From Roseococcus suduntuyensis (GTDB lineage Bacteria > Pseudomonadota > Alphaproteobacteria > Acetobacterales > Acetobacteraceae): a stretch of 64,000 nucleotides of DNA. Of the stretch, positions 1 to 64,000 are shown one piece after another. The notes beneath the pieces were generated by a model. It was given only the letters and a program-made list of their open reading frames with translations. It did not search any database and was not told the origin of the DNA. The DNA lies in contig NZ_JACIDJ010000002.1 in NCBI RefSeq assembly GCF_014196305.1, positions 372,001-436,000 of the forward strand, in the 5' to 3' direction. The position numbers and the translations under genes are program-made. How positions within the stretch are numbered: position 1 is the stretch's first letter; each line of letters opens with the position of its first letter.

Positions 1-1545
1 GTCGGCCGCGCGCCCCTTCAGCGCAAACAGGCCCTTGGGCCTGCGCTGGATGAACAGCATGATGCCGACCAGCACCGCCACCTTGGCCAGCACCACGCCC
101 GCATAGGGCTCGAGCACCTTGTTCAGCAGGCCCAGGCTGAAAGCCCCGATCAGCGTGCCCATCAGCGACCCCACGCCACCGAACACCACCACCATGAAGC
201 TGTCGATGATGTAGCCCGTGCCGAGGTTGGGCGAGACATTGTCGATCTGGCTCAGCGCCACGCCGGCCAACCCCGCAAGGCCCGATCCGAAGGCGAAGGT
301 CATCGCGTCCACACGCCCCGTGCGGATGCCCATGGTGGCCGCGATGCGCCGGTTCTGCACCACGGCGCGCATCTCCAGCCCGAAGCGCGTGAGCCGGATG
401 GCGGCGAAGCAGGCCAGCAGCACGGCCAACGCGAAGAGGATGATCCAGAGGCGGTTCTGCGTGACCGCGACGCCTCCGGGCAGCAGCAGCGTGCCCATCA
501 TCCAGTCGGGGCTGATGACCTCGCGGTTCTGCGCGCCGAAGGCGAGGCGCACCACCTGCTGCAAGATCATCCCCACGCCGAAGGTCAGCAGCAGCGTCTC
601 CAGCGGGCGGCCGTAGAGGTGGCGGATCAGCCCGCGCTCCATCGCGGCGCCGATGGCGGCCGTCACCAGGAAGGCGGCCGGCACGGCCAAGGGCAGCGAC
701 CACGGCGCGAGTTCGGGAATGCCACGGCAAAGTTCCTGCACCACCACGGTGGTGTAGGCGCCCAGCATCACGAACTCGCCATGGGCCATGTTGATGACGC
801 CCATCACGCCGAAGGTGATGGCGAGCCCCAGCGCCGCCAGCAGCAGCACCGAGCCGAGCGAGAGCCCTTGGAACACCGTCTCCGCCGCACGGCGCAGTTG
901 CAGGCGGCGATCGATGGCGGCGATGGCGGCCTCGATGTCCGGCAGCAACTCGGCGTTCGCGGCGCGGGCGGCGAGCAACTGTCCCCGCGCCTCGGGCGAG
1001 GCGGAGGCGCCAAGCGCCGCGATCCCCTCCCGCCGCACCGCCACATCCTCCGACGCGAGGCGCGCCCCGCCCAGCGCCAGTTCCAGCCGCGCGCGGATGG
1101 GCGGCTGCGCCTCCCGCGCCAGCGCGGCCTCGATCAGCGGGATGTCGGCGGCACTGCGGTTGCGCAGGATACCCTCCGCGGCGCGCGACCGTTCGGCCGG
1201 GTCGGGCGAGACCAGTTGCAGCCGCCCCAGCGCACCGCGCAACGCGCCGCGCACGCGGTTGTTGATGCGGATGAGCGTGGCGCCCTCCGGCGGGGTGGCA
1301 CCCTGTTGTGGGGCGAGACTGCCATCCGCCAGGCGCAACAGCCGCGCATCGGCCATGGCCTGCAACAGCGGAATGGCACGCGGGTCGCCCAGCAGGCCCA
1401 GCCGCTCCACCGTCTCGGCCTGCTGCGCGAAGCCGCCGGCCAGGCCCGGCAGCAGCGCCTCATACTCCTGCGCCCGCGCGGGCGCGGAGAGGAACAACAA
1501 CAAGGCCAGCGCGGCGGCGAGGCCGCGCGGGATGAGCCAGGGCAT
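1..1545 (-). CDS. urtB: Urea ABC transporter permease UrtB (3' end cut by window edge)
   Basis: Inner-membrane permease of the urea uptake ABC transporter, branched-chain-amino-acid permease superfamily. Translation from the ATG at 1545 stays open for 515 codons to the left edge, so only the last few residues and the stop are missing. The first ~23 residues are a hydrophobic leader. Residues ~25-220 are the alanine-rich helical extension typical of UrtB and absent from LivH. After that come the membrane helices, including the conserved stretch around GVINMAHGEFVMLGAY and a late GGVGSLMGTLIGA loop. It lies 73 bases downstream of urtA on the same strand. urtC, urtD and urtE would be expected beyond the left edge. 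Identification is strong. Confidence 0.93.
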   Translation of the reverse strand, partial: MPWLIPRGLAAALALLLFLSAPARAQEYEALLPGLAGGFAQQAETVERLGLLGDPRAIPLLQAMADARLLRLADGSLAPQQGATPPEGATLIRINNRVRGALRGALGRLQLVSPDPAERSRAAEGILRNRSAADIPLIEAALAREAQPPIRARLELALGGARLASEDVAVRREGIAALGASASPEARGQLLAARAANAELLPDIEAAIAAIDRRLQLRRAAETVFQGLSLGSVLLLAALGLAITFGVMGVINMAHGEFVMLGAYTTVVVQELCRGIPELAPWSLPLAVPAAFLVTAAIGAAMERGLIRHLYGRPLETLLLTFGVGMILQQVVRLAFGAQNREVISPDWMMGTLLLPGGVAVTQNRLWIILFALAVLLACFAAIRLTRFGLEMRAVVQNRRIAATMGIRTGRVDAMTFAFGSGLAGLAGVALSQIDNVSPNLGTGYIIDSFMVVVFGGVGSLMGTLIGAFSLGLLNKVLEPYAGVVLAKVAVLVGIMLFIQRRPKGLFALKGRAAD

Positions 1546-1585
1546 CAGGTCAGCCGCTTCCCTTCTTCGCGCCACGGGACGGGAC

Positions 1586-1606
1586 GGGGCGGCGCGGAGC
1601 CGCCCC
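1586..1606 (-). other. Stem-loop between urtA and urtB
   Basis: An 8-bp perfect G+C stem (arms 1586-1593 and 1599-1606, 5-base loop) sits in the 73-base gap between urtA and urtB, with no T-run after it. Such hairpins after the binding-protein gene of ABC operons often stabilise the upstream message or attenuate read-through, giving more binding protein than permease. That role is inferred here. Confidence 0.5.
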
Positions 1607-1618
1607 CATGCTTGCGCC

Positions 1619-2866
1619 TCAGCGGCGGCGGTTCGCGTTCTCGGGGATGAAGGGCGACCAATTCTCGGCCACGATGGCGGTGGGCGTGCGGCTCACGATG
1701 TCGAACTGCCCATCGGCACGGATTTCGCCGATCATCACCGGCTTCGAGAGGTGGTGGTTGCGGTGCATCTCCACCTCATAGCCCGAGGGGGCCGCCACCT
1801 TCTGCCCGTAGAGCGCCTCGCGCACCGCATCCACGCCCGTGCCGCGCGCGGCGGTGACGGCCTGCGCCCACATCTTGAAGCCGATGAGGGTGGCCTCCAT
1901 CGGGTCGTTGGTCACGCGGCGCGGGTTGCGGATGTAGTTGCGCCACATGGTCAGGAACTCGGTGTTGGCGGGCGACTGCACGGACATGAAGTAGTTCCAG
2001 GCGGCAAGGTGCCCCACCAGCGGGCGGGTGTCGATGCCCGCCAGCTCCTCCTCGCCCACCGAGAAGGCGACGCAGGGGATGTCCTCGGCGCGGATGCCCT
2101 GGTTGCCCAGCTCGCGGTAGAAGGGGACGTTGGCGTCGCCGTTGATGGTGCTGACGATGGCGGTCTTCTTGCCCTCGCCCGCGAAGCGCTTCACGCGCGC
2201 CACGATGCCCTGCCAGTCACTGTGGCCGAAGGGGGTGTACTCCTCCAGGATGTCCGCGTCGGCGATGCCCTTGGAGTTCAGGAAGCCGCGCAGGATGCGG
2301 TTGGTGGTGCGCGGATAGACATAGTCGGTGCCCAGCAGCGCGATGCGCTTGGCTTCGCCGCCATCGGCGCCCAGCAGGTATTCCACGGCCGGGATGGCCT
2401 GCTGGTTGGGCGCGGCGCCGGTGTAGAAGATGTTCCGGCTCTCCTCCTCGCCCTCATATTGCACGGGGTAGAAGAGCAGCCCGTTCAGCTCCTCGAAGAC
2501 CGGCAGCACCGACTTGCGCGAGACCGAGGTCCAGCAGCCGAAGGTCACGTCCACGCGGGAGAGCTGCAACAGCTCGCGCGCCTTTTCCGCGAACAGCGGC
2601 CAGTTGGAGGCGGGGTCCACCACCACGGCCTCCAGGCGCCGGCCCAGCAGCCCGCCCTGGGCGTTCTGTGCCTCCACCATCATCAGCACCGTGTCGCGAA
2701 GCGCGGTCTCGCTGATGGCCATGGTGCCGGACAGCGAGTGCAGCACGCCGACCCGGATCGGCGCCTGCTGGCCGAGGGCGGGCGCCGCCAAGGGGGCGGT
2801 CAACCCGGCGGCCAAGGGGGCGGCCAACAGGCCGCGGCGGGTGACGGAATGGCTGGGTTCGCGCAT
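1619..2866 (-). CDS. urtA: Urea ABC transporter substrate-binding protein UrtA
   Basis: Periplasmic urea-binding protein, 415 residues, usual size for UrtA. An N-terminal twin-arginine leader (RR at residues 10-11, then Leu/Ala-rich core ending near Ala-Leu-Gly at ~32) points to Tat export. The mature part opens with IRVGVLHSLSGTMAISE, which is characteristic of UrtA, and continues as a type-1 periplasmic binding fold with DPASNW and VSTINGDANVPFYREL segments. The ATG at 2866 has a GAGGA ribosome-binding site just upstream. It is the first gene of the operon with urtB following. Regulation by nitrogen status is usual for the family, but I could not find a convincing NtrC or sigma-54 site. Confidence 0.96.
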   Translation of the reverse strand: MREPSHSVTRRGLLAAPLAAGLTAPLAAPALGQQAPIRVGVLHSLSGTMAISETALRDTVLMMVEAQNAQGGLLGRRLEAVVVDPASNWPLFAEKARELLQLSRVDVTFGCWTSVSRKSVLPVFEELNGLLFYPVQYEGEEESRNIFYTGAAPNQQAIPAVEYLLGADGGEAKRIALLGTDYVYPRTTNRILRGFLNSKGIADADILEEYTPFGHSDWQGIVARVKRFAGEGKKTAIVSTINGDANVPFYRELGNQGIRAEDIPCVAFSVGEEELAGIDTRPLVGHLAAWNYFMSVQSPANTEFLTMWRNYIRNPRRVTNDPMEATLIGFKMWAQAVTAARGTGVDAVREALYGQKVAAPSGYEVEMHRNHHLSKPVMIGEIRADGQFDIVSRTPTAIVAENWSPFIPENANRRR

Positions 2867-3102
2867 GGCGTCCTCACGGGGGGTGAAACCACCTGGAGGT
2901 TATGTGCATCGCCGCGGCACGAGCTAAATTTTACGTTTTGAAAATCGGCATTTCTTGGCCGCCACGCCTGAAAACGCTCCATACGCGTGCAATTGCATAT
3001 TTAGTGATCCACTGGGCGTTCATTTTTCGCAGCTTGAACGTGACGGCGCTGCAACCGTGTCGCGTCACTCCCGTTAGCCCACCATCGGAAAGGAGATATG
3101 CC

Positions 3103-3177
3103 ATGAACAGCATCGTTTATATCGTGGGCGCCGTCGTCATCGTCCTCTTCATCCTGGGCTTCCTGGGGCTGCGCTGA
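3103..3177 (+). CDS. 24-residue membrane miniprotein
   Basis: A very short gene supported by a textbook ribosome-binding site (AAGGAG, 3090-3095, 7 bases before the ATG at 3103) and by a strong intrinsic terminator 32 bases after the stop. The product is almost entirely one hydrophobic helix: Asn-Ser at the start, then Ile/Val/Leu/Gly residues, ending Gly-Leu-Arg, so it should be a single-pass inner-membrane peptide with its short arginine end in the cytoplasm. I recall similar tiny proteins of unknown function in other alphaproteobacteria, but that cannot be checked here. It stands alone between urtA and a convergent hypothetical gene. Confidence 0.7.
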   Translation: MNSIVYIVGAVVIVLFILGFLGLR

Positions 3178-3208
3178 TCGCGCGACAGGATCTCACAGGA
3201 CATCAAAC

Positions 3209-3239
3209 GGGCCGGCGGCATCAGCCCCGGCCCATTTTT
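3209..3239 (+). terminator. Intrinsic terminator after the miniprotein gene
   Basis: A 7-bp G+C stem (arms 3209-3215 and 3227-3233), extended inside by a GGC/GCC pair, is followed by ATTTTT at 3234-3239. It is oriented to end transcription of the 24-residue gene. It also faces the convergent gene ending at 3263. Confidence 0.75.
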
Positions 3240-3262
3240 CATGCGCCCCGTTCTTCATGCAC

Positions 3263-3538
3263 TTAGCCGGCTGAGGCGGCGGGGATGATCCCATCGCCCG
3301 CGGGGTCATGCTCGAGCCGCGTGATCTCGAACGGCATGGGGCGGGCATCGCCACCGGGCGGCGCCACCATCGCCCACGCCACCAGTCCGCCCTCGACCTG
3401 GTGCCGCGGCACCTCGATCGGGCCGGGGGTCACGGGCACGAAGACAATGTCCACCACCTGGCCCAGCACGTGACGGTCCGTCCCGCGCAGGGTGAGGCCG
3501 ATCAATTGGTGCAACGACACACGCAATACTCCAGACAT
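3263..3538 (-). CDS. Small hypothetical protein, possibly PRC-barrel-like
   Basis: A 91-residue soluble protein of unknown function. The N-terminal half (LIGLTLRGTDRHVLGQVVDI, residues ~12-31) has the look of a short PRC-barrel beta-hairpin (ligand-binding barrel seen in RimM and photosynthetic reaction centres), but this resemblance is weak. The C-terminal half is Pro/Gly/Asp-rich. There are no membrane segments or signal peptide. The start codon at 3538 lies directly after the T-run of the terminator that ends the upstream secreted-protein gene, so it probably has little or no read-through from that gene. The function is not recognised. Confidence 0.55.
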   Translation of the reverse strand: MSGVLRVSLHQLIGLTLRGTDRHVLGQVVDIVFVPVTPGPIEVPRHQVEGGLVAWAMVAPPGGDARPMPFEITRLEHDPAGDGIIPAASAG

Positions 3539-3568
3539 GAAAAGGGGCGGCGTGAGGAACGCCGCCCC
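3539..3568 (-). terminator. Intrinsic terminator of the Pro/Gln-rich protein gene
   Basis: On the minus strand a 10-bp perfect stem (arms 3559-3568 and 3544-3553, 5-base loop) is followed by TTTTC. It lies 16 bases past the stop codon of the gene at 3584-4312 and runs right up to the start codon of the next gene. Confidence 0.75.
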
Positions 3569-3583
3569 GGTGGGAAGATGGCC

Positions 3584-4312
3584 TCAGCCGCCCGGCTGTG
3601 TGCCACCCGCGGCGGGCGCGGGCTGCTGCGGCGTGGGCGTCCGGTCCGGCTGCTGCGGCGGGGTGGCGGGGGTCTGCGCCGCGCCAGGGCTCACCTGCGG
3701 CTGGGCAGCCGGCGCACCGGTCGGGCCGGGCGCCGCCGCGGCCGCGGGGTTGTCCGGATTCTGCGGCGTGCCATAGGAGACAGGCGGCTGGCCCTGCCGC
3801 TGCTGCGGCACCGGCGCGCCTTGGTCGGTGGTCGCGGTCGGGCTGCCGGGGCTAGGGCCGGCCGGCCCACCCGAGGCGGTGGGGGCGGTCGTGGCGGCAC
3901 CGGCACCCGTACCGGGCGCCTGTCCCGCCGCGCCACCCTGCTGCGCGCCACCCTGCCGCGCTCCACCCTGCTGGGCCCCATCCTGCTGCGTACGCGGACG
4001 CATGCCGGGGTAATCGCTCGCGCGCGTGCCCGGCACCATGCCGCCGGGCGCGACGCCGCCGCGTTCCGCCGGAGCGGGGCGCACGGATTCACCCGAGGCC
4101 GGGGGCTGCGCCTGGCGCTGAACGGGCGCCTGCTGGCCCTGCCCGGCGGTCGCCGGTGCCTGGGTGCCCACGGGGGGCGCGCCCGGCGTGGCCGAAGCGG
4201 GCGGGGCGGTGGGATTGGGCGCCTGCTGCGCGAAGGCCGCGCCACCAAGCGCGAGACCACCCGTCAGCGTGACGGCGAGCAGCGGTAGCCGCGTGAAATT
4301 ACGTTGGGTCAT
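3584..4312 (-). CDS. Secreted Pro/Ala/Gln-rich low-complexity protein
   Basis: 242 residues starting at the ATG at 4312, chosen because AGGAGG stands 5 bases upstream; an in-frame ATG 24 bases earlier has no such site. Residues 1-28 form a clear Sec signal peptide (basic start, Leu/Ala/Gly core, cleavage after AAFA). The mature chain is intrinsically disordered: runs of Pro, Ala, Gln, Gly and Thr, with short repeats of the type QQGGARQGGAQ near the middle. There is no recognisable enzyme domain. A periplasmic or surface linker-like protein is possible, but no function can be assigned. Codon bias and the matching RBS and terminator support it as a real gene. Confidence 0.6.
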   Translation of the reverse strand: MTQRNFTRLPLLAVTLTGGLALGGAAFAQQAPNPTAPPASATPGAPPVGTQAPATAGQGQQAPVQRQAQPPASGESVRPAPAERGGVAPGGMVPGTRASDYPGMRPRTQQDGAQQGGARQGGAQQGGAAGQAPGTGAGAATTAPTASGGPAGPSPGSPTATTDQGAPVPQQRQGQPPVSYGTPQNPDNPAAAAAPGPTGAPAAQPQVSPGAAQTPATPPQQPDRTPTPQQPAPAAGGTQPGG

Positions 4313-4383
4313 GTCATCCTCCTGCTTGCGCTGCACGAGGCAGCTTGCAGGGAGAACGCAACGCGGCGGCGTTGGTTACCCGT

Positions 4384-5019
4384 TCAGCCCGCGGAAGGTG
4401 CCCAGGATCCGGCCTCCAGCCCCGCGCGGCCCTGTTCGGCCGCCCATCCCCATCCGACGGCGGCGGTCATGCGCAACCCGTGCAGCCCGTGCTCACGCCG
4501 CAGTCGGCCGAGCATCCGCCGCGCGGAACGCCGCAGCAGACGCCGCGCGGACAGCGCCTCTCGCCCCGCATCACGCGGCAATTCGGGCTGGAGGTGGACC
4601 ACCCGCGCATCCGGCGCCAGCAGTGGCACCGCCGCGCACAGCACGGCGCCGAAGCCCGCGACCTCACGCCGCGCGCCGGGCGTCGAACCCTCCACGCAGA
4701 CCAGCGCCGCGATGCGGCCACGGCCCAGGAAGGCGGCGTGCAGCGCGGCCTCCTCGCAGGTCTCCATGTCGTCCAGGGTGCCCTCGACCAGTTCGCAGCG
4801 CCGGCCCTCGGCCTCCACATCGAGCGCCACGGACAGCGCCTGAGCCTCATCGGCGGGCGCGTGCAGCAGCAGCACGTCCCAACCGGCCCGCGCGAGGTCG
4901 CGCGCCGCGGCCGCGGCGAGGCCCATGTTCTGCCCCGCGCTCAGCAGCACGGCGCCCGGGCCGGACGCGCGCAGCGAGGCCGCGAAACGTCCCGCCGGCA
5001 ATTTTTCCATCATCCCCAT
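4384..5019 (-). CDS. Degenerate SDR-like (Rossmann-fold) protein
   Basis: 211 residues from the ATG at 5019, which has GGGAGGGG 7 bases upstream. Residues ~20-55 look like the first beta-alpha-beta unit of a short-chain dehydrogenase: a Gly-rich turn (SAGQNMG), then AAAAARDLARAGWDVLLLHA. The YxxxK catalytic pair of active SDRs is not seen where it should be, and the C-terminal third is Arg-rich instead. It may be a non-catalytic nucleotide-binding relative. It is transcribed away from the DUF892/ku/ligD genes, with a 150-base divergent gap. The function is unknown. Confidence 0.55.
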   Translation of the reverse strand: MGMMEKLPAGRFAASLRASGPGAVLLSAGQNMGLAAAAARDLARAGWDVLLLHAPADEAQALSVALDVEAEGRRCELVEGTLDDMETCEEAALHAAFLGRGRIAALVCVEGSTPGARREVAGFGAVLCAAVPLLAPDARVVHLQPELPRDAGREALSARRLLRRSARRMLGRLRREHGLHGLRMTAAVGWGWAAEQGRAGLEAGSWAPSAG

Positions 5020-5050
5020 CAAGCCGCCCCTCCCGCACCCGACGCGAACC

Positions 5051-5075
5051 GGAACGAAAGCCGGGCCAACGGGTT
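5051..5075 (+). promoter_or_regulatory. Candidate EcfG-type (general stress) promoter
   Basis: GGAAC at 5051-5055, a 16-base spacer, then GGTT at 5072-5075. This matches 8 of 9 bases of the alphaproteobacterial EcfG promoter (GGAAC, spacer 16-18, CGTT). It points toward the DUF892 gene 98 bases downstream, a family often in the general stress regulon, and an EcfG-like sigma gene is encoded at 11804-12304. One mismatch makes this only a candidate. Confidence 0.35.
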
Positions 5076-5095
5076 GCCCTGGGTGTCTGAAACTT

Positions 5096-5110
5096 CATGG
5101 ATGAACCTCC
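5096..5110 (+). repeat. Left arm of 15-bp inverted repeat flanking the DUF892 gene
   Basis: CATGGATGAACCTCC is repeated exactly, in inverse orientation, at 5733-5747. The two arms enclose only the DUF892 gene, with 622 bases between them. Confidence 0.7.
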
Positions 5111-5172
5111 CGCCGCGATGCCGGTTCCGGAAGCACGGGCGACACGCCCGATTCATGCACGGAGAAACGCCC

Positions 5173-5658
5173 ATGTATTCGATGGACAAGCTGTTCCTGA
5201 CCACCCTGAAGGACGTGTATTTCGCGGAGCGCCAGTTGCTGAAGGCCCTGCCCAAGATGGCACGCGCCGCGCAGAGCGAGACGCTGAAGCAAGCCCTCAC
5301 CGACCACCGCGAGGAAACCCAGGAGCAGGTGGCGCGTCTTACCCGCGTCTTCGAGATCATCGGCAAGCGCGCCCAGGGCCAGACCTGCCAGGCGATGCTG
5401 GGCCTGATCGAGGAAGCCGAGGAGCTGCTGGAGGAAGCCACCGAACCCAGCCAGGTGCGCGATGCCGGCCTCATCGCCTGCGCCCAGGCCGTCGAGCATT
5501 ACGAGATGGCACGCTATGGCACGCTCGCGGCCTGGGCCACCATGATGGGCCATGACGAGGCCGCCCAGCTTCTCCGCCAGACGCTCGAGGAAGAGAAGAA
5601 GGCCGACACCCTGCTGAACCGCATCGCCACGCGGGAAGTGAACAAGGTCGCGGCCTGA
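5173..5658 (+). CDS. Ferritin-like DUF892 (YciE/YciF family) protein
   Basis: 161 residues, all-helical, matching the YciF/DUF892 ferritin-like family (rubrerythrin-type four-helix bundle). The opening LFLTTLKDVYFAERQLLKALPKM is typical, followed by acidic helices (ETQEQVARL, EEAEELLEEA) and the conserved VEHYEMARYGTL segment that carries metal-ligand Glu/His residues in the family. The ATG at 5173 has GGAG 8 bases upstream. Family members are induced by osmotic and oxidative stress, and their exact reaction is unknown. The gene precedes ku and ligD, which suggests a stress or DNA-protection neighbourhood, and a possible EcfG promoter lies upstream. Confidence 0.88.
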   Translation: MYSMDKLFLTTLKDVYFAERQLLKALPKMARAAQSETLKQALTDHREETQEQVARLTRVFEIIGKRAQGQTCQAMLGLIEEAEELLEEATEPSQVRDAGLIACAQAVEHYEMARYGTLAAWATMMGHDEAAQLLRQTLEEEKKADTLLNRIATREVNKVAA

Positions 5659-5732
5659 GCCGCCATGCGTCGCGCCCCTCGCAGGGACGCGGCGCAACGC
5701 CGCGGGCGGCGCGGCGTTCCGGCCTGGCAGCA

Positions 5733-5747
5733 GGAGGTTCATCCATG
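5733..5747 (-). repeat. Right arm of 15-bp inverted repeat (overlaps ku start)
   Basis: Exact reverse complement of 5096-5110. It contains the ku ribosome-binding site (GGAGG) and the ku start codon, so the duplicated arm may carry translation signals. Confidence 0.7.
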
Positions 5748-6650
5748 GCGTCGCGGCCGAGTTGGCGGGGGCATCTGAAGCTGTCCCTCGTTGCGTGTCC
5801 CGTCTCCCTGTTCCCGGCGACCACCGCCGGGAACGAGGTGCATTTCCATCTCATCAACCCCGCCACCGGCAACCGCATCCGCATGCAGACCATCGACCCC
5901 GAGGCGGGCGAGGTGGAGCGGCGCGACCTCGTGAAGGGCTATGAGGTCGAGAAGGACCGCCACATCCTCCTGACCGACGAGGAACTGAAATCCGTCCGCC
6001 TGGAGAGCACCCGCGCCATCGAGATCGAACGCTTCGTGGATGCCTCGGAGATCGACCGCATCTGGTGGAGCGACCCCTATTTCATGGTGCCCGACGGCAA
6101 GGCGGGGCTGGACGCCTTCGCCGTCATCCGCACCGCGATGGAGGAGGCGGGGAAGGTCGCGCTGGCGCGCCTGGTGCTGACCACGCGCGAACGCGTCGTG
6201 GCCATCGAGCCGCGTGGGCGCGGCATGCTGGTGACCACGCTGCGCGCCCTGCACGAAATGCGCGACGAGGAGGAAATCCTCGGCGACATCCCCTCCACCA
6301 AGCGCAACGCGCCCATGATCGAGATCGCGGAGAAGATCATCGCGCAGCAGCAGGGCCCCTTCGACCCCGCCGCCTTCAATGACCGCTACGAGGAGGCGCT
6401 GCGCGCGCTCATCGCCTCCAAGGAGGATGGCGATGGCGGCGGGGTGACGGCGGCGCCGCCGCGCGAGGACAATGTGATTGACCTGATGGAGGCGCTGCGC
6501 CGCAGCCTGGAGCAGGGTGGCGGCAAGGGCCAGGGCGCGAAGGCCCGCCCGGCGGCCAAGGCCAAGCCCGCCGCGAAGTCCAAAGCCAAGTCCAAGCCAG
6601 CCGCGAAACCCAAGCCCAAGCCCGGCCCCCGGCGCCGCGCCGCCGGCTGA
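5745..6650 (+). CDS. ku: Non-homologous end-joining protein Ku
   Basis: Bacterial Ku, 301 residues. Homodimeric ring protein that binds DNA double-strand ends and recruits LigD. The N-terminus (SWRGHLKLSLVACPVSLFPA), the IDRIWWSDPYF segment and the helical region around ALHEMRDEEEI are family hallmarks of the Ku core (residues ~5-235). The tail from ~255 is lysine/alanine/proline-rich with repeated KPAAK-type units, as in bacterial Ku proteins whose basic tail helps DNA binding and threading. The start at 5745 has AGGAGG 8 bases upstream. The stop is 3 bases before ligD, so the two are almost certainly co-transcribed. Confidence 0.97.
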   Translation: MASRPSWRGHLKLSLVACPVSLFPATTAGNEVHFHLINPATGNRIRMQTIDPEAGEVERRDLVKGYEVEKDRHILLTDEELKSVRLESTRAIEIERFVDASEIDRIWWSDPYFMVPDGKAGLDAFAVIRTAMEEAGKVALARLVLTTRERVVAIEPRGRGMLVTTLRALHEMRDEEEILGDIPSTKRNAPMIEIAEKIIAQQQGPFDPAAFNDRYEEALRALIASKEDGDGGGVTAAPPREDNVIDLMEALRRSLEQGGGKGQGAKARPAAKAKPAAKSKAKSKPAAKPKPKPGPRRRAAG

Positions 6651-6653
6651 GCC

Positions 6654-9086
6654 ATGCCCCGCGCCACCCTGGACCGTTACCGCGCCAAGCGCGACTTCCG
6701 CCGCTCGCCGGAGCCGGAGGGTGGCACGTCGGCAAAGCAGGGGCGCCTTGCATTCGTCGTCCAGCGCCACGCCGCGCGCCGGCTGCACTACGACCTGCGC
6801 CTCGAATGGGCGGGCGTCTTGAAGTCCTGGGCCGTCACGCGCGGCCCCTCCCTCGACCCCGCCGACAAGCGCCTGGCCGTGGAGGTGGAGGACCACCCGC
6901 TCGACTATGCCGGCTTCGAGGGCGTCATCCCCAAGCCCGGCTATGGCGCGGGCGTGGTGCAGCTGTTCGACCGGGGCGCCTGGGCGCCGCTCGACGCCGA
7001 CCGCGTGGCGGAGAACCTCGCCAAGGGCGAGCTGAAATTCGTGCTGGCCGGCGAACGCCTGCGTGGCGGCTTCCTGCTGGTGCGCCTCAAGCCCCGGCGC
7101 GGCGAGAACCCGCGCCAGCCCAACTGGCTGCTCATCAAGGAGCGCGACAGCATGGCCCGGCCGGGCGAGGGCGATGCGGTGCTCAAGGCCGAGACCTCCA
7201 TCGCCACCGGCAGGACGCTTGCCGCGATAGAGGGCGGCGCCATCGAGGCCGGCACCGCCGCCATCCCGGACTTCGTGGAACCGCAGCTTTGCAGGCTGGT
7301 GGACACGCCACCCGGCGGCAGCGCTTGGCGGCACGAGCCCAAGCTCGATGGCTACCGCGTGCAGCTGCGCGTGCAGGGCGGGAAGGCGCGACTGTTGACC
7401 CGCACCGGCCTCGACTGGACGGCGCGCTTCGGCCCGCTGGCCCGCGCCGCCCGCGCCCTGCCCGATGGCTTGGCGGATGGCGAGGTGGTGGCGCTGGACC
7501 GCAAGGGCGAGACGAGCTTCGCCGCCCTGCAGGCGCATCTGGCGGGGGAACGCCGCGCGCCCCTGCTCTTTCACGCCTTCGACCTGCTGCATGACGGCAC
7601 GCGCGACCTGCGGGGCGAACCGCTGCACGCCCGCAAGGCCGCGTTGCGCGAATGGCTGCCCAAGGCCGACCCCTGGCGCTTCGTCGAGGATTTCGACGCA
7701 CCGGGCGCGCAGATGCTGGCCTCCGCCTGCCGCCTGGCGCTGGAGGGCATCGTCTCCAAGCGGCAGGACGCGACCTATGCCTCGGGCCGGGGCGGCGCCT
7801 GGGTGAAGTCCAAGTGCCGCGGACGCGAGGAATTCGTGGTGGGGGGCTTCTCGCCCCAGGCCTCGGGAAAGGGGCTCGGCGCGTTGCTGGTCGGGCTGCA
7901 ACGGGAGGGGCGCCTCGCCTATGCCGGTCGCGTCGGCACGGGGTTCAACGCGGCCGCCTCCACCCGCCTGCTGAAGCGGCTGGGGACGCTGCGCCGCAAG
8001 GCCACGCCCTTCGAACAGGGCGCCCCCGCCCGCCTGCGCGACGTGACCTGGGTGGAACCTGAGCTGGTGGTGGAAGTCGCCTATGGCGGCTGGACCGAGG
8101 ACGGCATTCTCCGCCACGCCAGCTTCCTGGGGGAACGCGAGGACAAGCCGGCCGAGGAGGTCGAGGCCGCGCCGCCCGCCAAGCCCCTTGCCCCGCGCCG
8201 CACCACCAGCGCCCACCTCTCCAATCCCGACCGCGTCCTCTGGCCCGGCCCACCCGCCATCACGAAGGAGGCGCTGGCCGCACATTACGAACGCTTCGCC
8301 GACCGCATCCTGGCCCATGTCGCGGGCCGGCCGCTTTCGGTGCTGCGGGCGCCGGGCGGGCTCGGCAAGCCGCTCTTCTTCCAGCGCCATGCGGGCAACG
8401 CCCCCTCGCCGGCCCTGCGCGAGGTCCACATCGTAGGCCAGGACAAGCCCTACATGGCCGTGGACGACGCGGCGGGCCTGGCCGCGCTGGCGCAGATGTC
8501 GGCGCTGGAATTGCACCCCTGGGGCGCCACCGCCGCCCGCCCCGAAATCCCGGACCGCCTGGTCTTCGACCTCGACCCCGCCGAGGGCGTGGAGATGCCC
8601 GCCATCATCGCCTGCGCCAAGGAGCTGCGAGCGCGGCTGAAGGCGCTGGGCCTCACCGCCTTCCCGCGCGTGACCGGGGGCAAGGGGCTGCACCTGGTGG
8701 TGCCGCTGGCCATCCCCGCGCGGGGGGCGGCGGCCGATTGGGCGGCGGCCAAATCCTTCGCGCGCCTGCTCTGCACGCTGATGGTGCGTGACGCACCCGA
8801 TCGCTACACGGTGACGCTGGCGAAGAAGGCACGGACAGGAAAGATCTTCCTGGACTATCTGCGGAACGACAGGCTGGCGACGGCCATCGCCAACTGGTCG
8901 CCTCGGGCGCGGCCGGGTGCGGCGGTGGCCCACCCCATCGTCTGGTCGGCGGTGAAGCCGGGGCTGGACCCCGCCGCCCTGACCCTGCCGGCCCTGGCAG
9001 AGGCGCCCATGCCGCGCGATCCCTGGCGCGGCTTCGACGCCGCCGCCATTCCCCTCAACGACGCGATCCGGCGGCTGACCAAGTGA
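6654..9086 (+). CDS. ligD: Multifunctional ATP-dependent DNA ligase LigD
   Basis: 810 residues with the three-domain order phosphoesterase, ligase, polymerase. Residues ~20-190 form the 3'-phosphoesterase with metal/catalytic residues H39, H45, D47, R49 and H81. Residues ~210-520 form the ATP-dependent ligase; motif I KLDGYR has the AMP-accepting lysine K230. Residues ~540-810 form the archaeo-eukaryotic primase-type polymerase with the metal-binding pair D639 and D641 in FDLDPAEG and the TGGKGLHLVVPL motif. With Ku it repairs double-strand breaks, adding nucleotides before sealing. All key residues seen are intact, so it should be active. It follows ku by 3 bases. Confidence 0.97.
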   Translation: MPRATLDRYRAKRDFRRSPEPEGGTSAKQGRLAFVVQRHAARRLHYDLRLEWAGVLKSWAVTRGPSLDPADKRLAVEVEDHPLDYAGFEGVIPKPGYGAGVVQLFDRGAWAPLDADRVAENLAKGELKFVLAGERLRGGFLLVRLKPRRGENPRQPNWLLIKERDSMARPGEGDAVLKAETSIATGRTLAAIEGGAIEAGTAAIPDFVEPQLCRLVDTPPGGSAWRHEPKLDGYRVQLRVQGGKARLLTRTGLDWTARFGPLARAARALPDGLADGEVVALDRKGETSFAALQAHLAGERRAPLLFHAFDLLHDGTRDLRGEPLHARKAALREWLPKADPWRFVEDFDAPGAQMLASACRLALEGIVSKRQDATYASGRGGAWVKSKCRGREEFVVGGFSPQASGKGLGALLVGLQREGRLAYAGRVGTGFNAAASTRLLKRLGTLRRKATPFEQGAPARLRDVTWVEPELVVEVAYGGWTEDGILRHASFLGEREDKPAEEVEAAPPAKPLAPRRTTSAHLSNPDRVLWPGPPAITKEALAAHYERFADRILAHVAGRPLSVLRAPGGLGKPLFFQRHAGNAPSPALREVHIVGQDKPYMAVDDAAGLAALAQMSALELHPWGATAARPEIPDRLVFDLDPAEGVEMPAIIACAKELRARLKALGLTAFPRVTGGKGLHLVVPLAIPARGAAADWAAAKSFARLLCTLMVRDAPDRYTVTLAKKARTGKIFLDYLRNDRLATAIANWSPRARPGAAVAHPIVWSAVKPGLDPAALTLPALAEAPMPRDPWRGFDAAAIPLNDAIRRLTK

Positions 9087-10153
9087 CCCCCACCCTCGCC
9101 GTCGCCATCCCCGCGCATGACGAGGCGCGGATGCTGCCGCGCTGCCTAGCCGCCCTCGCCGCGCAGCGCGACGCCCCGCCCTTCGCCGTGGTGGTGCTGG
9201 CCAACAACTGCGCCGACGACACGGCGGGGGTGGCGCGGCGCCTCGCCCCCCGCCTGCCCTACGCGCTCCATGTGGAAGAAGTGACCTTGCCGGTGGGTGA
9301 CCGCCATGCGGGCCATGCGCGCGGCCTGGCCATGGCCCGCGCCGCCGCCCTGCTGGGCGAGCAAGGCCTTCTGGCCGGCACCGATGCCGACGCCACGCCG
9401 GCGCCCGGCTGGCTCGCCGGGCTCGCGCGGCACCATGCGGCAGGCTCGGATGCCATCGCCGGCTGGGCCATCATGGACCGCGCCTCGGCCCGCGCCCTGC
9501 CGCCCGCCGTGCGCGCGCGGGCCAGGGCGGAAGCACGACTCGCGCAACTTCTCGACCGCATGGCGAGCGTGCTGGACCCCCTGCCCTGGGACCCCTGGCC
9601 CCGCCACACCGGTCATTCCGGCGCCAATTTCGCCGTGGGGCGCGAGGCCTATCGGCGCTGCGGCGGCGTGCCCGACGTGCCGCTGGCAGAGGACCGCCTG
9701 CTCTTCGCGCGCCTCGCCGAGATCGGCGCGCGCATCCGCCACGCGCCCGACTGCGTGGTGCATGTCTCGGCCCGGCTGAAGGGGCGCGCGGCGGGGGGGA
9801 TGGCCGATGCGCTCCGCCGTCGCGCCGCCGATGCGGACCCCTTCTGCGACGCCTCCATCGAACCCGTGCCCAATGCGCTGCGCCGCCACCGCCTGCGCCG
9901 CGCCCTGCGCGAGGGTGTCGAGATCGAGCGGCTGGCGGGGCGGCTCGGCCTTGCAGGCGCCGAGGCCGAGGCGCTCACCGCAGGGCTGTCAGAGGACCAG
10001 AGCTGGGCCAGGCTGCTTTCCGCGGCGCCGCGCCTGCGACCCGTGCCCGTGCCCGCCCTCGAACTGGCGCGCCAGACGCGGGCCGCCGAACGCGCCCTGC
10101 GCCGCCTTGGCATCCCCCTGCCCGAGGCGCCGCCGGAGGGGGCGCTGGTTTAG
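9083..10153 (+). CDS. Family 2 glycosyltransferase
   Basis: 356 residues. The N-terminus (LAVAIPAHDEARMLPRCL) and the DxD-type motif D101-A-D103 in GTDADATPAPGW mark a GT-A fold family 2 glycosyltransferase using a nucleotide sugar. A later AEDRLLFARL acidic pair fits the ED motif of inverting members. The GTG start overlaps the ligD stop by 4 bases, so translation is coupled to ku-ligD, although no functional link to end joining is obvious. It ends 4 bases inside the convergent methyltransferase gene. With the next two genes it resembles a recurring set (glycosyltransferase, NodS-like methyltransferase, acyl-CoA-dehydrogenase-like) of unknown product. Confidence 0.82.
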   Translation: MTPTLAVAIPAHDEARMLPRCLAALAAQRDAPPFAVVVLANNCADDTAGVARRLAPRLPYALHVEEVTLPVGDRHAGHARGLAMARAAALLGEQGLLAGTDADATPAPGWLAGLARHHAAGSDAIAGWAIMDRASARALPPAVRARARAEARLAQLLDRMASVLDPLPWDPWPRHTGHSGANFAVGREAYRRCGGVPDVPLAEDRLLFARLAEIGARIRHAPDCVVHVSARLKGRAAGGMADALRRRAADADPFCDASIEPVPNALRRHRLRRALREGVEIERLAGRLGLAGAEAEALTAGLSEDQSWARLLSAAPRLRPVPVPALELARQTRAAERALRRLGIPLPEAPPEGALV

Positions 10154-10719
10154 CCAGCCTCCGCGACATCAATCCGGTAGCGCGGCCCTAGCGCCAGGTT
10201 CCGCGCGGGCCACTGCGCCGGCAGCGCGGCCAGGAAGCCCATCGCCGCCGCATCGCCCGACATGGTGCCGTCATTCTCACCGCGCCAGTTCACCAGCAGC
10301 ACCACGCCGCCGGGGGCGAGGCTGTCCTCGCAACGGCGCGCCAGCACGTCGAGATCGGCGAAGCCGAGGTAGTAGAGCATCTCCGATAACATGATCAGGT
10401 CGAAGCGGCCCTGCGGCCATTCGCCGGGCGCGGCCATATGGTGGAAGACACCTCGCGGGCAGCGCCGCCGCGCCTCGGCCAGCGGTGCCTCGGCGTGGTC
10501 AATGCCCATGAACTCCCCGCAGCGCGGCGCCAGCAGGACGGAGAGGGTGCCGATGGAACACCCCACCTCCAGCCCGCGGGCAAAGTGCCGCGGCGGCAGG
10601 GCGTCCACGGTGGCGGCATATTTCCGCGCCTCATAGTCGCTGCCGGCCAAGTCCCAGGGATCGGGCCGCTCGCGGTAGAGCTGGTCGAAATAGGCAGCAG
10701 GCACCGAGGGGCGGCTCAT
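10150..10719 (-). CDS. NodS-like SAM-dependent methyltransferase
   Basis: 189 residues, class I SAM methyltransferase. The N-terminus (YFDQLYRERPDPWDLAGSDYEARKY) is typical of the NodS/SET-like group. Motif I is LEVGCSIGTLS at residues 50-60, followed by the acidic FMGIDHAEAPLAEA strand and a conserved DLIMLSEMLYYL. NodS N-methylates a deacetylated chitin oligosaccharide; relatives act on other amines, and the substrate here is unknown. Start and stop overlap its neighbours: 4 bases with the dehydrogenase-like gene upstream, and 4 bases with the convergent glycosyltransferase. The operon with 10716-11771 is clear. Confidence 0.8.
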   Translation of the reverse strand: MSRPSVPAAYFDQLYRERPDPWDLAGSDYEARKYAATVDALPPRHFARGLEVGCSIGTLSVLLAPRCGEFMGIDHAEAPLAEARRRCPRGVFHHMAAPGEWPQGRFDLIMLSEMLYYLGFADLDVLARRCEDSLAPGGVVLLVNWRGENDGTMSGDAAAMGFLAALPAQWPARNLALGPRYRIDVAEAG

Positions 10720-11771
10720 GCCAGCACCCCCGCGCCGCGCGCGATCAGGATGTCCGTCGCGCGGTCCAGCGCCGCATCGGGGCCGGGCTGGCGCAGGAAG
10801 CTGTCGAGGTCACGGGCCAGGCGCTCCATCGGCGCGCCGCCGGGGGTTGCGTCCATCACGCTGCCGGGCAGCCCGATGCCGCGCCGGATGCGGGCCAGGA
10901 CGCCCTCGGCCGCGCGCGTCGTCACCTCGCGCGCCAAGCCCACCCGGGCCAGCGCGGCCTCGGTGTCATGGCCTGCCTCGACCGCCTCGGCGGCCGAAAG
11001 CGTCCAGAGGCGGGTGCTCTCCAGGTCCAGCGCGTTCTCCATCAGCCGCGCGCGCTGCGCCGGGTGGCCGGCGCGGTCATGCGCCAGCAGGTGCGCCCGC
11101 AGGGCCTCGTCCAGCCGCCGCATCGCGCCCAGTTGCAGCGCCAGGATGCGCCAGATGCCGCCCGAGAAGGACGGCTGCGCCAAATAGTCTCCCGGCCCCC
11201 CGATCACATCCCCTGGCCGCACCTGCAGCCCGTCCAGCGCGCAGGCGCGGCTCTCACTGGCGCGCATGCCGCCGATGGGCCAGGCCGGTCCATCCGTGAA
11301 GCGCGCCGTCTCGGGCCGCTCGATCCAGACCAGCACCGGGCCCTCGGGCGTGCGCGCCGTGACCAGCGCGGCGCCCACCGAGGTGGCGCCCGAACAGAAC
11401 AGCTTGCGGCCCGACATTCGCCCGCCCTCCAGCAGCACGGGCGCCGCGGGGTCGTCGGCGCCCCAGATGGCGAGCAGCCCCACCCCCTCCGCCCGCCGAC
11501 GCTGGGCGGCGTCGCCATGCTCGTCCAGCAGGCGGAGGACGTTCACATGTCCCTCGAACAGCCGCCCCGCGCTCAGATCGGCATGGCCTAGCGTCACCAG
11601 TGCCTGCCAAAAGGCATGCGGCGCGGCCCGCGCCAGCGGCAGCAAGGGTGCCAAGTGGCGCAGGGCGGCGGCGGCATCGCGCGGCGGCGCGGCCCGCAGC
11701 GAGGCGGCCACGTCCAGGGCGCGCGCGTCCAGGCTGGCCGACAGGGGTTGTGCGGGAATGTCCATCGCCAT
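10716..11771 (-). CDS. Acyl-CoA-dehydrogenase-like protein
   Basis: 351 residues with the layout of the acyl-CoA dehydrogenase superfamily but divergent. There is an N-terminal helical part, a middle beta-domain (ILFC-type segment RKLFCSGATSVGAALVTA and VLVWIERPETARFTDG at ~120-160) and a helical C-terminus (RLWTLSAAEAVEAG). It is shorter than catabolic enzymes (~380) and I cannot place the catalytic glutamate, so activity on acyl-CoA is not assured. It overlaps the NodS-like methyltransferase by 4 bases and precedes it in the same operon. Context suggests modification of a small molecule or glycan rather than beta-oxidation; this is inference. Confidence 0.7.
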   Translation of the reverse strand: MAMDIPAQPLSASLDARALDVAASLRAAPPRDAAAALRHLAPLLPLARAAPHAFWQALVTLGHADLSAGRLFEGHVNVLRLLDEHGDAAQRRRAEGVGLLAIWGADDPAAPVLLEGGRMSGRKLFCSGATSVGAALVTARTPEGPVLVWIERPETARFTDGPAWPIGGMRASESRACALDGLQVRPGDVIGGPGDYLAQPSFSGGIWRILALQLGAMRRLDEALRAHLLAHDRAGHPAQRARLMENALDLESTRLWTLSAAEAVEAGHDTEAALARVGLAREVTTRAAEGVLARIRRGIGLPGSVMDATPGGAPMERLARDLDSFLRQPGPDAALDRATDILIARGAGVLA

Positions 11772-11803
11772 TGAACGCGCGGCGGGTGGGCGGGGTTACG
11801 GGT

Positions 11804-12304
11804 TCAGACCGAGTCCGGTTCCAGGGTGCTGGAATGGTCCAGCAGCGCCGCCAATTCCTGCCGTGCGCGGAAGACGCGGCTCTTCACCGTGCCCACCGGG
11901 CAGCCGATGATCTCGCCGATCTCGGCGTAACTCAGTTCCGCCCCCACGCTCAGCAGCAGCGCCTCGCGTTGGAGGTGTTGCAGCTTGCCCAGCGCCAGCC
12001 GCAGCTCCGACTGGCGGAAGGCCCATTCATGGGCCGGGGGCGTAACCAGGGCCTCGGGCGGCGCATCCTCCAGGGGAACATTGTTTCTCCCATGCGCCGC
12101 GACGGTGTTGAAGAAGCGGTTGCGCAGGATGGTGAACAGCCAGGCACGCATATTGGTGCCCGGCACGAAGCGCTCCCGCGCCGAAAGGGCGCGCAGCACC
12201 GTATCCTGGACCAGGTCATCGGCGTCATGCGCATTACGGGCCATGTTGCGGGCATAGGCCCGCAGACGCGGCAGCAGCGCCAGAAGCTCCTGTTCGAAGG
12301 TCAC
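11804..12304 (-). CDS. ECF sigma factor, EcfG-like
   Basis: 166 residues. Sigma-70 region 2 (residues ~10-75) includes DADDLVQDTVLRAL and the signature GTNMRAWLFTILRNRFFN. Region 4 (~100-155) has LSYAEIGEIIGCPVGTVKSRVFRARQ, the helix-turn-helix for the -35 element. This pattern fits the alphaproteobacterial general stress group (ECF15/EcfG). The GTG start at 12304 has GGGAG upstream; no ATG fits better. EcfG genes usually sit beside nepR and phyR. Here neither is visible, but an HWE-type kinase lies 457 bases upstream on the same strand with DUF1328 and a Pro-rich peptide between. EcfG assignment is likely but not certain. Confidence 0.85.
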   Translation of the reverse strand: MTFEQELLALLPRLRAYARNMARNAHDADDLVQDTVLRALSARERFVPGTNMRAWLFTILRNRFFNTVAAHGRNNVPLEDAPPEALVTPPAHEWAFRQSELRLALGKLQHLQREALLLSVGAELSYAEIGEIIGCPVGTVKSRVFRARQELAALLDHSSTLEPDSV

Positions 12305-12338
12305 GCCATGGTCTCCCGGAACCCGGCTCGCCAGCCGG

Positions 12339-12509
12339 CTATCGGCGCCGGACGAACCCCGCCAGGAGCGCCACCACGCCGAAGATGATCAGCGCCCAGA
12401 ACAGGATGCTGGCGACGCCGCCCGCGGCCGCGGCCACCCCGCTCAAACCCAGCACGCCGGCCACGATCGAGACGATGGCCAGCACGATGATCCACCAGAT
12501 GACCTTCAT
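12339..12509 (-). CDS. DUF1328 family small membrane protein
   Basis: 56 residues, two hydrophobic helices separated by a Gly/Ala-rich turn, ending in three arginines: the compact YtjA/DUF1328 pattern, starting MKVIWWIIVLAIVSI. It is too short for most gene callers but has a good ribosome-binding site (GGAGGG, 6 bases upstream). The start overlaps the stop of the preceding Pro-rich peptide by 4 bases, so the two are translationally coupled, and the sigma factor follows 34 bases later. DUF1328 genes are commonly stress-induced, and their function is unknown. Confidence 0.85.
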   Translation of the reverse strand: MKVIWWIIVLAIVSIVAGVLGLSGVAAAAGGVASILFWALIIFGVVALLAGFVRRR

Positions 12510-12703
12510 CGGCTACCCTCCAGCATCGGCCCCGCGGGCGGCGGCGCGGTGGGGCCATCGGGCGTCTGCGGCGGCATTTCCTGCGGAATGGGCGGAAGGT
12601 CCGGGCCCGGCGCCGGCGGGGGCACATCGGGCCCGGGCGGCGGGGCGGGCGGCACCTCCGGCGGGGGTGGGTTCGGCCAGGTAGAGGCGGCGTGGGACGC
12701 CAT
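12506..12703 (-). CDS. Short proline-rich peptide
   Basis: 65 residues from the ATG at 12703, chosen for the AAGGAG site 9 bases upstream; in-frame ATG 12721 and TTG 12733 are possible but less supported. About 45% proline, arranged in PPxP and PxPP runs with scattered Glu/Asp, so it is unstructured and soluble. Its stop overlaps the DUF1328 start by 4 bases. Short Pro-rich peptides next to small membrane proteins are seen elsewhere, but no function is known. Low complexity alone makes coding harder to prove; the RBS and overlap are the main support. Confidence 0.5.
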   Translation of the reverse strand: MASHAASTWPNPPPPEVPPAPPPGPDVPPPAPGPDLPPIPQEMPPQTPDGPTAPPPAGPMLEGSR

Positions 12704-12760
12704 GGCGGGGATCTCCTTCATCTCCCCGCTCAACGGCCCGCGGGCCGCGAGGTTTCAGCT

Positions 12761-15265
12761 TCAGCCGCGCAACCCGGCGACGGGCGCCTCGCGGTCGGTC
12801 GAGAAGCGAATGTCGCAGGCCAGCCCCTCGGGGCGCCACTGGCGCTCGATGGTTCCGCCCAGCGAGCCCTCGAAGCTGTGGGTGATGATCTGCGAGCCGA
12901 AGCTGACGCGCTCCGGCGGGCCGTCCAGCGGCGGCCCCCCGCTCTCGCGCCAGTGCAGCACCACCTCCTGCCCGCGCAGCGACCAGCGCACTTCCAGCCG
13001 CCCGTCGGCGGTGGAGAGGGCGCCGTATTTCGCGGCATTGGTGGCGAGTTCATGCAGCGCCATGGAGAGGGGTTGCGCCAAATGGGGCCCGACCAGCACC
13101 TCCGGCCCGTCCAGGGTGACGGGCGCATCCTCTTCACCCATCCCGAAGGGCTCCAGCTCATGGCGCAGCAGCTCACCCACGCTGGCGCCCTTCCAGCGGT
13201 GGCGGCCCAGCAGCGCCATGGTGCCGGCCAGGGCGCGGATGCGCGCCTCCAGCACCTCGACATATTCCTCATGCGTGTCGGCGGTCGTGACGCGCAGCAG
13301 GCCCGTGACGACGGCGAGCGCGTTCTTGGCGCGGTGCTCGACCTCATGCGCCAGCATCTCGCTGTGCGCCTCGGCTTCCTTGCGCTCGGTCACGTCATAG
13401 GCCACGCCGATCAGCCGTGCGCCGGGTCCGCCCTCGGGCGGCACGAGGCGCGCGCGCACGATGACCCAGATGGTCTCGACGCCACCCTCCGCCGTGGGAC
13501 GGTTGATACGGAACTCGCTGCGCAGCCAGCCGGCGCGGTTGGCCATCGCCATCTCGCGCCGCACCCGCATCCGGTCCGCGGGGTGCAGCCGGCGCATCGC
13601 CTCCTGCAGGTCGGGCTGGCCCTCGGCGGGGTCGAAGCCCCACAGCTCGATCATCTTGGGCGACCAGTTGAGGGTGCGGCTGGCGGGGAACCATTCCCAG
13701 GTGCCGATGCCCACCGCCTCCTGCGCCAGGCGCAGCCGCGCATCGCTCTCGGCCAGGGCCATCTGCGTCTCGCGCAGCGGCGTCACGTCCACATGGGCGC
13801 CGCGCAGCACACGGGGATGGCCGTCGGCGTCACGCTGGATCTCGCCGCGCGCCGCGATCCAGCGCACCTCGCCCGCCGGCGTCACGATGCGATAGCTCTG
13901 CGCGTAGTCGGTGATGCCGCTCGTCTCGGAGACGGCTTCCAGCAGGGTGGATTCCGCCCGATCACGGTCATCGGGGTGCAGACGGCGCACCCAGTCGGCA
14001 TGCCCTTCCACGGCCGCGCGCGCGGCCAGGCCCTGCAGCGACATGTATTCGGGCGAGCGCAGGCTGACGCCGGTGGCGAGGTCCACCTCGAAGGTGCCGA
14101 CCAAGCCCAGCCGCGCGGCGCGGTTCAGCCGGTCGGCGTCGCGCTCCAGGTCCCGGCCCAGGGCGGCATTGGCGGCGCGCAGGCGCAGCTGGTCCGCGCG
14201 CACGCGCAGGCTCAGCCACAGCAGGGCCGCGCTGGCGGGCAGGCCGAAGACAAAGTAGCCCAGCATGGCGCGCTGCCAGCGGGCCACGATCTCCTGCCGC
14301 GGGCGCAGCGCCACCGCATGGGCGTCGAAGCCCTCGATGGGATAGGCCGCGAACAGCGCGGGCAGGCCGTCCTGCGTCCGCGTGGACATGTAGACGTGCG
14401 AATGGCGCCGCCCCGCCGCGATCTCGTGGAAGGGGCTTTCCCGCGACACCTGGGGCAGCGGCTCCGTCTGCCCCACGCTGCGGCTGAGCACATAGCCATC
14501 GTCGCGCACGAGAGCCAGGCTGTCCGTCGGCGCCTGCAGGCGGCGCATGCCCTCGGCCAGGGTGTTGGGGTCCACCGAGACGCCGATCAGGCCATCGAAG
14601 GTCTCGCCCGAGGGGAGGTCATTGCCGGTGTCCTCGCGGCGGCGCGCCACGGTGAACAGCAGCGAGCCCTGGACGCGGCCGCTGAACTGCTGGCTGACGA
14701 AGACCTGCGGCGCGTCCTCGGCGCGCAGGGCCTCGAAATAATCGCGGTCCGCCATGGAGACGGGCGCCTCCGGCATGGGCAGGCCCGTGATGAGCAGCGC
14801 CCTGCCCTCCCTGCTCACCACATGGCCGAAGGCGGCATGCGGCAATTCGCGGATGATGCGGCCGAGTTCGCCCTGCAAGCCCGGCCCCGCGTTGAGGACC
14901 TGCTCATCCGTCAGCCCGCGCAGGCGCTCATTGATGCGGCCAGCACCCACGGCATAGCCCGTGAGCGCGCGCGCGCCATATTCGGCGGTGGCCTCGGCCG
15001 AGCGGAGCAGTTCCTCGCCCGCCTCGGCCCAGGTGAGGCGCCACATCACCCACCCGCCGCCGCCCAGCATGCACAGGGGCAGCAGCACGGCCATGAGGGG
15101 CAGGAGCTGCACGAGGCGCGTGCCACGGGTTTGTGGCGCCCGGCTATTGCCGCGCAGGGAATCCGGCAGGCCGGCCCGGGCATCGCCCCGCGGCCTGGCT
15201 GACGGCATGCTGCCGTTTGGCGTGGCCGTGACCCGAAGCTCGGCGGATTTGGAGGCGTGGGTCAC
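12761..15265 (-). CDS. Membrane HWE-family sensor histidine kinase with Cache and PAS domains
   Basis: 834 residues. A transmembrane helix at ~52-72, a periplasmic region to ~330 resembling a double Cache domain (YFEALRAEDAPQVFVSQQFSG, FDGLIGVSVDPNTL), a second helix at ~330-352, two PAS domains (~385-500 and ~510-635; the second has NWSPKMIELWGFDP), then the kinase. The H-box is VEHRAKNALAVVTGL with phospho-acceptor H644. The ATPase has HELATNAAKYGALS and the WRESGGP motif that names the HWE group. There is no receiver domain. HWE/HisKA_2 kinases commonly feed PhyR in the general stress response, which fits the nearby EcfG-like sigma gene. The signal sensed is unknown. Confidence 0.9.
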   Translation of the reverse strand: MTHASKSAELRVTATPNGSMPSARPRGDARAGLPDSLRGNSRAPQTRGTRLVQLLPLMAVLLPLCMLGGGGWVMWRLTWAEAGEELLRSAEATAEYGARALTGYAVGAGRINERLRGLTDEQVLNAGPGLQGELGRIIRELPHAAFGHVVSREGRALLITGLPMPEAPVSMADRDYFEALRAEDAPQVFVSQQFSGRVQGSLLFTVARRREDTGNDLPSGETFDGLIGVSVDPNTLAEGMRRLQAPTDSLALVRDDGYVLSRSVGQTEPLPQVSRESPFHEIAAGRRHSHVYMSTRTQDGLPALFAAYPIEGFDAHAVALRPRQEIVARWQRAMLGYFVFGLPASAALLWLSLRVRADQLRLRAANAALGRDLERDADRLNRAARLGLVGTFEVDLATGVSLRSPEYMSLQGLAARAAVEGHADWVRRLHPDDRDRAESTLLEAVSETSGITDYAQSYRIVTPAGEVRWIAARGEIQRDADGHPRVLRGAHVDVTPLRETQMALAESDARLRLAQEAVGIGTWEWFPASRTLNWSPKMIELWGFDPAEGQPDLQEAMRRLHPADRMRVRREMAMANRAGWLRSEFRINRPTAEGGVETIWVIVRARLVPPEGGPGARLIGVAYDVTERKEAEAHSEMLAHEVEHRAKNALAVVTGLLRVTTADTHEEYVEVLEARIRALAGTMALLGRHRWKGASVGELLRHELEPFGMGEEDAPVTLDGPEVLVGPHLAQPLSMALHELATNAAKYGALSTADGRLEVRWSLRGQEVVLHWRESGGPPLDGPPERVSFGSQIITHSFEGSLGGTIERQWRPEGLACDIRFSTDREAPVAGLRG

Positions 15266-15495
15266 GTCGCGCGCCTTCGGCTGTCCAGAGGGAAGGCGAT
15301 GAACTCGGTCTTTCCGTATGATGCGGCAGCCAAGCTACACAGAAACCCCGCCCGCCGCCACACCTCCGGCCTGCATTTCAGGCTTGGGCCAAGCAGTTAC
15401 AGTGAAGTAAAAATGGCACACTTGCGGTTTATTGTCCGGCAGCAACAGTCATGCCAGATAGGTTGTTGTCCTCGCTTCTGAAACCACGCGCCGCC

Positions 15496-17067
15496 TCAGA
15501 AGAGTTGCGCGGGTAACCAGGTGGCCAGCGCCGGGAAGAGCATGACAAGCGCGATGGCCAGCAACTGCAACAGCACATAGGGGACGACGCCGCGGTAGAT
15601 GTCCCCCGTGCCCACCCCCGCCGGCACCACCCCGCCCAGGTAGAACAGCGAGAAGCCGAAGGGCGGCGTGAGGAAGCTCGTCTGCAGGTTCAGCGCGATC
15701 AGCACCGCGAGCCAGATGGGGTCTATCCCCATGGCCAGCAGCACCGGACCCACTATGGGCACCACGATGATCGTGATCTCCACGAAGTCGAGGAAGAAGC
15801 CCATCAGGAAGATCAGCACCATCACCGCGACCAGCGCGCCATGCGCGCCGCCGGGGATGAGCGAGAGCAGCTCCTTCACCGTCTCGTCGCCGCCCAGGCC
15901 CCGGAACACCAGCGAGAAGAGCGTGGCGCCGATCAGGGTCGCGAAGATCATGGCCGTGATGGTCATGGTGGAATGCGACACGGCGGAGAGCACGCCGCCC
16001 CGGAAGGTGCGCCACAGCGCCAGCGCGATGCCCGCCGCCAGGATCACCACCAGCACGCCGGCGACGCCGATGGCGATGCGATCGGACAGCGGGGGTGCGG
16101 CGCGGCCCAGCCGCATGTCGAAGAAGATGCCCAGCATCACGAGGCCCACCGCGGCCAGCCCCGCCAGCCAGATCATCCAGCCGCGCGGGCCCGCCTGGCG
16201 CAGCCCCGCGAGCAAGGTGGCACCAATGGCCCCCACCGAGGCGGCCTCGGTCGGCGTCGCCACCCCGCCCAGGATGGAGCCCAGCACGGCCACCACCAGA
16301 ATGATGGGCGGCAGCAGCGCGCGCAGCAGCTGGCCGGTGGTGATGCGCCCGGCCTCCTCGGGCGCCATGGCCGGGCCCATTTCGGGCCGCCACAGGCAGA
16401 GCAGCAACTGGTAGAGGATGTAGAGCCCCACCAGCATCAGCCCCGGGATCATGGCGCCGGCGAAGAGCTGCCCCACCGAGACCGTCTGCACCGAGAACAG
16501 CCCCTGCGCCAATTGGGCCTGCTGGTAGGCGGCCGAGATGACCTCGCCCAGGATGACCATCACGGTGGAGGGCGGGATGATCTGCCCGAGTGTCCCCGCG
16601 GCACACACAGTGCCGCAGGCGAAGCGCTTGTCATAGCCGCGCCGCAACATGGCCGGCAGCGCGATCAGCCCCATGGTGACGACGGTGGCCCCCACGATGC
16701 CCGTGGAGGCCGCCAGCAGCGCCCCCACCACCGAGACGCTGATGGCAAGCCCGCCCCGCACCGTGCCGAAGAGGCGGCCCATGGCCTCCAGCAGCTCCTC
16801 CGCGATGCGGGAGCGTTCGAGCATGATGCCCATGAAGACGAACAGCGGGATCGCGACCAGCGTCTCGCCCGTCATGGTGCCGAAGATGCGCTGCGCCAGC
16901 GCCGCGAGCAGGAAGGTGTCGAAGACGCCGAGCAGGATGCCCGCCGTGCCGAAGACGATGGCGCAGCCCACCAGCAGGAACACCACGGGAATGCCGGTGA
17001 GGATCAGCCCGCAGAGCGAGGCGAACATGAGCAGGTCCAGCACCTGCCCGATGGCGGCGGTGCTCAT
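15496..17067 (-). CDS. TRAP transporter large permease subunit (DctM family)
   Basis: 523 residues, at least 12 hydrophobic helices: the ion-coupled transport subunit of a TRAP transporter. Recognised by the DctM-type stretches ALAQRIFGTMTGETLVAIPLFVFMGIMLE near the start and LIFLMGFFLDFVEITIIVVPIVGPVL near the end. It is longer than the ~430-residue DctM standard, as in the subgroup with an insert around residues 300-340. It overlaps the small subunit by 4 bases and ends the dctP-dctQ-dctM run. Downstream lies a ~230-base gap toward the HWE kinase, in which I see no further gene. Confidence 0.93.
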   Translation of the reverse strand: MSTAAIGQVLDLLMFASLCGLILTGIPVVFLLVGCAIVFGTAGILLGVFDTFLLAALAQRIFGTMTGETLVAIPLFVFMGIMLERSRIAEELLEAMGRLFGTVRGGLAISVSVVGALLAASTGIVGATVVTMGLIALPAMLRRGYDKRFACGTVCAAGTLGQIIPPSTVMVILGEVISAAYQQAQLAQGLFSVQTVSVGQLFAGAMIPGLMLVGLYILYQLLLCLWRPEMGPAMAPEEAGRITTGQLLRALLPPIILVVAVLGSILGGVATPTEAASVGAIGATLLAGLRQAGPRGWMIWLAGLAAVGLVMLGIFFDMRLGRAAPPLSDRIAIGVAGVLVVILAAGIALALWRTFRGGVLSAVSHSTMTITAMIFATLIGATLFSLVFRGLGGDETVKELLSLIPGGAHGALVAVMVLIFLMGFFLDFVEITIIVVPIVGPVLLAMGIDPIWLAVLIALNLQTSFLTPPFGFSLFYLGGVVPAGVGTGDIYRGVVPYVLLQLLAIALVMLFPALATWLPAQLF

Positions 17068-17612
17068 GCCTCGCCCTGCCTTTGGCGGTGCGGGAAGTGG
17101 TTCGTGGCCACCCCGGTCAGCACCGCCACGCAGCGGATGCCAATGGAGACGGCCTGCAAGCCCAGCAATATCCCCATGGCGGGGATGAGCGATTTCAGCG
17201 CGGGCACGAAGGGCACGCCGCCCAGCGCCATGGGCCCCTCATTCTGCATCCAGGACCGCGCCGCGTAGTCCCAGGACGCCCAGACCACCAGCGCGCAGAA
17301 GGGAAGTGCCGCAACGATCACGCAGACGAGGTCCACCGCCGCCTGCCGCCGCACGGACCAGCCGGCGTAGAAGACATCCACCCGCACATGCTGGTCCACC
17401 ATCCAGGTATAGCCCATGACCAGCATGAACAGCGTGGCATGGATGTAGATCACGCTCTCCTGCATCCAGACGAAGGAGGACCCATAGGCGTAGCGCAGCA
17501 CCACGACGATGAACTGCACCAGCACCACGCCCAGCGCCAGCCACTTGACGCCCTGGGCCAGGAAGCGGCTCAGGGCGTCATGCGCGTCGGCGGCACGCAG
17601 CAGAAAGCGCAA
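17064..17612 (-). CDS. TRAP transporter small permease subunit (DctQ family)
   Basis: 182 residues with four predicted membrane helices, as expected for DctQ. Features include LAQGVKWLALGVVLVQFIVVVLRYAYG in helix 1 and ESVIYIHATLFMLVMGYTW in helix 2, close to TakQ-type small subunits. The start is uncertain: the frame opens with a TTG at 17612, 5 bases after the dctP stop, with no better ATG before helix 1. The end overlaps the large subunit start by 4 bases. It acts as the membrane partner of the large subunit. Confidence 0.9.
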   Translation of the reverse strand: MRFLLRAADAHDALSRFLAQGVKWLALGVVLVQFIVVVLRYAYGSSFVWMQESVIYIHATLFMLVMGYTWMVDQHVRVDVFYAGWSVRRQAAVDLVCVIVAALPFCALVVWASWDYAARSWMQNEGPMALGGVPFVPALKSLIPAMGILLGLQAVSIGIRCVAVLTGVATNHFPHRQRQGEA

Positions 17613-17617
17613 GCCGC

Positions 17618-18703
17618 TCAGCCCCAGCGGATGGGCAGGGCGCGCGAGTTGAAGTTCCCCGCGTAGGATTGCAGCATGTAGGCGGCGCTGCGGTTGCGGA
17701 ACTCCGCGTAGCTGTCGGCGATGCGCTTCACCAGCGGGTCCTGGTGGGCGCGCAGCTCGGCCAGGATTTCGCCCGCGATGTTGCCGAAGGCGATCAGCAT
17801 GTCGCGCGGCACTTCCTTCACCTGCACGCCATGGCGCGTCACCAGCTCATTCAGCGCGATGGGGTGGCGCACGTCGTATTCGCTGGTCGTCTCCTCGTGC
17901 AGCGACAGGGCGCAGAAGCGCACCACGGCCTTGAGGTCGTCCGGCAGGGCGTTCCAGCGGCCCATGTTGATGCCGATTTCCTCGGCGGAGGACGGTTCCT
18001 GCACGCCCGGGTAGTAGTAGTTCTTCGCCACCTGGTGCAGGCCGAGCGGCAGGTCCGAGAAGGGGCCGACGAACTCGGCGGCATCAATGGTGCCCGATTG
18101 GAGCGCGGCGAAAATCTGCCCGGCCGGCAGCGACACGACCGAGGCGCCGGCGCGGCGGAACATCTCGCCGCCCAGGCCGGCGGTGCGGTAGCGCAGGCCG
18201 CGGAAGTCCTCGAGGCTGTTCAGCTCGCGGCGGAAGAAGCCCATCCATTGCGGGCCGCTGTCGCCCACGATGAAGCCCTTCACGCCGAAGCGGGCATACA
18301 TCTCGTCATACATGGCCTGGCCGCCGCCATGCATCATCCAGCCCTGCCGCTCATAGGCCGTCATGCCGTAGGGGAAGCTGCCGAAGAAGCCGATGCCGGG
18401 CGACTTGGAAATCCAGAAGGACGGCACGCCGTGGTAGAGGTCGGCCGTGCCGGCGGCCACCGCGTCGAAGGCGCCGGCGGGGGGCACCACCTCGCCGGCC
18501 GCGAACAGACGCACCGTCAGCCGCCCGCCCGACATCTGGCCGATGCGGTCGGCGCAGCGCTGTGCCGCGACACCCGGCCCCGGCAGGTTGCGCGGCCAGA
18601 TGGTGACCATGCGCCACTCGATCCGGCCCTGGCTGAGGGCGGGGGTGGCCAATGTCGCGGCGGTCGCGGCCGCGGCCGAACCGATGATGGTGCGTCTTTG
18701 CAT
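17618..18703 (-). CDS. TRAP transporter substrate-binding protein (DctP/TakP-like)
   Basis: 361 residues. N-terminal RR (3-4) with a hydrophobic Ala-rich leader ending near TPALSQG, so possibly Tat-exported. The mature start WRMVTIWPRNLPGPG, then GGGQAMYDEMYARFG, GLRYRTAGLGGEMFRRAG and AAEFVGPFSDLPLG, match the TakP subgroup that binds 2-oxo acids or related carboxylates. The conserved carboxylate-binding Arg is in RYRTAG. It is followed by the two permease genes. It lies 35 bases downstream of the dioxygenase-like gene and on the same strand as hutIHU, so a histidine-related carboxylate substrate is conceivable, though this is inference. Confidence 0.93.
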   Translation of the reverse strand: MQRRTIIGSAAAATAATLATPALSQGRIEWRMVTIWPRNLPGPGVAAQRCADRIGQMSGGRLTVRLFAAGEVVPPAGAFDAVAAGTADLYHGVPSFWISKSPGIGFFGSFPYGMTAYERQGWMMHGGGQAMYDEMYARFGVKGFIVGDSGPQWMGFFRRELNSLEDFRGLRYRTAGLGGEMFRRAGASVVSLPAGQIFAALQSGTIDAAEFVGPFSDLPLGLHQVAKNYYYPGVQEPSSAEEIGINMGRWNALPDDLKAVVRFCALSLHEETTSEYDVRHPIALNELVTRHGVQVKEVPRDMLIAFGNIAGEILAELRAHQDPLVKRIADSYAEFRNRSAAYMLQSYAGNFNSRALPIRWG

Positions 18704-18738
18704 CTTCGTCTCTGCCTCTTGTGTTCTTGTGGGTGGTG

Positions 18739-19539
18739 TCAGGTGAAGCGGGGGAAGTCCGGCCCTTCGAGGGGCGCGCCATCGGCCAGGCGCAGATGCC
18801 GCATGGGAGGTGAGCCTCGGCCGCCACGGTCGCGGAACACCGCGTCATCGCCCACCCAGCGCGCCGAGAACACGCGCCGCCGCCGCTGCGGCGAGGTGTT
18901 GGCCGGCGCGCCGTGCATGGTGCGGTAGTGGAAGGCCACGGCATCGCCAGGCTGCATCTCCCAGCCCAGGATGCGGTGGCGCGCGCGCTCGGCGTCGATG
19001 TCGGGCATGTCCTCGCGGTCATCGCCCTCATAGAGGTCCGTGCCGTCGAAGCGCTTGGGCTTCAGCGCCTTGGTCCAGAGATGGCTGCCCGCCACGCATT
19101 CCAGCGTGACATCGCGCCCCACGGGGTCGAGGGGAATCCAGAAGCTGACGCTCTGCTCGGCCTCCACGCAGTAATAGGGCGAATCCTGGTGCCAGGGGGT
19201 GACGAGGCTCGTCCCCGGCTCCTTCACCAGCACATGGTCGTGGAAGAAGCGCGCACCCTGGCTGCCCATCAGGCGGCGGGCGATGGCGGCGCCCGGCCCC
19301 TGTTCCACGAAGGCGCGGAATTCAGGGATGCGCTGCCAGTTGCACAGGTCCTGGAAGAAGCGCGCGCTGCCATCCTTGGGCGTGTAGCTGCGCTCATTGG
19401 GGCCGGGATGGGCCATCAGCGTCTCGATGCCGGCGCGCAGCTTCTCCACCCACTCGGCGAAGGCGCCGCGCAGAAGGATGGCGCCATCCTCGGCGAAGGC
19501 CTGAACCTCGGGGTCGGTGGTGGTGGCGGCTTGGTCCAT
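18739..19539 (-). CDS. Phytanoyl-CoA dioxygenase family (PhyH) Fe(II)/2-oxoglutarate oxygenase
   Basis: 266 residues. The metal triad is visible: HxD in TPWHQDSPYYC near residue ~118, and the distal His in FHYRTMHGAPANTS near ~208, with the following Arg (RRRRVFSARWVGDD) placed to bind 2-oxoglutarate. Family members hydroxylate or demethylate small substrates. The substrate here is unknown. It sits 65 bases after hutU with no terminator between, and 35 bases before the TRAP binding-protein gene, so it may be co-transcribed with both. This suggests oxidation of an imported compound before or alongside histidine breakdown. Confidence 0.85.
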   Translation of the reverse strand: MDQAATTTDPEVQAFAEDGAILLRGAFAEWVEKLRAGIETLMAHPGPNERSYTPKDGSARFFQDLCNWQRIPEFRAFVEQGPGAAIARRLMGSQGARFFHDHVLVKEPGTSLVTPWHQDSPYYCVEAEQSVSFWIPLDPVGRDVTLECVAGSHLWTKALKPKRFDGTDLYEGDDREDMPDIDAERARHRILGWEMQPGDAVAFHYRTMHGAPANTSPQRRRRVFSARWVGDDAVFRDRGGRGSPPMRHLRLADGAPLEGPDFPRFT

Positions 19540-19604
19540 GCGGGTCTCTCCCTGCGCGGCGATGCTGCGGTTGCGGTGTCAGCCTGTAAAGCGGTGCCGC
19601 GGCC

Positions 19605-21274
<1,670 letters not shown>

Positions 21275-21278
<4 letters not shown>

Positions 21279-22792
21279 GCGTCGGTGTCCAGCTCGGGCA
21301 GGGGGTGGGCGGTGGCCGCGGCGAGCGTGCCGTCCCGCACCAGGGATGTGGCGGCGGCGATGTCGGGGGCCAGGAAACGGTCCGCCACCAGGGGTGCGAT
21401 GCGCGCGCGGATGGCGGCATGCGCGGCCTCCAGCGGGGCGGAGGAGGTCAACGGGCGCCGATGCTCCAGCGCCTCCGCCGCCGCCAGCGCCTCGATGCCG
21501 ATGATGGCCGCCGCGTTCTCCGCCATCTCCAGCAGGCGGTAGGCGGCGTGGGTGGCCATGGACACATGGTCTTCCTGGTTCGCCGAGGTCGGGATGCTGT
21601 CCACCGAGGCCGGCGCGGCCCGCTGCTTGTTCTCGGAAGCAAGCGCCGCCGCCGTCACCTGCGCGATCATCAGCCCCGAATTCAGCCCCGCATCCCGCGC
21701 CAGGAAGGCCGGCAGGCCGGACATCACCGGGTCCACCAGCAACGAGATGCGCCGTTCGGCCAGGTTGCCGATCTCGGCGAGCACAAGGGCGATCTGGTCG
21801 GCCGCGAAAGCCACCGGCTCCGCATGGAAGTTGCCGCCGGAGAGGATGGACCCATCCTCCATCACCAGCGGGTTGTCGGTGACGGCGTTCGCCTCCACCG
21901 CCAGGGTGCGGGCCGCGAAGCGCAGCAGGTCCAGCCCCGCGCCCATCACCTGCGGCTGGCAGCGCAGCGAATAGGGGTCCTGCACGCGGTCATCACCCTC
22001 GCGGTGGCTTTCGCGGATGGCGCTGCCCGCCATCAGCCCGCGCAGCGCCTCGGCCACGTCGCGCTGGCCGGCATGGCCGCGCAGCGCATGGATGCGCGCG
22101 TCGAAGGGCGTGTCGGAACCGCGCAGCGCGTCCACCGTCAGCGCCCCCGAAACCAGCGCCGCCTGGAACACGCGGTGCGCGGCGAAGAGCCCCGCCAAGG
22201 CCAGCGCCGTGGACACCTGCGTGCCATTGATCAGCGCCAGTCCCTCCTTGGGGCCGAGCGCCACGGGCGAAAGCCCCGCGCCCGCCAGCGCCCGCGTGGC
22301 CGGGACGTTCGGCAGCACCGCGCCTTCGCCAAGCATCGCCGCCGTCATGTGCGCCAGTGGCGCCAAATCGCCCGAGGCGCCGACCGAGCCCTTGGCCGGG
22401 ATCAGCGGCAGCACGTCGCGCGCGCGCATGGCCTCGATCTGCGCCACCACCTCCCACCGCACGCCCGAGGCGCCGCGCGCCAGGCTTGCCGCCTTCATCG
22501 CCATGATCAGCCGCACCACGGGTGCCGGCAGCGGCGCCCCCACCCCGCAGGCATGGGAGAGGATCAGGTTGCGCTGCAAGGCCGCGAGGTCCGCATCGCC
22601 GATCCGCACCGAGGCCAGCTTGCCGAAGCCCGTGTTCACGCCATAGGCCGTCTCGCCCCGCGCGATGACGCCCGCCACCGCGGCCGCGCTACGCTCCACC
22701 GCCGCCCGCGCACCCTCGTCGAGCGGCGTCGCCGCCCCCTCCAGCACCGCGCGCCATTGTGCCAGCGTGACCGCGCCCGGCGTCAGGCTCAT
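21275..22792 (-). CDS. hutH: Histidine ammonia-lyase
   Basis: 505 residues. First enzyme of histidine breakdown, releasing ammonia to give urocanate. The A139-S140-G141 tripeptide in [10 protein letters not shown] forms the MIO electrophile. Further family signatures are [11 protein letters not shown] (the catalytic Tyr is in this loop), [25 protein letters not shown] and [10 protein letters not shown]. The open frame extends far upstream, but the ATG at 22792 overlaps the hutI stop by 4 bases and gives the normal N-terminus, so it is taken as the start. Both ends overlap neighbours, giving tight coupling with hutI and hutU. Confidence 0.97.
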
Positions 22793-23997
22793 GCCCGCAC
22801 CCCTCCATGATACCGTGCCCAGAGCGGCGAGGGCCCGATTTGCGCCACCACCTGCGCCAGGCTGTCCACCGACCACAGCGCCAGGTCCGCGCGCTTGCCC
22901 GCCTCCAGGCTGCCCGCCTCCGCCTGCAGCCCCAGCGCGCGGGCGGCGTGCAGCGTCATGCCGCGCCACACCTCCTCCACCGTCATGCCGAACAGCACGC
23001 AGGCGAGTGTCGCCGAGACGCGCAGCGAGGCGATGGGCGAGGAACCCGGGTTCAGGTCCGTCGCCACCGCCATGGGCACGCCTTCCGCGCGGAAGGCCGC
23101 GATGGGCGGCTTGCGCGCCTCGTTCAGCATGAGGAAGGCGCCGGGCAGGATGACGGCCACCGTGCCCGCCTGTGCCATGGCCGCGGCCCCGGCATTGGAG
23201 CAGTATTCCAGATGGTCGGCCGACAGCGCGCCGAAGCGCGCGGCCAGCGCCGCACCGCCCGTGTCGCTCAACTGCTCGGCATGGGATTTCACCGGCAGCC
23301 CCGCCGCGCGCGCCGCGGTGAAGACGCGGGCGCATTCGGCGCCGGTGAACGCGATGCCCTCCTGGAAGACATCCACCGCATCCGCCAGCCCCTCTGCGGC
23401 CAGGGCGGGGATCATGCGGTCGCACACCAGGTCGAGGTAGCCGGCGCGCGTGTTGTCGGCCGGCACGGCATGGGCGCCGAGATAGGTGGCGCGCACCGTC
23501 ACCGCCCGCTGCCCCGCCAGGGCACGCGCCACGCGCAACTGTCGCCGCTCGGTCTCCTCGTCGAGCCCGTAGCCGGACTTCACCTCGACGGTGGTGACGC
23601 CCTCGGCCAGCAGCGCATCCAGCCGCGGCAGGGCGGCGGCGAGCAGTGCCGCCTCATCCGCCGCGCGGGTGGCGCGCACGGTGGAGGCGATGCCGCCCCC
23701 CGAGCGCGCGATCTCGGCATAGCTCTCGCCGGCCAGGCGCCGCGCGAATTCCTCCGACCGGTCGCCCGCGAAAACGAGGTGCGTGTGGCAATCCACGAGG
23801 CCGGGCGTGATCCAGCGGCCGTTGCAATCCACCCGTTCGGCCGCGTCGAAGCGCGGCGCGCCGTCGCGCGGGCCGGCATAGACGATGCGCTCCGCCCGCA
23901 CCGCCAGCACGCCATTCTCGACCACGCCGAGGCCCGCGCCCCCCATGGTGGCCAGCCGCGCGCCCTCGAACAGCAGATCGGCCGGGATGCCCGCCAT
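22789..23997 (-). CDS. hutI: Imidazolonepropionase
   Basis: 402 residues, amidohydrolase superfamily; hydrolyses imidazolone propionate to N-formimino-glutamate. Metal ligands H71 and H73 are in [15 protein letters not shown]. Later ligands lie in [16 protein letters not shown] and the Asp in [10 protein letters not shown]. The ATG at 23997 has an AAGGA ribosome-binding site. The open frame runs on upstream across the divergent region, but that part does not resemble the family. First gene of the minus-strand hut arm, opposite hutF, with the probable HutC operator in the 99-base gap. Confidence 0.97.
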
Positions 23998-24063
23998 GCG
24001 CCAATCCTTACGTTGGTTCCTTGCGATGGGTGGACGTGCCGCTATCCTGCGGCCCGCGCGATA

Positions 24064-24075
24064 ATGTATAGACAT
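24064..24075. promoter_or_regulatory. Probable HutC operator between hutI and hutF
   Basis: ATGTATAGACAT, a near-perfect 12-base palindrome (10 of 12 positions symmetric), sits in the divergent hutI-hutF gap, 67 bases from the hutI start and 21 from the hutF start. GntR-family HutC repressors bind TGTA/TACA-type palindromes and are released by urocanate. hutC is encoded 1.4 kb away. A single site could control both arms. Confidence 0.65.
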
Positions 24076-24096
24076 AATCTGCTTCGGAGATGGCCG

Positions 24097-25455
24097 ATGC
24101 GCAAGCTGCTTTTCGCCCATGCCCTGCTGCCCGAAGGCTGGCGCCGCAAGGTGCTGGTCACGCTCGATGCCACGGGCCGCATCTCCGCCGTGGAGCCTGA
24201 CGCAACCGGCGGCGAATGCCAGCACGCCATCGCCCTCCCCGGCCTGCCCAACCTGCATTCCCACGCCTTTCAACGCGGCATGGCGGGCCTCACGGAACAG
24301 GCCGGCGCCAACGAGGACAGCTTCTGGACCTGGCGCGAGCTGATGTATCGCTTCCTGGGCCGGCTCACGCCCGAGGATGTCGAGGCCCTCGCCACCCTGG
24401 CCTATGCCGAGATGCTGGAGGCGGGGTTCACCCGTGTGGGCGAATTCCACTACCTGCACCATGATGCCGAGGGCCGCCCCTACGCCAATCCCGCGGAACT
24501 GGCCGAACGCATTGCCGCCGCCGCGCAGGGCACCGGCATCCACCTCACCCTGCTGCCCAGCTTCTATGCCCATGGCGAAGCGGGCGGCGGCGCCCCCCTG
24601 CCCGCGCAGCGCCGCTTCCTGAACGACCGCGACGGCTTCGCCCGCCTGCTGGAAGCCAGCCGCGCCGCCATCGCCCCCTTGCCGGGGGCCGTCCTGGGCG
24701 CCGCTCCCCATTCCCTGCGCGCCGCCACCTTCGCGGAAATCCGCGATGTGGCCGCCATGCTGGCCCCAGGCGAGCCTCTGCACATCCACGCCGCCGAACA
24801 GCTGCGCGAGGTCGAGGCGTGCCGCGCCATCCTGGGCGCGCCGCCCCTCCAGGCGCTGCTGGACCATGTGGGCCTCGATGCGCGCTGGTGCCTGATCCAT
24901 GCGACCCACGGCACCGAGGCGGAACTTACGGCCGTGGCAAAGGCGGGCGCGGTGGTGGGCCTCTGCCCCGTCACCGAGGCCAATCTGGGCGATGGCATCT
25001 TCCCCGCGCCCACCTATCGCGCGGCGGGGGGCCGCTACGGCGTGGGCACGGACAGCAATGTGCTGATCGGCGCCGCGGAGGAACTCCGCACGCTGGAATA
25101 CGGGCAGCGCCTCGCGCTTCGGACCCGCAACGCGCTGGCCCCGCGCGGGGCCTCCACCGGCCGCGCGCTGTGGGATGCGGCGCTGGCGGGCGGCACCCAG
25201 GCCCTGGCCGCCGGCCCCGCCGGCATCACCCCCGGCGCCTGGGCGGACCTTGTGCTGCTCGACCCCACACACCCCGCGCTGGCCGCGCGCGAGGGCGACC
25301 GCTGGCTGGACGCGCTGGTCTTCGCCACGCGCACCTCGCCCATCCGCGAGGTCTGGGTGCGCGGGCGCCGCGTGGTGGAGGATGGGCGCCACCCCCTGCG
25401 CGCGGCAGCAGAGGCACGCGTCTCCGCGGTGCTGGGCCGCATCCTGGCCGCATGA
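24097..25455 (+). CDS. hutF: Formimidoylglutamate deiminase
   Basis: 452 residues, amidohydrolase superfamily. Converts N-formimino-L-glutamate to N-formyl-L-glutamate plus ammonia, the alternative to one-step HutG hydrolysis. Metal ligands H54 and H56 are in [15 protein letters not shown]. Further motifs are [28 protein letters not shown] and the Asp in GVGTDSN. The ATG at 24097 has CGGAGA upstream. Having HutF implies a five-step route needing an N-formylglutamate deformylase, yet no typical hutG is found in the window. The stop overlaps hutC by 4 bases. Confidence 0.96.
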
Positions 25456-26222
25456 CCGACTTCCCGCTGGATGGCGAGGGCCCGCTGCACGCGCAAATCC
25501 GCCGCGCGGTGGCACATTCCATCCTCTCCGGTCGTATCCCGCCTGGTGGGCGCATCCCGTCCGAGGCGGAGCTGATGACGCTGTTCGGCGCCTCGCGCAT
25601 GACGGTGCATCGGGCGCTGGCCCAGCTCGCCGCCGAGGGGCTGGTCCGCCGCAACCGCCGCGCCGGCACCACCGCAAGCCCCGAGGCGCGCGGCCGCGCC
25701 GTCTTCGAGATCTGGGACATCGGCGCCGAGATCGCGGCCGCGGGGGGCGTCCACAGCCATGACATCCTGCACCGCGGGACGCGCCCCGCCACCGCCGCCG
25801 ATGCCGCGGCGCTGACCGTGGCCGAGGGCGCGCCCATCCTGGCCCTGACCACCCGCCACCTGGCCGATGGCCGCCCCGTGCAGCTGGAGGAACGCCGCAT
25901 CCACCTCCAGGCCGCGCCCGAAGCGGCGGCGCAGCGCTTCACCGAGACCCCGCCCGGCCGCTGGCTGCTGGACCACATCGCCTGGACCGAGGCCGAGCAC
26001 AGCATCCTCGCCACAAGCACGCCGGCGCGCATCGCCCGCTTCCTCGGCATGGCGCCGGGCGAGCCCGCCCTTGTGGTGGAACGCCGCACCTGGAATGGCG
26101 AGATTCCGGTCACTTTCGCGCGGCTCTGGCACCCGGGCGGGCGGCACCGGCTGGTGGGGCGCTTCACCGCGGGCGGGGCCGGCTTGCCAATGCCGCCAGG
26201 CCGCCCGCACCATCGGACATGA
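25452..26222 (+). CDS. hutC: Histidine utilization repressor HutC (GntR family)
   Basis: 256 residues. N-terminal winged helix of the GntR/HutC subfamily (residues ~8-75: [20 protein letters not shown], then [21 protein letters not shown]), and a C-terminal UTRA ligand domain (~95-245) with EERRIHLQ and the usual [17 protein letters not shown] ending. It binds urocanate as inducer in known systems. Coupled to hutF upstream (4-base overlap) and to the DUF1028 gene downstream (4-base overlap). It likely represses both hut arms through the palindrome at 24064-24075, including its own gene. Confidence 0.95.
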
Positions 26223-26881
26223 CCTTCTCCCTTATCGGCCATTGCGCCCGCACGGGGCAGTTCGGCTGCGCCGTCACCACCTCGGCCATGGGCGTGGGCG
26301 CCCGGGTGCCCTTCGCCGAGGCGGGGCTGGGCGCCGTGCTGACGCAGCACCGCACTGACCCGCGCCTGGGACCGCGCGGCCTGGACCTGCTGCGGAGCGG
26401 CTGCTCGGCGGAGGAGGCCCTGGCCGCCCTGGTCGCCAGCACGCCGCACCACCGCTGGCGGCAGATCGCCATCATGGACCGCGCCGGCCGCACGGCGCAT
26501 TTCGACGGCGAGGCGGTGAAGCACGCCCGCGCGGCCGTCCATGCGCCGGGCTGCGTGGCGCTCGGCAACATCATGGCCAATACGGGGGTGCCCGCCGCCA
26601 TGGCCACCGCCTTCGCCGCGGACCCCGGCGAACCATTGGCCGAACGCCTGATGCGCGCGCTGGAAGCCGGCGAGGAAGCGGGCGGCGAGGGAAGGCCCCT
26701 GCTCTCGGCCTGCCTGCTCGTGGTGCATGAGCAGCGCTTTCCCTATGTGGACCTGCGCGTGGACCTGGCCGACGCCGCCCTGCCCGCGCTGCGCCTGATG
26801 TGGAACCGCTACCGCCCCGACATGGACGAACATGTGGTCCGCGCGGTGGACCCGGAGGCCGCGAAGCCGCCCGTGCTGTAG
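26219..26881 (+). CDS. DUF1028 family protein (Ntn-hydrolase-like)
   Basis: 220 residues, full-length DUF1028. The opening [31 protein letters not shown] is the family signature; Ala-Val-Thr-Thr-Ser lies where Ntn-type hydrolases carry their nucleophile strand. GNIMANTGVPAAMA and the C-terminal YVDLRVD are also conserved. Members are thought to be Ntn-hydrolase-fold amidohydrolases of unassigned reaction. It overlaps hutC by 4 bases and closes the hutF-hutC operon exactly where a deformylase gene is missing, so a role in N-formylglutamate cleavage is a testable guess. The gene ends at a palindromic repeat. Confidence 0.88.
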   Translation: MTFSLIGHCARTGQFGCAVTTSAMGVGARVPFAEAGLGAVLTQHRTDPRLGPRGLDLLRSGCSAEEALAALVASTPHHRWRQIAIMDRAGRTAHFDGEAVKHARAAVHAPGCVALGNIMANTGVPAAMATAFAADPGEPLAERLMRALEAGEEAGGEGRPLLSACLLVVHEQRFPYVDLRVDLADAALPALRLMWNRYRPDMDEHVVRAVDPEAAKPPVL

Positions 26882-26927
26882 TGTCCGATCGGCTACGGTG
26901 GAAGCACCGAAGCCGTGAATCGGCCGC
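26882..26927 (-). repeat. Dispersed palindromic repeat, copy A
   Basis: 46-base imperfect palindrome filling most of the gap between the convergent DUF1028 and GT4 genes. Read on the minus strand it has an outer CCGAT/ATCGG pair, a GGCT/AGCC pair and a CGGTG/CACCG inner stem with a 4-base loop. It aligns without gaps to 44453-44498 and closely to the tandem copies at 46988-47160. Confidence 0.75.
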
Positions 26928-26939
26928 GCCGGTAAGCCA

Positions 26940-28043
26940 TCAGCCCGCCAGAAGCCCCTCGCGCAGCGCCGCCCATCGCCGTGCGATGGCCGGCAGCAGG
27001 AAGCCTTCCAGATGCGCGCGCCCCATCTCCACGCGGCACGCGCGTTCCTCCGGATGGGTGGCGAGGTGATGGATGGCCTCGGCGATGGCCGCGGGCTCAT
27101 CCGGGTCGGCGTAGAGCGCGGCCTCGCCCGCCGCCTCCGGCAGCCCGCCCCGGCGCGAGGCGACCAGCGCCGCCCCCGCCCCCAGCGCCTCCTGTGCAAC
27201 CCGCCCAAAGGGCTCCGCCCAGCGGTTGGGCATGACGATGATGGAAGCGCGCGCCATCCGCGCGAGAGTGGCGGCGTGGTCCAGGTAGCCCAGCATCTCC
27301 ACCCCCGCCGCTTCCGCCTGGCCCCGCAAGGTGGTGACGAAGGGCGTGTCCGCCCGGCCGCCGAACCACGCATCCCCCACCATCTCCGCCCGCCATCCCG
27401 GCAGGCGCGGCAGGGCGCGGGCGCAGGCGGCCACGAAGCTGTCGGCGCCCTTCTCGGCATTGAGCCGCCCCACGAAGAGGATCAGCGCCTCGCGCGGGCC
27501 GGGGTCGGCCGGGAAGGCGGCAGGGTTATGCGGGTTGGGCATGACATGGACGCGGGGCGCCAGCGCGGCCGGCAACCCCTCCAGGAAATCCCGCCGCAGG
27601 AAATCCGAGACACAGGCCACCGCGCGCACCTGGCGCAGCAGCGCGGCACGTTCCTCCGCGCGGCGCAGCCCCCCCATGCCCGAGGCCGCGTTGTGCAGCA
27701 CCAGCACCACCGGGCAGGACAGGGCCTGCGCCAGATGCAGGGCAAGGGGGGCGCGGTTGTGCGCCTCCACCACATCGGCCGGGTGGGTGCGCAGCCGGCG
27801 CGCGGCGGCGCGGGCATGGGCGCGATTGCGGCCGAGAAAAGCCAGCGGGCCGGGCGACAGCCCCTCGAAGCGGCAGCCCTCGAAGGGCGCGTCCTGCAGG
27901 GGGCTGCCCAGCACCATGGCCTCCCAGCCCGGCGCGGGCGCGCGGGCCAGGTCGCGCACCACCAGCGCCACGCCGCCCGCGCCCCGGGGGCCGAAGCGCT
28001 CCTTGGCGGGCAGGACCATCGCGACGCGCCGAGGGGCGAACAT
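26940..28043 (-). CDS. Family 4 glycosyltransferase
   Basis: 367 residues, GT-B fold, GT4 (glycosyl transferases group 1). The C-terminal half has the expected LILFVGRLNAEKGADSFVAA strand-turn, then VMPNRWAEPFGRVAQEALGAGAALVASRRGGLPEAAGEAAL, the EX7E sugar-nucleotide-binding motif region. The N-terminus (RRVAMVLPAKERFGPRGAGGVALVVRDLAR) is typical of GT4 enzymes acting on lipopolysaccharide or exopolysaccharide. It is divergent from the O-antigen-ligase-like gene, 90 bases apart. Probably builds surface glycan; acceptor and sugar unknown. Confidence 0.87.
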   Translation of the reverse strand: MFAPRRVAMVLPAKERFGPRGAGGVALVVRDLARAPAPGWEAMVLGSPLQDAPFEGCRFEGLSPGPLAFLGRNRAHARAAARRLRTHPADVVEAHNRAPLALHLAQALSCPVVLVLHNAASGMGGLRRAEERAALLRQVRAVACVSDFLRRDFLEGLPAALAPRVHVMPNPHNPAAFPADPGPREALILFVGRLNAEKGADSFVAACARALPRLPGWRAEMVGDAWFGGRADTPFVTTLRGQAEAAGVEMLGYLDHAATLARMARASIIVMPNRWAEPFGRVAQEALGAGAALVASRRGGLPEAAGEAALYADPDEPAAIAEAIHHLATHPEERACRVEMGRAHLEGFLLPAIARRWAALREGLLAG

Positions 28044-28133
28044 GTCCCCGGCTTACACAATGGACCGGCGGGGGGCCAGCCTTGGCCCACCGGCCCCAGC
28101 CTGTATAACCGCGCCGCAATCCAGGGAGGTCGC

Positions 28134-29405
28134 GTGGAGCAGACCAGCACGACACCGCCCAACTGGCTGCGGCGTCTCGACGGGCCGGGCAGCGTGCTGG
28201 CCATGGCGGTGGGGGTGGCGATCCCCTGGGTGGTCACCGCCTCGCGCTCGGTGGCCGAGGCGGTGGTGGCGGGGCTGGCCCTGGGCTTCGTGCTTCACCT
28301 GCTGGCCACCCGCAACGCCGCCCCGCTGCGCGCCCCCTGGTTCCTGCTCGCGGCCGCCTATTGGGCCTGGCTGGTGCTGGTGACGGCGCTGGCCGGCGCC
28401 AACCCCGACCAGATGCTGGCGGCCCTGGGCTGGGGGCGGTTTCCATTGGCCACGCTCGCCATCGCGACCTGGGCGCTGGCCAGCGCGCGCGCGCAGCGCC
28501 TGGCGCTGTGGGCGCTGACGGGGGCGGTGGTCTTCGTGGCGCTGGAAGTCTGGCTGCAATTCACCTTCGGGCATGGGCTGGTTCGCTCGGGCGATGCGCT
28601 GCCTGGCTATCTCTCGGGGCCTTTCCTGCGGCCGCGGGCGGGGGGGTATCTCTCCGTGACGCTCTGGCCCGTGCTGCTGCCGGCGGTGGTGGCGCTGGCG
28701 GCCCATGGGCTCTGGGGGCGGGGCGCGGGGGTGGCGCTGGTGGCGCTGGCGGTGGGGGCGGTGATCCTGGCCTCGCAGCGCAGCCCGCTGATCATGGTGC
28801 TGTTCGGGCTCGGGCTCGCCGCGCTGGCGCTGCGGCCATTGCGGGTGCCGGCGCTGCTGGCGGTGCTGGGGGTGGCGGGGATGCTGGGGCTGGCCGCCAT
28901 CTTCGCCCCCATCACCTTCTACCGCTACGCCGTCCACCTGCCGCAATTGCTGGCGGGTTTCCCGGAGACGCATTACGGCCAGATCCTGGCCCGCGCGCTG
29001 GCCATGGTCGAGGCCCATCCCTGGCTCGGCGCCGGCGCCGAGGCCTTCCGCACCGGCTGCTACGACCCGCGCTTCCACATCGGCTGGGGCGGCGTGGGCG
29101 ATGGCGGCGGGGCCGCGATGTGCGTCACGCATGTGCACCATTTCTACCTGGAGGCGCTGGTGGATGCCGGCATTCCAGGGCTGGTGCTGTTCACCGCCTC
29201 CTGCCTCGCGCTGCTCTGGGCACTGGGGCGTGGGGCGCTGGGCGATCCGCTGCGGCTCGGCCTCTTCCTGTCGGCGCTGATCGCGCTCTGGCCGGTGGCG
29301 ACGGCCGGCGCCTATGCGGGCATAGACCAGGCGGCCTTGCGGGTCTTCCTGATGGGGCTGGGCCTGGCGCTCGCCGCCCGCCCGGTGGCCAACGGGGCGA
29401 CCTGA
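28134..29405 (+). CDS. O-antigen ligase/polymerase-like membrane protein
   Basis: 423 residues from the GTG at 28134, which has a strong AGGGAGGT site just upstream. About ten to twelve hydrophobic helices with a large periplasmic loop before the last helices. That loop has GGAAMCVTHVHHFYLEALVDAGIPGLVLF, the His-rich pattern of the WaaL/Wzy (O-antigen ligase) family, and an upstream LASQRSPLIMVLFG stretch. Such proteins attach glycan chains to lipid A core or polymerise O-units. It sits with glycosyltransferase genes on both sides. Ligase and polymerase roles cannot be separated by sequence alone. Confidence 0.8.
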   Translation: MEQTSTTPPNWLRRLDGPGSVLAMAVGVAIPWVVTASRSVAEAVVAGLALGFVLHLLATRNAAPLRAPWFLLAAAYWAWLVLVTALAGANPDQMLAALGWGRFPLATLAIATWALASARAQRLALWALTGAVVFVALEVWLQFTFGHGLVRSGDALPGYLSGPFLRPRAGGYLSVTLWPVLLPAVVALAAHGLWGRGAGVALVALAVGAVILASQRSPLIMVLFGLGLAALALRPLRVPALLAVLGVAGMLGLAAIFAPITFYRYAVHLPQLLAGFPETHYGQILARALAMVEAHPWLGAGAEAFRTGCYDPRFHIGWGGVGDGGGAAMCVTHVHHFYLEALVDAGIPGLVLFTASCLALLWALGRGALGDPLRLGLFLSALIALWPVATAGAYAGIDQAALRVFLMGLGLALAARPVANGAT

Positions 29406-29407
29406 GC

Positions 29408-30157
29408 GTGCAGACCGTCATCTGCATGAAGTGGGGCACGCTCTATGGCCCCGAATACGCCAACCGCCTGCACGCCATGGTGCGGCGGAACACCAGGCGC
29501 CCGCTGCGCTTCGTCTGCTTCACCGAGGATGCCACGGGCCTTCACCCGGGCATCAAGGTGCAGCCCCTTCCCCCCATCCGCATCCCCGCCCACCACCAGC
29601 GCTTTCCCTGGCGCAAGATGTCGCTCTGGGGCGAGACCCTGGGCGACCTGATCGGCCAGGTGCTGTTCCTCGACCTCGATCTGGTTGTGACCGGCGATGT
29701 GGATGGCTTCTTCGACCACGCGCCCGAACAGGATTTCGTGGTGATCCGCAACTGGACCTCGCGCGCCCCCGTGTCTGGCGAAAGGGCCATCGGCAACACC
29801 TCCTGCTTCCGGCTGCGTGTGGGATCCAACGCGCATCTGCTGGCCGCGGTGGAGGCGGATTTCGACGGCATCTTCGCCGCCCACCGCATCGAGCAGGCCT
29901 TCATCTCGCGCCACGTCCAAAGCATCGCCTTCTGGCCCGAGGGCTGGTGCGTCAGCTTCAAGCATTCCCTGCTGCCGCCCTGGCCCGCGCGGCTGTGGCG
30001 GCCGGCGGCGCTGGCGCCGGGCACGCGCCTCGTGGCCTTCACCGGCAAGCCCGATGTGCATGACGTGCTGGACGGGCGCTGGCCCGCGCCGTGGTACAAG
30101 AAATTCTACAAGTCGCTGCGCCGGCCCGACTGGGTGGCCGAACACTGGCGAGAATAG
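29408..30157 (+). CDS. Putative glycosyltransferase with DxD motif
   Basis: 249 residues from the GTG at 29408, 2 bases after the ligase-like gene; an ATG 18 bases later is the alternative. The start QTVICMKWGTLYGPEYANRLH and the D89-L90-D91 motif in VLFLDLDLVVTG indicate a GT-A-type glycosyltransferase of the small family often annotated as hypothetical. Later KHSLLPPWP and PDVHDVLDGRWP segments are probably acceptor or ligand contacts. No signal peptide, so cytoplasmic. It is coupled to the O-antigen-ligase-like gene, and so likely part of surface-glycan assembly. Confidence 0.75.
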   Translation: MQTVICMKWGTLYGPEYANRLHAMVRRNTRRPLRFVCFTEDATGLHPGIKVQPLPPIRIPAHHQRFPWRKMSLWGETLGDLIGQVLFLDLDLVVTGDVDGFFDHAPEQDFVVIRNWTSRAPVSGERAIGNTSCFRLRVGSNAHLLAAVEADFDGIFAAHRIEQAFISRHVQSIAFWPEGWCVSFKHSLLPPWPARLWRPAALAPGTRLVAFTGKPDVHDVLDGRWPAPWYKKFYKSLRRPDWVAEHWRE

Positions 30158-30192
30158 CGCCTGATCCACCGTGCTGAAGCGACCGCCCAGCC

Positions 30193-30663
30193 TCAGAACC
30201 AGCGGCGCACCTTGGCCTTGTAGTCGAGGTAGTCCTGGCCGAAGCGGCGCTCCAGATAGGCCTCCTCGCGCCGGACCACGAGGAAATCCAGCGCCAGGAA
30301 GATGCCCCCCACGGCCAGCCACCCCCACAGCGTGCCCCAGACCAGCGCCATGCCCGCCGCCACCAGCAGGAAGCCCGAATAGATCGGGTTGCGGCCCAGC
30401 CGGAAGGGACCGCGCGCGACGAACTGGCTGTCGGGCTTGTCCGGTCGCGGGTCATTGCCGGCGCGGACCAGCACCAGCAGCGCCCAGCCCATCAGCAGGA
30501 AGGCCAGCAGCATCACCGGCAGGCCGAGTTCGGGCGCGGGCGGGCCGAGCATGACGGGCGCCAGCCAGTTCAGCGCCCAGGCCAGCAGCAGCCCCGCCAG
30601 CACCATCAGCGGCGGCGGCACCTTCACGCCGGGGCCGTGCATGTCCTGCTCAGGCGGGGACAT
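30193..30663 (-). CDS. Isoprenylcysteine carboxyl methyltransferase-like membrane protein
   Basis: 156 residues from the ATG at 30663 (a GTG 9 bases upstream and an ATG at 30642 are alternatives). Four hydrophobic helices, then the ICMT/PEMT-type motif GPFRLGRNPIYSGFLLVAAG and the C-terminal REEAYLERRFGQDYLDYKAKVRRW that binds SAM in this family. Bacterial members methylate unknown membrane-located substrates. The start overlaps the end of ygfZ by about 14 bases, so the two form an operon, although a shared function is not apparent. Confidence 0.85.
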   Translation of the reverse strand: MSPPEQDMHGPGVKVPPPLMVLAGLLLAWALNWLAPVMLGPPAPELGLPVMLLAFLLMGWALLVLVRAGNDPRPDKPDSQFVARGPFRLGRNPIYSGFLLVAAGMALVWGTLWGWLAVGGIFLALDFLVVRREEAYLERRFGQDYLDYKAKVRRWF

Positions 30664-31480
30664 CGGCCGCACCCTCGGGCAGCGTCATCCAGGAGGGCGG
30701 TTCGGGGATCAGCCGGGCCGCGCCGCAATCGAGCGCGCCGTCCCGCAGCGCCTCCATCCGCAGCAGCGCGAGGCCCCGCCCCTCACGGCCGGAGCGCATC
30801 TCGCCCACCTCCGTGCCGCCGCGCGTGACGGGGGTGCCGCGCGCCGGCAGGGGCCCCTCCACCCGCACCGGCACCAGGCGGCGCTTCACGAGGCCCCGAT
30901 ACTTGGTCCGGGCCGTCAGCTCCTGGCCCATGTAGCAGCCCTTGGTCCAGGAGACGCCATGCAGCTCGTCGAAGCCCGCCTCCAGCAGCACCGATTTTTC
31001 CGCATCCATGTCGCGGCTGCCGTCGGGAAGCCCAAGGCCCAGGCGGTGCACATCGTAATCCTGGGCCGTGGCGTCGCTGGACAAGGGTGCGGGCGAGAGC
31101 ACCCGCCAGCCCGCCTCCGGATGGCGCGGGTCACGCCGCACCAACCCCGTGGCCTCCGGCGCCGCGCCCCAGGCGGCATGGACATGCCACTCCTCCGAGG
31201 CATCCCGCAGCGCCACCTTGCTGCGCAGCCGGAAGCGCGAGAGGCGCTGCACCAGCTCCGGCACCTGGGCGCGGTCGGCGTCCAGCAGCAATGCCTCGCC
31301 TTCCGCGACCAGCAGGAAATCCGCCAGCCACTTGCCCTGGGGCGACAGCAGCGCGGCCCAGACGGCCGCCTGCCCGTCGGCGGCGGCCACGTCGTTGGAG
31401 ATCAGCCCTTGCAGGAAGGCGACGCGGTCCGCGCCCGTCACCTCCACAACGCCCCGTTCGGGGAGGAATGCCATGGTCAT
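30650..31480 (-). CDS. ygfZ: YgfZ/GcvT folate-binding Fe-S assembly protein
   Basis: 276 residues from the ATG at 31480, which gives the normal family opening (FLPERGVVEVTGADRVAFLQGLISND); a longer frame to 31525 would leave only 14 bases to the divergent gene. The hallmark KGCYMGQELTARTKYRG has the conserved cysteine C182. YgfZ binds tetrahydrofolate and helps build or repair some Fe-S clusters such as those of MiaB. It shares an operon with the ICMT-like gene and is divergent from the GT9 gene. Confidence 0.92.
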   Translation of the reverse strand: MTMAFLPERGVVEVTGADRVAFLQGLISNDVAAADGQAAVWAALLSPQGKWLADFLLVAEGEALLLDADRAQVPELVQRLSRFRLRSKVALRDASEEWHVHAAWGAAPEATGLVRRDPRHPEAGWRVLSPAPLSSDATAQDYDVHRLGLGLPDGSRDMDAEKSVLLEAGFDELHGVSWTKGCYMGQELTARTKYRGLVKRRLVPVRVEGPLPARGTPVTRGGTEVGEMRSGREGRGLALLRMEALRDGALDCGAARLIPEPPSWMTLPEGAADVPA

Positions 31481-31539
31481 GAACGGGATATCGGGGGCCG
31501 AGCCTCCCGCCTCAACCCCATGCATGATACAGCGCGCGG

Positions 31540-32454
31540 GTGGAAATCCTGTTCATCACTTCGAGCCGCATCGGGGATGCCGTGCTCTCGACCGGCCTCG
31601 CCGAACATCTGCGGCTGGCCCACCCCGAAGCGCGCTTCACCATCGCCTGCGGCCCCGCCGCGGCCGGGGTGTTTGAGCGCATGCCAGGGCGCGTGGCCAC
31701 GCTGGTGCTGCGCAAGCGGCGCTTCGCCGCGCATTGGCTGGGCCTCTGGGCGACATGCGTGACGCGCCGCTGGGATCTGGTGGTGGACCTGCGCGGCTCG
31801 GCCTTCGCCTGGACGGTGCCGGCGCGAAAGCGCGCGGTGAAGCGAGGCGGAAGGCGGCCGGGCCACCGCATCCTGCACATCGCGGAAGTGCTGGGCGTCA
31901 CCCCCGCGCCCCGCCCCGTGGCGTGGTGGGCGCCCGAGGATTTGGCGCGCGTCGAACCCCTGCTACCCCAGGAACCCTTCCTGGTGCTCGGCCCCACGGC
32001 CACCTGGGCGCCCAAGATGTGGCCCACCGAGCGCTTCGTGGCCTTGGCCCAGAAACTGACGGCGCCCGGCGGCCCCCTGCCCGGCGCACCCATCCTGATC
32101 CTGGGCGGGCCGGGCGCGGAGGAGGCCCGCATGGCGGCCCCCCTGCTGGCCGCCCTGCCCGAGGCCCTGCCCCTGATCGGCACGCTCTCCATCCCGGAGG
32201 TGACGGCGCTGCTCTCGCGCGCCGCGCTCTATGTGGGCAATGATTCGGGGCTGATGCACCTGGCGGCGGCGGCGGGCGCGCCCACCCTCGGGCTGTTCGG
32301 CCCCTCCATGGTGAGCGAATACGCGCCGATCGGCCCACGCGCGCGCCCGGTGGTGGCACCGGGCCGGGCCGGGCATGCGCCCATGCGGGGCTTGAGCGTC
32401 TCGGCCGCCCTGGCGGGTGCGCGCGAATTGCTGGCGCCCGAGCCGGTGGCCTGA
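31540..32454 (+). CDS. Family 9 glycosyltransferase (heptosyltransferase-like)
   Basis: 304 residues from a GTG at 31540. The start EILFITSSRIGDAVLSTGLAEHL is the GT9 signature, and the second half has VLGPTATWAPKMWPTERFVALA and LYVGNDSGLMHLAAAAGAPTLGLFGPS, the ADP-heptose-binding region of WaaC/WaaF/WaaQ. It is shorter than E. coli WaaC (~320). Likely transfers a heptose or related sugar to lipopolysaccharide core in the cytoplasm. First of a three-gene run with the GT4 and the asparagine-synthetase-like gene (2-base gap, then 4-base overlap). Confidence 0.88.
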   Translation: MEILFITSSRIGDAVLSTGLAEHLRLAHPEARFTIACGPAAAGVFERMPGRVATLVLRKRRFAAHWLGLWATCVTRRWDLVVDLRGSAFAWTVPARKRAVKRGGRRPGHRILHIAEVLGVTPAPRPVAWWAPEDLARVEPLLPQEPFLVLGPTATWAPKMWPTERFVALAQKLTAPGGPLPGAPILILGGPGAEEARMAAPLLAALPEALPLIGTLSIPEVTALLSRAALYVGNDSGLMHLAAAAGAPTLGLFGPSMVSEYAPIGPRARPVVAPGRAGHAPMRGLSVSAALAGARELLAPEPVA

Positions 32455-32456
32455 CC

Positions 32457-33566
32457 ATGTTCGTCGTCGTCACCCAGAATTTCGCGCCGGATATCGGGGG
32501 CATTGCCATCGTGATGCACGCGCTGGCCGGCGCGCTGGCGGCGGAGGGGCCCGTCGAGGTCTTCGCCCACCGCATCCGCGGCGGCGGGCCTGAGCTTGAG
32601 GGCCACCCCTACACCGCCCTGCACCGCTTCGGCGGCCCCAACCCGCTGCGCGGCTGGCGCAAGGGCTGGGCGCTGCGCGGGCCGCTGGCCAACCCCACCC
32701 TGCGCGGCGTGCTCTGCGACAGTTGGAAGAGCGCCGAGATCCTGCCCCCCACCACCGCCCCCGTGCTGGTGCCGGCCATGGGCATGGAATTCCCCCCGAA
32801 CCCATCCCCGCGCCGTGTGCGCCGCATCCGGGCCGCCCTGGCAAAGGCGAGCGTGGTGCTGCCCATCTCGCGCCACACGGCGGCGGCGGTGGCGCCCTAC
32901 CTCGCCCCCGGCGCGCGGATGGAGATCATCCCGCCCCCCATCGCCCCCCAGCCGGATGCCACCCCCGAGGCGCGGGCCACCCTGCGCGCGCGGGTGGGCC
33001 ACGGGCCGCTGCTGGCCACGCTGTGCCGCCTCGAAAAGCGCAAGGGCGTGGACCGGGTGATCGCGGCCCTGCCCGCGCTCTTGCCGCGCCACCCCGGCCT
33101 CGCCTTCGCCATCGCCGGCGAGGGCGAGGACCGCGCCCGGCTGGAAGCCCTGGCCGCCGAGCTGCGCGTCACCCCTCACGTCCATTTCCTGGGCCGGGTG
33201 GATGACGCGCAAAAGGCCGCGCTGCTGGCCGAGTGCGCCTGCTTCGCCATGCCGGTGCGGCGCGAGGGCGCCTCGGTGGAGGGCTTCGGCATCGTCTATC
33301 TTGAGGCCGCCTGGCATGGCCGCCCCTCGCTCGCCGGCCGCGAGGGCGGCGCGGGCGATGCTGTGGAGGAGGGGGTCACCGGCCTGCTCTGCGACGGCCT
33401 GGACCAGGCCAGCGTCACCACGGGCCTCGCCGCCCTGCTGGACGACCCCGCCCGCGCCGATGCCATGGGGGCGGCCGCCGCGCGCCGCCTGCACGAGGGC
33501 TTTCTGCTCGACGCCATCGCCCGCCGCTTCCTGGACCTGATGCCCCCGCGCGGAGCCGTGGATTGA
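32457..33566 (+). CDS. Family 4 glycosyltransferase
   Basis: 369 residues. N-terminal TQNFAPDIGGIAIVMHALAGAL is the donor/acceptor-gate region of GT4 proteins. The C-terminal half has LATLCRLEKRKGVDRVIAALPAL, HVHFLGRVDDAQKAALLAECACFAMP and EGFGIVYLEAAWHGRPSLAGREGG with the conserved glutamates. It starts 2 bases after the GT9 gene and overlaps the following TTG-started gene by 4 bases. Probably a sugar transfer step in the same surface glycan; specificity cannot be read from the sequence. Confidence 0.88.
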   Translation: MFVVVTQNFAPDIGGIAIVMHALAGALAAEGPVEVFAHRIRGGGPELEGHPYTALHRFGGPNPLRGWRKGWALRGPLANPTLRGVLCDSWKSAEILPPTTAPVLVPAMGMEFPPNPSPRRVRRIRAALAKASVVLPISRHTAAAVAPYLAPGARMEIIPPPIAPQPDATPEARATLRARVGHGPLLATLCRLEKRKGVDRVIAALPALLPRHPGLAFAIAGEGEDRARLEALAAELRVTPHVHFLGRVDDAQKAALLAECACFAMPVRREGASVEGFGIVYLEAAWHGRPSLAGREGGAGDAVEEGVTGLLCDGLDQASVTTGLAALLDDPARADAMGAAAARRLHEGFLLDAIARRFLDLMPPRGAVD

Positions 33567-35221
33567 GCGCCATCGCGGGCCTCGCCCTGCGCGGGCGGCG
33601 CGTGCCCGATGCGGCGCCGCTGGAGGCGCTGTCCGCCGCCCTGGCCCATCGCGGCCCCGCCGCCGGCCCGCCGGTGCTGGGCCCGGGCCTCGGGCTGGTG
33701 GGGCGCGGCCTGCCGGCCGAGCCCCTCTCGGCCGGCGCCGCGATGCTTGTGGCAAGCCATCTCCTGGCCTCGCCCGAGGCGCTGCGCACGGCCCAGGGCC
33801 TGCCCGAGGCGCGCGACGCCGAACTCCCGCTGCTGCTCTATCGCCGCCGGGGTCTCGATTTCGGCGCGGGGCTGGGCGGCGCCCATGCGCTGGCGGTCGC
33901 CGACCACGCCATGCGGCGCCTGGTGCTGGCGCGCGACGCCTTCGGCCTGGCGCCCCTCTATTTCGCGGAGACCTCGCTGGGGGTCGCCTTCGCCTCCGAA
34001 CCCGGGGCGCTGATCGCGGCCGGCTTCGCGACACCCCGGCTGCGCCCCGCCGCGCGCGACGAATTGCTGCAACTGCGCTTCACCACCGGCGCCGAGACCA
34101 TCTTTGAGGGCATCCAGCGCGTGCTCCCGGCCGAATGCCTCGCCATCGCGGGCGGCGCCATCGTGGAACGCCGCCGCGCGCCGCCCCTGCCCGAGGGCGG
34201 CCCCGAGGCCATCTCCGAGCCCGAGGCGCTGGCGCGTTTCGAGGCCGCCTTCCTGGCCAGCCTCGCCGCCCGGCTGGAAGGTCCCACCCCCGGCCTGCTG
34301 CTGACCGGCGGCGCGGGGGCGGCCGCGCTGGTCGCAGGCGTGGCGCGCCTCGGGCTACCCCCCCTGCCCGCCTTCGCGCCCGTGCTGGAGGGCCAGGCGG
34401 CACCCGGCGACGCCATTCCCGTCCCCGTCACGCGCGACGCCTTCTGGGCCTGCCTGCCCGCCCTGGCCCAGGCGCTGGACGACCCCTCGGCCGAGCCCGC
34501 GCATGTGCTGCACTGGCTGCTGGCGGAGGCGGCGCGGGGGCAGGTCCCGGCGCTGCTGACCCCCGATGGATCGAGCGAATTGCTGGCCGGCCATGGCCGC
34601 CACCGCGCCGCCATGCGCCCCTGGTGGCTCTGGGGCCGGGCCATGCGCGCCCGCGGCGCCTTCGACCGGCTGGAGACGCTGGGCATCGAGCCCCGCGCCT
34701 GGCGCGACGGCATCGCGGCCGCGGAGACGGCCGAGGCCGGTTCGGGCCGCAGCCGGCTGCAGGTGGCCCAGGCGGTGGACATGGGCGACTGGCTGTCCAA
34801 CGGTCTGCTGGGCGGGCTCGATCGCTGCTGCGCGCGGCACGGGATCGAGGCGCGGGCGCCCTTCCTCGATGCCGGCGTCGTCGCCGCCACCTTCCGCCTG
34901 CCCGATGCGCTGAAGGTGCGGGGCGGCGAGGGCAAGCATTTGCTGCGCCGCTGGCTGGGCACCCCCTCGCCGCGCACGACGCCGCGCCTGCCCCTCGGCG
35001 CCTGGCTGGAGGCGGAGGCGGCGCGGCTCGGGCCCCTGGTCGCGCGCCAGCCCGGCGTCGCGGAAATCTGCCGGCCGGGCCGGGCAGAGGCGCTGTTCCG
35101 CCGCGCCACCGACCGCCGCGCGGGGGCCGCCGCGTGGAACCTGCTCTTCTACGCGCTGTGGCACCGGGTGCATGTCGAGGGCGTGGCGCCGCGGGGCGAT
35201 GCCTTCGAAACGCTCGGCTGA
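33563..35221 (+). CDS. Asparagine-synthetase-like protein with both active sites altered
   Basis: 552 residues, TTG start overlapping the GT4 gene by 4 bases. Overall layout is AsnB: N-terminal Ntn-glutaminase domain (ALAHRGP near ~28-34, LVLARDAFGLAPLYFAE near ~120) and C-terminal ATP-pyrophosphatase domain. Key residues are changed. The catalytic cysteine at position 2 is serine (MSAIAG for MCGIAG). The NGEIYN oxyanion segment is not present. The ATP loop SGGxDS reads T248-G-G-A-G-A-A-A. The GDGGDEL-like motif is DGSSELL. So neither glutamine hydrolysis nor acyl-adenylation is likely. AsnB relatives are common in capsule and LPS clusters; this may be a structural or binding paralogue. Confidence 0.85.
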   Translation: MSAIAGLALRGRRVPDAAPLEALSAALAHRGPAAGPPVLGPGLGLVGRGLPAEPLSAGAAMLVASHLLASPEALRTAQGLPEARDAELPLLLYRRRGLDFGAGLGGAHALAVADHAMRRLVLARDAFGLAPLYFAETSLGVAFASEPGALIAAGFATPRLRPAARDELLQLRFTTGAETIFEGIQRVLPAECLAIAGGAIVERRRAPPLPEGGPEAISEPEALARFEAAFLASLAARLEGPTPGLLLTGGAGAAALVAGVARLGLPPLPAFAPVLEGQAAPGDAIPVPVTRDAFWACLPALAQALDDPSAEPAHVLHWLLAEAARGQVPALLTPDGSSELLAGHGRHRAAMRPWWLWGRAMRARGAFDRLETLGIEPRAWRDGIAAAETAEAGSGRSRLQVAQAVDMGDWLSNGLLGGLDRCCARHGIEARAPFLDAGVVAATFRLPDALKVRGGEGKHLLRRWLGTPSPRTTPRLPLGAWLEAEAARLGPLVARQPGVAEICRPGRAEALFRRATDRRAGAAAWNLLFYALWHRVHVEGVAPRGDAFETLG

Positions 35222-35239
35222 ATTCAGGGAGCTGGCGCC

Positions 35240-35815
35240 TCAGCCCGCCAGCAGCCGCGCCGAATAGCCGCCGATGAACAGGCCCAGGATCAGGTCCGTG
35301 ATGACGAAGAGCGCCGCCGTGCCGCCGGTCACGTTCAGCGCCACCCGCACCACGAACCATTCGAGCCAGACGGCATAGCCCAGCGCCGCCAGCCCCAGCA
35401 TGTTCGCGAGCCACCCCGGCAGGCCCAGCGCGGCCAACACGGCCATCGCTACCAGCAGGATGAACTGGACGACATTGGTCCAGTTCCAGGCGGCCATGAA
35501 TTGCGGCCATTGCTCGGCCCGGCCCGCCTGTGCCGCCAACGGCAGCGAGACCACGGCGAAGGCCGTCCAGGAGAGCGTGTAGCCGATCAGCTCCACCACC
35601 AGCGCGGTGGGGATGCCCACCTCCGGCGTCCCGCGCGTGCCGTAGGAGAGCAGGCGCATCACGAGGAACAGCGGCAGGCAGATCAGCGCCGCGCGGAAAG
35701 AGGCGCGGGCGGTGGCGAGGTCATTGGGCAGCAGCGCCAGCCCCTCGGGCCGGCCGCGCGCGAAGAGCAATGCGGCCGCGAGGCCCGCGGCGCTGCTGGG
35801 GTTCAAGCCAGGCAC
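35240..35815 (-). CDS. Hypothetical integral membrane protein
   Basis: 191 residues, GTG start overlapping the dapE stop by 13 bases. About five hydrophobic helices (around residues 40-55, 68-95, 110-130, 135-155, 160-190), Trp-rich middle (WNWTNVVQFILL). The pattern of paired helices with PEVGIPTALVVELIGYTLSWTAF resembles YIP1-like small membrane proteins, but I do not recognise it firmly. It ends the seven-gene minus-strand run that starts with the osmoprotectant transporter. Function unknown. Confidence 0.65.
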   Translation of the reverse strand: MPGLNPSSAAGLAAALLFARGRPEGLALLPNDLATARASFRAALICLPLFLVMRLLSYGTRGTPEVGIPTALVVELIGYTLSWTAFAVVSLPLAAQAGRAEQWPQFMAAWNWTNVVQFILLVAMAVLAALGLPGWLANMLGLAALGYAVWLEWFVVRVALNVTGGTAALFVITDLILGLFIGGYSARLLAG

Positions 35816-36948
35816 TCCTCCAGGATGGCCGTGTAGACGCGCGACAGGGTGCGGAGGTTCTCCACCCCCGCGCGCTCATCCACCTGGTGGCCCGTCGCGC
35901 CGATGTCACCGAACTCGGCCACCGGGCAGAAGGCGCGGATGAAGCGGGCATCGGAGGTGCCGCCGCCGGCGTTCAGCTCCGGCTCCTCGCCGGTCGTGCG
36001 GCGGATGGCGCGTTGGAGTGCGTCCACGAAGGGGCCAGGCTCGGTCAGGAAGGGGTCGGCGTTGCTGTCGGCCTGCATCTCGTAGCGGCAGCCGGCGGCG
36101 GTGAGTGCGGCGTTCAGCCGCTCGATCAGGCTGGCGCGCGTGTGCAGGTCGTTGAAGCGGATGTTGAGCATCGCCCGCGCCGTGGCCGGGATGACGTTGG
36201 CCGCCGTGTTGCCCACGTCGAAGCCCGTGATCTGCAGCGTGGAGGGCGGGAAGAACTCCGTGCCCTGATCCAGCGGCGCGGCCAGCAGCGGCGTCAGCGC
36301 GGCCATGAGGCGATGCACCGGGTTGTCGGCGCGGGCAGGCATGGCGCTGTGGCCCTGCTTGCCCTGCACGGTGATGCGCGCGGTCAGCGAACCACGCCGG
36401 CCGATGCGGATCACGTCGCCCACATTGCGCGCGGAGGAGGGCTCACCCACCAGCGCCATGTCGGGCACGAGGTCGCGCTCGGCGAGCCAGGGCATGACGC
36501 GCGCCACGCCGTCCACGCTGCGCGCCTCCTCATCGCCCGTGATCAGCACGCTGATGGTGCCGGGGTGGTCGGGGTGGGCGGCGATATAGTCCTTCAGCCC
36601 CGCGAGGAAGGAGGCGACACCGCCCTTCATGTCGTTGGAGCCGCGGCCATAGAGCCAGCCTTCCCGCACCACGCCCGAGAAGGGGTCATCCGTCCAATGC
36701 GCGGGGTCTCCCGGGGGCACCACGTCCGTGTGGCCGCAATACATGAAGTGCGGCGAGGCCCCGCCGCCCTTCATGGCGAAGAGGTTGTCCACCCGCCACT
36801 CATCCGGCCCGAACACCAGGCGCGAGCATTGGAAGCCAAGGCTCTCCAGGAAGCGCTGCACCACGTCGAGCGCCCCATGGTCGGCCGGGGTGACGGAGGG
36901 GCAGCGGATCAGGTCCTGCGCCAGGGGAATCGGGTCGGTGAGCGGCAT
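35803..36948 (-). CDS. dapE: Succinyl-diaminopimelate desuccinylase
   Basis: 381 residues from the ATG at 36948; a TTG 9 bases upstream overlaps dapD but gives no better start. Dinuclear zinc peptidase of the M20 family, removing succinate from N-succinyl-LL-diaminopimelate in lysine and cell-wall synthesis. Zinc ligands H73 in CGHTDVVPPGD and D106 in GRGSNDMKGG; the catalytic Glu pair is in TGDEEAR. The C-terminal GGTSDARF and TGHQVDERAG are also typical. Directly follows dapD, which supplies the pathway's succinylated intermediate. Confidence 0.97.
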   Translation of the reverse strand: MPLTDPIPLAQDLIRCPSVTPADHGALDVVQRFLESLGFQCSRLVFGPDEWRVDNLFAMKGGGASPHFMYCGHTDVVPPGDPAHWTDDPFSGVVREGWLYGRGSNDMKGGVASFLAGLKDYIAAHPDHPGTISVLITGDEEARSVDGVARVMPWLAERDLVPDMALVGEPSSARNVGDVIRIGRRGSLTARITVQGKQGHSAMPARADNPVHRLMAALTPLLAAPLDQGTEFFPPSTLQITGFDVGNTAANVIPATARAMLNIRFNDLHTRASLIERLNAALTAAGCRYEMQADSNADPFLTEPGPFVDALQRAIRRTTGEEPELNAGGGTSDARFIRAFCPVAEFGDIGATGHQVDERAGVENLRTLSRVYTAILEECLA

Positions 36949-36953
36949 GGCGG

Positions 36954-37778
36954 TCAATCCCGCAGCAGGTCGTTGATGGCGGTCTTGGCGCGGGTCTGCG
37001 CGTCCACCCGCTTCACGATCACGGCGCAGTAGAGGCTCGGCCCGGGCGTGCCATCGGGCAGCGGCTTGCCGGGCAGCGAGCCGGGCACCACCACGGAATA
37101 GGAGGGCACGCGGCCCACGAAGATCTCACCCGTGTTGCGGTCGATGATCTTGGTGGTGGCGCTGAGGAACACACCCATGGAGAGAACGCTGCCCTTCTCG
37201 ACGATGACGCCCTCCACCACTTCGGAGCGCGCGCCGATAAAGCAATCATCCTCGATGATGACGGGGTTGGCCTGCAGCGGCTCCAGCACGCCGCCGATGC
37301 CCACGCCGCCCGAGAGGTGCACGTTCTTCCCGATCTGCGCGCAGGAGCCCACGGTGGCCCAGGTGTCCACCATGGTGTTCTCGCCGACATAGGCGCCGAG
37401 ATTCACGAAGGAGGGCATCAGCACCACGTTGGGCGCGATGTAGGCCGAACGCCGCGCCACGGCGCCGGGCACCGCGCGGAAGCCCGCCTCCTTCCAGCGG
37501 TTCGGGCCCCAGTCGGACCACTTCAGCGGCACCTTGTCGAAGGCGCCGGCGCTGGTCGCCATGGGCGCGCTGTCCTCGATGCGGAAGGAGAGCAGCACGG
37601 CCTGCTTCAGCCACTGGTTCACCACCCAGCCATTGTCGGTGGGCGCGGCCACGCGGGCCTGGCCGCGGTCCAGCATGTCGAGGGCGCTCTCGATGGCGTC
37701 GCGCGCCTCGCCGCGCGTGCCGCTGTTGAGCGTGTCGCGCTTGTCCCAGAGGGCTTCGATGGTGGCTTGCAAGGTCAT
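36954..37778 (-). CDS. dapD: Tetrahydrodipicolinate N-succinyltransferase
   Basis: 274 residues, normal DapD length. N-terminal helical domain ([16 protein letters not shown]), then the left-handed beta-helix built of hexapeptide repeats ([40 protein letters not shown]), then the C-terminal [13 protein letters not shown]. It transfers succinyl from succinyl-CoA in diaminopimelate synthesis. Starts 4 bases inside the end of the ABC permease gene, so it is translationally coupled to an osmoprotectant transporter, an unusual partner for a housekeeping lysine gene. dapE follows. Confidence 0.97.
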
Positions 37779-38527
37779 GTTCGGTCTCCTCCCGCTTGCA
37801 TCGCAGCGCCTTGCCCCCCCGTCAATCGCGCCGCAAGCCCGCCCAGCGCGGCGTCGCAGAGGAAGGCCAGCGCGGCGGTGGCCGCGGCCCCCTGCAGGAT
37901 CAGCAGCTCGTTCATCGTCTGCAGGCCGAGGATGATGGGTGTGCCCAGCGTCGCCGCCCCCGCGAGCGAGCCCACGGCGGCGGTGGCGGCCGCGAGCAGC
38001 ACCGCCGTCCTGACACCCGGCAGCATGGCGGGCCAGGCGAGCGGCAGCACGACGCGCCACAGCGCCTCGCGCTCCGTCATGCCCATGGCGCGGGCGGCGA
38101 GCACGGCATCGGGCGGCGTGGCCTCGACGGCGGCGATGGTCGCGCGCAGCACGGGCATCACGGCGTAGAGCGCCAGCGCCAGCAGGGTCGGCGCCGCGCC
38201 GAAGCCAAGTGCCGGGAAGGCCAGCGCCACCACCACCACGGGCGGGATGGCCTGGGCCGCGGCCGCACCCGCATCGGCCACCGGACGCAAGGCGCGGCCC
38301 GCGCCGGAGGGCCGCGTCACCCACAGGCCCACCGCGATGCCCAGCAGGATGGCCGGCCCCGCGCCGCCCAGCACCAGCAGCAGGTGCTGCCCCGCGAGGC
38401 CGAGCAACCGGGCGGTGTCGAAGGGGGTGCCCTCCAGCCCCAGGCCCCGCGCCAGCATCGCGGCGCCCGGCGCGCTGGCCAGGAAGGCCAGGAGGGCCGC
38501 CAGGGCCAGGGCCGGAAGCGGCCTCAT
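37775..38527 (-). CDS. Osmoprotectant (glycine-betaine-type) ABC transporter permease
   Basis: 250 residues with six hydrophobic helices; binding-protein-dependent permease fold. The EAA loop appears as [33 protein letters not shown], preceded by [20 protein letters not shown] and followed by [25 protein letters not shown], which is typical of OpuBB/YehW-type permeases. With the longer permease at 39429-40520 it forms the membrane pair. It overlaps the ATPase gene by 4 bases upstream and dapD by 4 bases downstream. Confidence 0.9.
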
Positions 38528-39432
38528 CGCGGCAGCAGCGCGGACCAGGGCAGGTGCCGCCCGCCCACGGCCAGCACGGGCGCGCCATGTTCCTGCATCA
38601 GGGTCCAGGCCTCGGCGAGGCTCGCCTCGGGTGCGATCACGGGCGCGCCCGCCGGCGCGGGGCCGTCCAGCGCCGCCCCCTCCACCCGCAGCAGGGAAAG
38701 CCGCCGCAGGGCCAGCGCCTCCGCCCCGAACAGCGCGCGCAGGAAAGGAGGTGCCGGGGGTGCCGCCAGCGCCGCCGCCTCGCCCGCCGCGACCAGTTGC
38801 CCCTCGCGCAGCACGACGAGGTGGGTGGCAAGTTCCAGCGCCTCGATCGGGTCATGCGTGACGAGCAGGATGGTCTTGCCCGTCGCCGCATGGATGCGCG
38901 TGAGTTCCGCGCGCAGTTCCCGCCGCACGATGGGGTCCACCGCGCCGAAGGGCTCGTCCATCAGCAATATGTCGGGGTCGGCGGCGAGCGCCCGCGCCAG
39001 CCCCACCCGCTGCGCCTGCCCGCCCGAGAGCGCCGCCGGGCGGCGCCCGGCCAGCGCGGGGTCCAGCCGCACCAGCGCCAGCAATTCCTCCACGCGCGCC
39101 GCGATGCGCGCCGCCGGCCAACCCAGCAGGGCCGGCACGGTGCCGATGTTGCGCGCCACCGACCAATGCGGGAACAGCCCCATGGACTGCATGACATAGC
39201 CGATGGAGCGCCGCAGCCGGGCGGGGTCGGCCGCCGCCACATCCTCGCCCCGCACCCGCACCCGGCCGGCGCTGGGGGTGGCCATGCGGTTCACGAGGCG
39301 CAGCAGCGTGGTCTTGCCCGAGCCCGATGGCCCCACCAGCACCGCCAGCGCGCCGGCCGGGATGGTGACGGAGACGCCCCGCACCGCCTCCGCCGCGCCG
39401 AAGCGCACCGTGACATCGTCGAATTCGATCAT
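38524..39432 (-). CDS. Osmoprotectant ABC transporter ATP-binding protein
   Basis: 302 residues. Walker A GPSGSGKT at 34-41, Q-loop in [12 protein letters not shown], signature [15 protein letters not shown], Walker [17 protein letters not shown] and H-loop VTHDPIEAL. The [11 protein letters not shown] and the [16 protein letters not shown] segments fit the ProV/OpuCA group. The C-terminal extension (~240-302) resembles a shortened CBS-like regulatory tail ([21 protein letters not shown]), which in OpuA senses ionic strength. Overlaps both flanking permease genes by 4 bases. Confidence 0.92.
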
Positions 39433-40520
39433 GCCCGTCGTTCCATGGCGCCCAGCCCCGCATCCACCGCCAGGGCCAGCGCCACCACCGGCAGCGCGCC
39501 CAGCAGGATGAGGTCGGTCGCGAACTGCGACATGCCCTCGAAGACCAGGGCACCTAGGCCGCCCGCGCCGACAAGCCCCCCCAGCGTGACCAACCCCACC
39601 GCCTGCACCGCCGCCACCCGCAGCCCGCCCAGGAAGTGCGGCAGGCCGAGCGGCAGCCGCACCCATGCCAGCATCCGCCCCCGCCCCATGCCGAGCGCGG
39701 TCGCGGCCTGGATCACGGCAGGGTCGGTCGCGGTCAGCCCGGTGCGGAGCGCGCGCAGCAGCGGCAGGGAGAGATACAACGCGATGCCGATCAAGGCCGG
39801 GGTGGCCCCGATGGCGCCGAAGCCCGCCGCACGCAGCCCCGGAAAGGCGCCCAGCAGCGCCGCCAGCAAAGGCACCAGCAGGCCAAACAGCGCGATGGCC
39901 GGCACCACCTGCACGCCGCCCAGCAGCGCGTCGAAGAAGGCGGCCAGCCGGGCGGAGGCGAGCCCCGCCAGCGCCAGCAGGCTGGCCAGCGCCGATGCCA
40001 GCCCGAGGGCGGACAGGGACAGCCAGAGATGCGTGGCCAGCGCCGCCCCCACCGCCTCGCGCCGCGCGCGGAACTCGACGGCGAGCGAGAACCCGTCCAA
40101 CACCCCGCCCCAGGCCAGCACGCCCAGGCCCAGCACCAGCAGCGCCGCCGCCAGCAGGCGGCGTTGTCCCGGCCAGAACACCAGCGCCGCCAGGGCCGCA
40201 AGCGCCACCCAGGCGGCGCTGCCCAGCGTGGCGCGGGCCGCGGGCGCGGCACCGTCCAGCAGCGCGGCGGCGCCAGCACCCAACCCCGCCAACAGCACCA
40301 GCAAGGCGCCAGCGGCGGCCAGCGGCGCCAGGCGCCAAGGCGCGGCACCCAGCGCCAGCAAGGGCACGGCCAGCCAGGCCCAGCCCGGCAATACATCGTG
40401 CGCCGACAGCGGCGCCCCGGGCATCAGCCGGTTGGGGGCAAGGGACAGCGCATCCGGCCCCAGGATCAGCGCCGCCAGCGCCAGCCCGGCCGGCAGGAGG
40501 CGCGGCCAGGTGGGCGCCAC
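39429..40520 (-). CDS. Osmoprotectant ABC transporter permease (long, YehY-like)
   Basis: 363 residues, GTG start one base after the binding-protein stop. The N-terminal ~150 residues add several extra hydrophobic helices, as in YehY, before the standard permease core. The core EAA loop is QAATALGMGRGRMLAWVRLPLGLPHFLGGLRVA and the following GGLVGAGGLGALVFEGMSQFATDLILLGA is diagnostic of the glycine betaine/choline class. Pairs with the shorter permease at 37775-38527. Very Ala/Leu-rich composition makes exact helix limits uncertain. Confidence 0.9.
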   Translation of the reverse strand: MAPTWPRLLPAGLALAALILGPDALSLAPNRLMPGAPLSAHDVLPGWAWLAVPLLALGAAPWRLAPLAAAGALLVLLAGLGAGAAALLDGAAPAARATLGSAAWVALAALAALVFWPGQRRLLAAALLVLGLGVLAWGGVLDGFSLAVEFRARREAVGAALATHLWLSLSALGLASALASLLALAGLASARLAAFFDALLGGVQVVPAIALFGLLVPLLAALLGAFPGLRAAGFGAIGATPALIGIALYLSLPLLRALRTGLTATDPAVIQAATALGMGRGRMLAWVRLPLGLPHFLGGLRVAAVQAVGLVTLGGLVGAGGLGALVFEGMSQFATDLILLGALPVVALALAVDAGLGAMERRA

Positions 40521-40521
40521 C

Positions 40522-41442
40522 TCAGCGCGCCGCGGCCTCCATATGGGCGCGGGCCACGTCGCGCGCCGGGCGGCCCTCCACCGCGATCTGCGCGTTCAGC
40601 CGCTGCAGCGTGGTGAGGTCCAGCGTGGCGAAGGCGGCATCCAGCGGCGCCCGCATGGCGGGGAAGCGGTCCAGCACGGCCTGGCGCACCACGGGCGCGG
40701 CCTCATAGACGATCTGCGCGCCTTTGGTGTCGGTCATCACCACGAGGTTCAGCGCCGAGATGGCGCCGTCCGTCCCATAGACCATGGCGGCGTTCACGCC
40801 CGAGATCTGCTGCGCGGCCGAGCGCATGGTCACCGCCGTGTCGCCGCCGGGCAGCACCACGATGCGGTCGCGCGGGAAGGTGAAGCCATAGGTGCGCTCG
40901 AAGCTCGGCAGGGCCGCGGCGCTTTCCACGAACTCGGCCGAAGCCGCGAGGCGCAGCACGCCGCGCCCTGCGGCGGCGGCCAGGTCCTCCATGGAGCGCA
41001 GGTTCTCGCGCCGGGCCACGTCCTGCCGCACCGCGATGGCCCAGGTGTTGTTGGCGGGCGCCCGGCCCAGCCAGGCCAGGCCCTGCGGCGCGTCCAGCTC
41101 GCGCGCCAGGGCGTGCGCCTGGTCGGCGTTCTTCCAGGCCGGGTCCTCGGCGCGGTTGTGGAAGAAGGCGGCGTTGCCGGTGTATTCGGGGTAGAGGTCA
41201 ATCTCGCCCGCCAGCAGGGCAGCGCGGACGATGCGCGTGGGGCCCAGCGAAAGCCGCGCCTCGGCCGGCACGCCGGCCCGTTCCAGCACCGCCAGGACCA
41301 GGTTGCCCAGCAGCGCGCCCTCGGTGTCGATCTTGGAGGAGACCACCACGCGGTCGCGCGTCTGGGCGCGGACAGTCGTAGCGCCGGTCAGAATCGGTAA
41401 CGAAGCGCACCAAATTTGCCTACGATTAAACGTCATTGGCAT
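40522..41442 (-). CDS. Osmoprotectant ABC transporter substrate-binding protein (OsmF/YehZ-like)
   Basis: 306 residues from the ATG at 41442 (ATG at 41436 also possible). The leader region (RRQIWCASLPILTGATTVRAQ) is an atypical signal peptide. The mature part has VVSSKIDTEGALLGNLVLAVLERAG, then IDLYPEYTGNAAFFHN, a hallmark of the OpuAC/OsmF family that binds quaternary amines. No aromatic cage could be verified by eye. First gene of the transporter-dapDE run. Its first ~70 bases are less G+C-rich than the rest and border the A/T-rich island, so its 5' end may have been reshaped by the insertion. Confidence 0.9.
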   Translation of the reverse strand: MPMTFNRRQIWCASLPILTGATTVRAQTRDRVVVSSKIDTEGALLGNLVLAVLERAGVPAEARLSLGPTRIVRAALLAGEIDLYPEYTGNAAFFHNRAEDPAWKNADQAHALARELDAPQGLAWLGRAPANNTWAIAVRQDVARRENLRSMEDLAAAAGRGVLRLAASAEFVESAAALPSFERTYGFTFPRDRIVVLPGGDTAVTMRSAAQQISGVNAAMVYGTDGAISALNLVVMTDTKGAQIVYEAAPVVRQAVLDRFPAMRAPLDAAFATLDLTTLQRLNAQIAVEGRPARDVARAHMEAAAR

Positions 41443-41532
41443 CCCGTCCCCGGTTGAGCGTGCAAGGCCAATACGCACTCACGGTGTAATTCCGTATGGC
41501 CACTCGAATTCAAAAATGGTAAATTATGCGAC
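41443..41532. promoter_or_regulatory. Divergent gap holding the promoters of the osmoprotectant-dap run and the island gene
   Basis: 90 bases between the binding-protein start (minus) and the island reading frame (plus), increasingly A/T-rich toward the right. The promoter of the seven-gene run must lie here or further into the island. No clear -35/-10 pair or Shine-Dalgarno for the island gene is evident. Confidence 0.4.
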
Positions 41533-42399
41533 ATGAGCGATTCACAACGCGCCTCAGCGAGACGAGATTTTGCGGAATTGGGAAAAATTCTCGATTCTAT
41601 CAAACATTCATTTGATAGAGAATTCGAAAATAGATCACCCCCAAGATCAGCATTTACTTTCTTAATGAAAATAGAAGAAATTCGATATAAGTATAGAGCA
41701 TTATTTTCTGGAAGTGCCGCAATTCCAATGCGCCTTATTTTTATTAAAAAACTTAGAGATGATTTTCAGAGCGCCAGCCGCCATATTTTAGATAAGTATA
41801 AAGATCTTACTATAATTCCGCTTGAGAAAGTACGCCCTCACACATCTCTGCCAACACCATCAATATGGGCGCGAACTCCGCGCGATGGGATGTCACTGGA
41901 AGTCGCAATAAGAAATTTCGATTTTATCGTTTCTCGACATATTACAGATATTAATGATAGCGACCTAAAATCTCTAGCTATAGAATTGAATCGAAACGCA
42001 CCGCCGCAAATTCTCGCTCCAGTTCAATTCGAAATATTCGATGAAAAACTTCGAATTGCTCGAACTCCTAATGCAAGCCCCCTCTTATCTACCGAAAATA
42101 TTGCTGCACTTCGGCAGCACATTATATCAAAACATTCTGAACTTCTTATGTTGCTATTAAATTCGAATATGGATCGAAAAATTGTATCTCAGTTCGAAGT
42201 ATTGGGAAACGCTATAAATAAAGAAAACAACATAATTATTGTTGGTCTAGAAAACATTACTACTATGTCTTATCTTGCCGCCTGCGATACGGACGAACTT
42301 TCAAGTATCCAGACGGCAACCATTTTTAATCATCTTGAACAGATATCGATGTATATATCTCAGTTCTCTGAATGGTCGCAATTTCAGAGTAACTATTAG
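41533..42399 (+). CDS. Unknown A/T-rich gene, first part (ends at in-frame amber)
   Basis: 288 residues, mostly helical and charged at the start (SARRDFAELGKILDSIKHSFDREFEN), no recognised domain, no signal peptide. Base composition is far below the neighbours (one 60-base line, 42181-42240, is 27% G+C in a genome near 70%), and codons such as ATA, TTA and AGA are used freely, so it is foreign. The stop is a single TAG at 42397; the same frame then stays open without another stop to 42802, so this is probably the N-terminal part of one 423-codon gene. No ribosome-binding site is visible before the ATG. Confidence 0.6.
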   Translation: MSDSQRASARRDFAELGKILDSIKHSFDREFENRSPPRSAFTFLMKIEEIRYKYRALFSGSAAIPMRLIFIKKLRDDFQSASRHILDKYKDLTIIPLEKVRPHTSLPTPSIWARTPRDGMSLEVAIRNFDFIVSRHITDINDSDLKSLAIELNRNAPPQILAPVQFEIFDEKLRIARTPNASPLLSTENIAALRQHIISKHSELLMLLLNSNMDRKIVSQFEVLGNAINKENNIIIVGLENITTMSYLAACDTDELSSIQTATIFNHLEQISMYISQFSEWSQFQSNY

Positions 42400-42456
42400 T
42401 CTTCTCCATCTTCCGATACAAATCCTGAATCCATTAAGCAGATTATTTCCAATATC

Positions 42457-42804
42457 TTGGAAAAAAATGATATTCTCGAAAATGATGCTCAGGTATTTTT
42501 CCGCCGCATAAAGCAAGCGCTTGGATCACAAACAAAAGCCGCTACATATGCAGCTCTTACTAGTCTCCAAAATTTATGTTTAGCAATTCTCCGATACGGG
42601 ATAAATTTTGTTGCTGATGTTCACTCTGATTTACGACCAAAATTAGTAAAATCTGTATCGCGGGCCGCATATGCCGGCATTCTCGGTGTCGGTTTATATC
42701 TACTACAAGCTGGCAATCTTATATCGTTACCGCCCGCTAGCTTGAATTGGGCAAACCAAGTGGGTGAAGTTATACAGCGAGAGTTAAGGGCATTAGGACA
42801 ATAA
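42457..42804 (+). CDS. Unknown A/T-rich gene, second part (same frame after the amber)
   Basis: 115 residues if begun at the TTG at 42457, but there is no ATG or ribosome-binding site, and the open frame actually continues in phase from the TAG at 42397-42399. Best read as the C-terminal remainder of the upstream gene. It contains a helical stretch (FFRRIKQALGSQTKAATYAAL) and one hydrophobic segment (AAYAGILGVGLYLLQAG) that could span the membrane. Ends one base before the convergent HNH nuclease gene. Either a nonsense-mutated pseudogene, or a gene read through the amber codon, or a sequencing error. Confidence 0.4.
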   Translation: MEKNDILENDAQVFFRRIKQALGSQTKAATYAALTSLQNLCLAILRYGINFVADVHSDLRPKLVKSVSRAAYAGILGVGLYLLQAGNLISLPPASLNWANQVGEVIQRELRALGQ

Positions 42805-43506
42805 TTAGCCCTGTTCCAGTTCGCTGTCCCAATAGAGATAGTCCCGCCAGCTCTCGTGCAAATGGTTGGGCGGGAAGGCGCGGCCGTTTTCCTGCAATTC
42901 CCAGCTCGTCGGCTGGCGCGGGGTGGCGCGGGGCAGCATCTGGCATTCGCGCGGCAGCTTGTCGGCCTTCCGCAGATTGCACGGGCCGCAGGCGGCGACC
43001 ACGTTTTCCCAATTGGTGCGGCCGCCGCGGCTGCGCGGAATCACATGGTCGAAGGTCAGGTTTTGCGCCGGCTGGCCATCGCCGCAATACTGGCATTCGA
43101 AGCGGTCGCGCAGGAACACGTTGAACCGGGTGAAGGCCGGGCGTCGCGCGGCGGGGATGTATTCCCGCAACGCGATCACCGAGGGCAGGCGCAGGGAGAA
43201 GGAAGGGGAACGCACCTCCGTCTCGTATTCGCTCAGCACCGAGACCCGGTCCAGCACCACGGCCTTCACCGCGTCCTGCCAGGCCCAGACCGAGAGCGGG
43301 AAATAGGATAGCGGGCGGAAATCCGCGTTCAGCACCAAGGCGGGGAAGCCGCCGGGGCCGGTGATCTGCGGAATGAGGCTGCCGTCGGGCAAGCGAAGCT
43401 CCTCCACGTCTCGCGTGGCGCGGAAGCCGGACCCGGAGGGAGCGGGCGCGCTCCCGATTCGGTTCTGCGCCACAACTGCGATGCAGGCATGACAGGGATG
43501 CCGCAC
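42805..43506 (-). CDS. HNH endonuclease
   Basis: 233 residues as the longest frame; the real start may be ~35 residues later, since family members begin near ALVLNADFRPLSYFPLSVWAWQDAV. The HNH/zinc part is clear: CQYCGDG, then LTFDHVIPRSRGGRTNWENVVAACGPCNLRK, with two CxxC pairs and the catalytic His in FDHV. The family is widespread in alphaproteobacteria as an ordinary chromosomal gene rather than a phage gene. Composition matches the host, not the adjoining A/T-rich island. Its cellular target is not known. Confidence 0.85.
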   Translation of the reverse strand: MRHPCHACIAVVAQNRIGSAPAPSGSGFRATRDVEELRLPDGSLIPQITGPGGFPALVLNADFRPLSYFPLSVWAWQDAVKAVVLDRVSVLSEYETEVRSPSFSLRLPSVIALREYIPAARRPAFTRFNVFLRDRFECQYCGDGQPAQNLTFDHVIPRSRGGRTNWENVVAACGPCNLRKADKLPRECQMLPRATPRQPTSWELQENGRAFPPNHLHESWRDYLYWDSELEQG

Positions 43507-43615
43507 TGCCGCAAGCCAAGCGCCGGACGGGGCTTGGCGGTTTCACCGGCCCGTCACATCCGCGCGCGACCAAGCCCTTGCCGGCACGGGGAAAGGGCGC
43601 GAGAGGATGGTCGGC

Positions 43616-44437
43616 ATGATCCAGGGCGCCGTCACCCGCTTCGCCCCCTCGCCCACCGGGCTGCTGCATCTGGGCCATGCCCATGCGGCGCTCTTCGCCG
43701 CGCGGGCGGGGGGCCGCTTCCTGCTGCGCCTCGAGGATATCGACGCCACCCGCTGCCGCCCGGAGTTCACCGAGGCCATCTTCGAGGACCTGTCCTGGCT
43801 CGGCCTGCGCTGGGAGGAACCGGTGCGGGTGCAATCGGCGCATTTCGCGGAATACCGGGCGGTGCTGCACCGTCTCCAGTCCCGCCGCCTGCTCTACCCC
43901 TGCTTCTGCACCAGGGCCGACATCGCCGCCGCCGTCTCCGCCCAGCACGGGCCGGCCCATATCTATCCGGGCACCTGCCGCGGGCTGGACCCGGGCCTGG
44001 CCGCCGTCCGCGTGGCCGCCGGCGAGGCCCATGCGCTGCGCCTCGACATGGCGCGCGCCTTGGCCGAAACCGGGCCACTGACCTTCCAGGACCTGATCCA
44101 CGGCCCCCGCCGCTGCGACCCCACGGCCCAGGGCGATGTGGTGCTGGCGCGCAAGGACATCCCGGCCAGCTACCATCTCTGCGTGACGCATGACGACGCC
44201 CTGCAAGGTGTCACCCTCGTCACCCGCGGCGAGGATCTGCTGGAGGCCACCGACATCCACCGCCTGCTCCAGGCCCTGATGGGCTGGCCGGAACCCTCCT
44301 ACGCCCATCACACCCTGATCCGCGACGGCGAAGGGAGGCGACTGGCGAAACGCGACAAGGCCCCCACCCTGCGCGCCCTGCGCGAGGCCGGGCGCAGCCC
44401 CGCCGAGGTACGCGCCATGGCCGGCTTCCCGGATTGA
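43616..44437 (+). CDS. gluQ: Glutamyl-Q tRNA(Asp) synthetase
   Basis: 273 residues from the ATG at 43616, which has GAGAGG 9 bases upstream; the ATG at 43607 would touch that site. A truncated glutamyl-tRNA synthetase lacking the anticodon domain; it glutamylates queuosine in tRNA-Asp. Signature TRFAPSPTGLLHLGHAHAALFAARA (HIGH-like HLGH), the KMSKS equivalent RRLAKRDKAPTL, and the zinc site CFC...YPGTC typical of GluQRS. Divergent from the HNH gene, 100 bases apart. Confidence 0.94.
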   Translation: MIQGAVTRFAPSPTGLLHLGHAHAALFAARAGGRFLLRLEDIDATRCRPEFTEAIFEDLSWLGLRWEEPVRVQSAHFAEYRAVLHRLQSRRLLYPCFCTRADIAAAVSAQHGPAHIYPGTCRGLDPGLAAVRVAAGEAHALRLDMARALAETGPLTFQDLIHGPRRCDPTAQGDVVLARKDIPASYHLCVTHDDALQGVTLVTRGEDLLEATDIHRLLQALMGWPEPSYAHHTLIRDGEGRRLAKRDKAPTLRALREAGRSPAEVRAMAGFPD

Positions 44438-44452
44438 GGCTGACATCTTTTC

Positions 44453-44498
44453 GCGGCTGATTCACCGCTTCGGCGATTACGCCTTCGCGGATCAGACG
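44453..44498 (+). repeat. Dispersed palindromic repeat, copy B
   Basis: 46-base imperfect palindrome between gluQ and the EamA gene. Outer pair CTGAT/ATCAG, middle CGC/GCG, inner GGCG/CGCC around ATTA. Compared with copy A at 26882-26927 the sequence differs at about a quarter of positions, but outer and inner arms have changed together so that pairing is kept. Ends 14 bases before the GTG start of the next gene. Confidence 0.65.
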
Positions 44499-44512
44499 CT
44501 AGCCTCGCTTTC

Positions 44513-45403
44513 GTGACCCAACGCAGCACCGGCCTCCTTCTCCTGTTCGTGACGGCGCTGTGCTGGGGGTCCAACTGGCCGCTGCTCAAGCTGCTGCTGG
44601 CCGAGATGCCGCCGCTCGGCGCCCGCGCCTATGCGGGCTTCATCGCGGCGGCGCTGGTGGGGGTCATCGCGCTGGCGCGGGGTGAAAGCCTCGCCGTCCC
44701 GCGCGAGCAGTGGGGCCGCGTCTGGCTCTTCGCCCTGTTGAACGTCACGGCCTGGATGGGCTTCGCCTCGATGGCGCTGCTCTGGCTCGCCGCCGGCGAG
44801 GCCGCCATCATCGCCTACACCATGCCCGTCTGGGCCGCGCTGCTGGCCTGGCTGATCCTGGGCGAGCCGCTGGGCTGGGCCAAGGTCGCGGCGCTGGCGC
44901 TGGGCACGCTCGGCGTGGCACTGCTCTTCACCCCGCAGGAGGTGGCCATCGGGCCGGACAAGGTGCTGGGCGGGGTCATGCTTCTGGCGGCGGCGCTCCT
45001 GTTCGCGCTGGGCGCGGTCATCGCCAAGCGCAAGCCGCTGGCCTTGCCGCCGCTCTCGGCCGTGACCTGGCAGCTCGGGCTGGGCAGCCTGCCGCTGTTC
45101 GTCATCTCCTCGCTGTGGGAGGAGGTGGATTGGGCCGCGCTTTCCCCCGCCGGCTGGGGGTATTTCCTCTGGATGGCGGTGGGGCCGCTCGGCATCGCCT
45201 ACATGACCTGGTTCGGCGCGCTCCGGCGCCTGCCGGCCTCGACCGCGGCACTCGGCACGCTGCTGACGCCCGTGGTGGGCACGCTCGGCGCCGCCTGGCT
45301 GGTGGGCGAGGCGCTGGGCTGGCGGCAATGGGGGGCGCTGGCCTGCATCGTGCTGGGCGTGGCATTGGCGGTGCGCCCGCCGCCCGCCCGCCCGCGTCAC
45401 TGA
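44513..45403 (+). CDS. EamA/DMT family transporter
   Basis: 296 residues, ten hydrophobic helices in two EamA repeats. The first repeat has TALCWGSNWPLLKLLLAEMPPLGARAYAGF and IIAYTMPVWAALLAWLILGEPLG, and the second ends TAALGTLLTPVVGTLGAAWLVGEALGWRQW, all typical of RhaT/YdcZ-type drug/metabolite exporters. GTG start at 44513. The substrate cannot be deduced; such proteins export amino acids, nucleosides or other metabolites. Followed by the RlmI-like gene 15 bases later. Confidence 0.9.
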   Translation: MTQRSTGLLLLFVTALCWGSNWPLLKLLLAEMPPLGARAYAGFIAAALVGVIALARGESLAVPREQWGRVWLFALLNVTAWMGFASMALLWLAAGEAAIIAYTMPVWAALLAWLILGEPLGWAKVAALALGTLGVALLFTPQEVAIGPDKVLGGVMLLAAALLFALGAVIAKRKPLALPPLSAVTWQLGLGSLPLFVISSLWEEVDWAALSPAGWGYFLWMAVGPLGIAYMTWFGALRRLPASTAALGTLLTPVVGTLGAAWLVGEALGWRQWGALACIVLGVALAVRPPPARPRH

Positions 45404-45418
45404 TTGGAATTGTAACTT

Positions 45419-46600
45419 ATGGACCTTCCCCTGCTCCGCCTGCTGCCCGGCCGTGACCGGCGCGTGAAAGGGGGCCACCCCTGGGCCTATTCCAACGAGG
45501 TGGCCATGTCGCCCGAGGCCCGCGCCCTGCCCCCCGGCGGCGCGGTGCGGCTGGAGGGCGATGACGGGGTGAAGCACGGCATCTGGCAGTTCAACCCGCA
45601 CAGCCTGATCGCCGCCCGCGTGCTGGACCGCGAGCCCTCCGCGCGCCCGGACGCCGCCTGGTTCCGGGCGCGGATCGCCGAGGCCCTTTCCCTGCGCGAA
45701 CGCCTGGGCGTGGCCCGCCATTGCCGCCTGGTGCATGCCGAGGCCGATGGGTTGCCCGGCCTGATCCTGGACCGCCACGGCGATGCGGTGGCGCTGCAGG
45801 CCAACACCGCCGGCATGGAGGCCGCGACCCCGCTGGTGCTGGAGGCGCTGCACGCCCTTCTCGCCCCCCGCACGGTGGTGGCGCGCAATGACAGCCCGGT
45901 GCGGACGCTGGAAGGCCTGGCCCTCGAATCCCGTCTTCTGCACGGCGCCGACGCCACGGCGCGCATCGAGGAAGGCGGCCTCGCCTTCGAAATGGACCTG
46001 CTTTCCGGCCAGAAGACCGGCTGGTTCCACGACCAGCGCGAGAACCGCGCCCGCGTGGCCGCCCTGGCTTCGGGGGCCATCATGCTCGACGCCTTCTGCC
46101 ACACGGGCGGCTTCGGGCTGGTGGCGGCACAGGCGGGTGCGGCGCATGTGACGCTGCTGGACCGCTCGGAGCCCGCGCTGGCACTCGCGCAGCGCACCGC
46201 CGCCGCGCATGGGCTGGGCGAGCGCGTCACCGCCCAGCGCGGGGAGGCGCTGGAGGCGCTGGAACGCATGGTCGGCCTTGGCCGGCGCTTCGACGTGGTG
46301 GTGGCCGACCCGCCCGCCTTCGCCAAGGCGCGCAAGGACATCCCAGCGGCACTCCGGGCCTATCTGCGCCTCGCGCGGCTTTGCGCGCAGCTGGTGGCGC
46401 CGGGGGGCGTGCTGTTCATCGCCTCCTGCTCCCACCATGTGGCGCCGCCCGACTTCGCCGATGCCGTGGCGCAAGGGGTGTGGCGGGCGCGGCGCGAGGC
46501 GCGGCTGCTGTTCCAGGGCGGCGCGGGGCCGGACCACCCGGTGCATCCCCTGCTGCCCGAGAGCGCCTACCTCAAGGCGCTGCTGTTCCAGCTGCGATGA
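45419..46600 (+). CDS. RlmI-like 23S rRNA cytosine methyltransferase
   Basis: 393 residues. N-terminal PUA-type domain (LLPGRDRRVKGGHPWAYSNEV), then EEGLAF/FEMDLLSGQKTGWFHDQRENR, and a SAM-binding Rossmann fold with LDAFCHTGGFGLVAAQAG near 222 and the catalytic region VVVADPPAFAKARKD near 296. The pattern matches the class I SAM-dependent rRNA methyltransferase family including RlmI and RlmK; the exact target base is not certain. The DUF3293 gene starts 4 bases before its end. Confidence 0.9.
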   Translation: MDLPLLRLLPGRDRRVKGGHPWAYSNEVAMSPEARALPPGGAVRLEGDDGVKHGIWQFNPHSLIAARVLDREPSARPDAAWFRARIAEALSLRERLGVARHCRLVHAEADGLPGLILDRHGDAVALQANTAGMEAATPLVLEALHALLAPRTVVARNDSPVRTLEGLALESRLLHGADATARIEEGGLAFEMDLLSGQKTGWFHDQRENRARVAALASGAIMLDAFCHTGGFGLVAAQAGAAHVTLLDRSEPALALAQRTAAAHGLGERVTAQRGEALEALERMVGLGRRFDVVVADPPAFAKARKDIPAALRAYLRLARLCAQLVAPGGVLFIASCSHHVAPPDFADAVAQGVWRARREARLLFQGGAGPDHPVHPLLPESAYLKALLFQLR

Positions 46601-46974
46601 CGCGCGAAGGGGCCTGGCGCGCCTCGACCTATCGCGCGGGACCGGTGGTGGCCTGGGCCGGGCGGCGTTCGCCCTCGGCCGATGCCTGGCTGGCGGCCCA
46701 TGGCGCGCGGGCGGGTGCCATCATCACCGCCTGGAACCCGATGTGCCGCTGGCATCCGCGCGGCTGGAACGACCGCGCCCAGGAGCGCCTGCGCGCGGCC
46801 ACGCGGCGCTGGGCGCGCGCGGAAGGGTTCAGTGGCACCAAACGCTGGCAGGAACACAATCTGCTGCTGGCCGCGAACCCGCGCGCGGTGACGGTGCTGG
46901 CCCGACGGTTTCGGCAGGCGGCGATCCTGGTGCTGCGAAAGGGTCAGCCGGCGCGGCTGCGCGTCTGCGCCTGA
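46597..46974 (+). CDS. DUF3293 protein
   Basis: 125 residues, starting in a 4-base overlap with the methyltransferase. The middle part AIITAWNPMCRWHPRGWNDRAQERL and the downstream EHNLLLAANPRAVTVLARRFRQAAILVL are the DUF3293 pattern (small soluble alpha/beta protein). Arg- and Ala-rich, no signal peptide. Function unknown; co-translation with an rRNA methyltransferase suggests, weakly, an RNA-related role. The tandem repeat array begins 13 bases after its stop. Confidence 0.85.
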   Translation: MTREGAWRASTYRAGPVVAWAGRRSPSADAWLAAHGARAGAIITAWNPMCRWHPRGWNDRAQERLRAATRRWARAEGFSGTKRWQEHNLLLAANPRAVTVLARRFRQAAILVLRKGQPARLRVCA

Positions 46975-46987
46975 GGGCGTTGCCGGG

Positions 46988-47160
46988 CGGCCGATTCACG
47001 CCCTCGGTGCCTTCCCACCGAGGACGATCGGACGCCATGCCTCAGCGGCCGATTCACGCCCTCGGTGCCTTCCCACCGAGGACGATCGGACGCCATGCCT
47101 CAGCGGCCGATTCACGCCCTCGGTGCTTCCCACCGAGGACGATCGGACGCCAAGCCTCAG
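46988..47160 (+). repeat. Three-copy tandem array of the palindromic repeat
   Basis: Three head-to-tail units start at 46988, 47046 and 47104 with a 58-base period. Units 1 and 2 are identical; unit 3 lacks one C in the hairpin loop and differs at one base near its end. Each unit holds a stem CCTCGGTG/CACCGAGG flanked by CCGAT and ATCGG. It lies between the convergent DUF3293 gene and a small membrane-protein gene, and the last unit runs into that gene's stop codon. The units match copies A and B elsewhere. Confidence 0.9.
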
Positions 47161-47360
47161 TCGCCGTGGCGGTCATGGTCCGCCGCGTCGAACCAGGCCT
47201 TCACCGCCCGGTAGGCGAAGAACACCCCGCCGAGGATCAGCACGACCCCCAGTTGCTCCTGCGTCACCCGCAGCTCGATCGTGGTCCGCGTCGCCAGCAC
47301 GAGGCCCAGCAACGCCACCACCGCCCCCGCTCCGATGCGGAGCACAATGCCCATGTCCAT
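47157..47360 (-). CDS. Small two-helix membrane protein
   Basis: 67 residues from the ATG at 47360; the open frame continues upstream into the patatin gene, but that part is out-of-frame shadow. Two hydrophobic helices (IVLRIGAGAVVALLGLVLA and LGVVLILGGVFFAYRAVKAW) separated by a short TRTTIELRVTQEQ segment, then an acidic/His-rich tail. No known family. It lies 13 bases after the patatin gene on the same strand, so is likely co-transcribed with patatin and bdhA. Its stop codon overlaps the last unit of the tandem repeat. Confidence 0.6.
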   Translation of the reverse strand: MDMGIVLRIGAGAVVALLGLVLATRTTIELRVTQEQLGVVLILGGVFFAYRAVKAWFDAADHDRHGD

Positions 47361-47373
47361 GACTCGGGCTTTG

Positions 47374-48474
47374 CTACAGATAGCGCTGGATGTCGAGGGT
47401 GCTTTCGCGCCCCAGCCTGGACGCGTCCTCGCGCAGGAACTTGTCCGCCGCCTCGCGCCCGTAGTCGCGCAGGGTGGAGAGGAAATCCCAGTCGCCATTG
47501 AACTTGGTGCTGAGCTTGAAGGCGCGCATCCGCGCCTCGTCCTCGATGGCGTGCAGGTAGATGCGGCGATAGCGCGGCTGCTCCAGCCGGCCGGATTCGA
47601 GCATGCGCTGCACGAAGTCTATGGCCCGCATCTCGCTCATCAGGCTGGCGTTGAAGGTGATCTCGTTCAGCCGGTTCATGATGTCCGACGAGGTGGTGGG
47701 CACCTCGGGCCGGATGAGCGGGTTCAACTGGACGATGATGATGTCCGATGCCGGGCGGTCATGATAGAGCGGCCAAAGCGCCGGGTTGCCCAGGTAGCCG
47801 CCATCCCAATAGGCCTCGCCATCAATCTCAACGGCCTTGAAGATGTTGGGCAGGCAGGCCGAGGCCAGCAGCGCATCCACCGTGATCTCGGCGCGATTGA
47901 ACACCCGCGGCTTGCCCGTGCGGACATTGGTGGCGGAAATATAGAGCCGCATGGCGCTGCGGTCGGCCCGCAGGCGCTCAAGGTCCAGGCTCTGTTCCAG
48001 CGCCTTCCGCAGCGGGTTGAACTCCATCGGGAAGGGGTTGAACTGGTAGGGGCTGAGCATCCGCGTCGCGGTGTCGAAGGCGTTGTAGGCGAAGCTGTAG
48101 GTCAGGTCCCAGCCCCACAGCGCCTTCTCGAAGGGGGTGGAGCGGAGCGGCGAGACGGCGAACTTGGCGCCCAGCGCCCGCCAGAAGCGGTCCAGCGCGG
48201 CCTTGGCGCCCTCGCGCCCACCTTCCAGCAGGCCCAGCGCCAGCACGGCGCCGTTGATGGCGCCGGCGGAGGTGCCGGAGAGGCCGTCGAAGTCAATCGA
48301 CTCCTCCTCCAGCAGGCGGTCCAGCGCGCCCCAGGTGAAGGCGCCATGCGTGCCGCCGCCCTGCAGGGCGAGGTTGACGCGGCGGGGCTTCACCTCGCGC
48401 AAGGCGGGCGCGGCCGGGGGCTTGGCCGCCACCTCCTCGACCATGACGGGGGCCGAGACCTCTGAAGGCGTCAT
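47374..48474 (-). CDS. Patatin-like phospholipase with DUF3734 C-terminus
   Basis: 366 residues from the ATG at 48474, which overlaps the bdhA stop by 4 bases; a TTG 12 bases upstream is less likely. Patatin domain: oxyanion GGG in NLALQGGGTHGAF, nucleophile S69 in GTSAG, catalytic D224 in WDGGYLG. The C-terminal part (EITFNASLMSEMRAIDFVQRML) is the DUF3734 region found in proteins linked to polyhydroxybutyrate metabolism. Coupling to 3-hydroxybutyrate dehydrogenase supports a role in storage-polymer or lipid turnover; the true substrate is not proven. Confidence 0.9.
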   Translation of the reverse strand: MTPSEVSAPVMVEEVAAKPPAAPALREVKPRRVNLALQGGGTHGAFTWGALDRLLEEESIDFDGLSGTSAGAINGAVLALGLLEGGREGAKAALDRFWRALGAKFAVSPLRSTPFEKALWGWDLTYSFAYNAFDTATRMLSPYQFNPFPMEFNPLRKALEQSLDLERLRADRSAMRLYISATNVRTGKPRVFNRAEITVDALLASACLPNIFKAVEIDGEAYWDGGYLGNPALWPLYHDRPASDIIIVQLNPLIRPEVPTTSSDIMNRLNEITFNASLMSEMRAIDFVQRMLESGRLEQPRYRRIYLHAIEDEARMRAFKLSTKFNGDWDFLSTLRDYGREAADKFLREDASRLGRESTLDIQRYL

Positions 48475-49265
48475 GCCGCGAGCCAACCGCCATCAATGGA
48501 CAGCGCCGCGCCATTCACCCCGCCCGAGCCGGGGCCGACCAGATAGAGCGCCATGCGCGCCACCTCCTCCACCTCGACCCAGCGCTTGGAGGGCTGCTTG
48601 GCGAGAAGGTGGTCCTTCAACGCCACCTCCTCCGAGACGCCGTGCTTCTCGGCCAGCGGCTTGACCTGCGCCTCGGCCAGCGGCGTGCGGACGAAGCCCG
48701 GGCAGATGGCGTTGCAGGTGATGGGGCTTTCCGCGATCTCCAGCGCGATGGACTTGGTCATGCCCACCACCCCGTGCTTGGCGGCCACATAGGCGCTCTT
48801 GTAGGGGCTGGCGACCAGGCCGTGCGCCGAAGCCACGTTGATGATGCGCCCGTATTTCCGCGCCAGCATCCCCGGCATGGCCGCCTTGATGGCGTGGAAG
48901 TTGGACGACATGTTGATGGCGATGATGGCGTCCCACTTCTCGTCCGGGAAATCCTGGACGGCCGAGACGAACTGGATGCCCGCATTGTTCACCAGGATGT
49001 CCAGCCGCCCGAAGGCGGATTCGGCCGCGGCCACCATGGCGCGCACCTCGGCGGGCTTGGACATGTCGGCGGGGCTGTAGGGGCACTCGCCGCCGCCCAT
49101 CAGCGCGCCGATCTCGGCGCGGGCCTTGGCGATTTCCTCGGGCTTGCCGAATCCGTTCAGCATCACCTTGGCACCCGCCTCGGCGTAAAGCCGCGCGATG
49201 CCGAGGCCGATGCCCGAGGTGGATCCGGTGATGAGGGCCGCCTGGCCTTCGAGGATGCGTTCCAT
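48471..49265 (-). CDS. bdhA: 3-hydroxybutyrate dehydrogenase
   Basis: 264 residues, short-chain dehydrogenase. Cofactor site TGSTSGIGLGIA, NAG in LVNNAGIQFVSAVQDFP, catalytic Ser in INVASAHGLVASP and Tyr/Lys in YKSAYVAAKHGVVG. The HGLVASPYKSAYVAAKHG and ICPGFVRTPLAEAQ stretches are specific for BdhA, which oxidises (R)-3-hydroxybutyrate to acetoacetate with NAD+. The ATG at 49265 is used; the open frame upstream has no family match. Followed by the patatin gene with a 4-base overlap, and divergent from rpmH. Confidence 0.93.
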   Translation of the reverse strand: MERILEGQAALITGSTSGIGLGIARLYAEAGAKVMLNGFGKPEEIAKARAEIGALMGGGECPYSPADMSKPAEVRAMVAAAESAFGRLDILVNNAGIQFVSAVQDFPDEKWDAIIAINMSSNFHAIKAAMPGMLARKYGRIINVASAHGLVASPYKSAYVAAKHGVVGMTKSIALEIAESPITCNAICPGFVRTPLAEAQVKPLAEKHGVSEEVALKDHLLAKQPSKRWVEVEEVARMALYLVGPGSGGVNGAALSIDGGWLAA

Positions 49266-49472
49266 GCCGCCTGTCTCCAAACCCTTACAACGCGTGGATA
49301 GGCCCATTGCTGCACCGCATCAACAACCCGTCCCCCCGGGGGATCCCGAGCAGTGCCGGGTGGGCCGGAGGTTGACGCGGAGGCCGCCCCCTTCCTATAC
49401 CCGCCACAGCACGGGACAGCCTATGGCGGTCCCGCCCTTTCCATTTGCCTTACGCCCGTTCAGGAGCCTGCC

Positions 49473-49607
49473 GTGAAGCGCACCTATCAGCCCTCCAAGC
49501 TCGTCCGCAAGCGGCGCCATGGCTTCCGTGCCCGTTCGGCCACGGTGGCGGGCCGCAAGATCCTGGCCAACCGCCGCTCGAAGGGCCGCGCCAAGCTCTC
49601 CGCCTGA
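49473..49607 (+). CDS. rpmH: 50S ribosomal protein L34
   Basis: 44 residues, complete L34: starts [17 protein letters not shown] and ends [11 protein letters not shown], very basic, a component of the large ribosomal subunit. It begins with a GTG at 49473, 6 bases after CAGGAG; no in-frame ATG exists nearby. First gene of the conserved rpmH-rnpA-yidD-yidC cluster, preceded by a 207-base gap that should hold its promoter. Confidence 0.97.
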
Positions 49608-49638
49608 TCGCGCCACACGCGGCGCGGGAGACCCCGCG

Positions 49639-49986
49639 ATGCCAGCTGCCCCGCCCGCACGGCTGAAGCGCCGCGCGGAATTCCTCCGTGCTGCGCGCGA
49701 AGGCCGCAAGGTCGGGCGCGGGACGCTTGTCGTGCAGGCCCTGCCGCGCGCCGACGAGGCCACGCGGCTGGGCTTCACCGCGACGAAAAAGATCGGCAAC
49801 GCCGTGGTCCGCAACCGTGCCAAGCGCCGGCTGCGCGCCATGGCGCGCCTGGCGCTGGACGCCACCCCGGCCCCGGGCTGGGACCTGGTGCTCATTGCCC
49901 GTGACGGGACCGCGACCTGCCCCTTCCCCACCCTGCGGGCCGAATTCGAATCGGCCCTGGCCAAGGCCGGGGTGCGCGCGACATGA
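49639..49986 (+). CDS. rnpA: Ribonuclease P protein component
   Basis: 115 residues. Protein subunit that helps RNase P RNA cut the 5' leader from pre-tRNA. Family features: LKRRAEFLRAAREGRKVGRGTLVVQAL (the RNR-preceding strand), then the conserved KKIGNAVVRNRAKRRLRAMAR basic helix. The ATG at 49639 has GGGAG upstream. It overlaps yidD by 4 bases at its end. Confidence 0.95.
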   Translation: MPAAPPARLKRRAEFLRAAREGRKVGRGTLVVQALPRADEATRLGFTATKKIGNAVVRNRAKRRLRAMARLALDATPAPGWDLVLIARDGTATCPFPTLRAEFESALAKAGVRAT

Positions 49987-50288
49987 ACCCCGCGCAGCAT
50001 GTGCTGAAGGGCGCCATCGTCACCTATCAGTGGACGCTGCGCCCCTTCATCGGGGCGAATTGCCGTTTCCACCCCTCCTGCTCGCACTATGCGATCGAGG
50101 CCGTGACCGAACACGGCGCGGTGAAGGGTGCCGCCATGTCCGCCTGGCGCATCCTGCGCTGCAATCCCTGGAATGCCGGCGGCTATGATCCCGTGCCGCC
50201 GCGCAGGCCGGGCCTCAATCGCCTCAGTTCCGCCTCCCCTTCCGCCGGCCCCCCCTCCATAAGCCCAGCGACCCGCCCCGAGAGTTGA
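49983..50288 (+). CDS. yidD: Membrane protein insertion efficiency factor YidD
   Basis: 101 residues. The core YQWTLRPFIGANCRFHPSCSHYAIEAVTEHG and RILRCNPWNAGGYDPVP is the YidD signature with the conserved cysteines (FHPSCSHY and LRCNPW). Peripheral inner-membrane protein that assists YidC. A Ser/Pro-rich tail of ~25 residues follows the core. Starts in a 4-base overlap with rnpA; yidC starts 9 bases after it. Confidence 0.95.
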   Translation: MNPAQHVLKGAIVTYQWTLRPFIGANCRFHPSCSHYAIEAVTEHGAVKGAAMSAWRILRCNPWNAGGYDPVPPRRPGLNRLSSASPSAGPPSISPATRPES

Positions 50289-50297
50289 TCGAGACCC

Positions 50298-52160
50298 ATG
50301 GACCAGAAGCGCCTCCTGGCGGCCATCGCCCTTTCCGTCGGCATCCTGCTGCTGTTCGAGATGTGGAACCGCGGCAACGCCCCGGTGCCGCCGCCGCGCC
50401 CGGTGGCCACGCAGCAGGCCGATGTGCCGCTGCCGGCCGTGCCCGCGCCCGCCACGCCCCAGGGGGTGCCGGGTGCGGTGCCTGGCGCGCCGCAAGCGGC
50501 CAGCCCTGGTGAGACCGCCGTCACCGCCGCCCCGCCCGCCATCCCGGCGCAGCGCGTGCAGGTGGAGAACACCCGCGTGCAGGGCGCCCTCTCGGCCCGC
50601 GGCCTCTCGCTCGACCAGCTGATCCTGCGCGACTACCGCGAGACGGTGGAGCGTGACAGCCCGAACGTCACCCTTCTGGCTCCGCGCGGCCGGCCGGAGG
50701 GCTACTTCGCGCAATGGGGCTGGACCCAGGCCGATGGCCGCACCCCCGTCCCCGACAACGACACCGACTGGACCATCACGGGCGGCCCGCTCGGCCCCGA
50801 CAGCCCCGTGACCTTCCGCTGGGAGAATGGCCAGGGCCAGATCTTCCAGGCGGTGGTCTGGCTCGACGCGAACTACATGTTCGAGGTGCGGCAATCGGTG
50901 GAGAACACCTCCGATCAGGCCGTGACCGTGCTGCCCTGGGCCCGCATCCGCCGCGAGCGCACGCCCCAGGTGCAGGGCTTCTTCATCCTGCATGAGGGCT
51001 TCATCGCCGTGCAGGATGGCCGCCTGACGGAAATGACCTACAGCAACGGGCGCGACCAGGGGAATTCCCGCCGCGCCCTGGGCTCGGCCTGGGAGAACGA
51101 GGCGGCCGAAGGCTGGGCCGGCCTGTCCGACAAGTACTGGCTGACGGCGCTGACCCGCCTGGACAGCAATGAGCGTATCCGCAGCGCCTTCCGCCACATC
51201 CCCGATGCCGGGGTGGACCGTTGGCAGGTGGACATCGCGCCCGCCGCGCCGCAGCTGATCGCGCCCGGGCAGAGTGCGGGCTTCGGCAGCCGCCTCTTCG
51301 CCGGCGCCAAGGAAGTGCGCCTGCTGGACGATTACCGCGACCGTCTGCAAATCCAGGATTTCGACAAGGCGATTGATTTCGGCTGGTTCTACTTCATCAC
51401 CAAGCCGTTCTTCTATGCGCTGGACTATCTGTTCATCCTGACCGGCAATTTCGGCGTGGCCATCCTGATCTTCACGCTGGCGCTCAAGATCCTGTTCTTC
51501 CCGCTGGCCAACAAGGCCTACAAGTCCATGAGCCGTATGCGGCTGGTGGCGCCGAAGATGCAGGAAATCCGCGAGCGCTACAAAGAAGACCCGCAGAAGA
51601 TGCAAGCGGAGATGATGGCGCTCTACAAGAGCGAGAAGATCAATCCCGCCTCGGGCTGCCTGCCCATCCTGGTGCAGATTCCCGTCTTCTTCGCGCTCTA
51701 CAAGGTGCTCTTCGTCACCATCGAGATGCGCCACGCGCCCTTCTTCGGCTGGATCCGTGACCTTTCGGACATGGACCCGACCAACGCCTTCACGCTGTTC
51801 GGCCTCATTCCCTGGGATCCGCCGCTGTTCCTGCACCTGCCGGTCTGGGCGATCCTGATGGGCCTGACCATGTTCGTGCAGCAGAAGCTGAACCCGCAGC
51901 CGCCCGACCCGATCCAGCAGAAGATCTTCGCCTGGCTGCCGGTGATCTTCACCTTCATGCTGGCGAGCTTCCCCGCGGGCCTGGTCATCTACTGGACCTG
52001 GAACAACCTGCTCTCCATCGCGCAGCAGTGGTACATCATGCGGCTCGACGCCAAGGCGCAGGCGGCCAAGCCGCCGGCCCAGGGCGGCACGGGTGGCGCG
52101 CCCCCGCCCGCTCCCAAGGGGGGCGGCAAGCTGGCCGGCCCGGCCGCGGCGAAGAAGTGA
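50298..52160 (+). CDS. yidC: Membrane protein insertase YidC
   Basis: 620 residues. N-terminal helix (residues ~6-18), a Pro/Ala-rich linker (~30-75), the large periplasmic beta-domain (~80-350), then the conserved insertase core: FFYALDYLFILTGNFGVAILIFTLALKILFFPLANKAY, CLPILVQIPVFFALYKVLF, and the last helices PVIFTFMLASFPAGLVIYWTWNNLLSIAQQ. The hydrophilic groove arginine should be in the core, though I did not assign it. Inserts membrane proteins with or without Sec. The stop overlaps the GTG start of engB by 3 bases. Confidence 0.97.
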   Translation: MDQKRLLAAIALSVGILLLFEMWNRGNAPVPPPRPVATQQADVPLPAVPAPATPQGVPGAVPGAPQAASPGETAVTAAPPAIPAQRVQVENTRVQGALSARGLSLDQLILRDYRETVERDSPNVTLLAPRGRPEGYFAQWGWTQADGRTPVPDNDTDWTITGGPLGPDSPVTFRWENGQGQIFQAVVWLDANYMFEVRQSVENTSDQAVTVLPWARIRRERTPQVQGFFILHEGFIAVQDGRLTEMTYSNGRDQGNSRRALGSAWENEAAEGWAGLSDKYWLTALTRLDSNERIRSAFRHIPDAGVDRWQVDIAPAAPQLIAPGQSAGFGSRLFAGAKEVRLLDDYRDRLQIQDFDKAIDFGWFYFITKPFFYALDYLFILTGNFGVAILIFTLALKILFFPLANKAYKSMSRMRLVAPKMQEIRERYKEDPQKMQAEMMALYKSEKINPASGCLPILVQIPVFFALYKVLFVTIEMRHAPFFGWIRDLSDMDPTNAFTLFGLIPWDPPLFLHLPVWAILMGLTMFVQQKLNPQPPDPIQQKIFAWLPVIFTFMLASFPAGLVIYWTWNNLLSIAQQWYIMRLDAKAQAAKPPAQGGTGGAPPPAPKGGGKLAGPAAAKK

Positions 52161-52825
52161 CGGAGCTTCCCGCCGGCGGCCTGCTGGAGGCGCGCGACGA
52201 GGAGGAGCGCGCCGCCCTCATCGAGGCCGGGCGCCTGCTCTTCGCCCGGCCCTGCACCTTCTTCACCGCCGCCCAGGCGCTGGACCACCTCCCACCGCCG
52301 GACGGCGTGGAGGTGGCGCTGGCCGGCCGCTCGAACGTGGGCAAGTCCTCGCTGATGAACGCGCTGACGGGGCAAAACGCCCTGGCCCGCGTCTCGCACA
52401 CGCCCGGGCGCACCAAGCAGCTGAACTTCTTCACCATCGAAGGCCGCCTCACCCTGGTGGACATGCCGGGCTACGGCTTCGCCAAGGCCGCCAAGTCGGT
52501 GAAGGAGGATTGGCAGGGCCTCATGTTCAACTTCCTGCGCGGCCGGCCCAATCTGCGCCGTGTGCTGCTGCTGCTCGATGCCCGCATCGAGACCAAGCCT
52601 TCCGACAACGCGGTGATGGACCTGCTGGACAAGGCCGCCGTCGCCTTCCAGCTCGTGCTGACCAAGGCCGATGACGTGAAGCCCACGGCCCTGGCCGCCC
52701 GCCAGGCGGAGGTGGAAGCGCTGGCCCGCAAGCACCCCGCCGGACACCCCCTGGTGCTGACCACCAGCAGCCGCACCGGCCGCGGCATGGATGAACTGCG
52801 CGCGGAACTCGCCGCCCTCGCTTGA
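52157..52825 (+). CDS. engB: Ribosome biogenesis GTPase EngB (YsxC/YihA)
   Basis: 222 residues from a GTG at 52157 that overlaps the yidC stop. G1 motif GRSNVGKSS (57-65), G2/switch RVSHTPGRTKQLNFF, G3 DMPGYG, G4 TKAD, G5-like TTSSRTGRG: the circularly normal EngB GTPase needed for 50S assembly. The N-terminal ~50 residues (ELPAGGLLEARDEEERAALIEAGRLLFARPCTFF) are the usual family lead. The frame stays open further upstream inside yidC, which is not coding. Confidence 0.96.
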   Translation: MTELPAGGLLEARDEEERAALIEAGRLLFARPCTFFTAAQALDHLPPPDGVEVALAGRSNVGKSSLMNALTGQNALARVSHTPGRTKQLNFFTIEGRLTLVDMPGYGFAKAAKSVKEDWQGLMFNFLRGRPNLRRVLLLLDARIETKPSDNAVMDLLDKAAVAFQLVLTKADDVKPTALAARQAEVEALARKHPAGHPLVLTTSSRTGRGMDELRAELAALA

Positions 52826-52876
52826 CGGATCGCGCCCCGCGCCGGATAGCGCGGGCAAGGTTTCGAGGAATGCCAG

Positions 52877-53761
52877 ATGGCCGATGACGCGCTCACCCAG
52901 ATGCAGACCCTGATCGGCGCGCTGCCCTACCTGAAGCGCTATGACGACCAGATCGTCGTCGTGAAGTATGGCGGCCACGCCATGGGCGAGGAGCACGCCG
53001 CCGACCGCTTCGGCCGCGACATCGCGCTGCTGGAGCAGGTGGGCGTGAACCCCGTGGTGGTCCATGGCGGCGGGCCGCAGATCAACGCGATGCTCTCGCG
53101 CCTCGGCGTGAAGTCCACCTTCGTCCAGGGCCTGCGCGTGACGGACGCGCAGATGGTGGAGGTGGTCGAGATGGTGCTGGCCGGCACCGTCAACAAGCAG
53201 CTCGCCTCCGCCATCACCCGGGCGGGCTGCATGGCGGTGGGCATCTCGGGCAAGGATGGCGGGCTGGTGCGCGCCCGCAAGGCCACCCGCACCATGAAGG
53301 ACCCCGGCTCCAACATCGAGCAGGTGCTGGACCTCGGCCTGGTGGGCGAGCCGGAGAGCGTGGACACCCGCGTCCTGGAACTGCTGATCCATGCGGACAT
53401 CGTCCCCGTCATCGCGCCCGTGGGCGTGGGGGCGGATGGGCAGACCTACAACATCAACGCCGACACGGTCTCGGGCGCCATCGCGGGCGCGCTCCGGGCC
53501 GAGCGGATGCTGATGCTGACCGACGTGGCCGGCGTGATGGACGCGAACAAGAACTTCATCCCCGAGATGACGGTGGCCGAGGCGCGCGCCGGCATCGCGG
53601 CCGGATGGATCGCGGGCGGGATGATCCCCAAGGTCGAGACCTGCATCCATGCGGTCGAGCAGGGGGTGAAGGGCGCCGTCATCCTGGATGGCCGCCTGCC
53701 CCACGCCGTCCTGCGCGAGTTGCTGACCGATGGCGGGGCCGGCACGCTGATCAGGCCGTGA
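52877..53761 (+). CDS. argB: Acetylglutamate kinase
   Basis: 294 residues, amino acid kinase fold. [11 protein letters not shown] near 33-43 holds the ATP-phosphate Lys/Gly loop; [24 protein letters not shown] and [30 protein letters not shown] are the family's substrate and nucleotide motifs. It phosphorylates N-acetylglutamate, the usual control point of arginine synthesis. Length and N-terminal segment fit the arginine-sensitive type. Starts 51 bases after engB, probably in the same operon. Confidence 0.97.
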
Positions 53762-53924
53762 GGGTGTTCGGGAAGGCTTAACCCGCGCCTGACATTCTGG
53801 CAGGGCATGGCCGCTATGGGGGTGGCCATCCCCTGGCGGCCGCCAGGCGCCGCAGGAACCAGATGTTGCACCGCCGACGCGCCAGACCGACGGAGCCTCG
53901 CGCCTTCGCCGGTGCTGGCGCCAC

Positions 53925-55025
53925 ATGATGCTTCCCGGTCTGCTGGAGGAATCTGGCTGGGCCTTGCGTGCGGTCGGCCTGATGGCCGTCGGCGTAGCGC
54001 TGGGCGCGGGGCTGGCCTTGGCCTGGACGCGCCCCCAACCCCGGCGCCCCCCCTCCTCCCCCGACTATCGCCCCGTCGTTGCGGGCTTCGAAAGCAGCCC
54101 GCACGCCGTGGCCCTCTGGGATGGAAAGGGACGGCTGCTGCGCTGCAACAGCCGCTATGGCGCGCTCTTCACCGACCCGCCGCCTCCGCCAGGCCCCAAG
54201 CCGCAGCCACAGCCCGATGGGCGTTGGGTGCTGGCCAGTACGGCGACGTTGCCAGGCGGCTTCCGCCTGGGCCTCTACAGCGAGGTGCCGCCCCCCGCGG
54301 CGCCGCCCCCGCCCGCGGCCGCACCCTTGCCCCTGTCCCAGCCGCCCACGGCACCCTGGCCCAGCGGGCGGCTTCGGCTGCTGGGAGTGGATGATTCGCC
54401 CGCCAACCTCTCCGTCCTGCGCGCGCTGCTCTCCAATACGGGCTTCACGCTGGAGACGGTGACGGATGGCCCCGCGGCGCTGGAGGCCCTCACCGCCGCC
54501 GCCGCCAGCGGGCAACCCTTCGACGCCGTGCTGATGGATGTGGTGATGCCGGGCATGGACGGGCTGGAATGCACGCGCCGGATCCGCGCCCTGCCCGGGG
54601 CGCTGGGCCAGGTGCCCGTCATCCCCGTCACCGCCAGCAGCTTCCCCGAGGACATCGCCGCCTGCCACGCGGCCGGCATGACGGGACATGTGCCCAAGCC
54701 CGTGGAGCGGGTGGGACTCATGCGCGGCATTGTCCTCGCCCTCGGCCAGGGCGACCTGCCGGAGGAGGAGGCGCTGCGGCCACTCTTCCGGAGCGAACTC
54801 GCCACCCGCCTGCGTGAGCTGGACGCCGCCCTGGTGAACGACCTGCCACTTCTTGGCCCCGTGCACGCCATCGCGGGCACCGTGGGCCACCTGGGCGGGG
54901 CGGGCTTCGTGGAAGAGGCCCGCGCCGCGATGCGCGCGCTGCGCGACAACCACCCCGACGCCCGCAGCCGGGTGGCCGAGCTGCTGGACCGTCTTCGCGC
55001 GGCCTATCCGGAGAGTAGGGAGTAG
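53925..55025 (+). CDS. Membrane-anchored receiver/Hpt phosphorelay protein without a kinase domain
   Basis: 366 residues. One N-terminal transmembrane helix (~12-34), a short PAS-like remnant (~48-120: VVAGFESSPHAVALWDGKGRLLRCN), a Pro-rich linker (~120-146), a receiver domain (~149-270) with acidic D156/D157, phospho-acceptor D205 in VLMDVVMPGMDG, T236 and K258, and a C-terminal Hpt-like helix pair with H314 in VHAIAGTVGHLGG. No histidine kinase or output domain is present, although the order looks like the back half of a hybrid kinase. Partner kinase unknown. It stands alone, 163 bases after argB. Confidence 0.8.
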   Translation: MMLPGLLEESGWALRAVGLMAVGVALGAGLALAWTRPQPRRPPSSPDYRPVVAGFESSPHAVALWDGKGRLLRCNSRYGALFTDPPPPPGPKPQPQPDGRWVLASTATLPGGFRLGLYSEVPPPAAPPPPAAAPLPLSQPPTAPWPSGRLRLLGVDDSPANLSVLRALLSNTGFTLETVTDGPAALEALTAAAASGQPFDAVLMDVVMPGMDGLECTRRIRALPGALGQVPVIPVTASSFPEDIAACHAAGMTGHVPKPVERVGLMRGIVLALGQGDLPEEEALRPLFRSELATRLRELDAALVNDLPLLGPVHAIAGTVGHLGGAGFVEEARAAMRALRDNHPDARSRVAELLDRLRAAYPESRE

Positions 55026-55050
55026 GGCGCTGCCCTCCCCAGCCCCCGGC

Positions 55051-55515
55051 TCAGGCCGGACGGGGACCGTTCAGTCGCCACATGGTGAGGTTCAGGAAGC
55101 CGGCGAAGCTCACCCAGGCCAGATAGGGCACGAACAGCCAGGCGGCGGCGGCGCTGATGGGCGCGAACAGGGCAATGCAGACGGCAATGCTCACCCAGAG
55201 CGCGCAGAGATCCCAGAAGGCAAGGTCCGGCCGGCGCATCCCGAAGAACAGCGCGGACCAGGCGAAGTTCAGCACGAGCTGCACGCCATAGACCGCCAGC
55301 GCCAGCCCGAACCCCACCTCGCGCCACACCAGCCAGCCGGCCACGGCGATGCAGCAGAACAACACCCCCCAGGCCGGGCCGAACAGCCAGTTGGGCGGAC
55401 GCCACCAGGGCTTGCGCAGCCCCTCATACCAGGCGCCCGGCGTGAAGATGGCGCCCGAAGCCGCGGTGGCGAAGCAGGCGGCGAAGAAGCCCAGCAGGGG
55501 AAGCCAATCGCTCAT
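55051..55515 (-). CDS. tspO: TspO/MBR family protein
   Basis: 154 residues with five membrane helices. Signature KPWWRPPNWLFGPAWGVLFCCIAVAGWLVW, then LNFAWSALFFGMRRPDLAFWDLCALW and PYLAWVSFAGFLNLTMWRLN, the typical Trp/Pro/Asn-rich TspO pattern. Tryptophan-rich outer/inner membrane sensory protein that binds porphyrins and modulates tetrapyrrole or stress responses in alphaproteobacteria. Overlaps the folP end by 4 bases on the same strand. Confidence 0.95.
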   Translation of the reverse strand: MSDWLPLLGFFAACFATAASGAIFTPGAWYEGLRKPWWRPPNWLFGPAWGVLFCCIAVAGWLVWREVGFGLALAVYGVQLVLNFAWSALFFGMRRPDLAFWDLCALWVSIAVCIALFAPISAAAAWLFVPYLAWVSFAGFLNLTMWRLNGPRPA

Positions 55516-56516
55516 TCGGTCCAGCCCATGGTCACGGCCTCCTGGATTTTCAGTGCTTCGACGGTGGCGCCCACATCATGCACCCGCAGGATATGGGCCC
55601 CGCGCCGCGCCGCCTCCAGGGCCAGGGCGACACTTCCCGCCACGCGGCGCGAAGGCTCGGCCACGCCGGTGATACGCCCGATGAAGCCCTTGCGCGAGGC
55701 CCCCACCAGAATGGTGCAGCCCAAGGCGGCCAAAAGCGGCAGCCGCGCCACGAGGTCCAGATTGTCCCGCACCCGCTTGCCGAAGCCGATGCCGGGGTCC
55801 ACCGCGATGCGCGCGCGGGAAATGCCCGCTTCCTCGCAGGCGGCGATGCGGGCGGCCAGGTGCGCGGCCACCTCGCGCGCGGCGTCCGTGTAGGCGACGC
55901 CTTGCTGCATGGTGCGCGGGTCGAGCGTCCGCATGTGCATCAGCACCACCGGGCAGCCGGCGGCGGCGACGGTGGCGAGGCTCTCCGGGTCATGGGCCAG
56001 CGCGCTGACATCGTTCACGATGCTGGCCCCGGCGGCGAGTGCGGCGCGCATGGTGGCGGCGTGACGCGTGTCCACGCTGACCGGCCCGCCCGAGGCCAGG
56101 GCCGCGATGACGGGCAGGATGCGCGCCTGCTCTTCCTCGGGCGTGACGGGGGCGGCGCCGGGGCGGGTGCTTTCGCCGCCCACATCCAGGATGTCCGCGC
56201 CCTCGGCCCGCAGCGCATGGCCATGGGCGATGGCGGTCGCATGCGCCGCGCGCCCGTCCCCGGAAAAGCTGTCCGGCGTGCAGTTGACGATGCCCATGAC
56301 CAGCGGCCGGAAGCGGTGGCGCGCGATGCCGGCGAAGGGCGCGGGCGGGGCGGTCAGCGCGGCGGATGCGGCGGCAAGCGGCAAGGGCGCGCCGGTGTCA
56401 TCGCGCAGCCCCATGAAGGCAAAGGGCCCGCCCTGCAATGGCAGGGCGAGCCCCTCACGGATCGCCGCCTCTGCCGCCGGCCCGTCAAGCAGGCCGTGCG
56501 GCTCGATCAGCGTCAA
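55512..56516 (-). CDS. folP: Dihydropteroate synthase
   Basis: 334 residues from a TTG at 56516, one base after the ftsH stop; the longer frame to 56600 would lie inside ftsH. Residues 1-70 are a poorly conserved N-terminal extension of the kind seen in related species. The TIM-barrel enzyme starts at GIVNCTPDSFSGDG, with DVGGESTRPGA, VNDVSAL, VDPGIGFGKRVRDN and GASRKGFIGRITG loops, and the final RVHDVGATVEALKI. Joins p-aminobenzoate to the pterin in folate synthesis. Follows ftsH, as in many bacteria. Confidence 0.93.
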   Translation of the reverse strand: MTLIEPHGLLDGPAAEAAIREGLALPLQGGPFAFMGLRDDTGAPLPLAAASAALTAPPAPFAGIARHRFRPLVMGIVNCTPDSFSGDGRAAHATAIAHGHALRAEGADILDVGGESTRPGAAPVTPEEEQARILPVIAALASGGPVSVDTRHAATMRAALAAGASIVNDVSALAHDPESLATVAAAGCPVVLMHMRTLDPRTMQQGVAYTDAAREVAAHLAARIAACEEAGISRARIAVDPGIGFGKRVRDNLDLVARLPLLAALGCTILVGASRKGFIGRITGVAEPSRRVAGSVALALEAARRGAHILRVHDVGATVEALKIQEAVTMGWTE

Positions 56517-56517
56517 C

Positions 56518-58455
<1,938 letters not shown>

Positions 58456-58535
58456 TCCCCTTCACCGGCGACCCTGGCCGGCTCGTCCTAGAGATAGTGT
58501 CTACGCCTGGTTCGGAAATGGCCGCCGGGAAAAAC

Positions 58536-59687
58536 TCAACCCGCAAGCGGCCCGCCGAGGGGCGTGAAGCGCGCGGCGGACAAGCCCGCGCACAACGTCT
58601 CACGGTAGGGGAGATGGGCGGCCTTGGCCAGCATTGCATCCCCCCCGCGCAGGACGGGAAGTGCCGCGAGGGCGAGGCTCGGCAGATGGCGGTGGCGGGC
58701 GCGCATCCGAGCCGCCGCGGCCGGGCCCAGGGCGGCCACCTGCCCGTCTTCCAGGGAGGGGTCGCGGGGCAGGCGGAACCTCCCATCCCACAACGCGCCG
58801 GGCCGGGCCGGGATGGTTTGGGCGGCGGCCTCACGCGCCAGCCAGCCACCCCGCCAGACGCAGCCGCCCAGGCTGCCCTGGCCCGCCGCCAGCAGCCGCG
58901 CCACGGCGTTGGAGGAGGGCGCGTGCGGCCGCCCACCCACCATCCGCACCAGGGCGGCCAGCAGGGCGCGGGCCGTGGCATCCCGGCCCAGGGCCGCGTG
59001 GTCGAGGAAGGCACAACCTTCGGGCAGCAGGCGCAGGCAGGTCGCGGCGCGCGCCAGCACCGCCGCCTCCTCTCGCGCGCGCCGCGCGGCGAAGGCGGGG
59101 GCGGCGGCCAACAGGGCCTCCAGCCCACCCACCTGGCGCAACCGGGCGCGGGCGAAGCGCGGGTCGGCATTGGAGGGGTCCGTCACCGGACGCAGCCCCG
59201 CCGCCGCGCAGGTGGCGAACAGCCGCGCTTGCGGCACGTCCAGCAAGGGCCGCAGCAGCAGGGCCTCGGCCGCCACGGAGAGCGGCGCCATGCCCGCCAG
59301 CCCGCGCGCCCCGCTGCCGCGCAGGGCACGGAAGGCGATGGTCTCGGCCTGGTCGCGCGCGTGGTGGCCCAGCAGCAGATGGACGGCGCCGGCCGCGTGG
59401 CAGGCCTCCAGCAGCGCCGCCCGCCGTGCGGCCCGGGCGCGTTCCTGCAGGCCCGCGCCGCCCGGCAAGGACAGCGCAAGCACCCGCGCCGCGATGCCGT
59501 GTTCGGCCAACTGGGCAGCGACGCCGGCCGCCTCGGCGGCGCTTTCCGGTCGCAGCCCATGGTCCACGATCAGCGCCATCACCCTCCCCCCAGCCCAGCG
59601 ATGGGCCAGCCAAGTCAGGGCCAGCGAATCCGGCCCGCCCGAGCAGGCGATGGCAATGGGAAAAACAAAGGGGCCGAGCGGCGCCAT
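58536..59687 (-). CDS. tilS: tRNA(Ile)-lysidine synthetase
   Basis: 383 residues from the ATG at 59687. PP-loop ATPase motif SGGPDS at 16-21, then IVDHGLRPES and GHHARDQAETIAFRALRGSGARGLAGM, the TilS core, and a divergent C-terminal domain. Puts lysidine on the wobble C of tRNA-Ile2. The sequence just upstream, in frame, reads as a continuation of the usual N-terminus (EPIGAAEFAALM), back to a CTG overlapping the cpoB stop, with no ATG, GTG or TTG, so a CTG start is possible. Sits between ftsH and cpoB. Confidence 0.92.
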   Translation of the reverse strand: MAPLGPFVFPIAIACSGGPDSLALTWLAHRWAGGRVMALIVDHGLRPESAAEAAGVAAQLAEHGIAARVLALSLPGGAGLQERARAARRAALLEACHAAGAVHLLLGHHARDQAETIAFRALRGSGARGLAGMAPLSVAAEALLLRPLLDVPQARLFATCAAAGLRPVTDPSNADPRFARARLRQVGGLEALLAAAPAFAARRAREEAAVLARAATCLRLLPEGCAFLDHAALGRDATARALLAALVRMVGGRPHAPSSNAVARLLAAGQGSLGGCVWRGGWLAREAAAQTIPARPGALWDGRFRLPRDPSLEDGQVAALGPAAAARMRARHRHLPSLALAALPVLRGGDAMLAKAAHLPYRETLCAGLSAARFTPLGGPLAG

Positions 59688-59731
59688 CAGCGCGGCGAAT
59701 TCCGCCGCGCCGATGGGCTCGGCCGGGGCCG

Positions 59732-60562
59732 TCAGCGGCAGCCGGCCCGCTGCCGCGCGGCCGCCGCCTGTTCGGAGATCGGCGCGCGCAGGTTGGGGAA
59801 CTGGCTGCGCAAATCATTCAGCGTGTCGCAGGCCTCACGCCGACTGTTCAGCGCGGCGAAGGAGTTGGCGAGGCCAAGCAGCGCCTCGGGTGCGCGAGGG
59901 CCGGTGCGGGCGCGCACATAGGCCTCATTGTAGGCAATGGCCGCATTGGCATGGTCGCGCCGGCCGGACAGGGCCTCGGCCAGCAGCAACTGCGCCGCCA
60001 CCTGCTGGGGCGCGGCACGGCTCGCGATCACCTCGCGCGCGGCGGCCTCGGCGGTGGGGAAGTCACGCCGGGCCAGCGCCGTCTGACCTTCCTGCAGCGC
60101 GCGCTCCGGCGTGCGGGGCGGGCGGGCGGCGGGCTCGGCCGCCGGGGCGGCGGGGCGGGAGGGCGCTGCCGCCGGCGGGGCCGCGGCGGGCGCGCCCTGC
60201 TGGCTGAAGCGGAACTCCATGTCGCCCTGGAGCTTTTCCAGGTCCTCGCGCAGGCGGGTGTTCTGATTTTCCAGGACATCGGTGCGGCCACGCAGGCGGC
60301 GCACCTCCTCCTCCAGCACGTTCACCCGGTCGAGCAGCCGGGCCACGAGGTCATTGGCGGACCCCGTCATGGGCGGGGCCATGGAGGGCCCGGCCATCGG
60401 CGGGGCCGCGCCACGGCCGCGGAGCGCCTGCTCCATCTCCTGCCGCAACTGCAGGATCTGGTTTTGCAGCGCGATACCCTCGCGGCTTTCCATCTGCGCG
60501 GCCGCCGGCCCGGCCAGGAGGGTCAACCCCAGGATGAAGGTGGCGGCCACGCGCATGGTCAT
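59732..60562 (-). CDS. cpoB: Tol-Pal system protein CpoB/YbgF
   Basis: 276 residues. Signal peptide 1-23 (cleaved after AAAQ), N-terminal coiled coil (~30-115: LQNQILQLRQEMEQAL, NVLEEEVRRLRGRTDVLENQNTRLREDLEKL), Pro/Ala-rich linker, and C-terminal TPR repeats (~155-270). Periplasmic partner of TolA and PBP1B that coordinates outer-membrane constriction with peptidoglycan synthesis. Three bases after pal on the same strand, last of the tol genes here. Confidence 0.93.
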   Translation of the reverse strand: MTMRVAATFILGLTLLAGPAAAQMESREGIALQNQILQLRQEMEQALRGRGAAPPMAGPSMAPPMTGSANDLVARLLDRVNVLEEEVRRLRGRTDVLENQNTRLREDLEKLQGDMEFRFSQQGAPAAAPPAAAPSRPAAPAAEPAARPPRTPERALQEGQTALARRDFPTAEAAAREVIASRAAPQQVAAQLLLAEALSGRRDHANAAIAYNEAYVRARTGPRAPEALLGLANSFAALNSRREACDTLNDLRSQFPNLRAPISEQAAAARQRAGCR

Positions 60563-60565
60563 GCC

Positions 60566-61045
60566 TCAGCGCACCACGGTGACGGCGCGGCGGTTCTGCG
60601 CCCAGGCGTCCTCGTTGGAGCCCAGCGCCTCCGGACGGTCCTTGCCGTAGCTGATGGTCTGGATGCGCGCGGGGGCGACGCCGCCGGCCACCAGCACGTC
60701 ACGGGCGGAATTGGCGCGGCGCTGGCCGAGCGCCAGGTTGTATTCGCGCGTCCCGCGCTCGTCCGCATGGCCTTCCACGGTCACCTGCACGGCGGCGTTC
60801 TGCTGCATCCAGGAGGCCTGGCGGTCCAGAACCGTGCGCTGGTCGGCGCGGATGGTGCTGCGGTCGGTGTCGAAGAACACCCGGTCACCGACATTGGCGA
60901 CGAGATCCTCCTGGCTGCCCGGGCGGATCTGGCCGGCGCCGCCGGCACCCGCACCGGCCGTCACGGCGGCCTGTTCGGTGTTCGAACAGGCAACCAGAAG
61001 GCCGGTGGCGGCCATCAGGGAGAGAAGGGTCTTGGCGGTGGACAT
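60566..61045 (-). CDS. pal: Peptidoglycan-associated lipoprotein Pal
   Basis: 159 residues from the second of two adjacent ATGs (61045), which has AGGAG 6 bases upstream. Lipobox LLVAC with C20 as the lipid-modified cysteine. OmpA-like domain (~60-159): VFFDTDRSTIRADQRTVLDRQASWM, VTVEGHADERGTREYNLALGQRRANSARDVL. Binds peptidoglycan and TolB, anchoring the outer membrane. Downstream of tolB by 170 bases that may hold an extra promoter. Confidence 0.96.
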   Translation of the reverse strand: MSTAKTLLSLMAATGLLVACSNTEQAAVTAGAGAGGAGQIRPGSQEDLVANVGDRVFFDTDRSTIRADQRTVLDRQASWMQQNAAVQVTVEGHADERGTREYNLALGQRRANSARDVLVAGGVAPARIQTISYGKDRPEALGSNEDAWAQNRRAVTVVR

Positions 61046-61215
61046 CATGAACTCCTGTCTAGCAGCGCGGGGCTGCGCCACGCACCCCCGGACCATCCCG
61101 GGGGCGGCGGCAGAAATGCGCGGCAACCTCTAATCAATCGTGGCCAGTGGTGCGCGGGCATGGCGCAAACATGGCGGGAAGACGGCGGCGTGCCGTGATT
61201 GTGTAACCATTGGTG

Positions 61216-62583
61216 TCAACTGAGCAGCGGCGACCAGGACGGGTCGGTCGCGTCATTGGGCGTCACGACCTGGCGCTCGTTGAAACCGGCGATGTCGATG
61301 GAGGAGATGCGCGCCGAGAAGCCCGCGCCACGCGCGTCGCGTGCCGGGGTCTCGCGGTAGAACATCAGCACCCGGCCATTGGGGGCGAAGGTGGGGCTTT
61401 CCATGGACCAGCCCTCGCTCAGGATGCGCTCGCCCGAGCCGTCGGGCCGCATCACGCCGATGGCGAACTGCCCGCGCCCGATGCGCGTGAAGGCGATCAG
61501 GTCCCCGCGTGGCGACCAGACGGGCGTCGCGTAGCGGCCATTGCCGAAGCTGATGCGCCGCACCCCGCCGCCATTGGCGTCCATAACGTAGAGCTGCTGG
61601 TCCCCGCCGCGATCCGAGTTGAACACGATCTGCTGCCCATCCGGCGAGAAGCAGGGCGACACGTCGAGGCCCGCCGCATTGGTCAGCTGGCGCTCGCGCC
61701 GCGAGGCCAAATCCACCACGAAGATCGAGGCATCCCCGCCCCGGATGGCGGAGAGGATCACCGACCGCCCATCGGGCGAGAAGCGCGGGCTCAGCGTCAT
61801 GCCGCCGAAATTGCCCAGCACCTCCTGCCGCCCGGTCTGGAGGTTGAACAGATAGACCCGCGGCTCATTCCGCAGATAGGACATGAAGGCGATCTGGGTC
61901 GCGTTCGGGTGGAAGCGCGGCGTCAGGGCCTGGAACTGGCCGTCGGTCAGGAAGCGATGGTTCTCGCCATCCTGGTCCATGATGGCGAGGCGCCGGGTGC
62001 GGCGGTCGCGAGGCCCGCTTTCGCTGACATAGGCGACGCGGGTGTTGAAATACCCGTCCTCGCCCAGCAGCCGCTTGTAGATGTCATCCGAGATGATGTG
62101 CGCGATCTGCCGCCAGTTGGAGGCGGTGGCGTTGTAGGCGGTGCCCAGCGCCTGCTGCTCGGGCAGGATGTCCCACAGGCGGAACTCCACCCGCAGCCGG
62201 TCGCCCGACAGTTCCACCCGGCCGGTGGTGAGCGCCACGGCGCCCAGCACGCGCCAGTCCTGGAAGCGCGGCGCCTGGGCCGCGGCCTCGGGCGTCTGGA
62301 TGAAGGCCGCGCGCTCGATGGGGCGGAACAGGCCCGAGCTGCGCAAATTGTTCACGATGACGCGGGCGATGTTCTGCCCCATGCGCTGCGCGTCCGGTCC
62401 CGCGCCCGCCATGTCGGGCACGGCGATCGGAATGGGCTCGGTGCGGGCGCGCGTGATGTCGATCACGGTTCCGCCCGTCCCCTGCGCCGCGGCGGGCAGC
62501 GGCGTGGACCAGATGCCAGGGGCCACCAGCGTGGCGGCCGCGCTGGCGAAGAGGGCACGGCGATGGATGGCGGGTGTCTTCAC
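61216..62583 (-). CDS. tolB: Tol-Pal system beta-propeller protein TolB
   Basis: 455 residues from the GTG at 62583 (GGAG 10 bases upstream); the frame runs further upstream but lacks a leader there. Signal region has RR in the [17 protein letters not shown] start, so Tat export is possible, with cleavage after LPAAAQ. N-terminal domain (~35-165), then six-bladed propeller with repeated [34 protein letters not shown] and [11 protein letters not shown] strands. Periplasmic; binds Pal and TolA. Follows tolA on the same strand. Confidence 0.95.
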
Positions 62584-62695
62584 CGGGACGGAACTCCAAC
62601 CGCATTGATACTCCGCCCGCACTTCGGCCGGTCCAAGGCATGGGTCAAGGGGCGCGACTGTAACGCTTTCACGCAGACACGGTTGCGGACGCGCG

Positions 62696-63757
62696 TCAGC
62701 GCATTCCCACATCGCGCGGGTTGAAGCGGAAGACGGCGTCGCGCAGCGCGGCCAGGCGGTCGGGCGGCAGGGGCATGGGGTTGCAGCGCGGGTCCAGCAG
62801 GGCGCGGCGCGCGGCCTCGAACACCATGCGGGCGCGCGGGTCGCTCGGCACCGCGCCATTGGGCGTCACCACGCGGACGATGCCCTGCGCGTCCACCTGC
62901 ACGCGCAGTTCCACGATGATGTCGCGCAGGTTGGGCGCGCCGGCATCCACCACCCAGCATTCCGCGATGCGGTCGGCGATGCCCGTGCGCTCACCGGCCG
63001 TGAGCGGCGCGGACCCCGTGGGCGCGCCACCGCCGCGCTGCGGGGCGCCTTGGGGCGGGCTGGGCCGGGCGCGGGGCGGTTCCTGCTGCTGCTGTTGCTG
63101 GCGCAGGCGCTCCAGCGTGTTCAGCACGCTCTGGCTGCGCTCCTCCGGCCGCGCCACGGGCGGCGTGCGGCCGGTGCCCGGCGTCTGGGCGGGCTGCGGC
63201 GGCGGCGGGGTGGGCGGCGGCGGCGTGGGCAAGGGCGGGGCGGGCGTGGGGCGCGCGGCGGCGGGCGGCGGCGGCGGGGTGGCCGGGCGCGGCGGGGTGG
63301 GCGCGGGGGCCGGGGTGGGCGGCGTGGGGGTCGCGGGCGTGGGCGGCGTCGCGGCCGGAGCGGGCGGCGTCGGCGTGGGCGGCGGCGGGGCCGGCAGCAT
63401 CACCGTCGGCGCGGGCGGGGTGGGCGCGGGCGGCGCGGCCGAGGCCGCGGGGGCCGGCGGTGGCGGAGGGGGAGGCGGCGGTGGGCTCGGCGTCGCCTGC
63501 GTCACCTCGGGCGCGGGCGGCTCCGGCGTGGGAGGCTGCGGGACATTCTGCGGAGGGGCCGGGCTGGGCGCGGGCTCATCGCCCTGCGCCACCTGGGCGG
63601 GGGCGATGAGTTCCACCGCGATCGCCGTCTCACGCGGCTCCTCCAGCCGGCGCGAATCGAACTGGACCAAAGCGAGGCCGAGCAGCGCCAGGTGCAGGGC
63701 GAGCGACGCCCCCACCCACAGGCGAAACCGCCCCTCCTCCGTGGTCCCGAGCGGCAT
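62696..63757 (-). CDS. tolA: TolA-like envelope-spanning protein
   Basis: 353 residues. Short cytoplasmic start, one transmembrane helix (~13-33: [21 protein letters not shown]), an extremely Pro/Ala/Thr-rich extended region (~60-215) including uninterrupted proline runs, a Gln-rich stretch (RLRQQQQQQ) and a C-terminal TolA/TonB-like domain (~255-353: [33 protein letters not shown]). The Pro-rich part replaces the long helix of enterobacterial TolA, as in many alphaproteobacteria. Couples the TolQR motor to Pal/TolB. Directly after tolR (2-base gap). Confidence 0.9.
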
Positions 63758-63759
63758 GG

Positions 63760-64000
63760 TCAGCGGCGCGGTGCCGGCGCGGCCTGCTGCTGCTCGGCCA
63801 GCAGCGCCACGCGGCTGAACCCGCCCGCGCTGATCGTGCCCATCACCTCCATGACGCGGCCATAGGAGATGGCGCGGTCACCGCGCACGAAGATGCGCGG
63901 CTCCGGCGTGCCCTCGGGCCGCGCCTGGGCGATGGCCTGCAGCCGGGCCACGAGGCCATCCAACGGCACCTCGGTCTCCTGCAGGAAGATGGCGCCCTCG
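63760..64000 (-). CDS. tolR: TolR, C-terminal part (5' end beyond window edge)
   Basis: 80 complete codons to the right edge. The periplasmic end of TolR/ExbD: EGAIFLQETEVPLDGLVARLQ, then RIFVRGDRAISYGRVMEVMGTISAGGF, the usual signatures of the dimerisation domain. With TolQ (presumably just beyond the edge) it forms the proton-driven motor of the Tol-Pal system. A short Gln/Ala/Pro-rich tail ends it, 2 bases before tolA. Confidence 0.93.
   Translation of the reverse strand, partial: EGAIFLQETEVPLDGLVARLQAIAQARPEGTPEPRIFVRGDRAISYGRVMEVMGTISAGGFSRVALLAEQQQAAPAPRR

Follow-up and report, generated by a model that had tools for sequence, protein, structure and literature searches.

The 64,000-nt window analysed here, a stretch of the 4.14-Mb genome of Roseococcus suduntuyensis, carries five units of one palindromic element at three intergenic sites (A, B and C). 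An earlier note on this DNA had described the same imperfect palindrome at these sites, and they are as it described them. The units were placed with a covariance model whose training units included A and B and excluded those of C (E = 3e-17 to 8e-16 for the five). Convergent genes flank sites A and C, which agrees with that note's count of two such sites, and site B is flanked by two co-directional genes, the first of which we take to be gluQRS from its size and domain. The first two bases of unit A are the AG of the upstream gene's TAG stop codon (26879-26881). Array C spans 46987-47160 and contains three units, the third shorter by one base. Units and neighbouring genes are as follows.

26219..26881, plus strand: DUF1028 gene, whose TAG stop codon meets the head of unit A downstream
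26880..26928, plus strand: unit A in sense orientation (covariance model)
26940..28043, minus strand: glycosyltransferase gene, convergent, behind unit A
43607..44437, plus strand: gene before unit B, with a tRNA-synt_1c domain, glutamyl-Q tRNA(Asp) synthetase-like
44452..44500, minus strand: unit B, sense on minus, between gluQRS and the EamA transporter gene (covariance model)
44513..45403, plus strand: EamA transporter gene, after unit B
46381..46974, plus strand: DUF3293-domain gene adjoining the tail of array C, in a frame not chosen by our own gene caller
46986..47036, minus strand: array C unit 3 (covariance model)
47044..47094, minus strand: array C unit 2 (covariance model)
47102..47151, minus strand: array C unit 1, counted from the head (covariance model)
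47157..47498, minus strand: 113-aa gene with no Pfam family, convergent, adjoining the head of array C

Copy number, sequence and fold

The R. suduntuyensis genome carries at least 150 copies of the element, a larger scale than the three sites had indicated. The pattern YGATTCA-N14-44-GATCRGA gave 61 + 80 matches across this genome, so the copies are not few, and 0 in the backward control, which excludes an origin by chance. With 3 mismatches allowed, the left arm alone gave 35 matches in the window against 26.3 expected, and 4 of 100 shuffles reached 35; this is barely above chance, so the full hairpin is required for detection.

A single unit is a hairpin of about 50 nt with the sense-strand consensus TAG-CG-TCYGATC-stem-loop-stem-GTGA-ATCRG-CCGCT. 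Its outer stem, AGNG.CYGAT/ATCRG.CNCT, has a central mismatch, its 3′ arm bears a 3-nt TGA bulge, the loop is about 4 nt long and the inner stem changes in pairs. Units A and B are gap-free relatives whose arms read CCGAT/ATCGG and GGTG/CACC in A, CTGAT/ATCAG and GGCG/CGCC in B. The paired-arm covariation that the earlier note had read from these two copies is borne out: 14 of 20 pairs had changed on both sides, with a covariation score of 0.312 against 0.103 for shuffled and at most 0.121 for slid alignments. Among 104 distinct R. suduntuyensis units, the Y.R pair was kept in all 104, although the search pattern permitted all four combinations; the three positions before the pattern-fixed C were C in 99, G in 96 and T in 91, the CG being paired. 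The base before the head TAG varies, and the AG is able to pair in the outer stem. Copy number and covariation bear out the view of the earlier note that this is a dispersed, REP-like palindromic family, and neither of the two outcomes that it had named as refuting came about.

Searches against Rfam 15 returned 0 matches in the window at gathering scores and none on any unit in eight loci at E up to 1, and a known structured RNA family was rejected on this ground. An integron attC site was dropped because its core motif is absent, and CRISPR because spacers are absent. Array C matched no plasmid, a second array (L043) matched neither plasmids nor phages, and the open-licence literature yielded no publication describing this repeat from Acetobacteraceae.

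Placement at gene ends and stop codons

Among 64 R. suduntuyensis clusters, 36 lie between convergent and 25 between tandem genes, one is divergent, two at locus ends were left unclassified and none falls inside a gene. The sister genome of Roseococcus thiosulfatophilus, an unbiased sample, showed a cluster in 16 of 108 convergent, 12 of 519 tandem and 1 of 110 divergent gene pairs (convergent versus the rest, Fisher p = 2e-7; tandem versus divergent, no significant difference, p = 0.48). The element also joins stop codons: its own AG completes a TAG stop in 19 of the 64 clusters, and TAG ends 25 of the 38 genes that stop within 15 nt of a head, compared with 54 of 342 elsewhere. Five stop codons could be compared with the sister species: where the R. 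suduntuyensis stop is the element's TAG, the sister gene has TGA in four and likewise TAG in the fifth. This join shows one way for repeats to enter tightly packed genomes with genes unharmed.

Strong enrichment between convergent genes, a few nucleotides behind stop codons, is what a selected bidirectional transcription terminator or mRNA 3′-end stabiliser would give, its hairpin ending both convergent transcripts or blocking 3′ exonucleases. The stability of the hairpins (seven folds of the window units as RNA, −22 to −36 kcal/mol, z −2.1 to −5.0) and a terminator-like site that, with its T-rich tail, lies directly before unit B (44422-44442) point the same way. However, an intrinsic terminator has a run of T after a G+C-rich hairpin, whereas none of the five window units was flagged as terminator-like and none has a T run behind it; orthologous convergent pairs in R. 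thiosulfatophilus manage without a unit, and only the 16 of 108 pairs given above hold a cluster there. Because of the missing T runs and these sister pairs, the terminator role that the earlier note had put forward is unsupported, and we regard this explanation as unlikely.

The orientation of the units bears on the same question. In tandem clusters the element points one way in 12 and the other way in 13, although its wobbles sit on one strand; such a split is what one would expect of a fold that serves no mRNA function. Inner-stem wobbles were T.G in 30 R. suduntuyensis clusters and C.A in 2 (units less than 80% paired left out, 87 of 114 used), counts that are not independent events because the copies are related by descent. 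Where the upstream gene of a tandem cluster lies on the opposite strand, T.G occurred in 4 of 13 and C.A in none. In other genera the asymmetry was weaker (11 versus 4 clusters, not significant). Since the wobbles are nearly confined to one strand regardless of the direction of the upstream gene, one folded strand seems, from this sequence pattern, to be important for the element itself. The orientation of the units was not biased with respect to GC skew, and hence there was no sign of lagging-strand insertion.

The R. suduntuyensis loci examined hold single units or head-to-tail arrays, with no inverted pairs close together among the 64 clusters. Inverted two-hairpin forms with CTAG ends occur in other genomes, and inverted pairs in G493, G299 and G090; in these three, the hairpins of an inverted pair have TAGAGC-like or TAGTGG-like ends and presumably resemble Rhizobium intergenic mosaic elements (RIME) in sequence. 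Unlike RIME and CTAG-ended palindromic MITEs, the R. suduntuyensis units are single hairpins. A gene between inverted unit clusters was considered as a carrier; the one looked at (L039) reads by eye as Hsp70-like, not as a transposase.

Differences between species and the search for a mover

In R. thiosulfatophilus, 6 of 19 usable R. suduntuyensis sites were occupied and 13 empty, as called by eye after one of 20 mapped sites (L063, flanks only 70–71% identical) had been dropped; 4 sites differed the other way round. At the gluQRS–EamA junction of site B, no unit was present in any of the 10 relatives in which the two genes adjoin (gluQRS neighbours viewed in 43 of 80 fetched loci). Within Roseococcus, units are numerous in G000, G200, G175 and G205 and scarce in G204 and G206. 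By eye, the 13 empty/filled pairs showed no consistent target-site duplication, unlike a MITE of a DDE transposase, which has terminal inverted repeats and such a duplication.

Convergent placement would also suit a chromosomal-protein binding site (gyrase, nucleoid protein or SMC loader) that absorbs supercoils, and E. coli REPs are bound by gyrase, according to passages of PMC3733652 and PMC6006769. We consider this highly improbable, as 13 of the 19 sites are not common to the sister species, just 15% of that species' convergent gene pairs hold a unit cluster and the inner stem is largely free apart from its pairing.

The earlier note had proposed a linked TnpA-REP, which finds no support here: no Y1 (RAYT, PF01797) transposase was found in the R. 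suduntuyensis genome, nor any of IS630, IS110 or DDE_Tnp_1, and of the three rve matches two were interrupted and the third fell below the cut-off. All five, absent or broken, were rejected as resident movers. It might still be supposed that the copies are recent remains of a RAYT-mobilised REP or IS-derived MITE whose transposase was lost or lies on a replicon that the assembly lacks. The extragenic, REP-like bulged hairpin with TAG at its foot and the inverted CTAG-ended forms of other genomes fit such an origin, as do the IS630 DDE_3 genes in 11 of 16 genomes searched, several of them element-rich (G175, G015, G106, G051, G088, G120, G493 and G219). On the other side, Y1_Tnp is absent from 25 of 26 genomes, element-rich ones included except G090, whose Y1 locus as fetched has no unit; IS630 and IS110 are absent from the sister genome also; and the transposase-rich relatives G206 and G207 gave only 1 and 2 pattern matches. 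We judge this origin improbable.

We favour, as the probable explanation, a REP-like non-autonomous family that is tolerated at gene ends and moved by an enzyme outside the transposase families searched. We suggest that the sense strand, folded as single-stranded DNA or RNA, would be inserted by this enzyme, and that new copies would survive where they are harmless, directly behind stop codons and chiefly between convergent genes. Units would then multiply locally into head-to-tail arrays, the fold presumably being kept for mobility and not for a host function. Because neither an insertion enzyme nor a clean target-site duplication was found, mobility is inferred from presence and absence only, and recombination that brings in gene ends could produce the same picture. 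It also speaks against this reading that, among the transposase families searched, some do occur in element-rich relatives beyond these two species (one DDE_3 and seven DDE_Tnp_1 in G175, five rve in G205). More tentatively, the element might multiply in the form of a single folded strand, either RNA or single-stranded DNA, with no transposase of its own and by means of an enzyme that belongs to the host or has otherwise escaped recognition; it would join stop codons with such precision that TGA turns into TAG while the host gene stays intact.

Comparison with CGTC and GTAG REPs

The 2013 description of the CGTC class (PMC3733652) left open how RAYT-less REP-like palindromes spread. The present family is of this kind: its sites clearly differ between sister species, the searched transposases are absent or broken, and the sequence gives a sign of the folding strand; these three features make the question of spread testable in the laboratory with two sister species.

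Like the CGTC-tagged REPs of alphaproteobacteria described in PMC3733652, the element is palindromic, extragenic and placed next to gene ends, within convergent or tandem pairs, has CGTC at one end in most R. suduntuyensis units and, for the families searched, has no dedicated transposase. According to the same paper (Di Nocera et al. 2013), CGTC repeats are missing in Acetobacteraceae, their terminal CGTC is unpaired, the 8–9 bp stem starts with AT pairs, the 3-nt tail is mostly CCA, and head–head dimers predominate with head–tail ones negligible. In contrast, our element pairs its CG in the outer stem (the first base varying in other genera), forms a longer, 20-pair structure with bulge and mismatch, ends in the tail GCCGC and is arrayed head to tail in the R. 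suduntuyensis loci examined. GTAG REPs with RAYT (TnpA-REP), as described in PMC6006769, share the bulged hairpin, similar size, extragenic position and a basal TAG from which stop codons are formed, and their inverted doublets (BIME/REPIN) are matched in other genomes of the class but not among the 64 R. suduntuyensis clusters. They carry an unpaired GTAG/GTGG 0–2 nt 5′ of the hairpin and a Y1 transposase gene flanked by repeats, whereas here the head is TAG-CGTC with AG in the stem and no constant guide, and PF01797 has 0 matches. Our best reading is a new REP-like, non-autonomous palindromic family that resembles CGTC and GTAG REPs but lacks defining features of each.

One palindromic element and its fold

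Five units of one element lie at the three separate sites of the window where the earlier note had placed its palindrome:

26880-26928, plus strand: site A
44452-44500, minus strand: site B, between a tRNA-synt_1c gene (gluQRS, named from size and domain) and an EamA transporter gene
46986-47151, minus strand: site C, a three-unit array

At 63160-63460 the window also carries a long G+C-rich stretch with imperfect short tandem repeats.

On the sense strand, a unit reads AG-C-G-T-C-Y-G-A-T-C-[stem]-loop-[stem]-G-TGA-A-T-C-R-G-C-C-G-C-[T]. The outer stem, AGNG.CYGAT/ATCRG.CNCT, has a central mismatch, mostly T.C. Of 104 distinct units from the window's own genome (hereafter own units), none has a standard pair there, against 14 of 93 other units. 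The 3′ arm bears a 3-nt TGA bulge, and the inner stem of about 11 pairs closes on a loop of about 4 nt. Where the core is 39 nt long, the centre of the inner stem either pairs or opens into an internal loop, commonly GGA/GGA; columns 15-17/30-32 are unpaired in 30 to 33 of 77 aligned sequences.

A whole-genome search for further copies, proposed in the earlier note, gave 141 matches to the pattern YGATTCA-N14-44-GATCRGA and 0 to the backward pattern. A covariance model derived from 77 distinct units (43 own) found at least 150 places in the same genome at E up to 5.4e-6, and no Rfam family matched a unit, either in the window at gathering scores or in 8 of the loci at E up to 1. At one locus (L059) near-identical units form a tandem array (4005-4204) that is followed in the own assembly by a run of N, so copy number in arrays may be underestimated.

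The co-variation of stem arms claimed in that note was borne out. In an ungapped alignment of 77 sequences by 49 columns, 90.6% of cells are paired and both sides have changed in 14 of 20 pairs. The covariation score was 0.312 versus 0.103 for shuffles (0 of 500 reached 0.312), with slid structures at 0.015 to 0.121. Conservation of C6, G8, A9, T10, C11 and GTGAATC.G is not evidence because the search pattern fixes these positions. The pattern leaves free the Y.R pair, the inner pairs that follow it and, in the outer stem, the pairs AGNG/CNCT. The Y.R pair is retained in 104/104 distinct own units (shuffle mean 78.7) and 90/93 other units (shuffle mean 68.6); the outermost AGNG/CNCT pair is weak (59/104 own units).

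Gene ends and the strand of the fold

Genes around the own loci were called with a simple codon-based gene caller. The 64 own clusters (114 units) comprise 36 between convergent genes, 25 between tandem genes, 1 between divergent genes, 2 unclassified and none inside genes. Because these loci were picked around units, this sample is biased, and we therefore took an unbiased sample of 0.8 Mb with 29 clusters from the sister genome, Roseococcus thiosulfatophilus RB-3. There, clusters occupied 16/108 convergent, 12/519 tandem and 1/110 divergent gene pairs, with none inside genes (convergent versus rest, Fisher p 2e-7; tandem versus divergent, p 0.48), in line with the convergent placement that the earlier note had pointed out for two of the three window sites.

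Gene ends that face a head (the CYGATC end) lie within 15 nt of it in 38 of 48 cases. At 19 gene ends, TAG stands at one identical distance, and the stop codon's AG thereby doubles as the element's first AG; TAG stops make up 25/38 ends within 15 nt of a head versus 54/342 ends away from units. As read by eye, at four clusters between tandem genes (L034:6557-6605, L052 near 4007, L053 near 4072 and L066:16341-16448), the head antisense reads GATCGGAGG or GATCGGAGAG about 4-8 nt 5′ of the next gene's predicted start codon and could be its Shine-Dalgarno sequence; a complementary CCTCC lies inside the hairpin in three of the four. One unit pair in the own genome has a cobalamin riboswitch (L004:64-268, minus strand, E 7e-26) at a distance of about 1.2 kb.

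Wobble-type cells in the inner stem were counted in own units that are at least 80% paired (87 of 114). T.G occurred in 30 own clusters and C.A in 2, counts that are not independent events as copies share descent; G.T or A.C cells were absent among the 87 units. A sense T.G is a C.A mismatch on the other strand, so it is on the sense strand that pairing is maintained. Counts were 4 versus 0 in the sister genome and 11 versus 4, not significant, in other genera. The sense strand gave the more stable RNA in 76 of 104 own units, the antisense in 15 and neither in 13, partly owing to fixed features. In tandem pairs, the upstream stop is faced by a head 12 times and by a tail 13 times. Tandem clusters with the upstream gene on the other strand (n=13) had T.G in 4 and C.A in 0, and the remaining tandem clusters (n=12) had T.G in 4 and C.A in 1. 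One-strand wobble together with the 12:13 orientation speaks for a fold constraint that would belong to the element's life rather than to a host message.

Turnover between sister species and the search for a mover

R. thiosulfatophilus RB-3, the nearest named relative found (gluQRS 92% identical), has 75 pattern matches. Flanks were available for 61 own clusters, and 20 of these mapped by both flanks to fetched sister stretches; one (L063) was excluded (flank identity 70-71%). By eye, 6 of the remaining 19 sites are occupied in the sister and 13 lack a full unit, among them one that retains a 9-nt GTGAATCAG remnant and one adjoined by an element-like relic. In the reverse direction, limited to fetched own loci, 10 of 29 sister clusters mapped, 6 of them shared and 4 sister-only. 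By eye, the 13 empty/filled pairs yielded no consistent target-site duplication. Five own heads that join a TAG at the fixed distance have an empty counterpart in the sister; the stop codon there is TGA in four cases and TAG in one.

Window sites B and C are both empty in the sister. Among 43 loci examined for the gluQRS-EamA junction, 12 held both genes and 10 had them adjoining; none of these 10 relatives carries a unit there, so a gain of unit B within the own lineage is most likely. Directly before unit B, at 44422-44442 (plus strand), lies a terminator-like hairpin followed by a T-rich tail, in part formed by the inserted spacer.

The earlier note proposed to look for a linked REP-associated transposase (TnpA-REP); the own genome has 0 matches to Y1_Tnp, and likewise to IS630 DDE_3, IS110 Transposase_20 and DDE_Tnp_1. 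Of its three rve matches, two have an internal stop and one is under the cut-off. The sister genome has 0 matches to Y1_Tnp, DDE_3, Transposase_20 and rve, and a single short DDE_Tnp_1 match. Two element-rich genomes carry 1 DDE_3 and 7 DDE_Tnp_1 (G175) and 5 rve (G205); DDE_3 is present in 11 of 16 genomes searched. Y1_Tnp occurs in 1 of 26 genomes (G090), where the fetched locus holds no unit. Two transposase-rich relatives have 1 and 2 pattern matches.

Distribution and relation to known repeats

Across the 200 genomes examined in the family, 0-5 pattern matches, chance included, are the rule; exceptions are the window's genus (four genomes, 23 to 141), g16 (10 to 55) and a small number of others. 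Class-wide, 58 of 337 genomes have any match, many without a hairpin. The outer architecture recurs with other inner stems; examples are G493 (106 matches) and G299 (10, of which at least 2 form no hairpin). In these two genomes, and likewise in G090 from the own family, a copy takes the form of an inverted hairpin pair of about 120 nt whose two outer ends read CTAG or a close variant (by eye, in 18 of 30 loci of G493). Units at three G090 loci (L229, L231, L232) directly adjoin further palindromic stretches whose ends resemble CTAGAGC/GCTCTAG; these loci are a mosaic of several hairpin families. Own-type units were found in 3 of 17 pattern-matching phage-like contigs (L268, L269, L263): in L268 near 3940, some 10 nt downstream of a capsid gene (2932-3930), and again further on; and in L269 near 1988, with a head-tail connector gene about 0.7 kb away. 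In the own genome, a five-unit array (L070:11418-11661) lies beside a gene that by eye resembles a phage terminase large subunit.

We take the family to be real and abundant, with a conserved structure, and to be mobile in effect. PMC3733652 describes GTAG REPs, whose ends often supply TAG stops, and CGTC REPs, which lack a transposase and are reported there as absent from Acetobacteraceae; PMC6006769 takes GTAG/GTGG at the foot of the hairpin as the defining mark of RAYT REPs, and PMC2573895 mentions RIMEs. The present family shares a way of life with GTAG and CGTC REPs and RIMEs but does not pass the RAYT tests or the majority of the structural tests for CGTC REPs; we therefore call it REP-like and assign it to neither the RAYT nor the CGTC REP family. 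Its REP-like character is ordinary; what is unusual is the combination of recent turnover, lack of the tested transposases, the stop-codon join and the one-strand fold signal.
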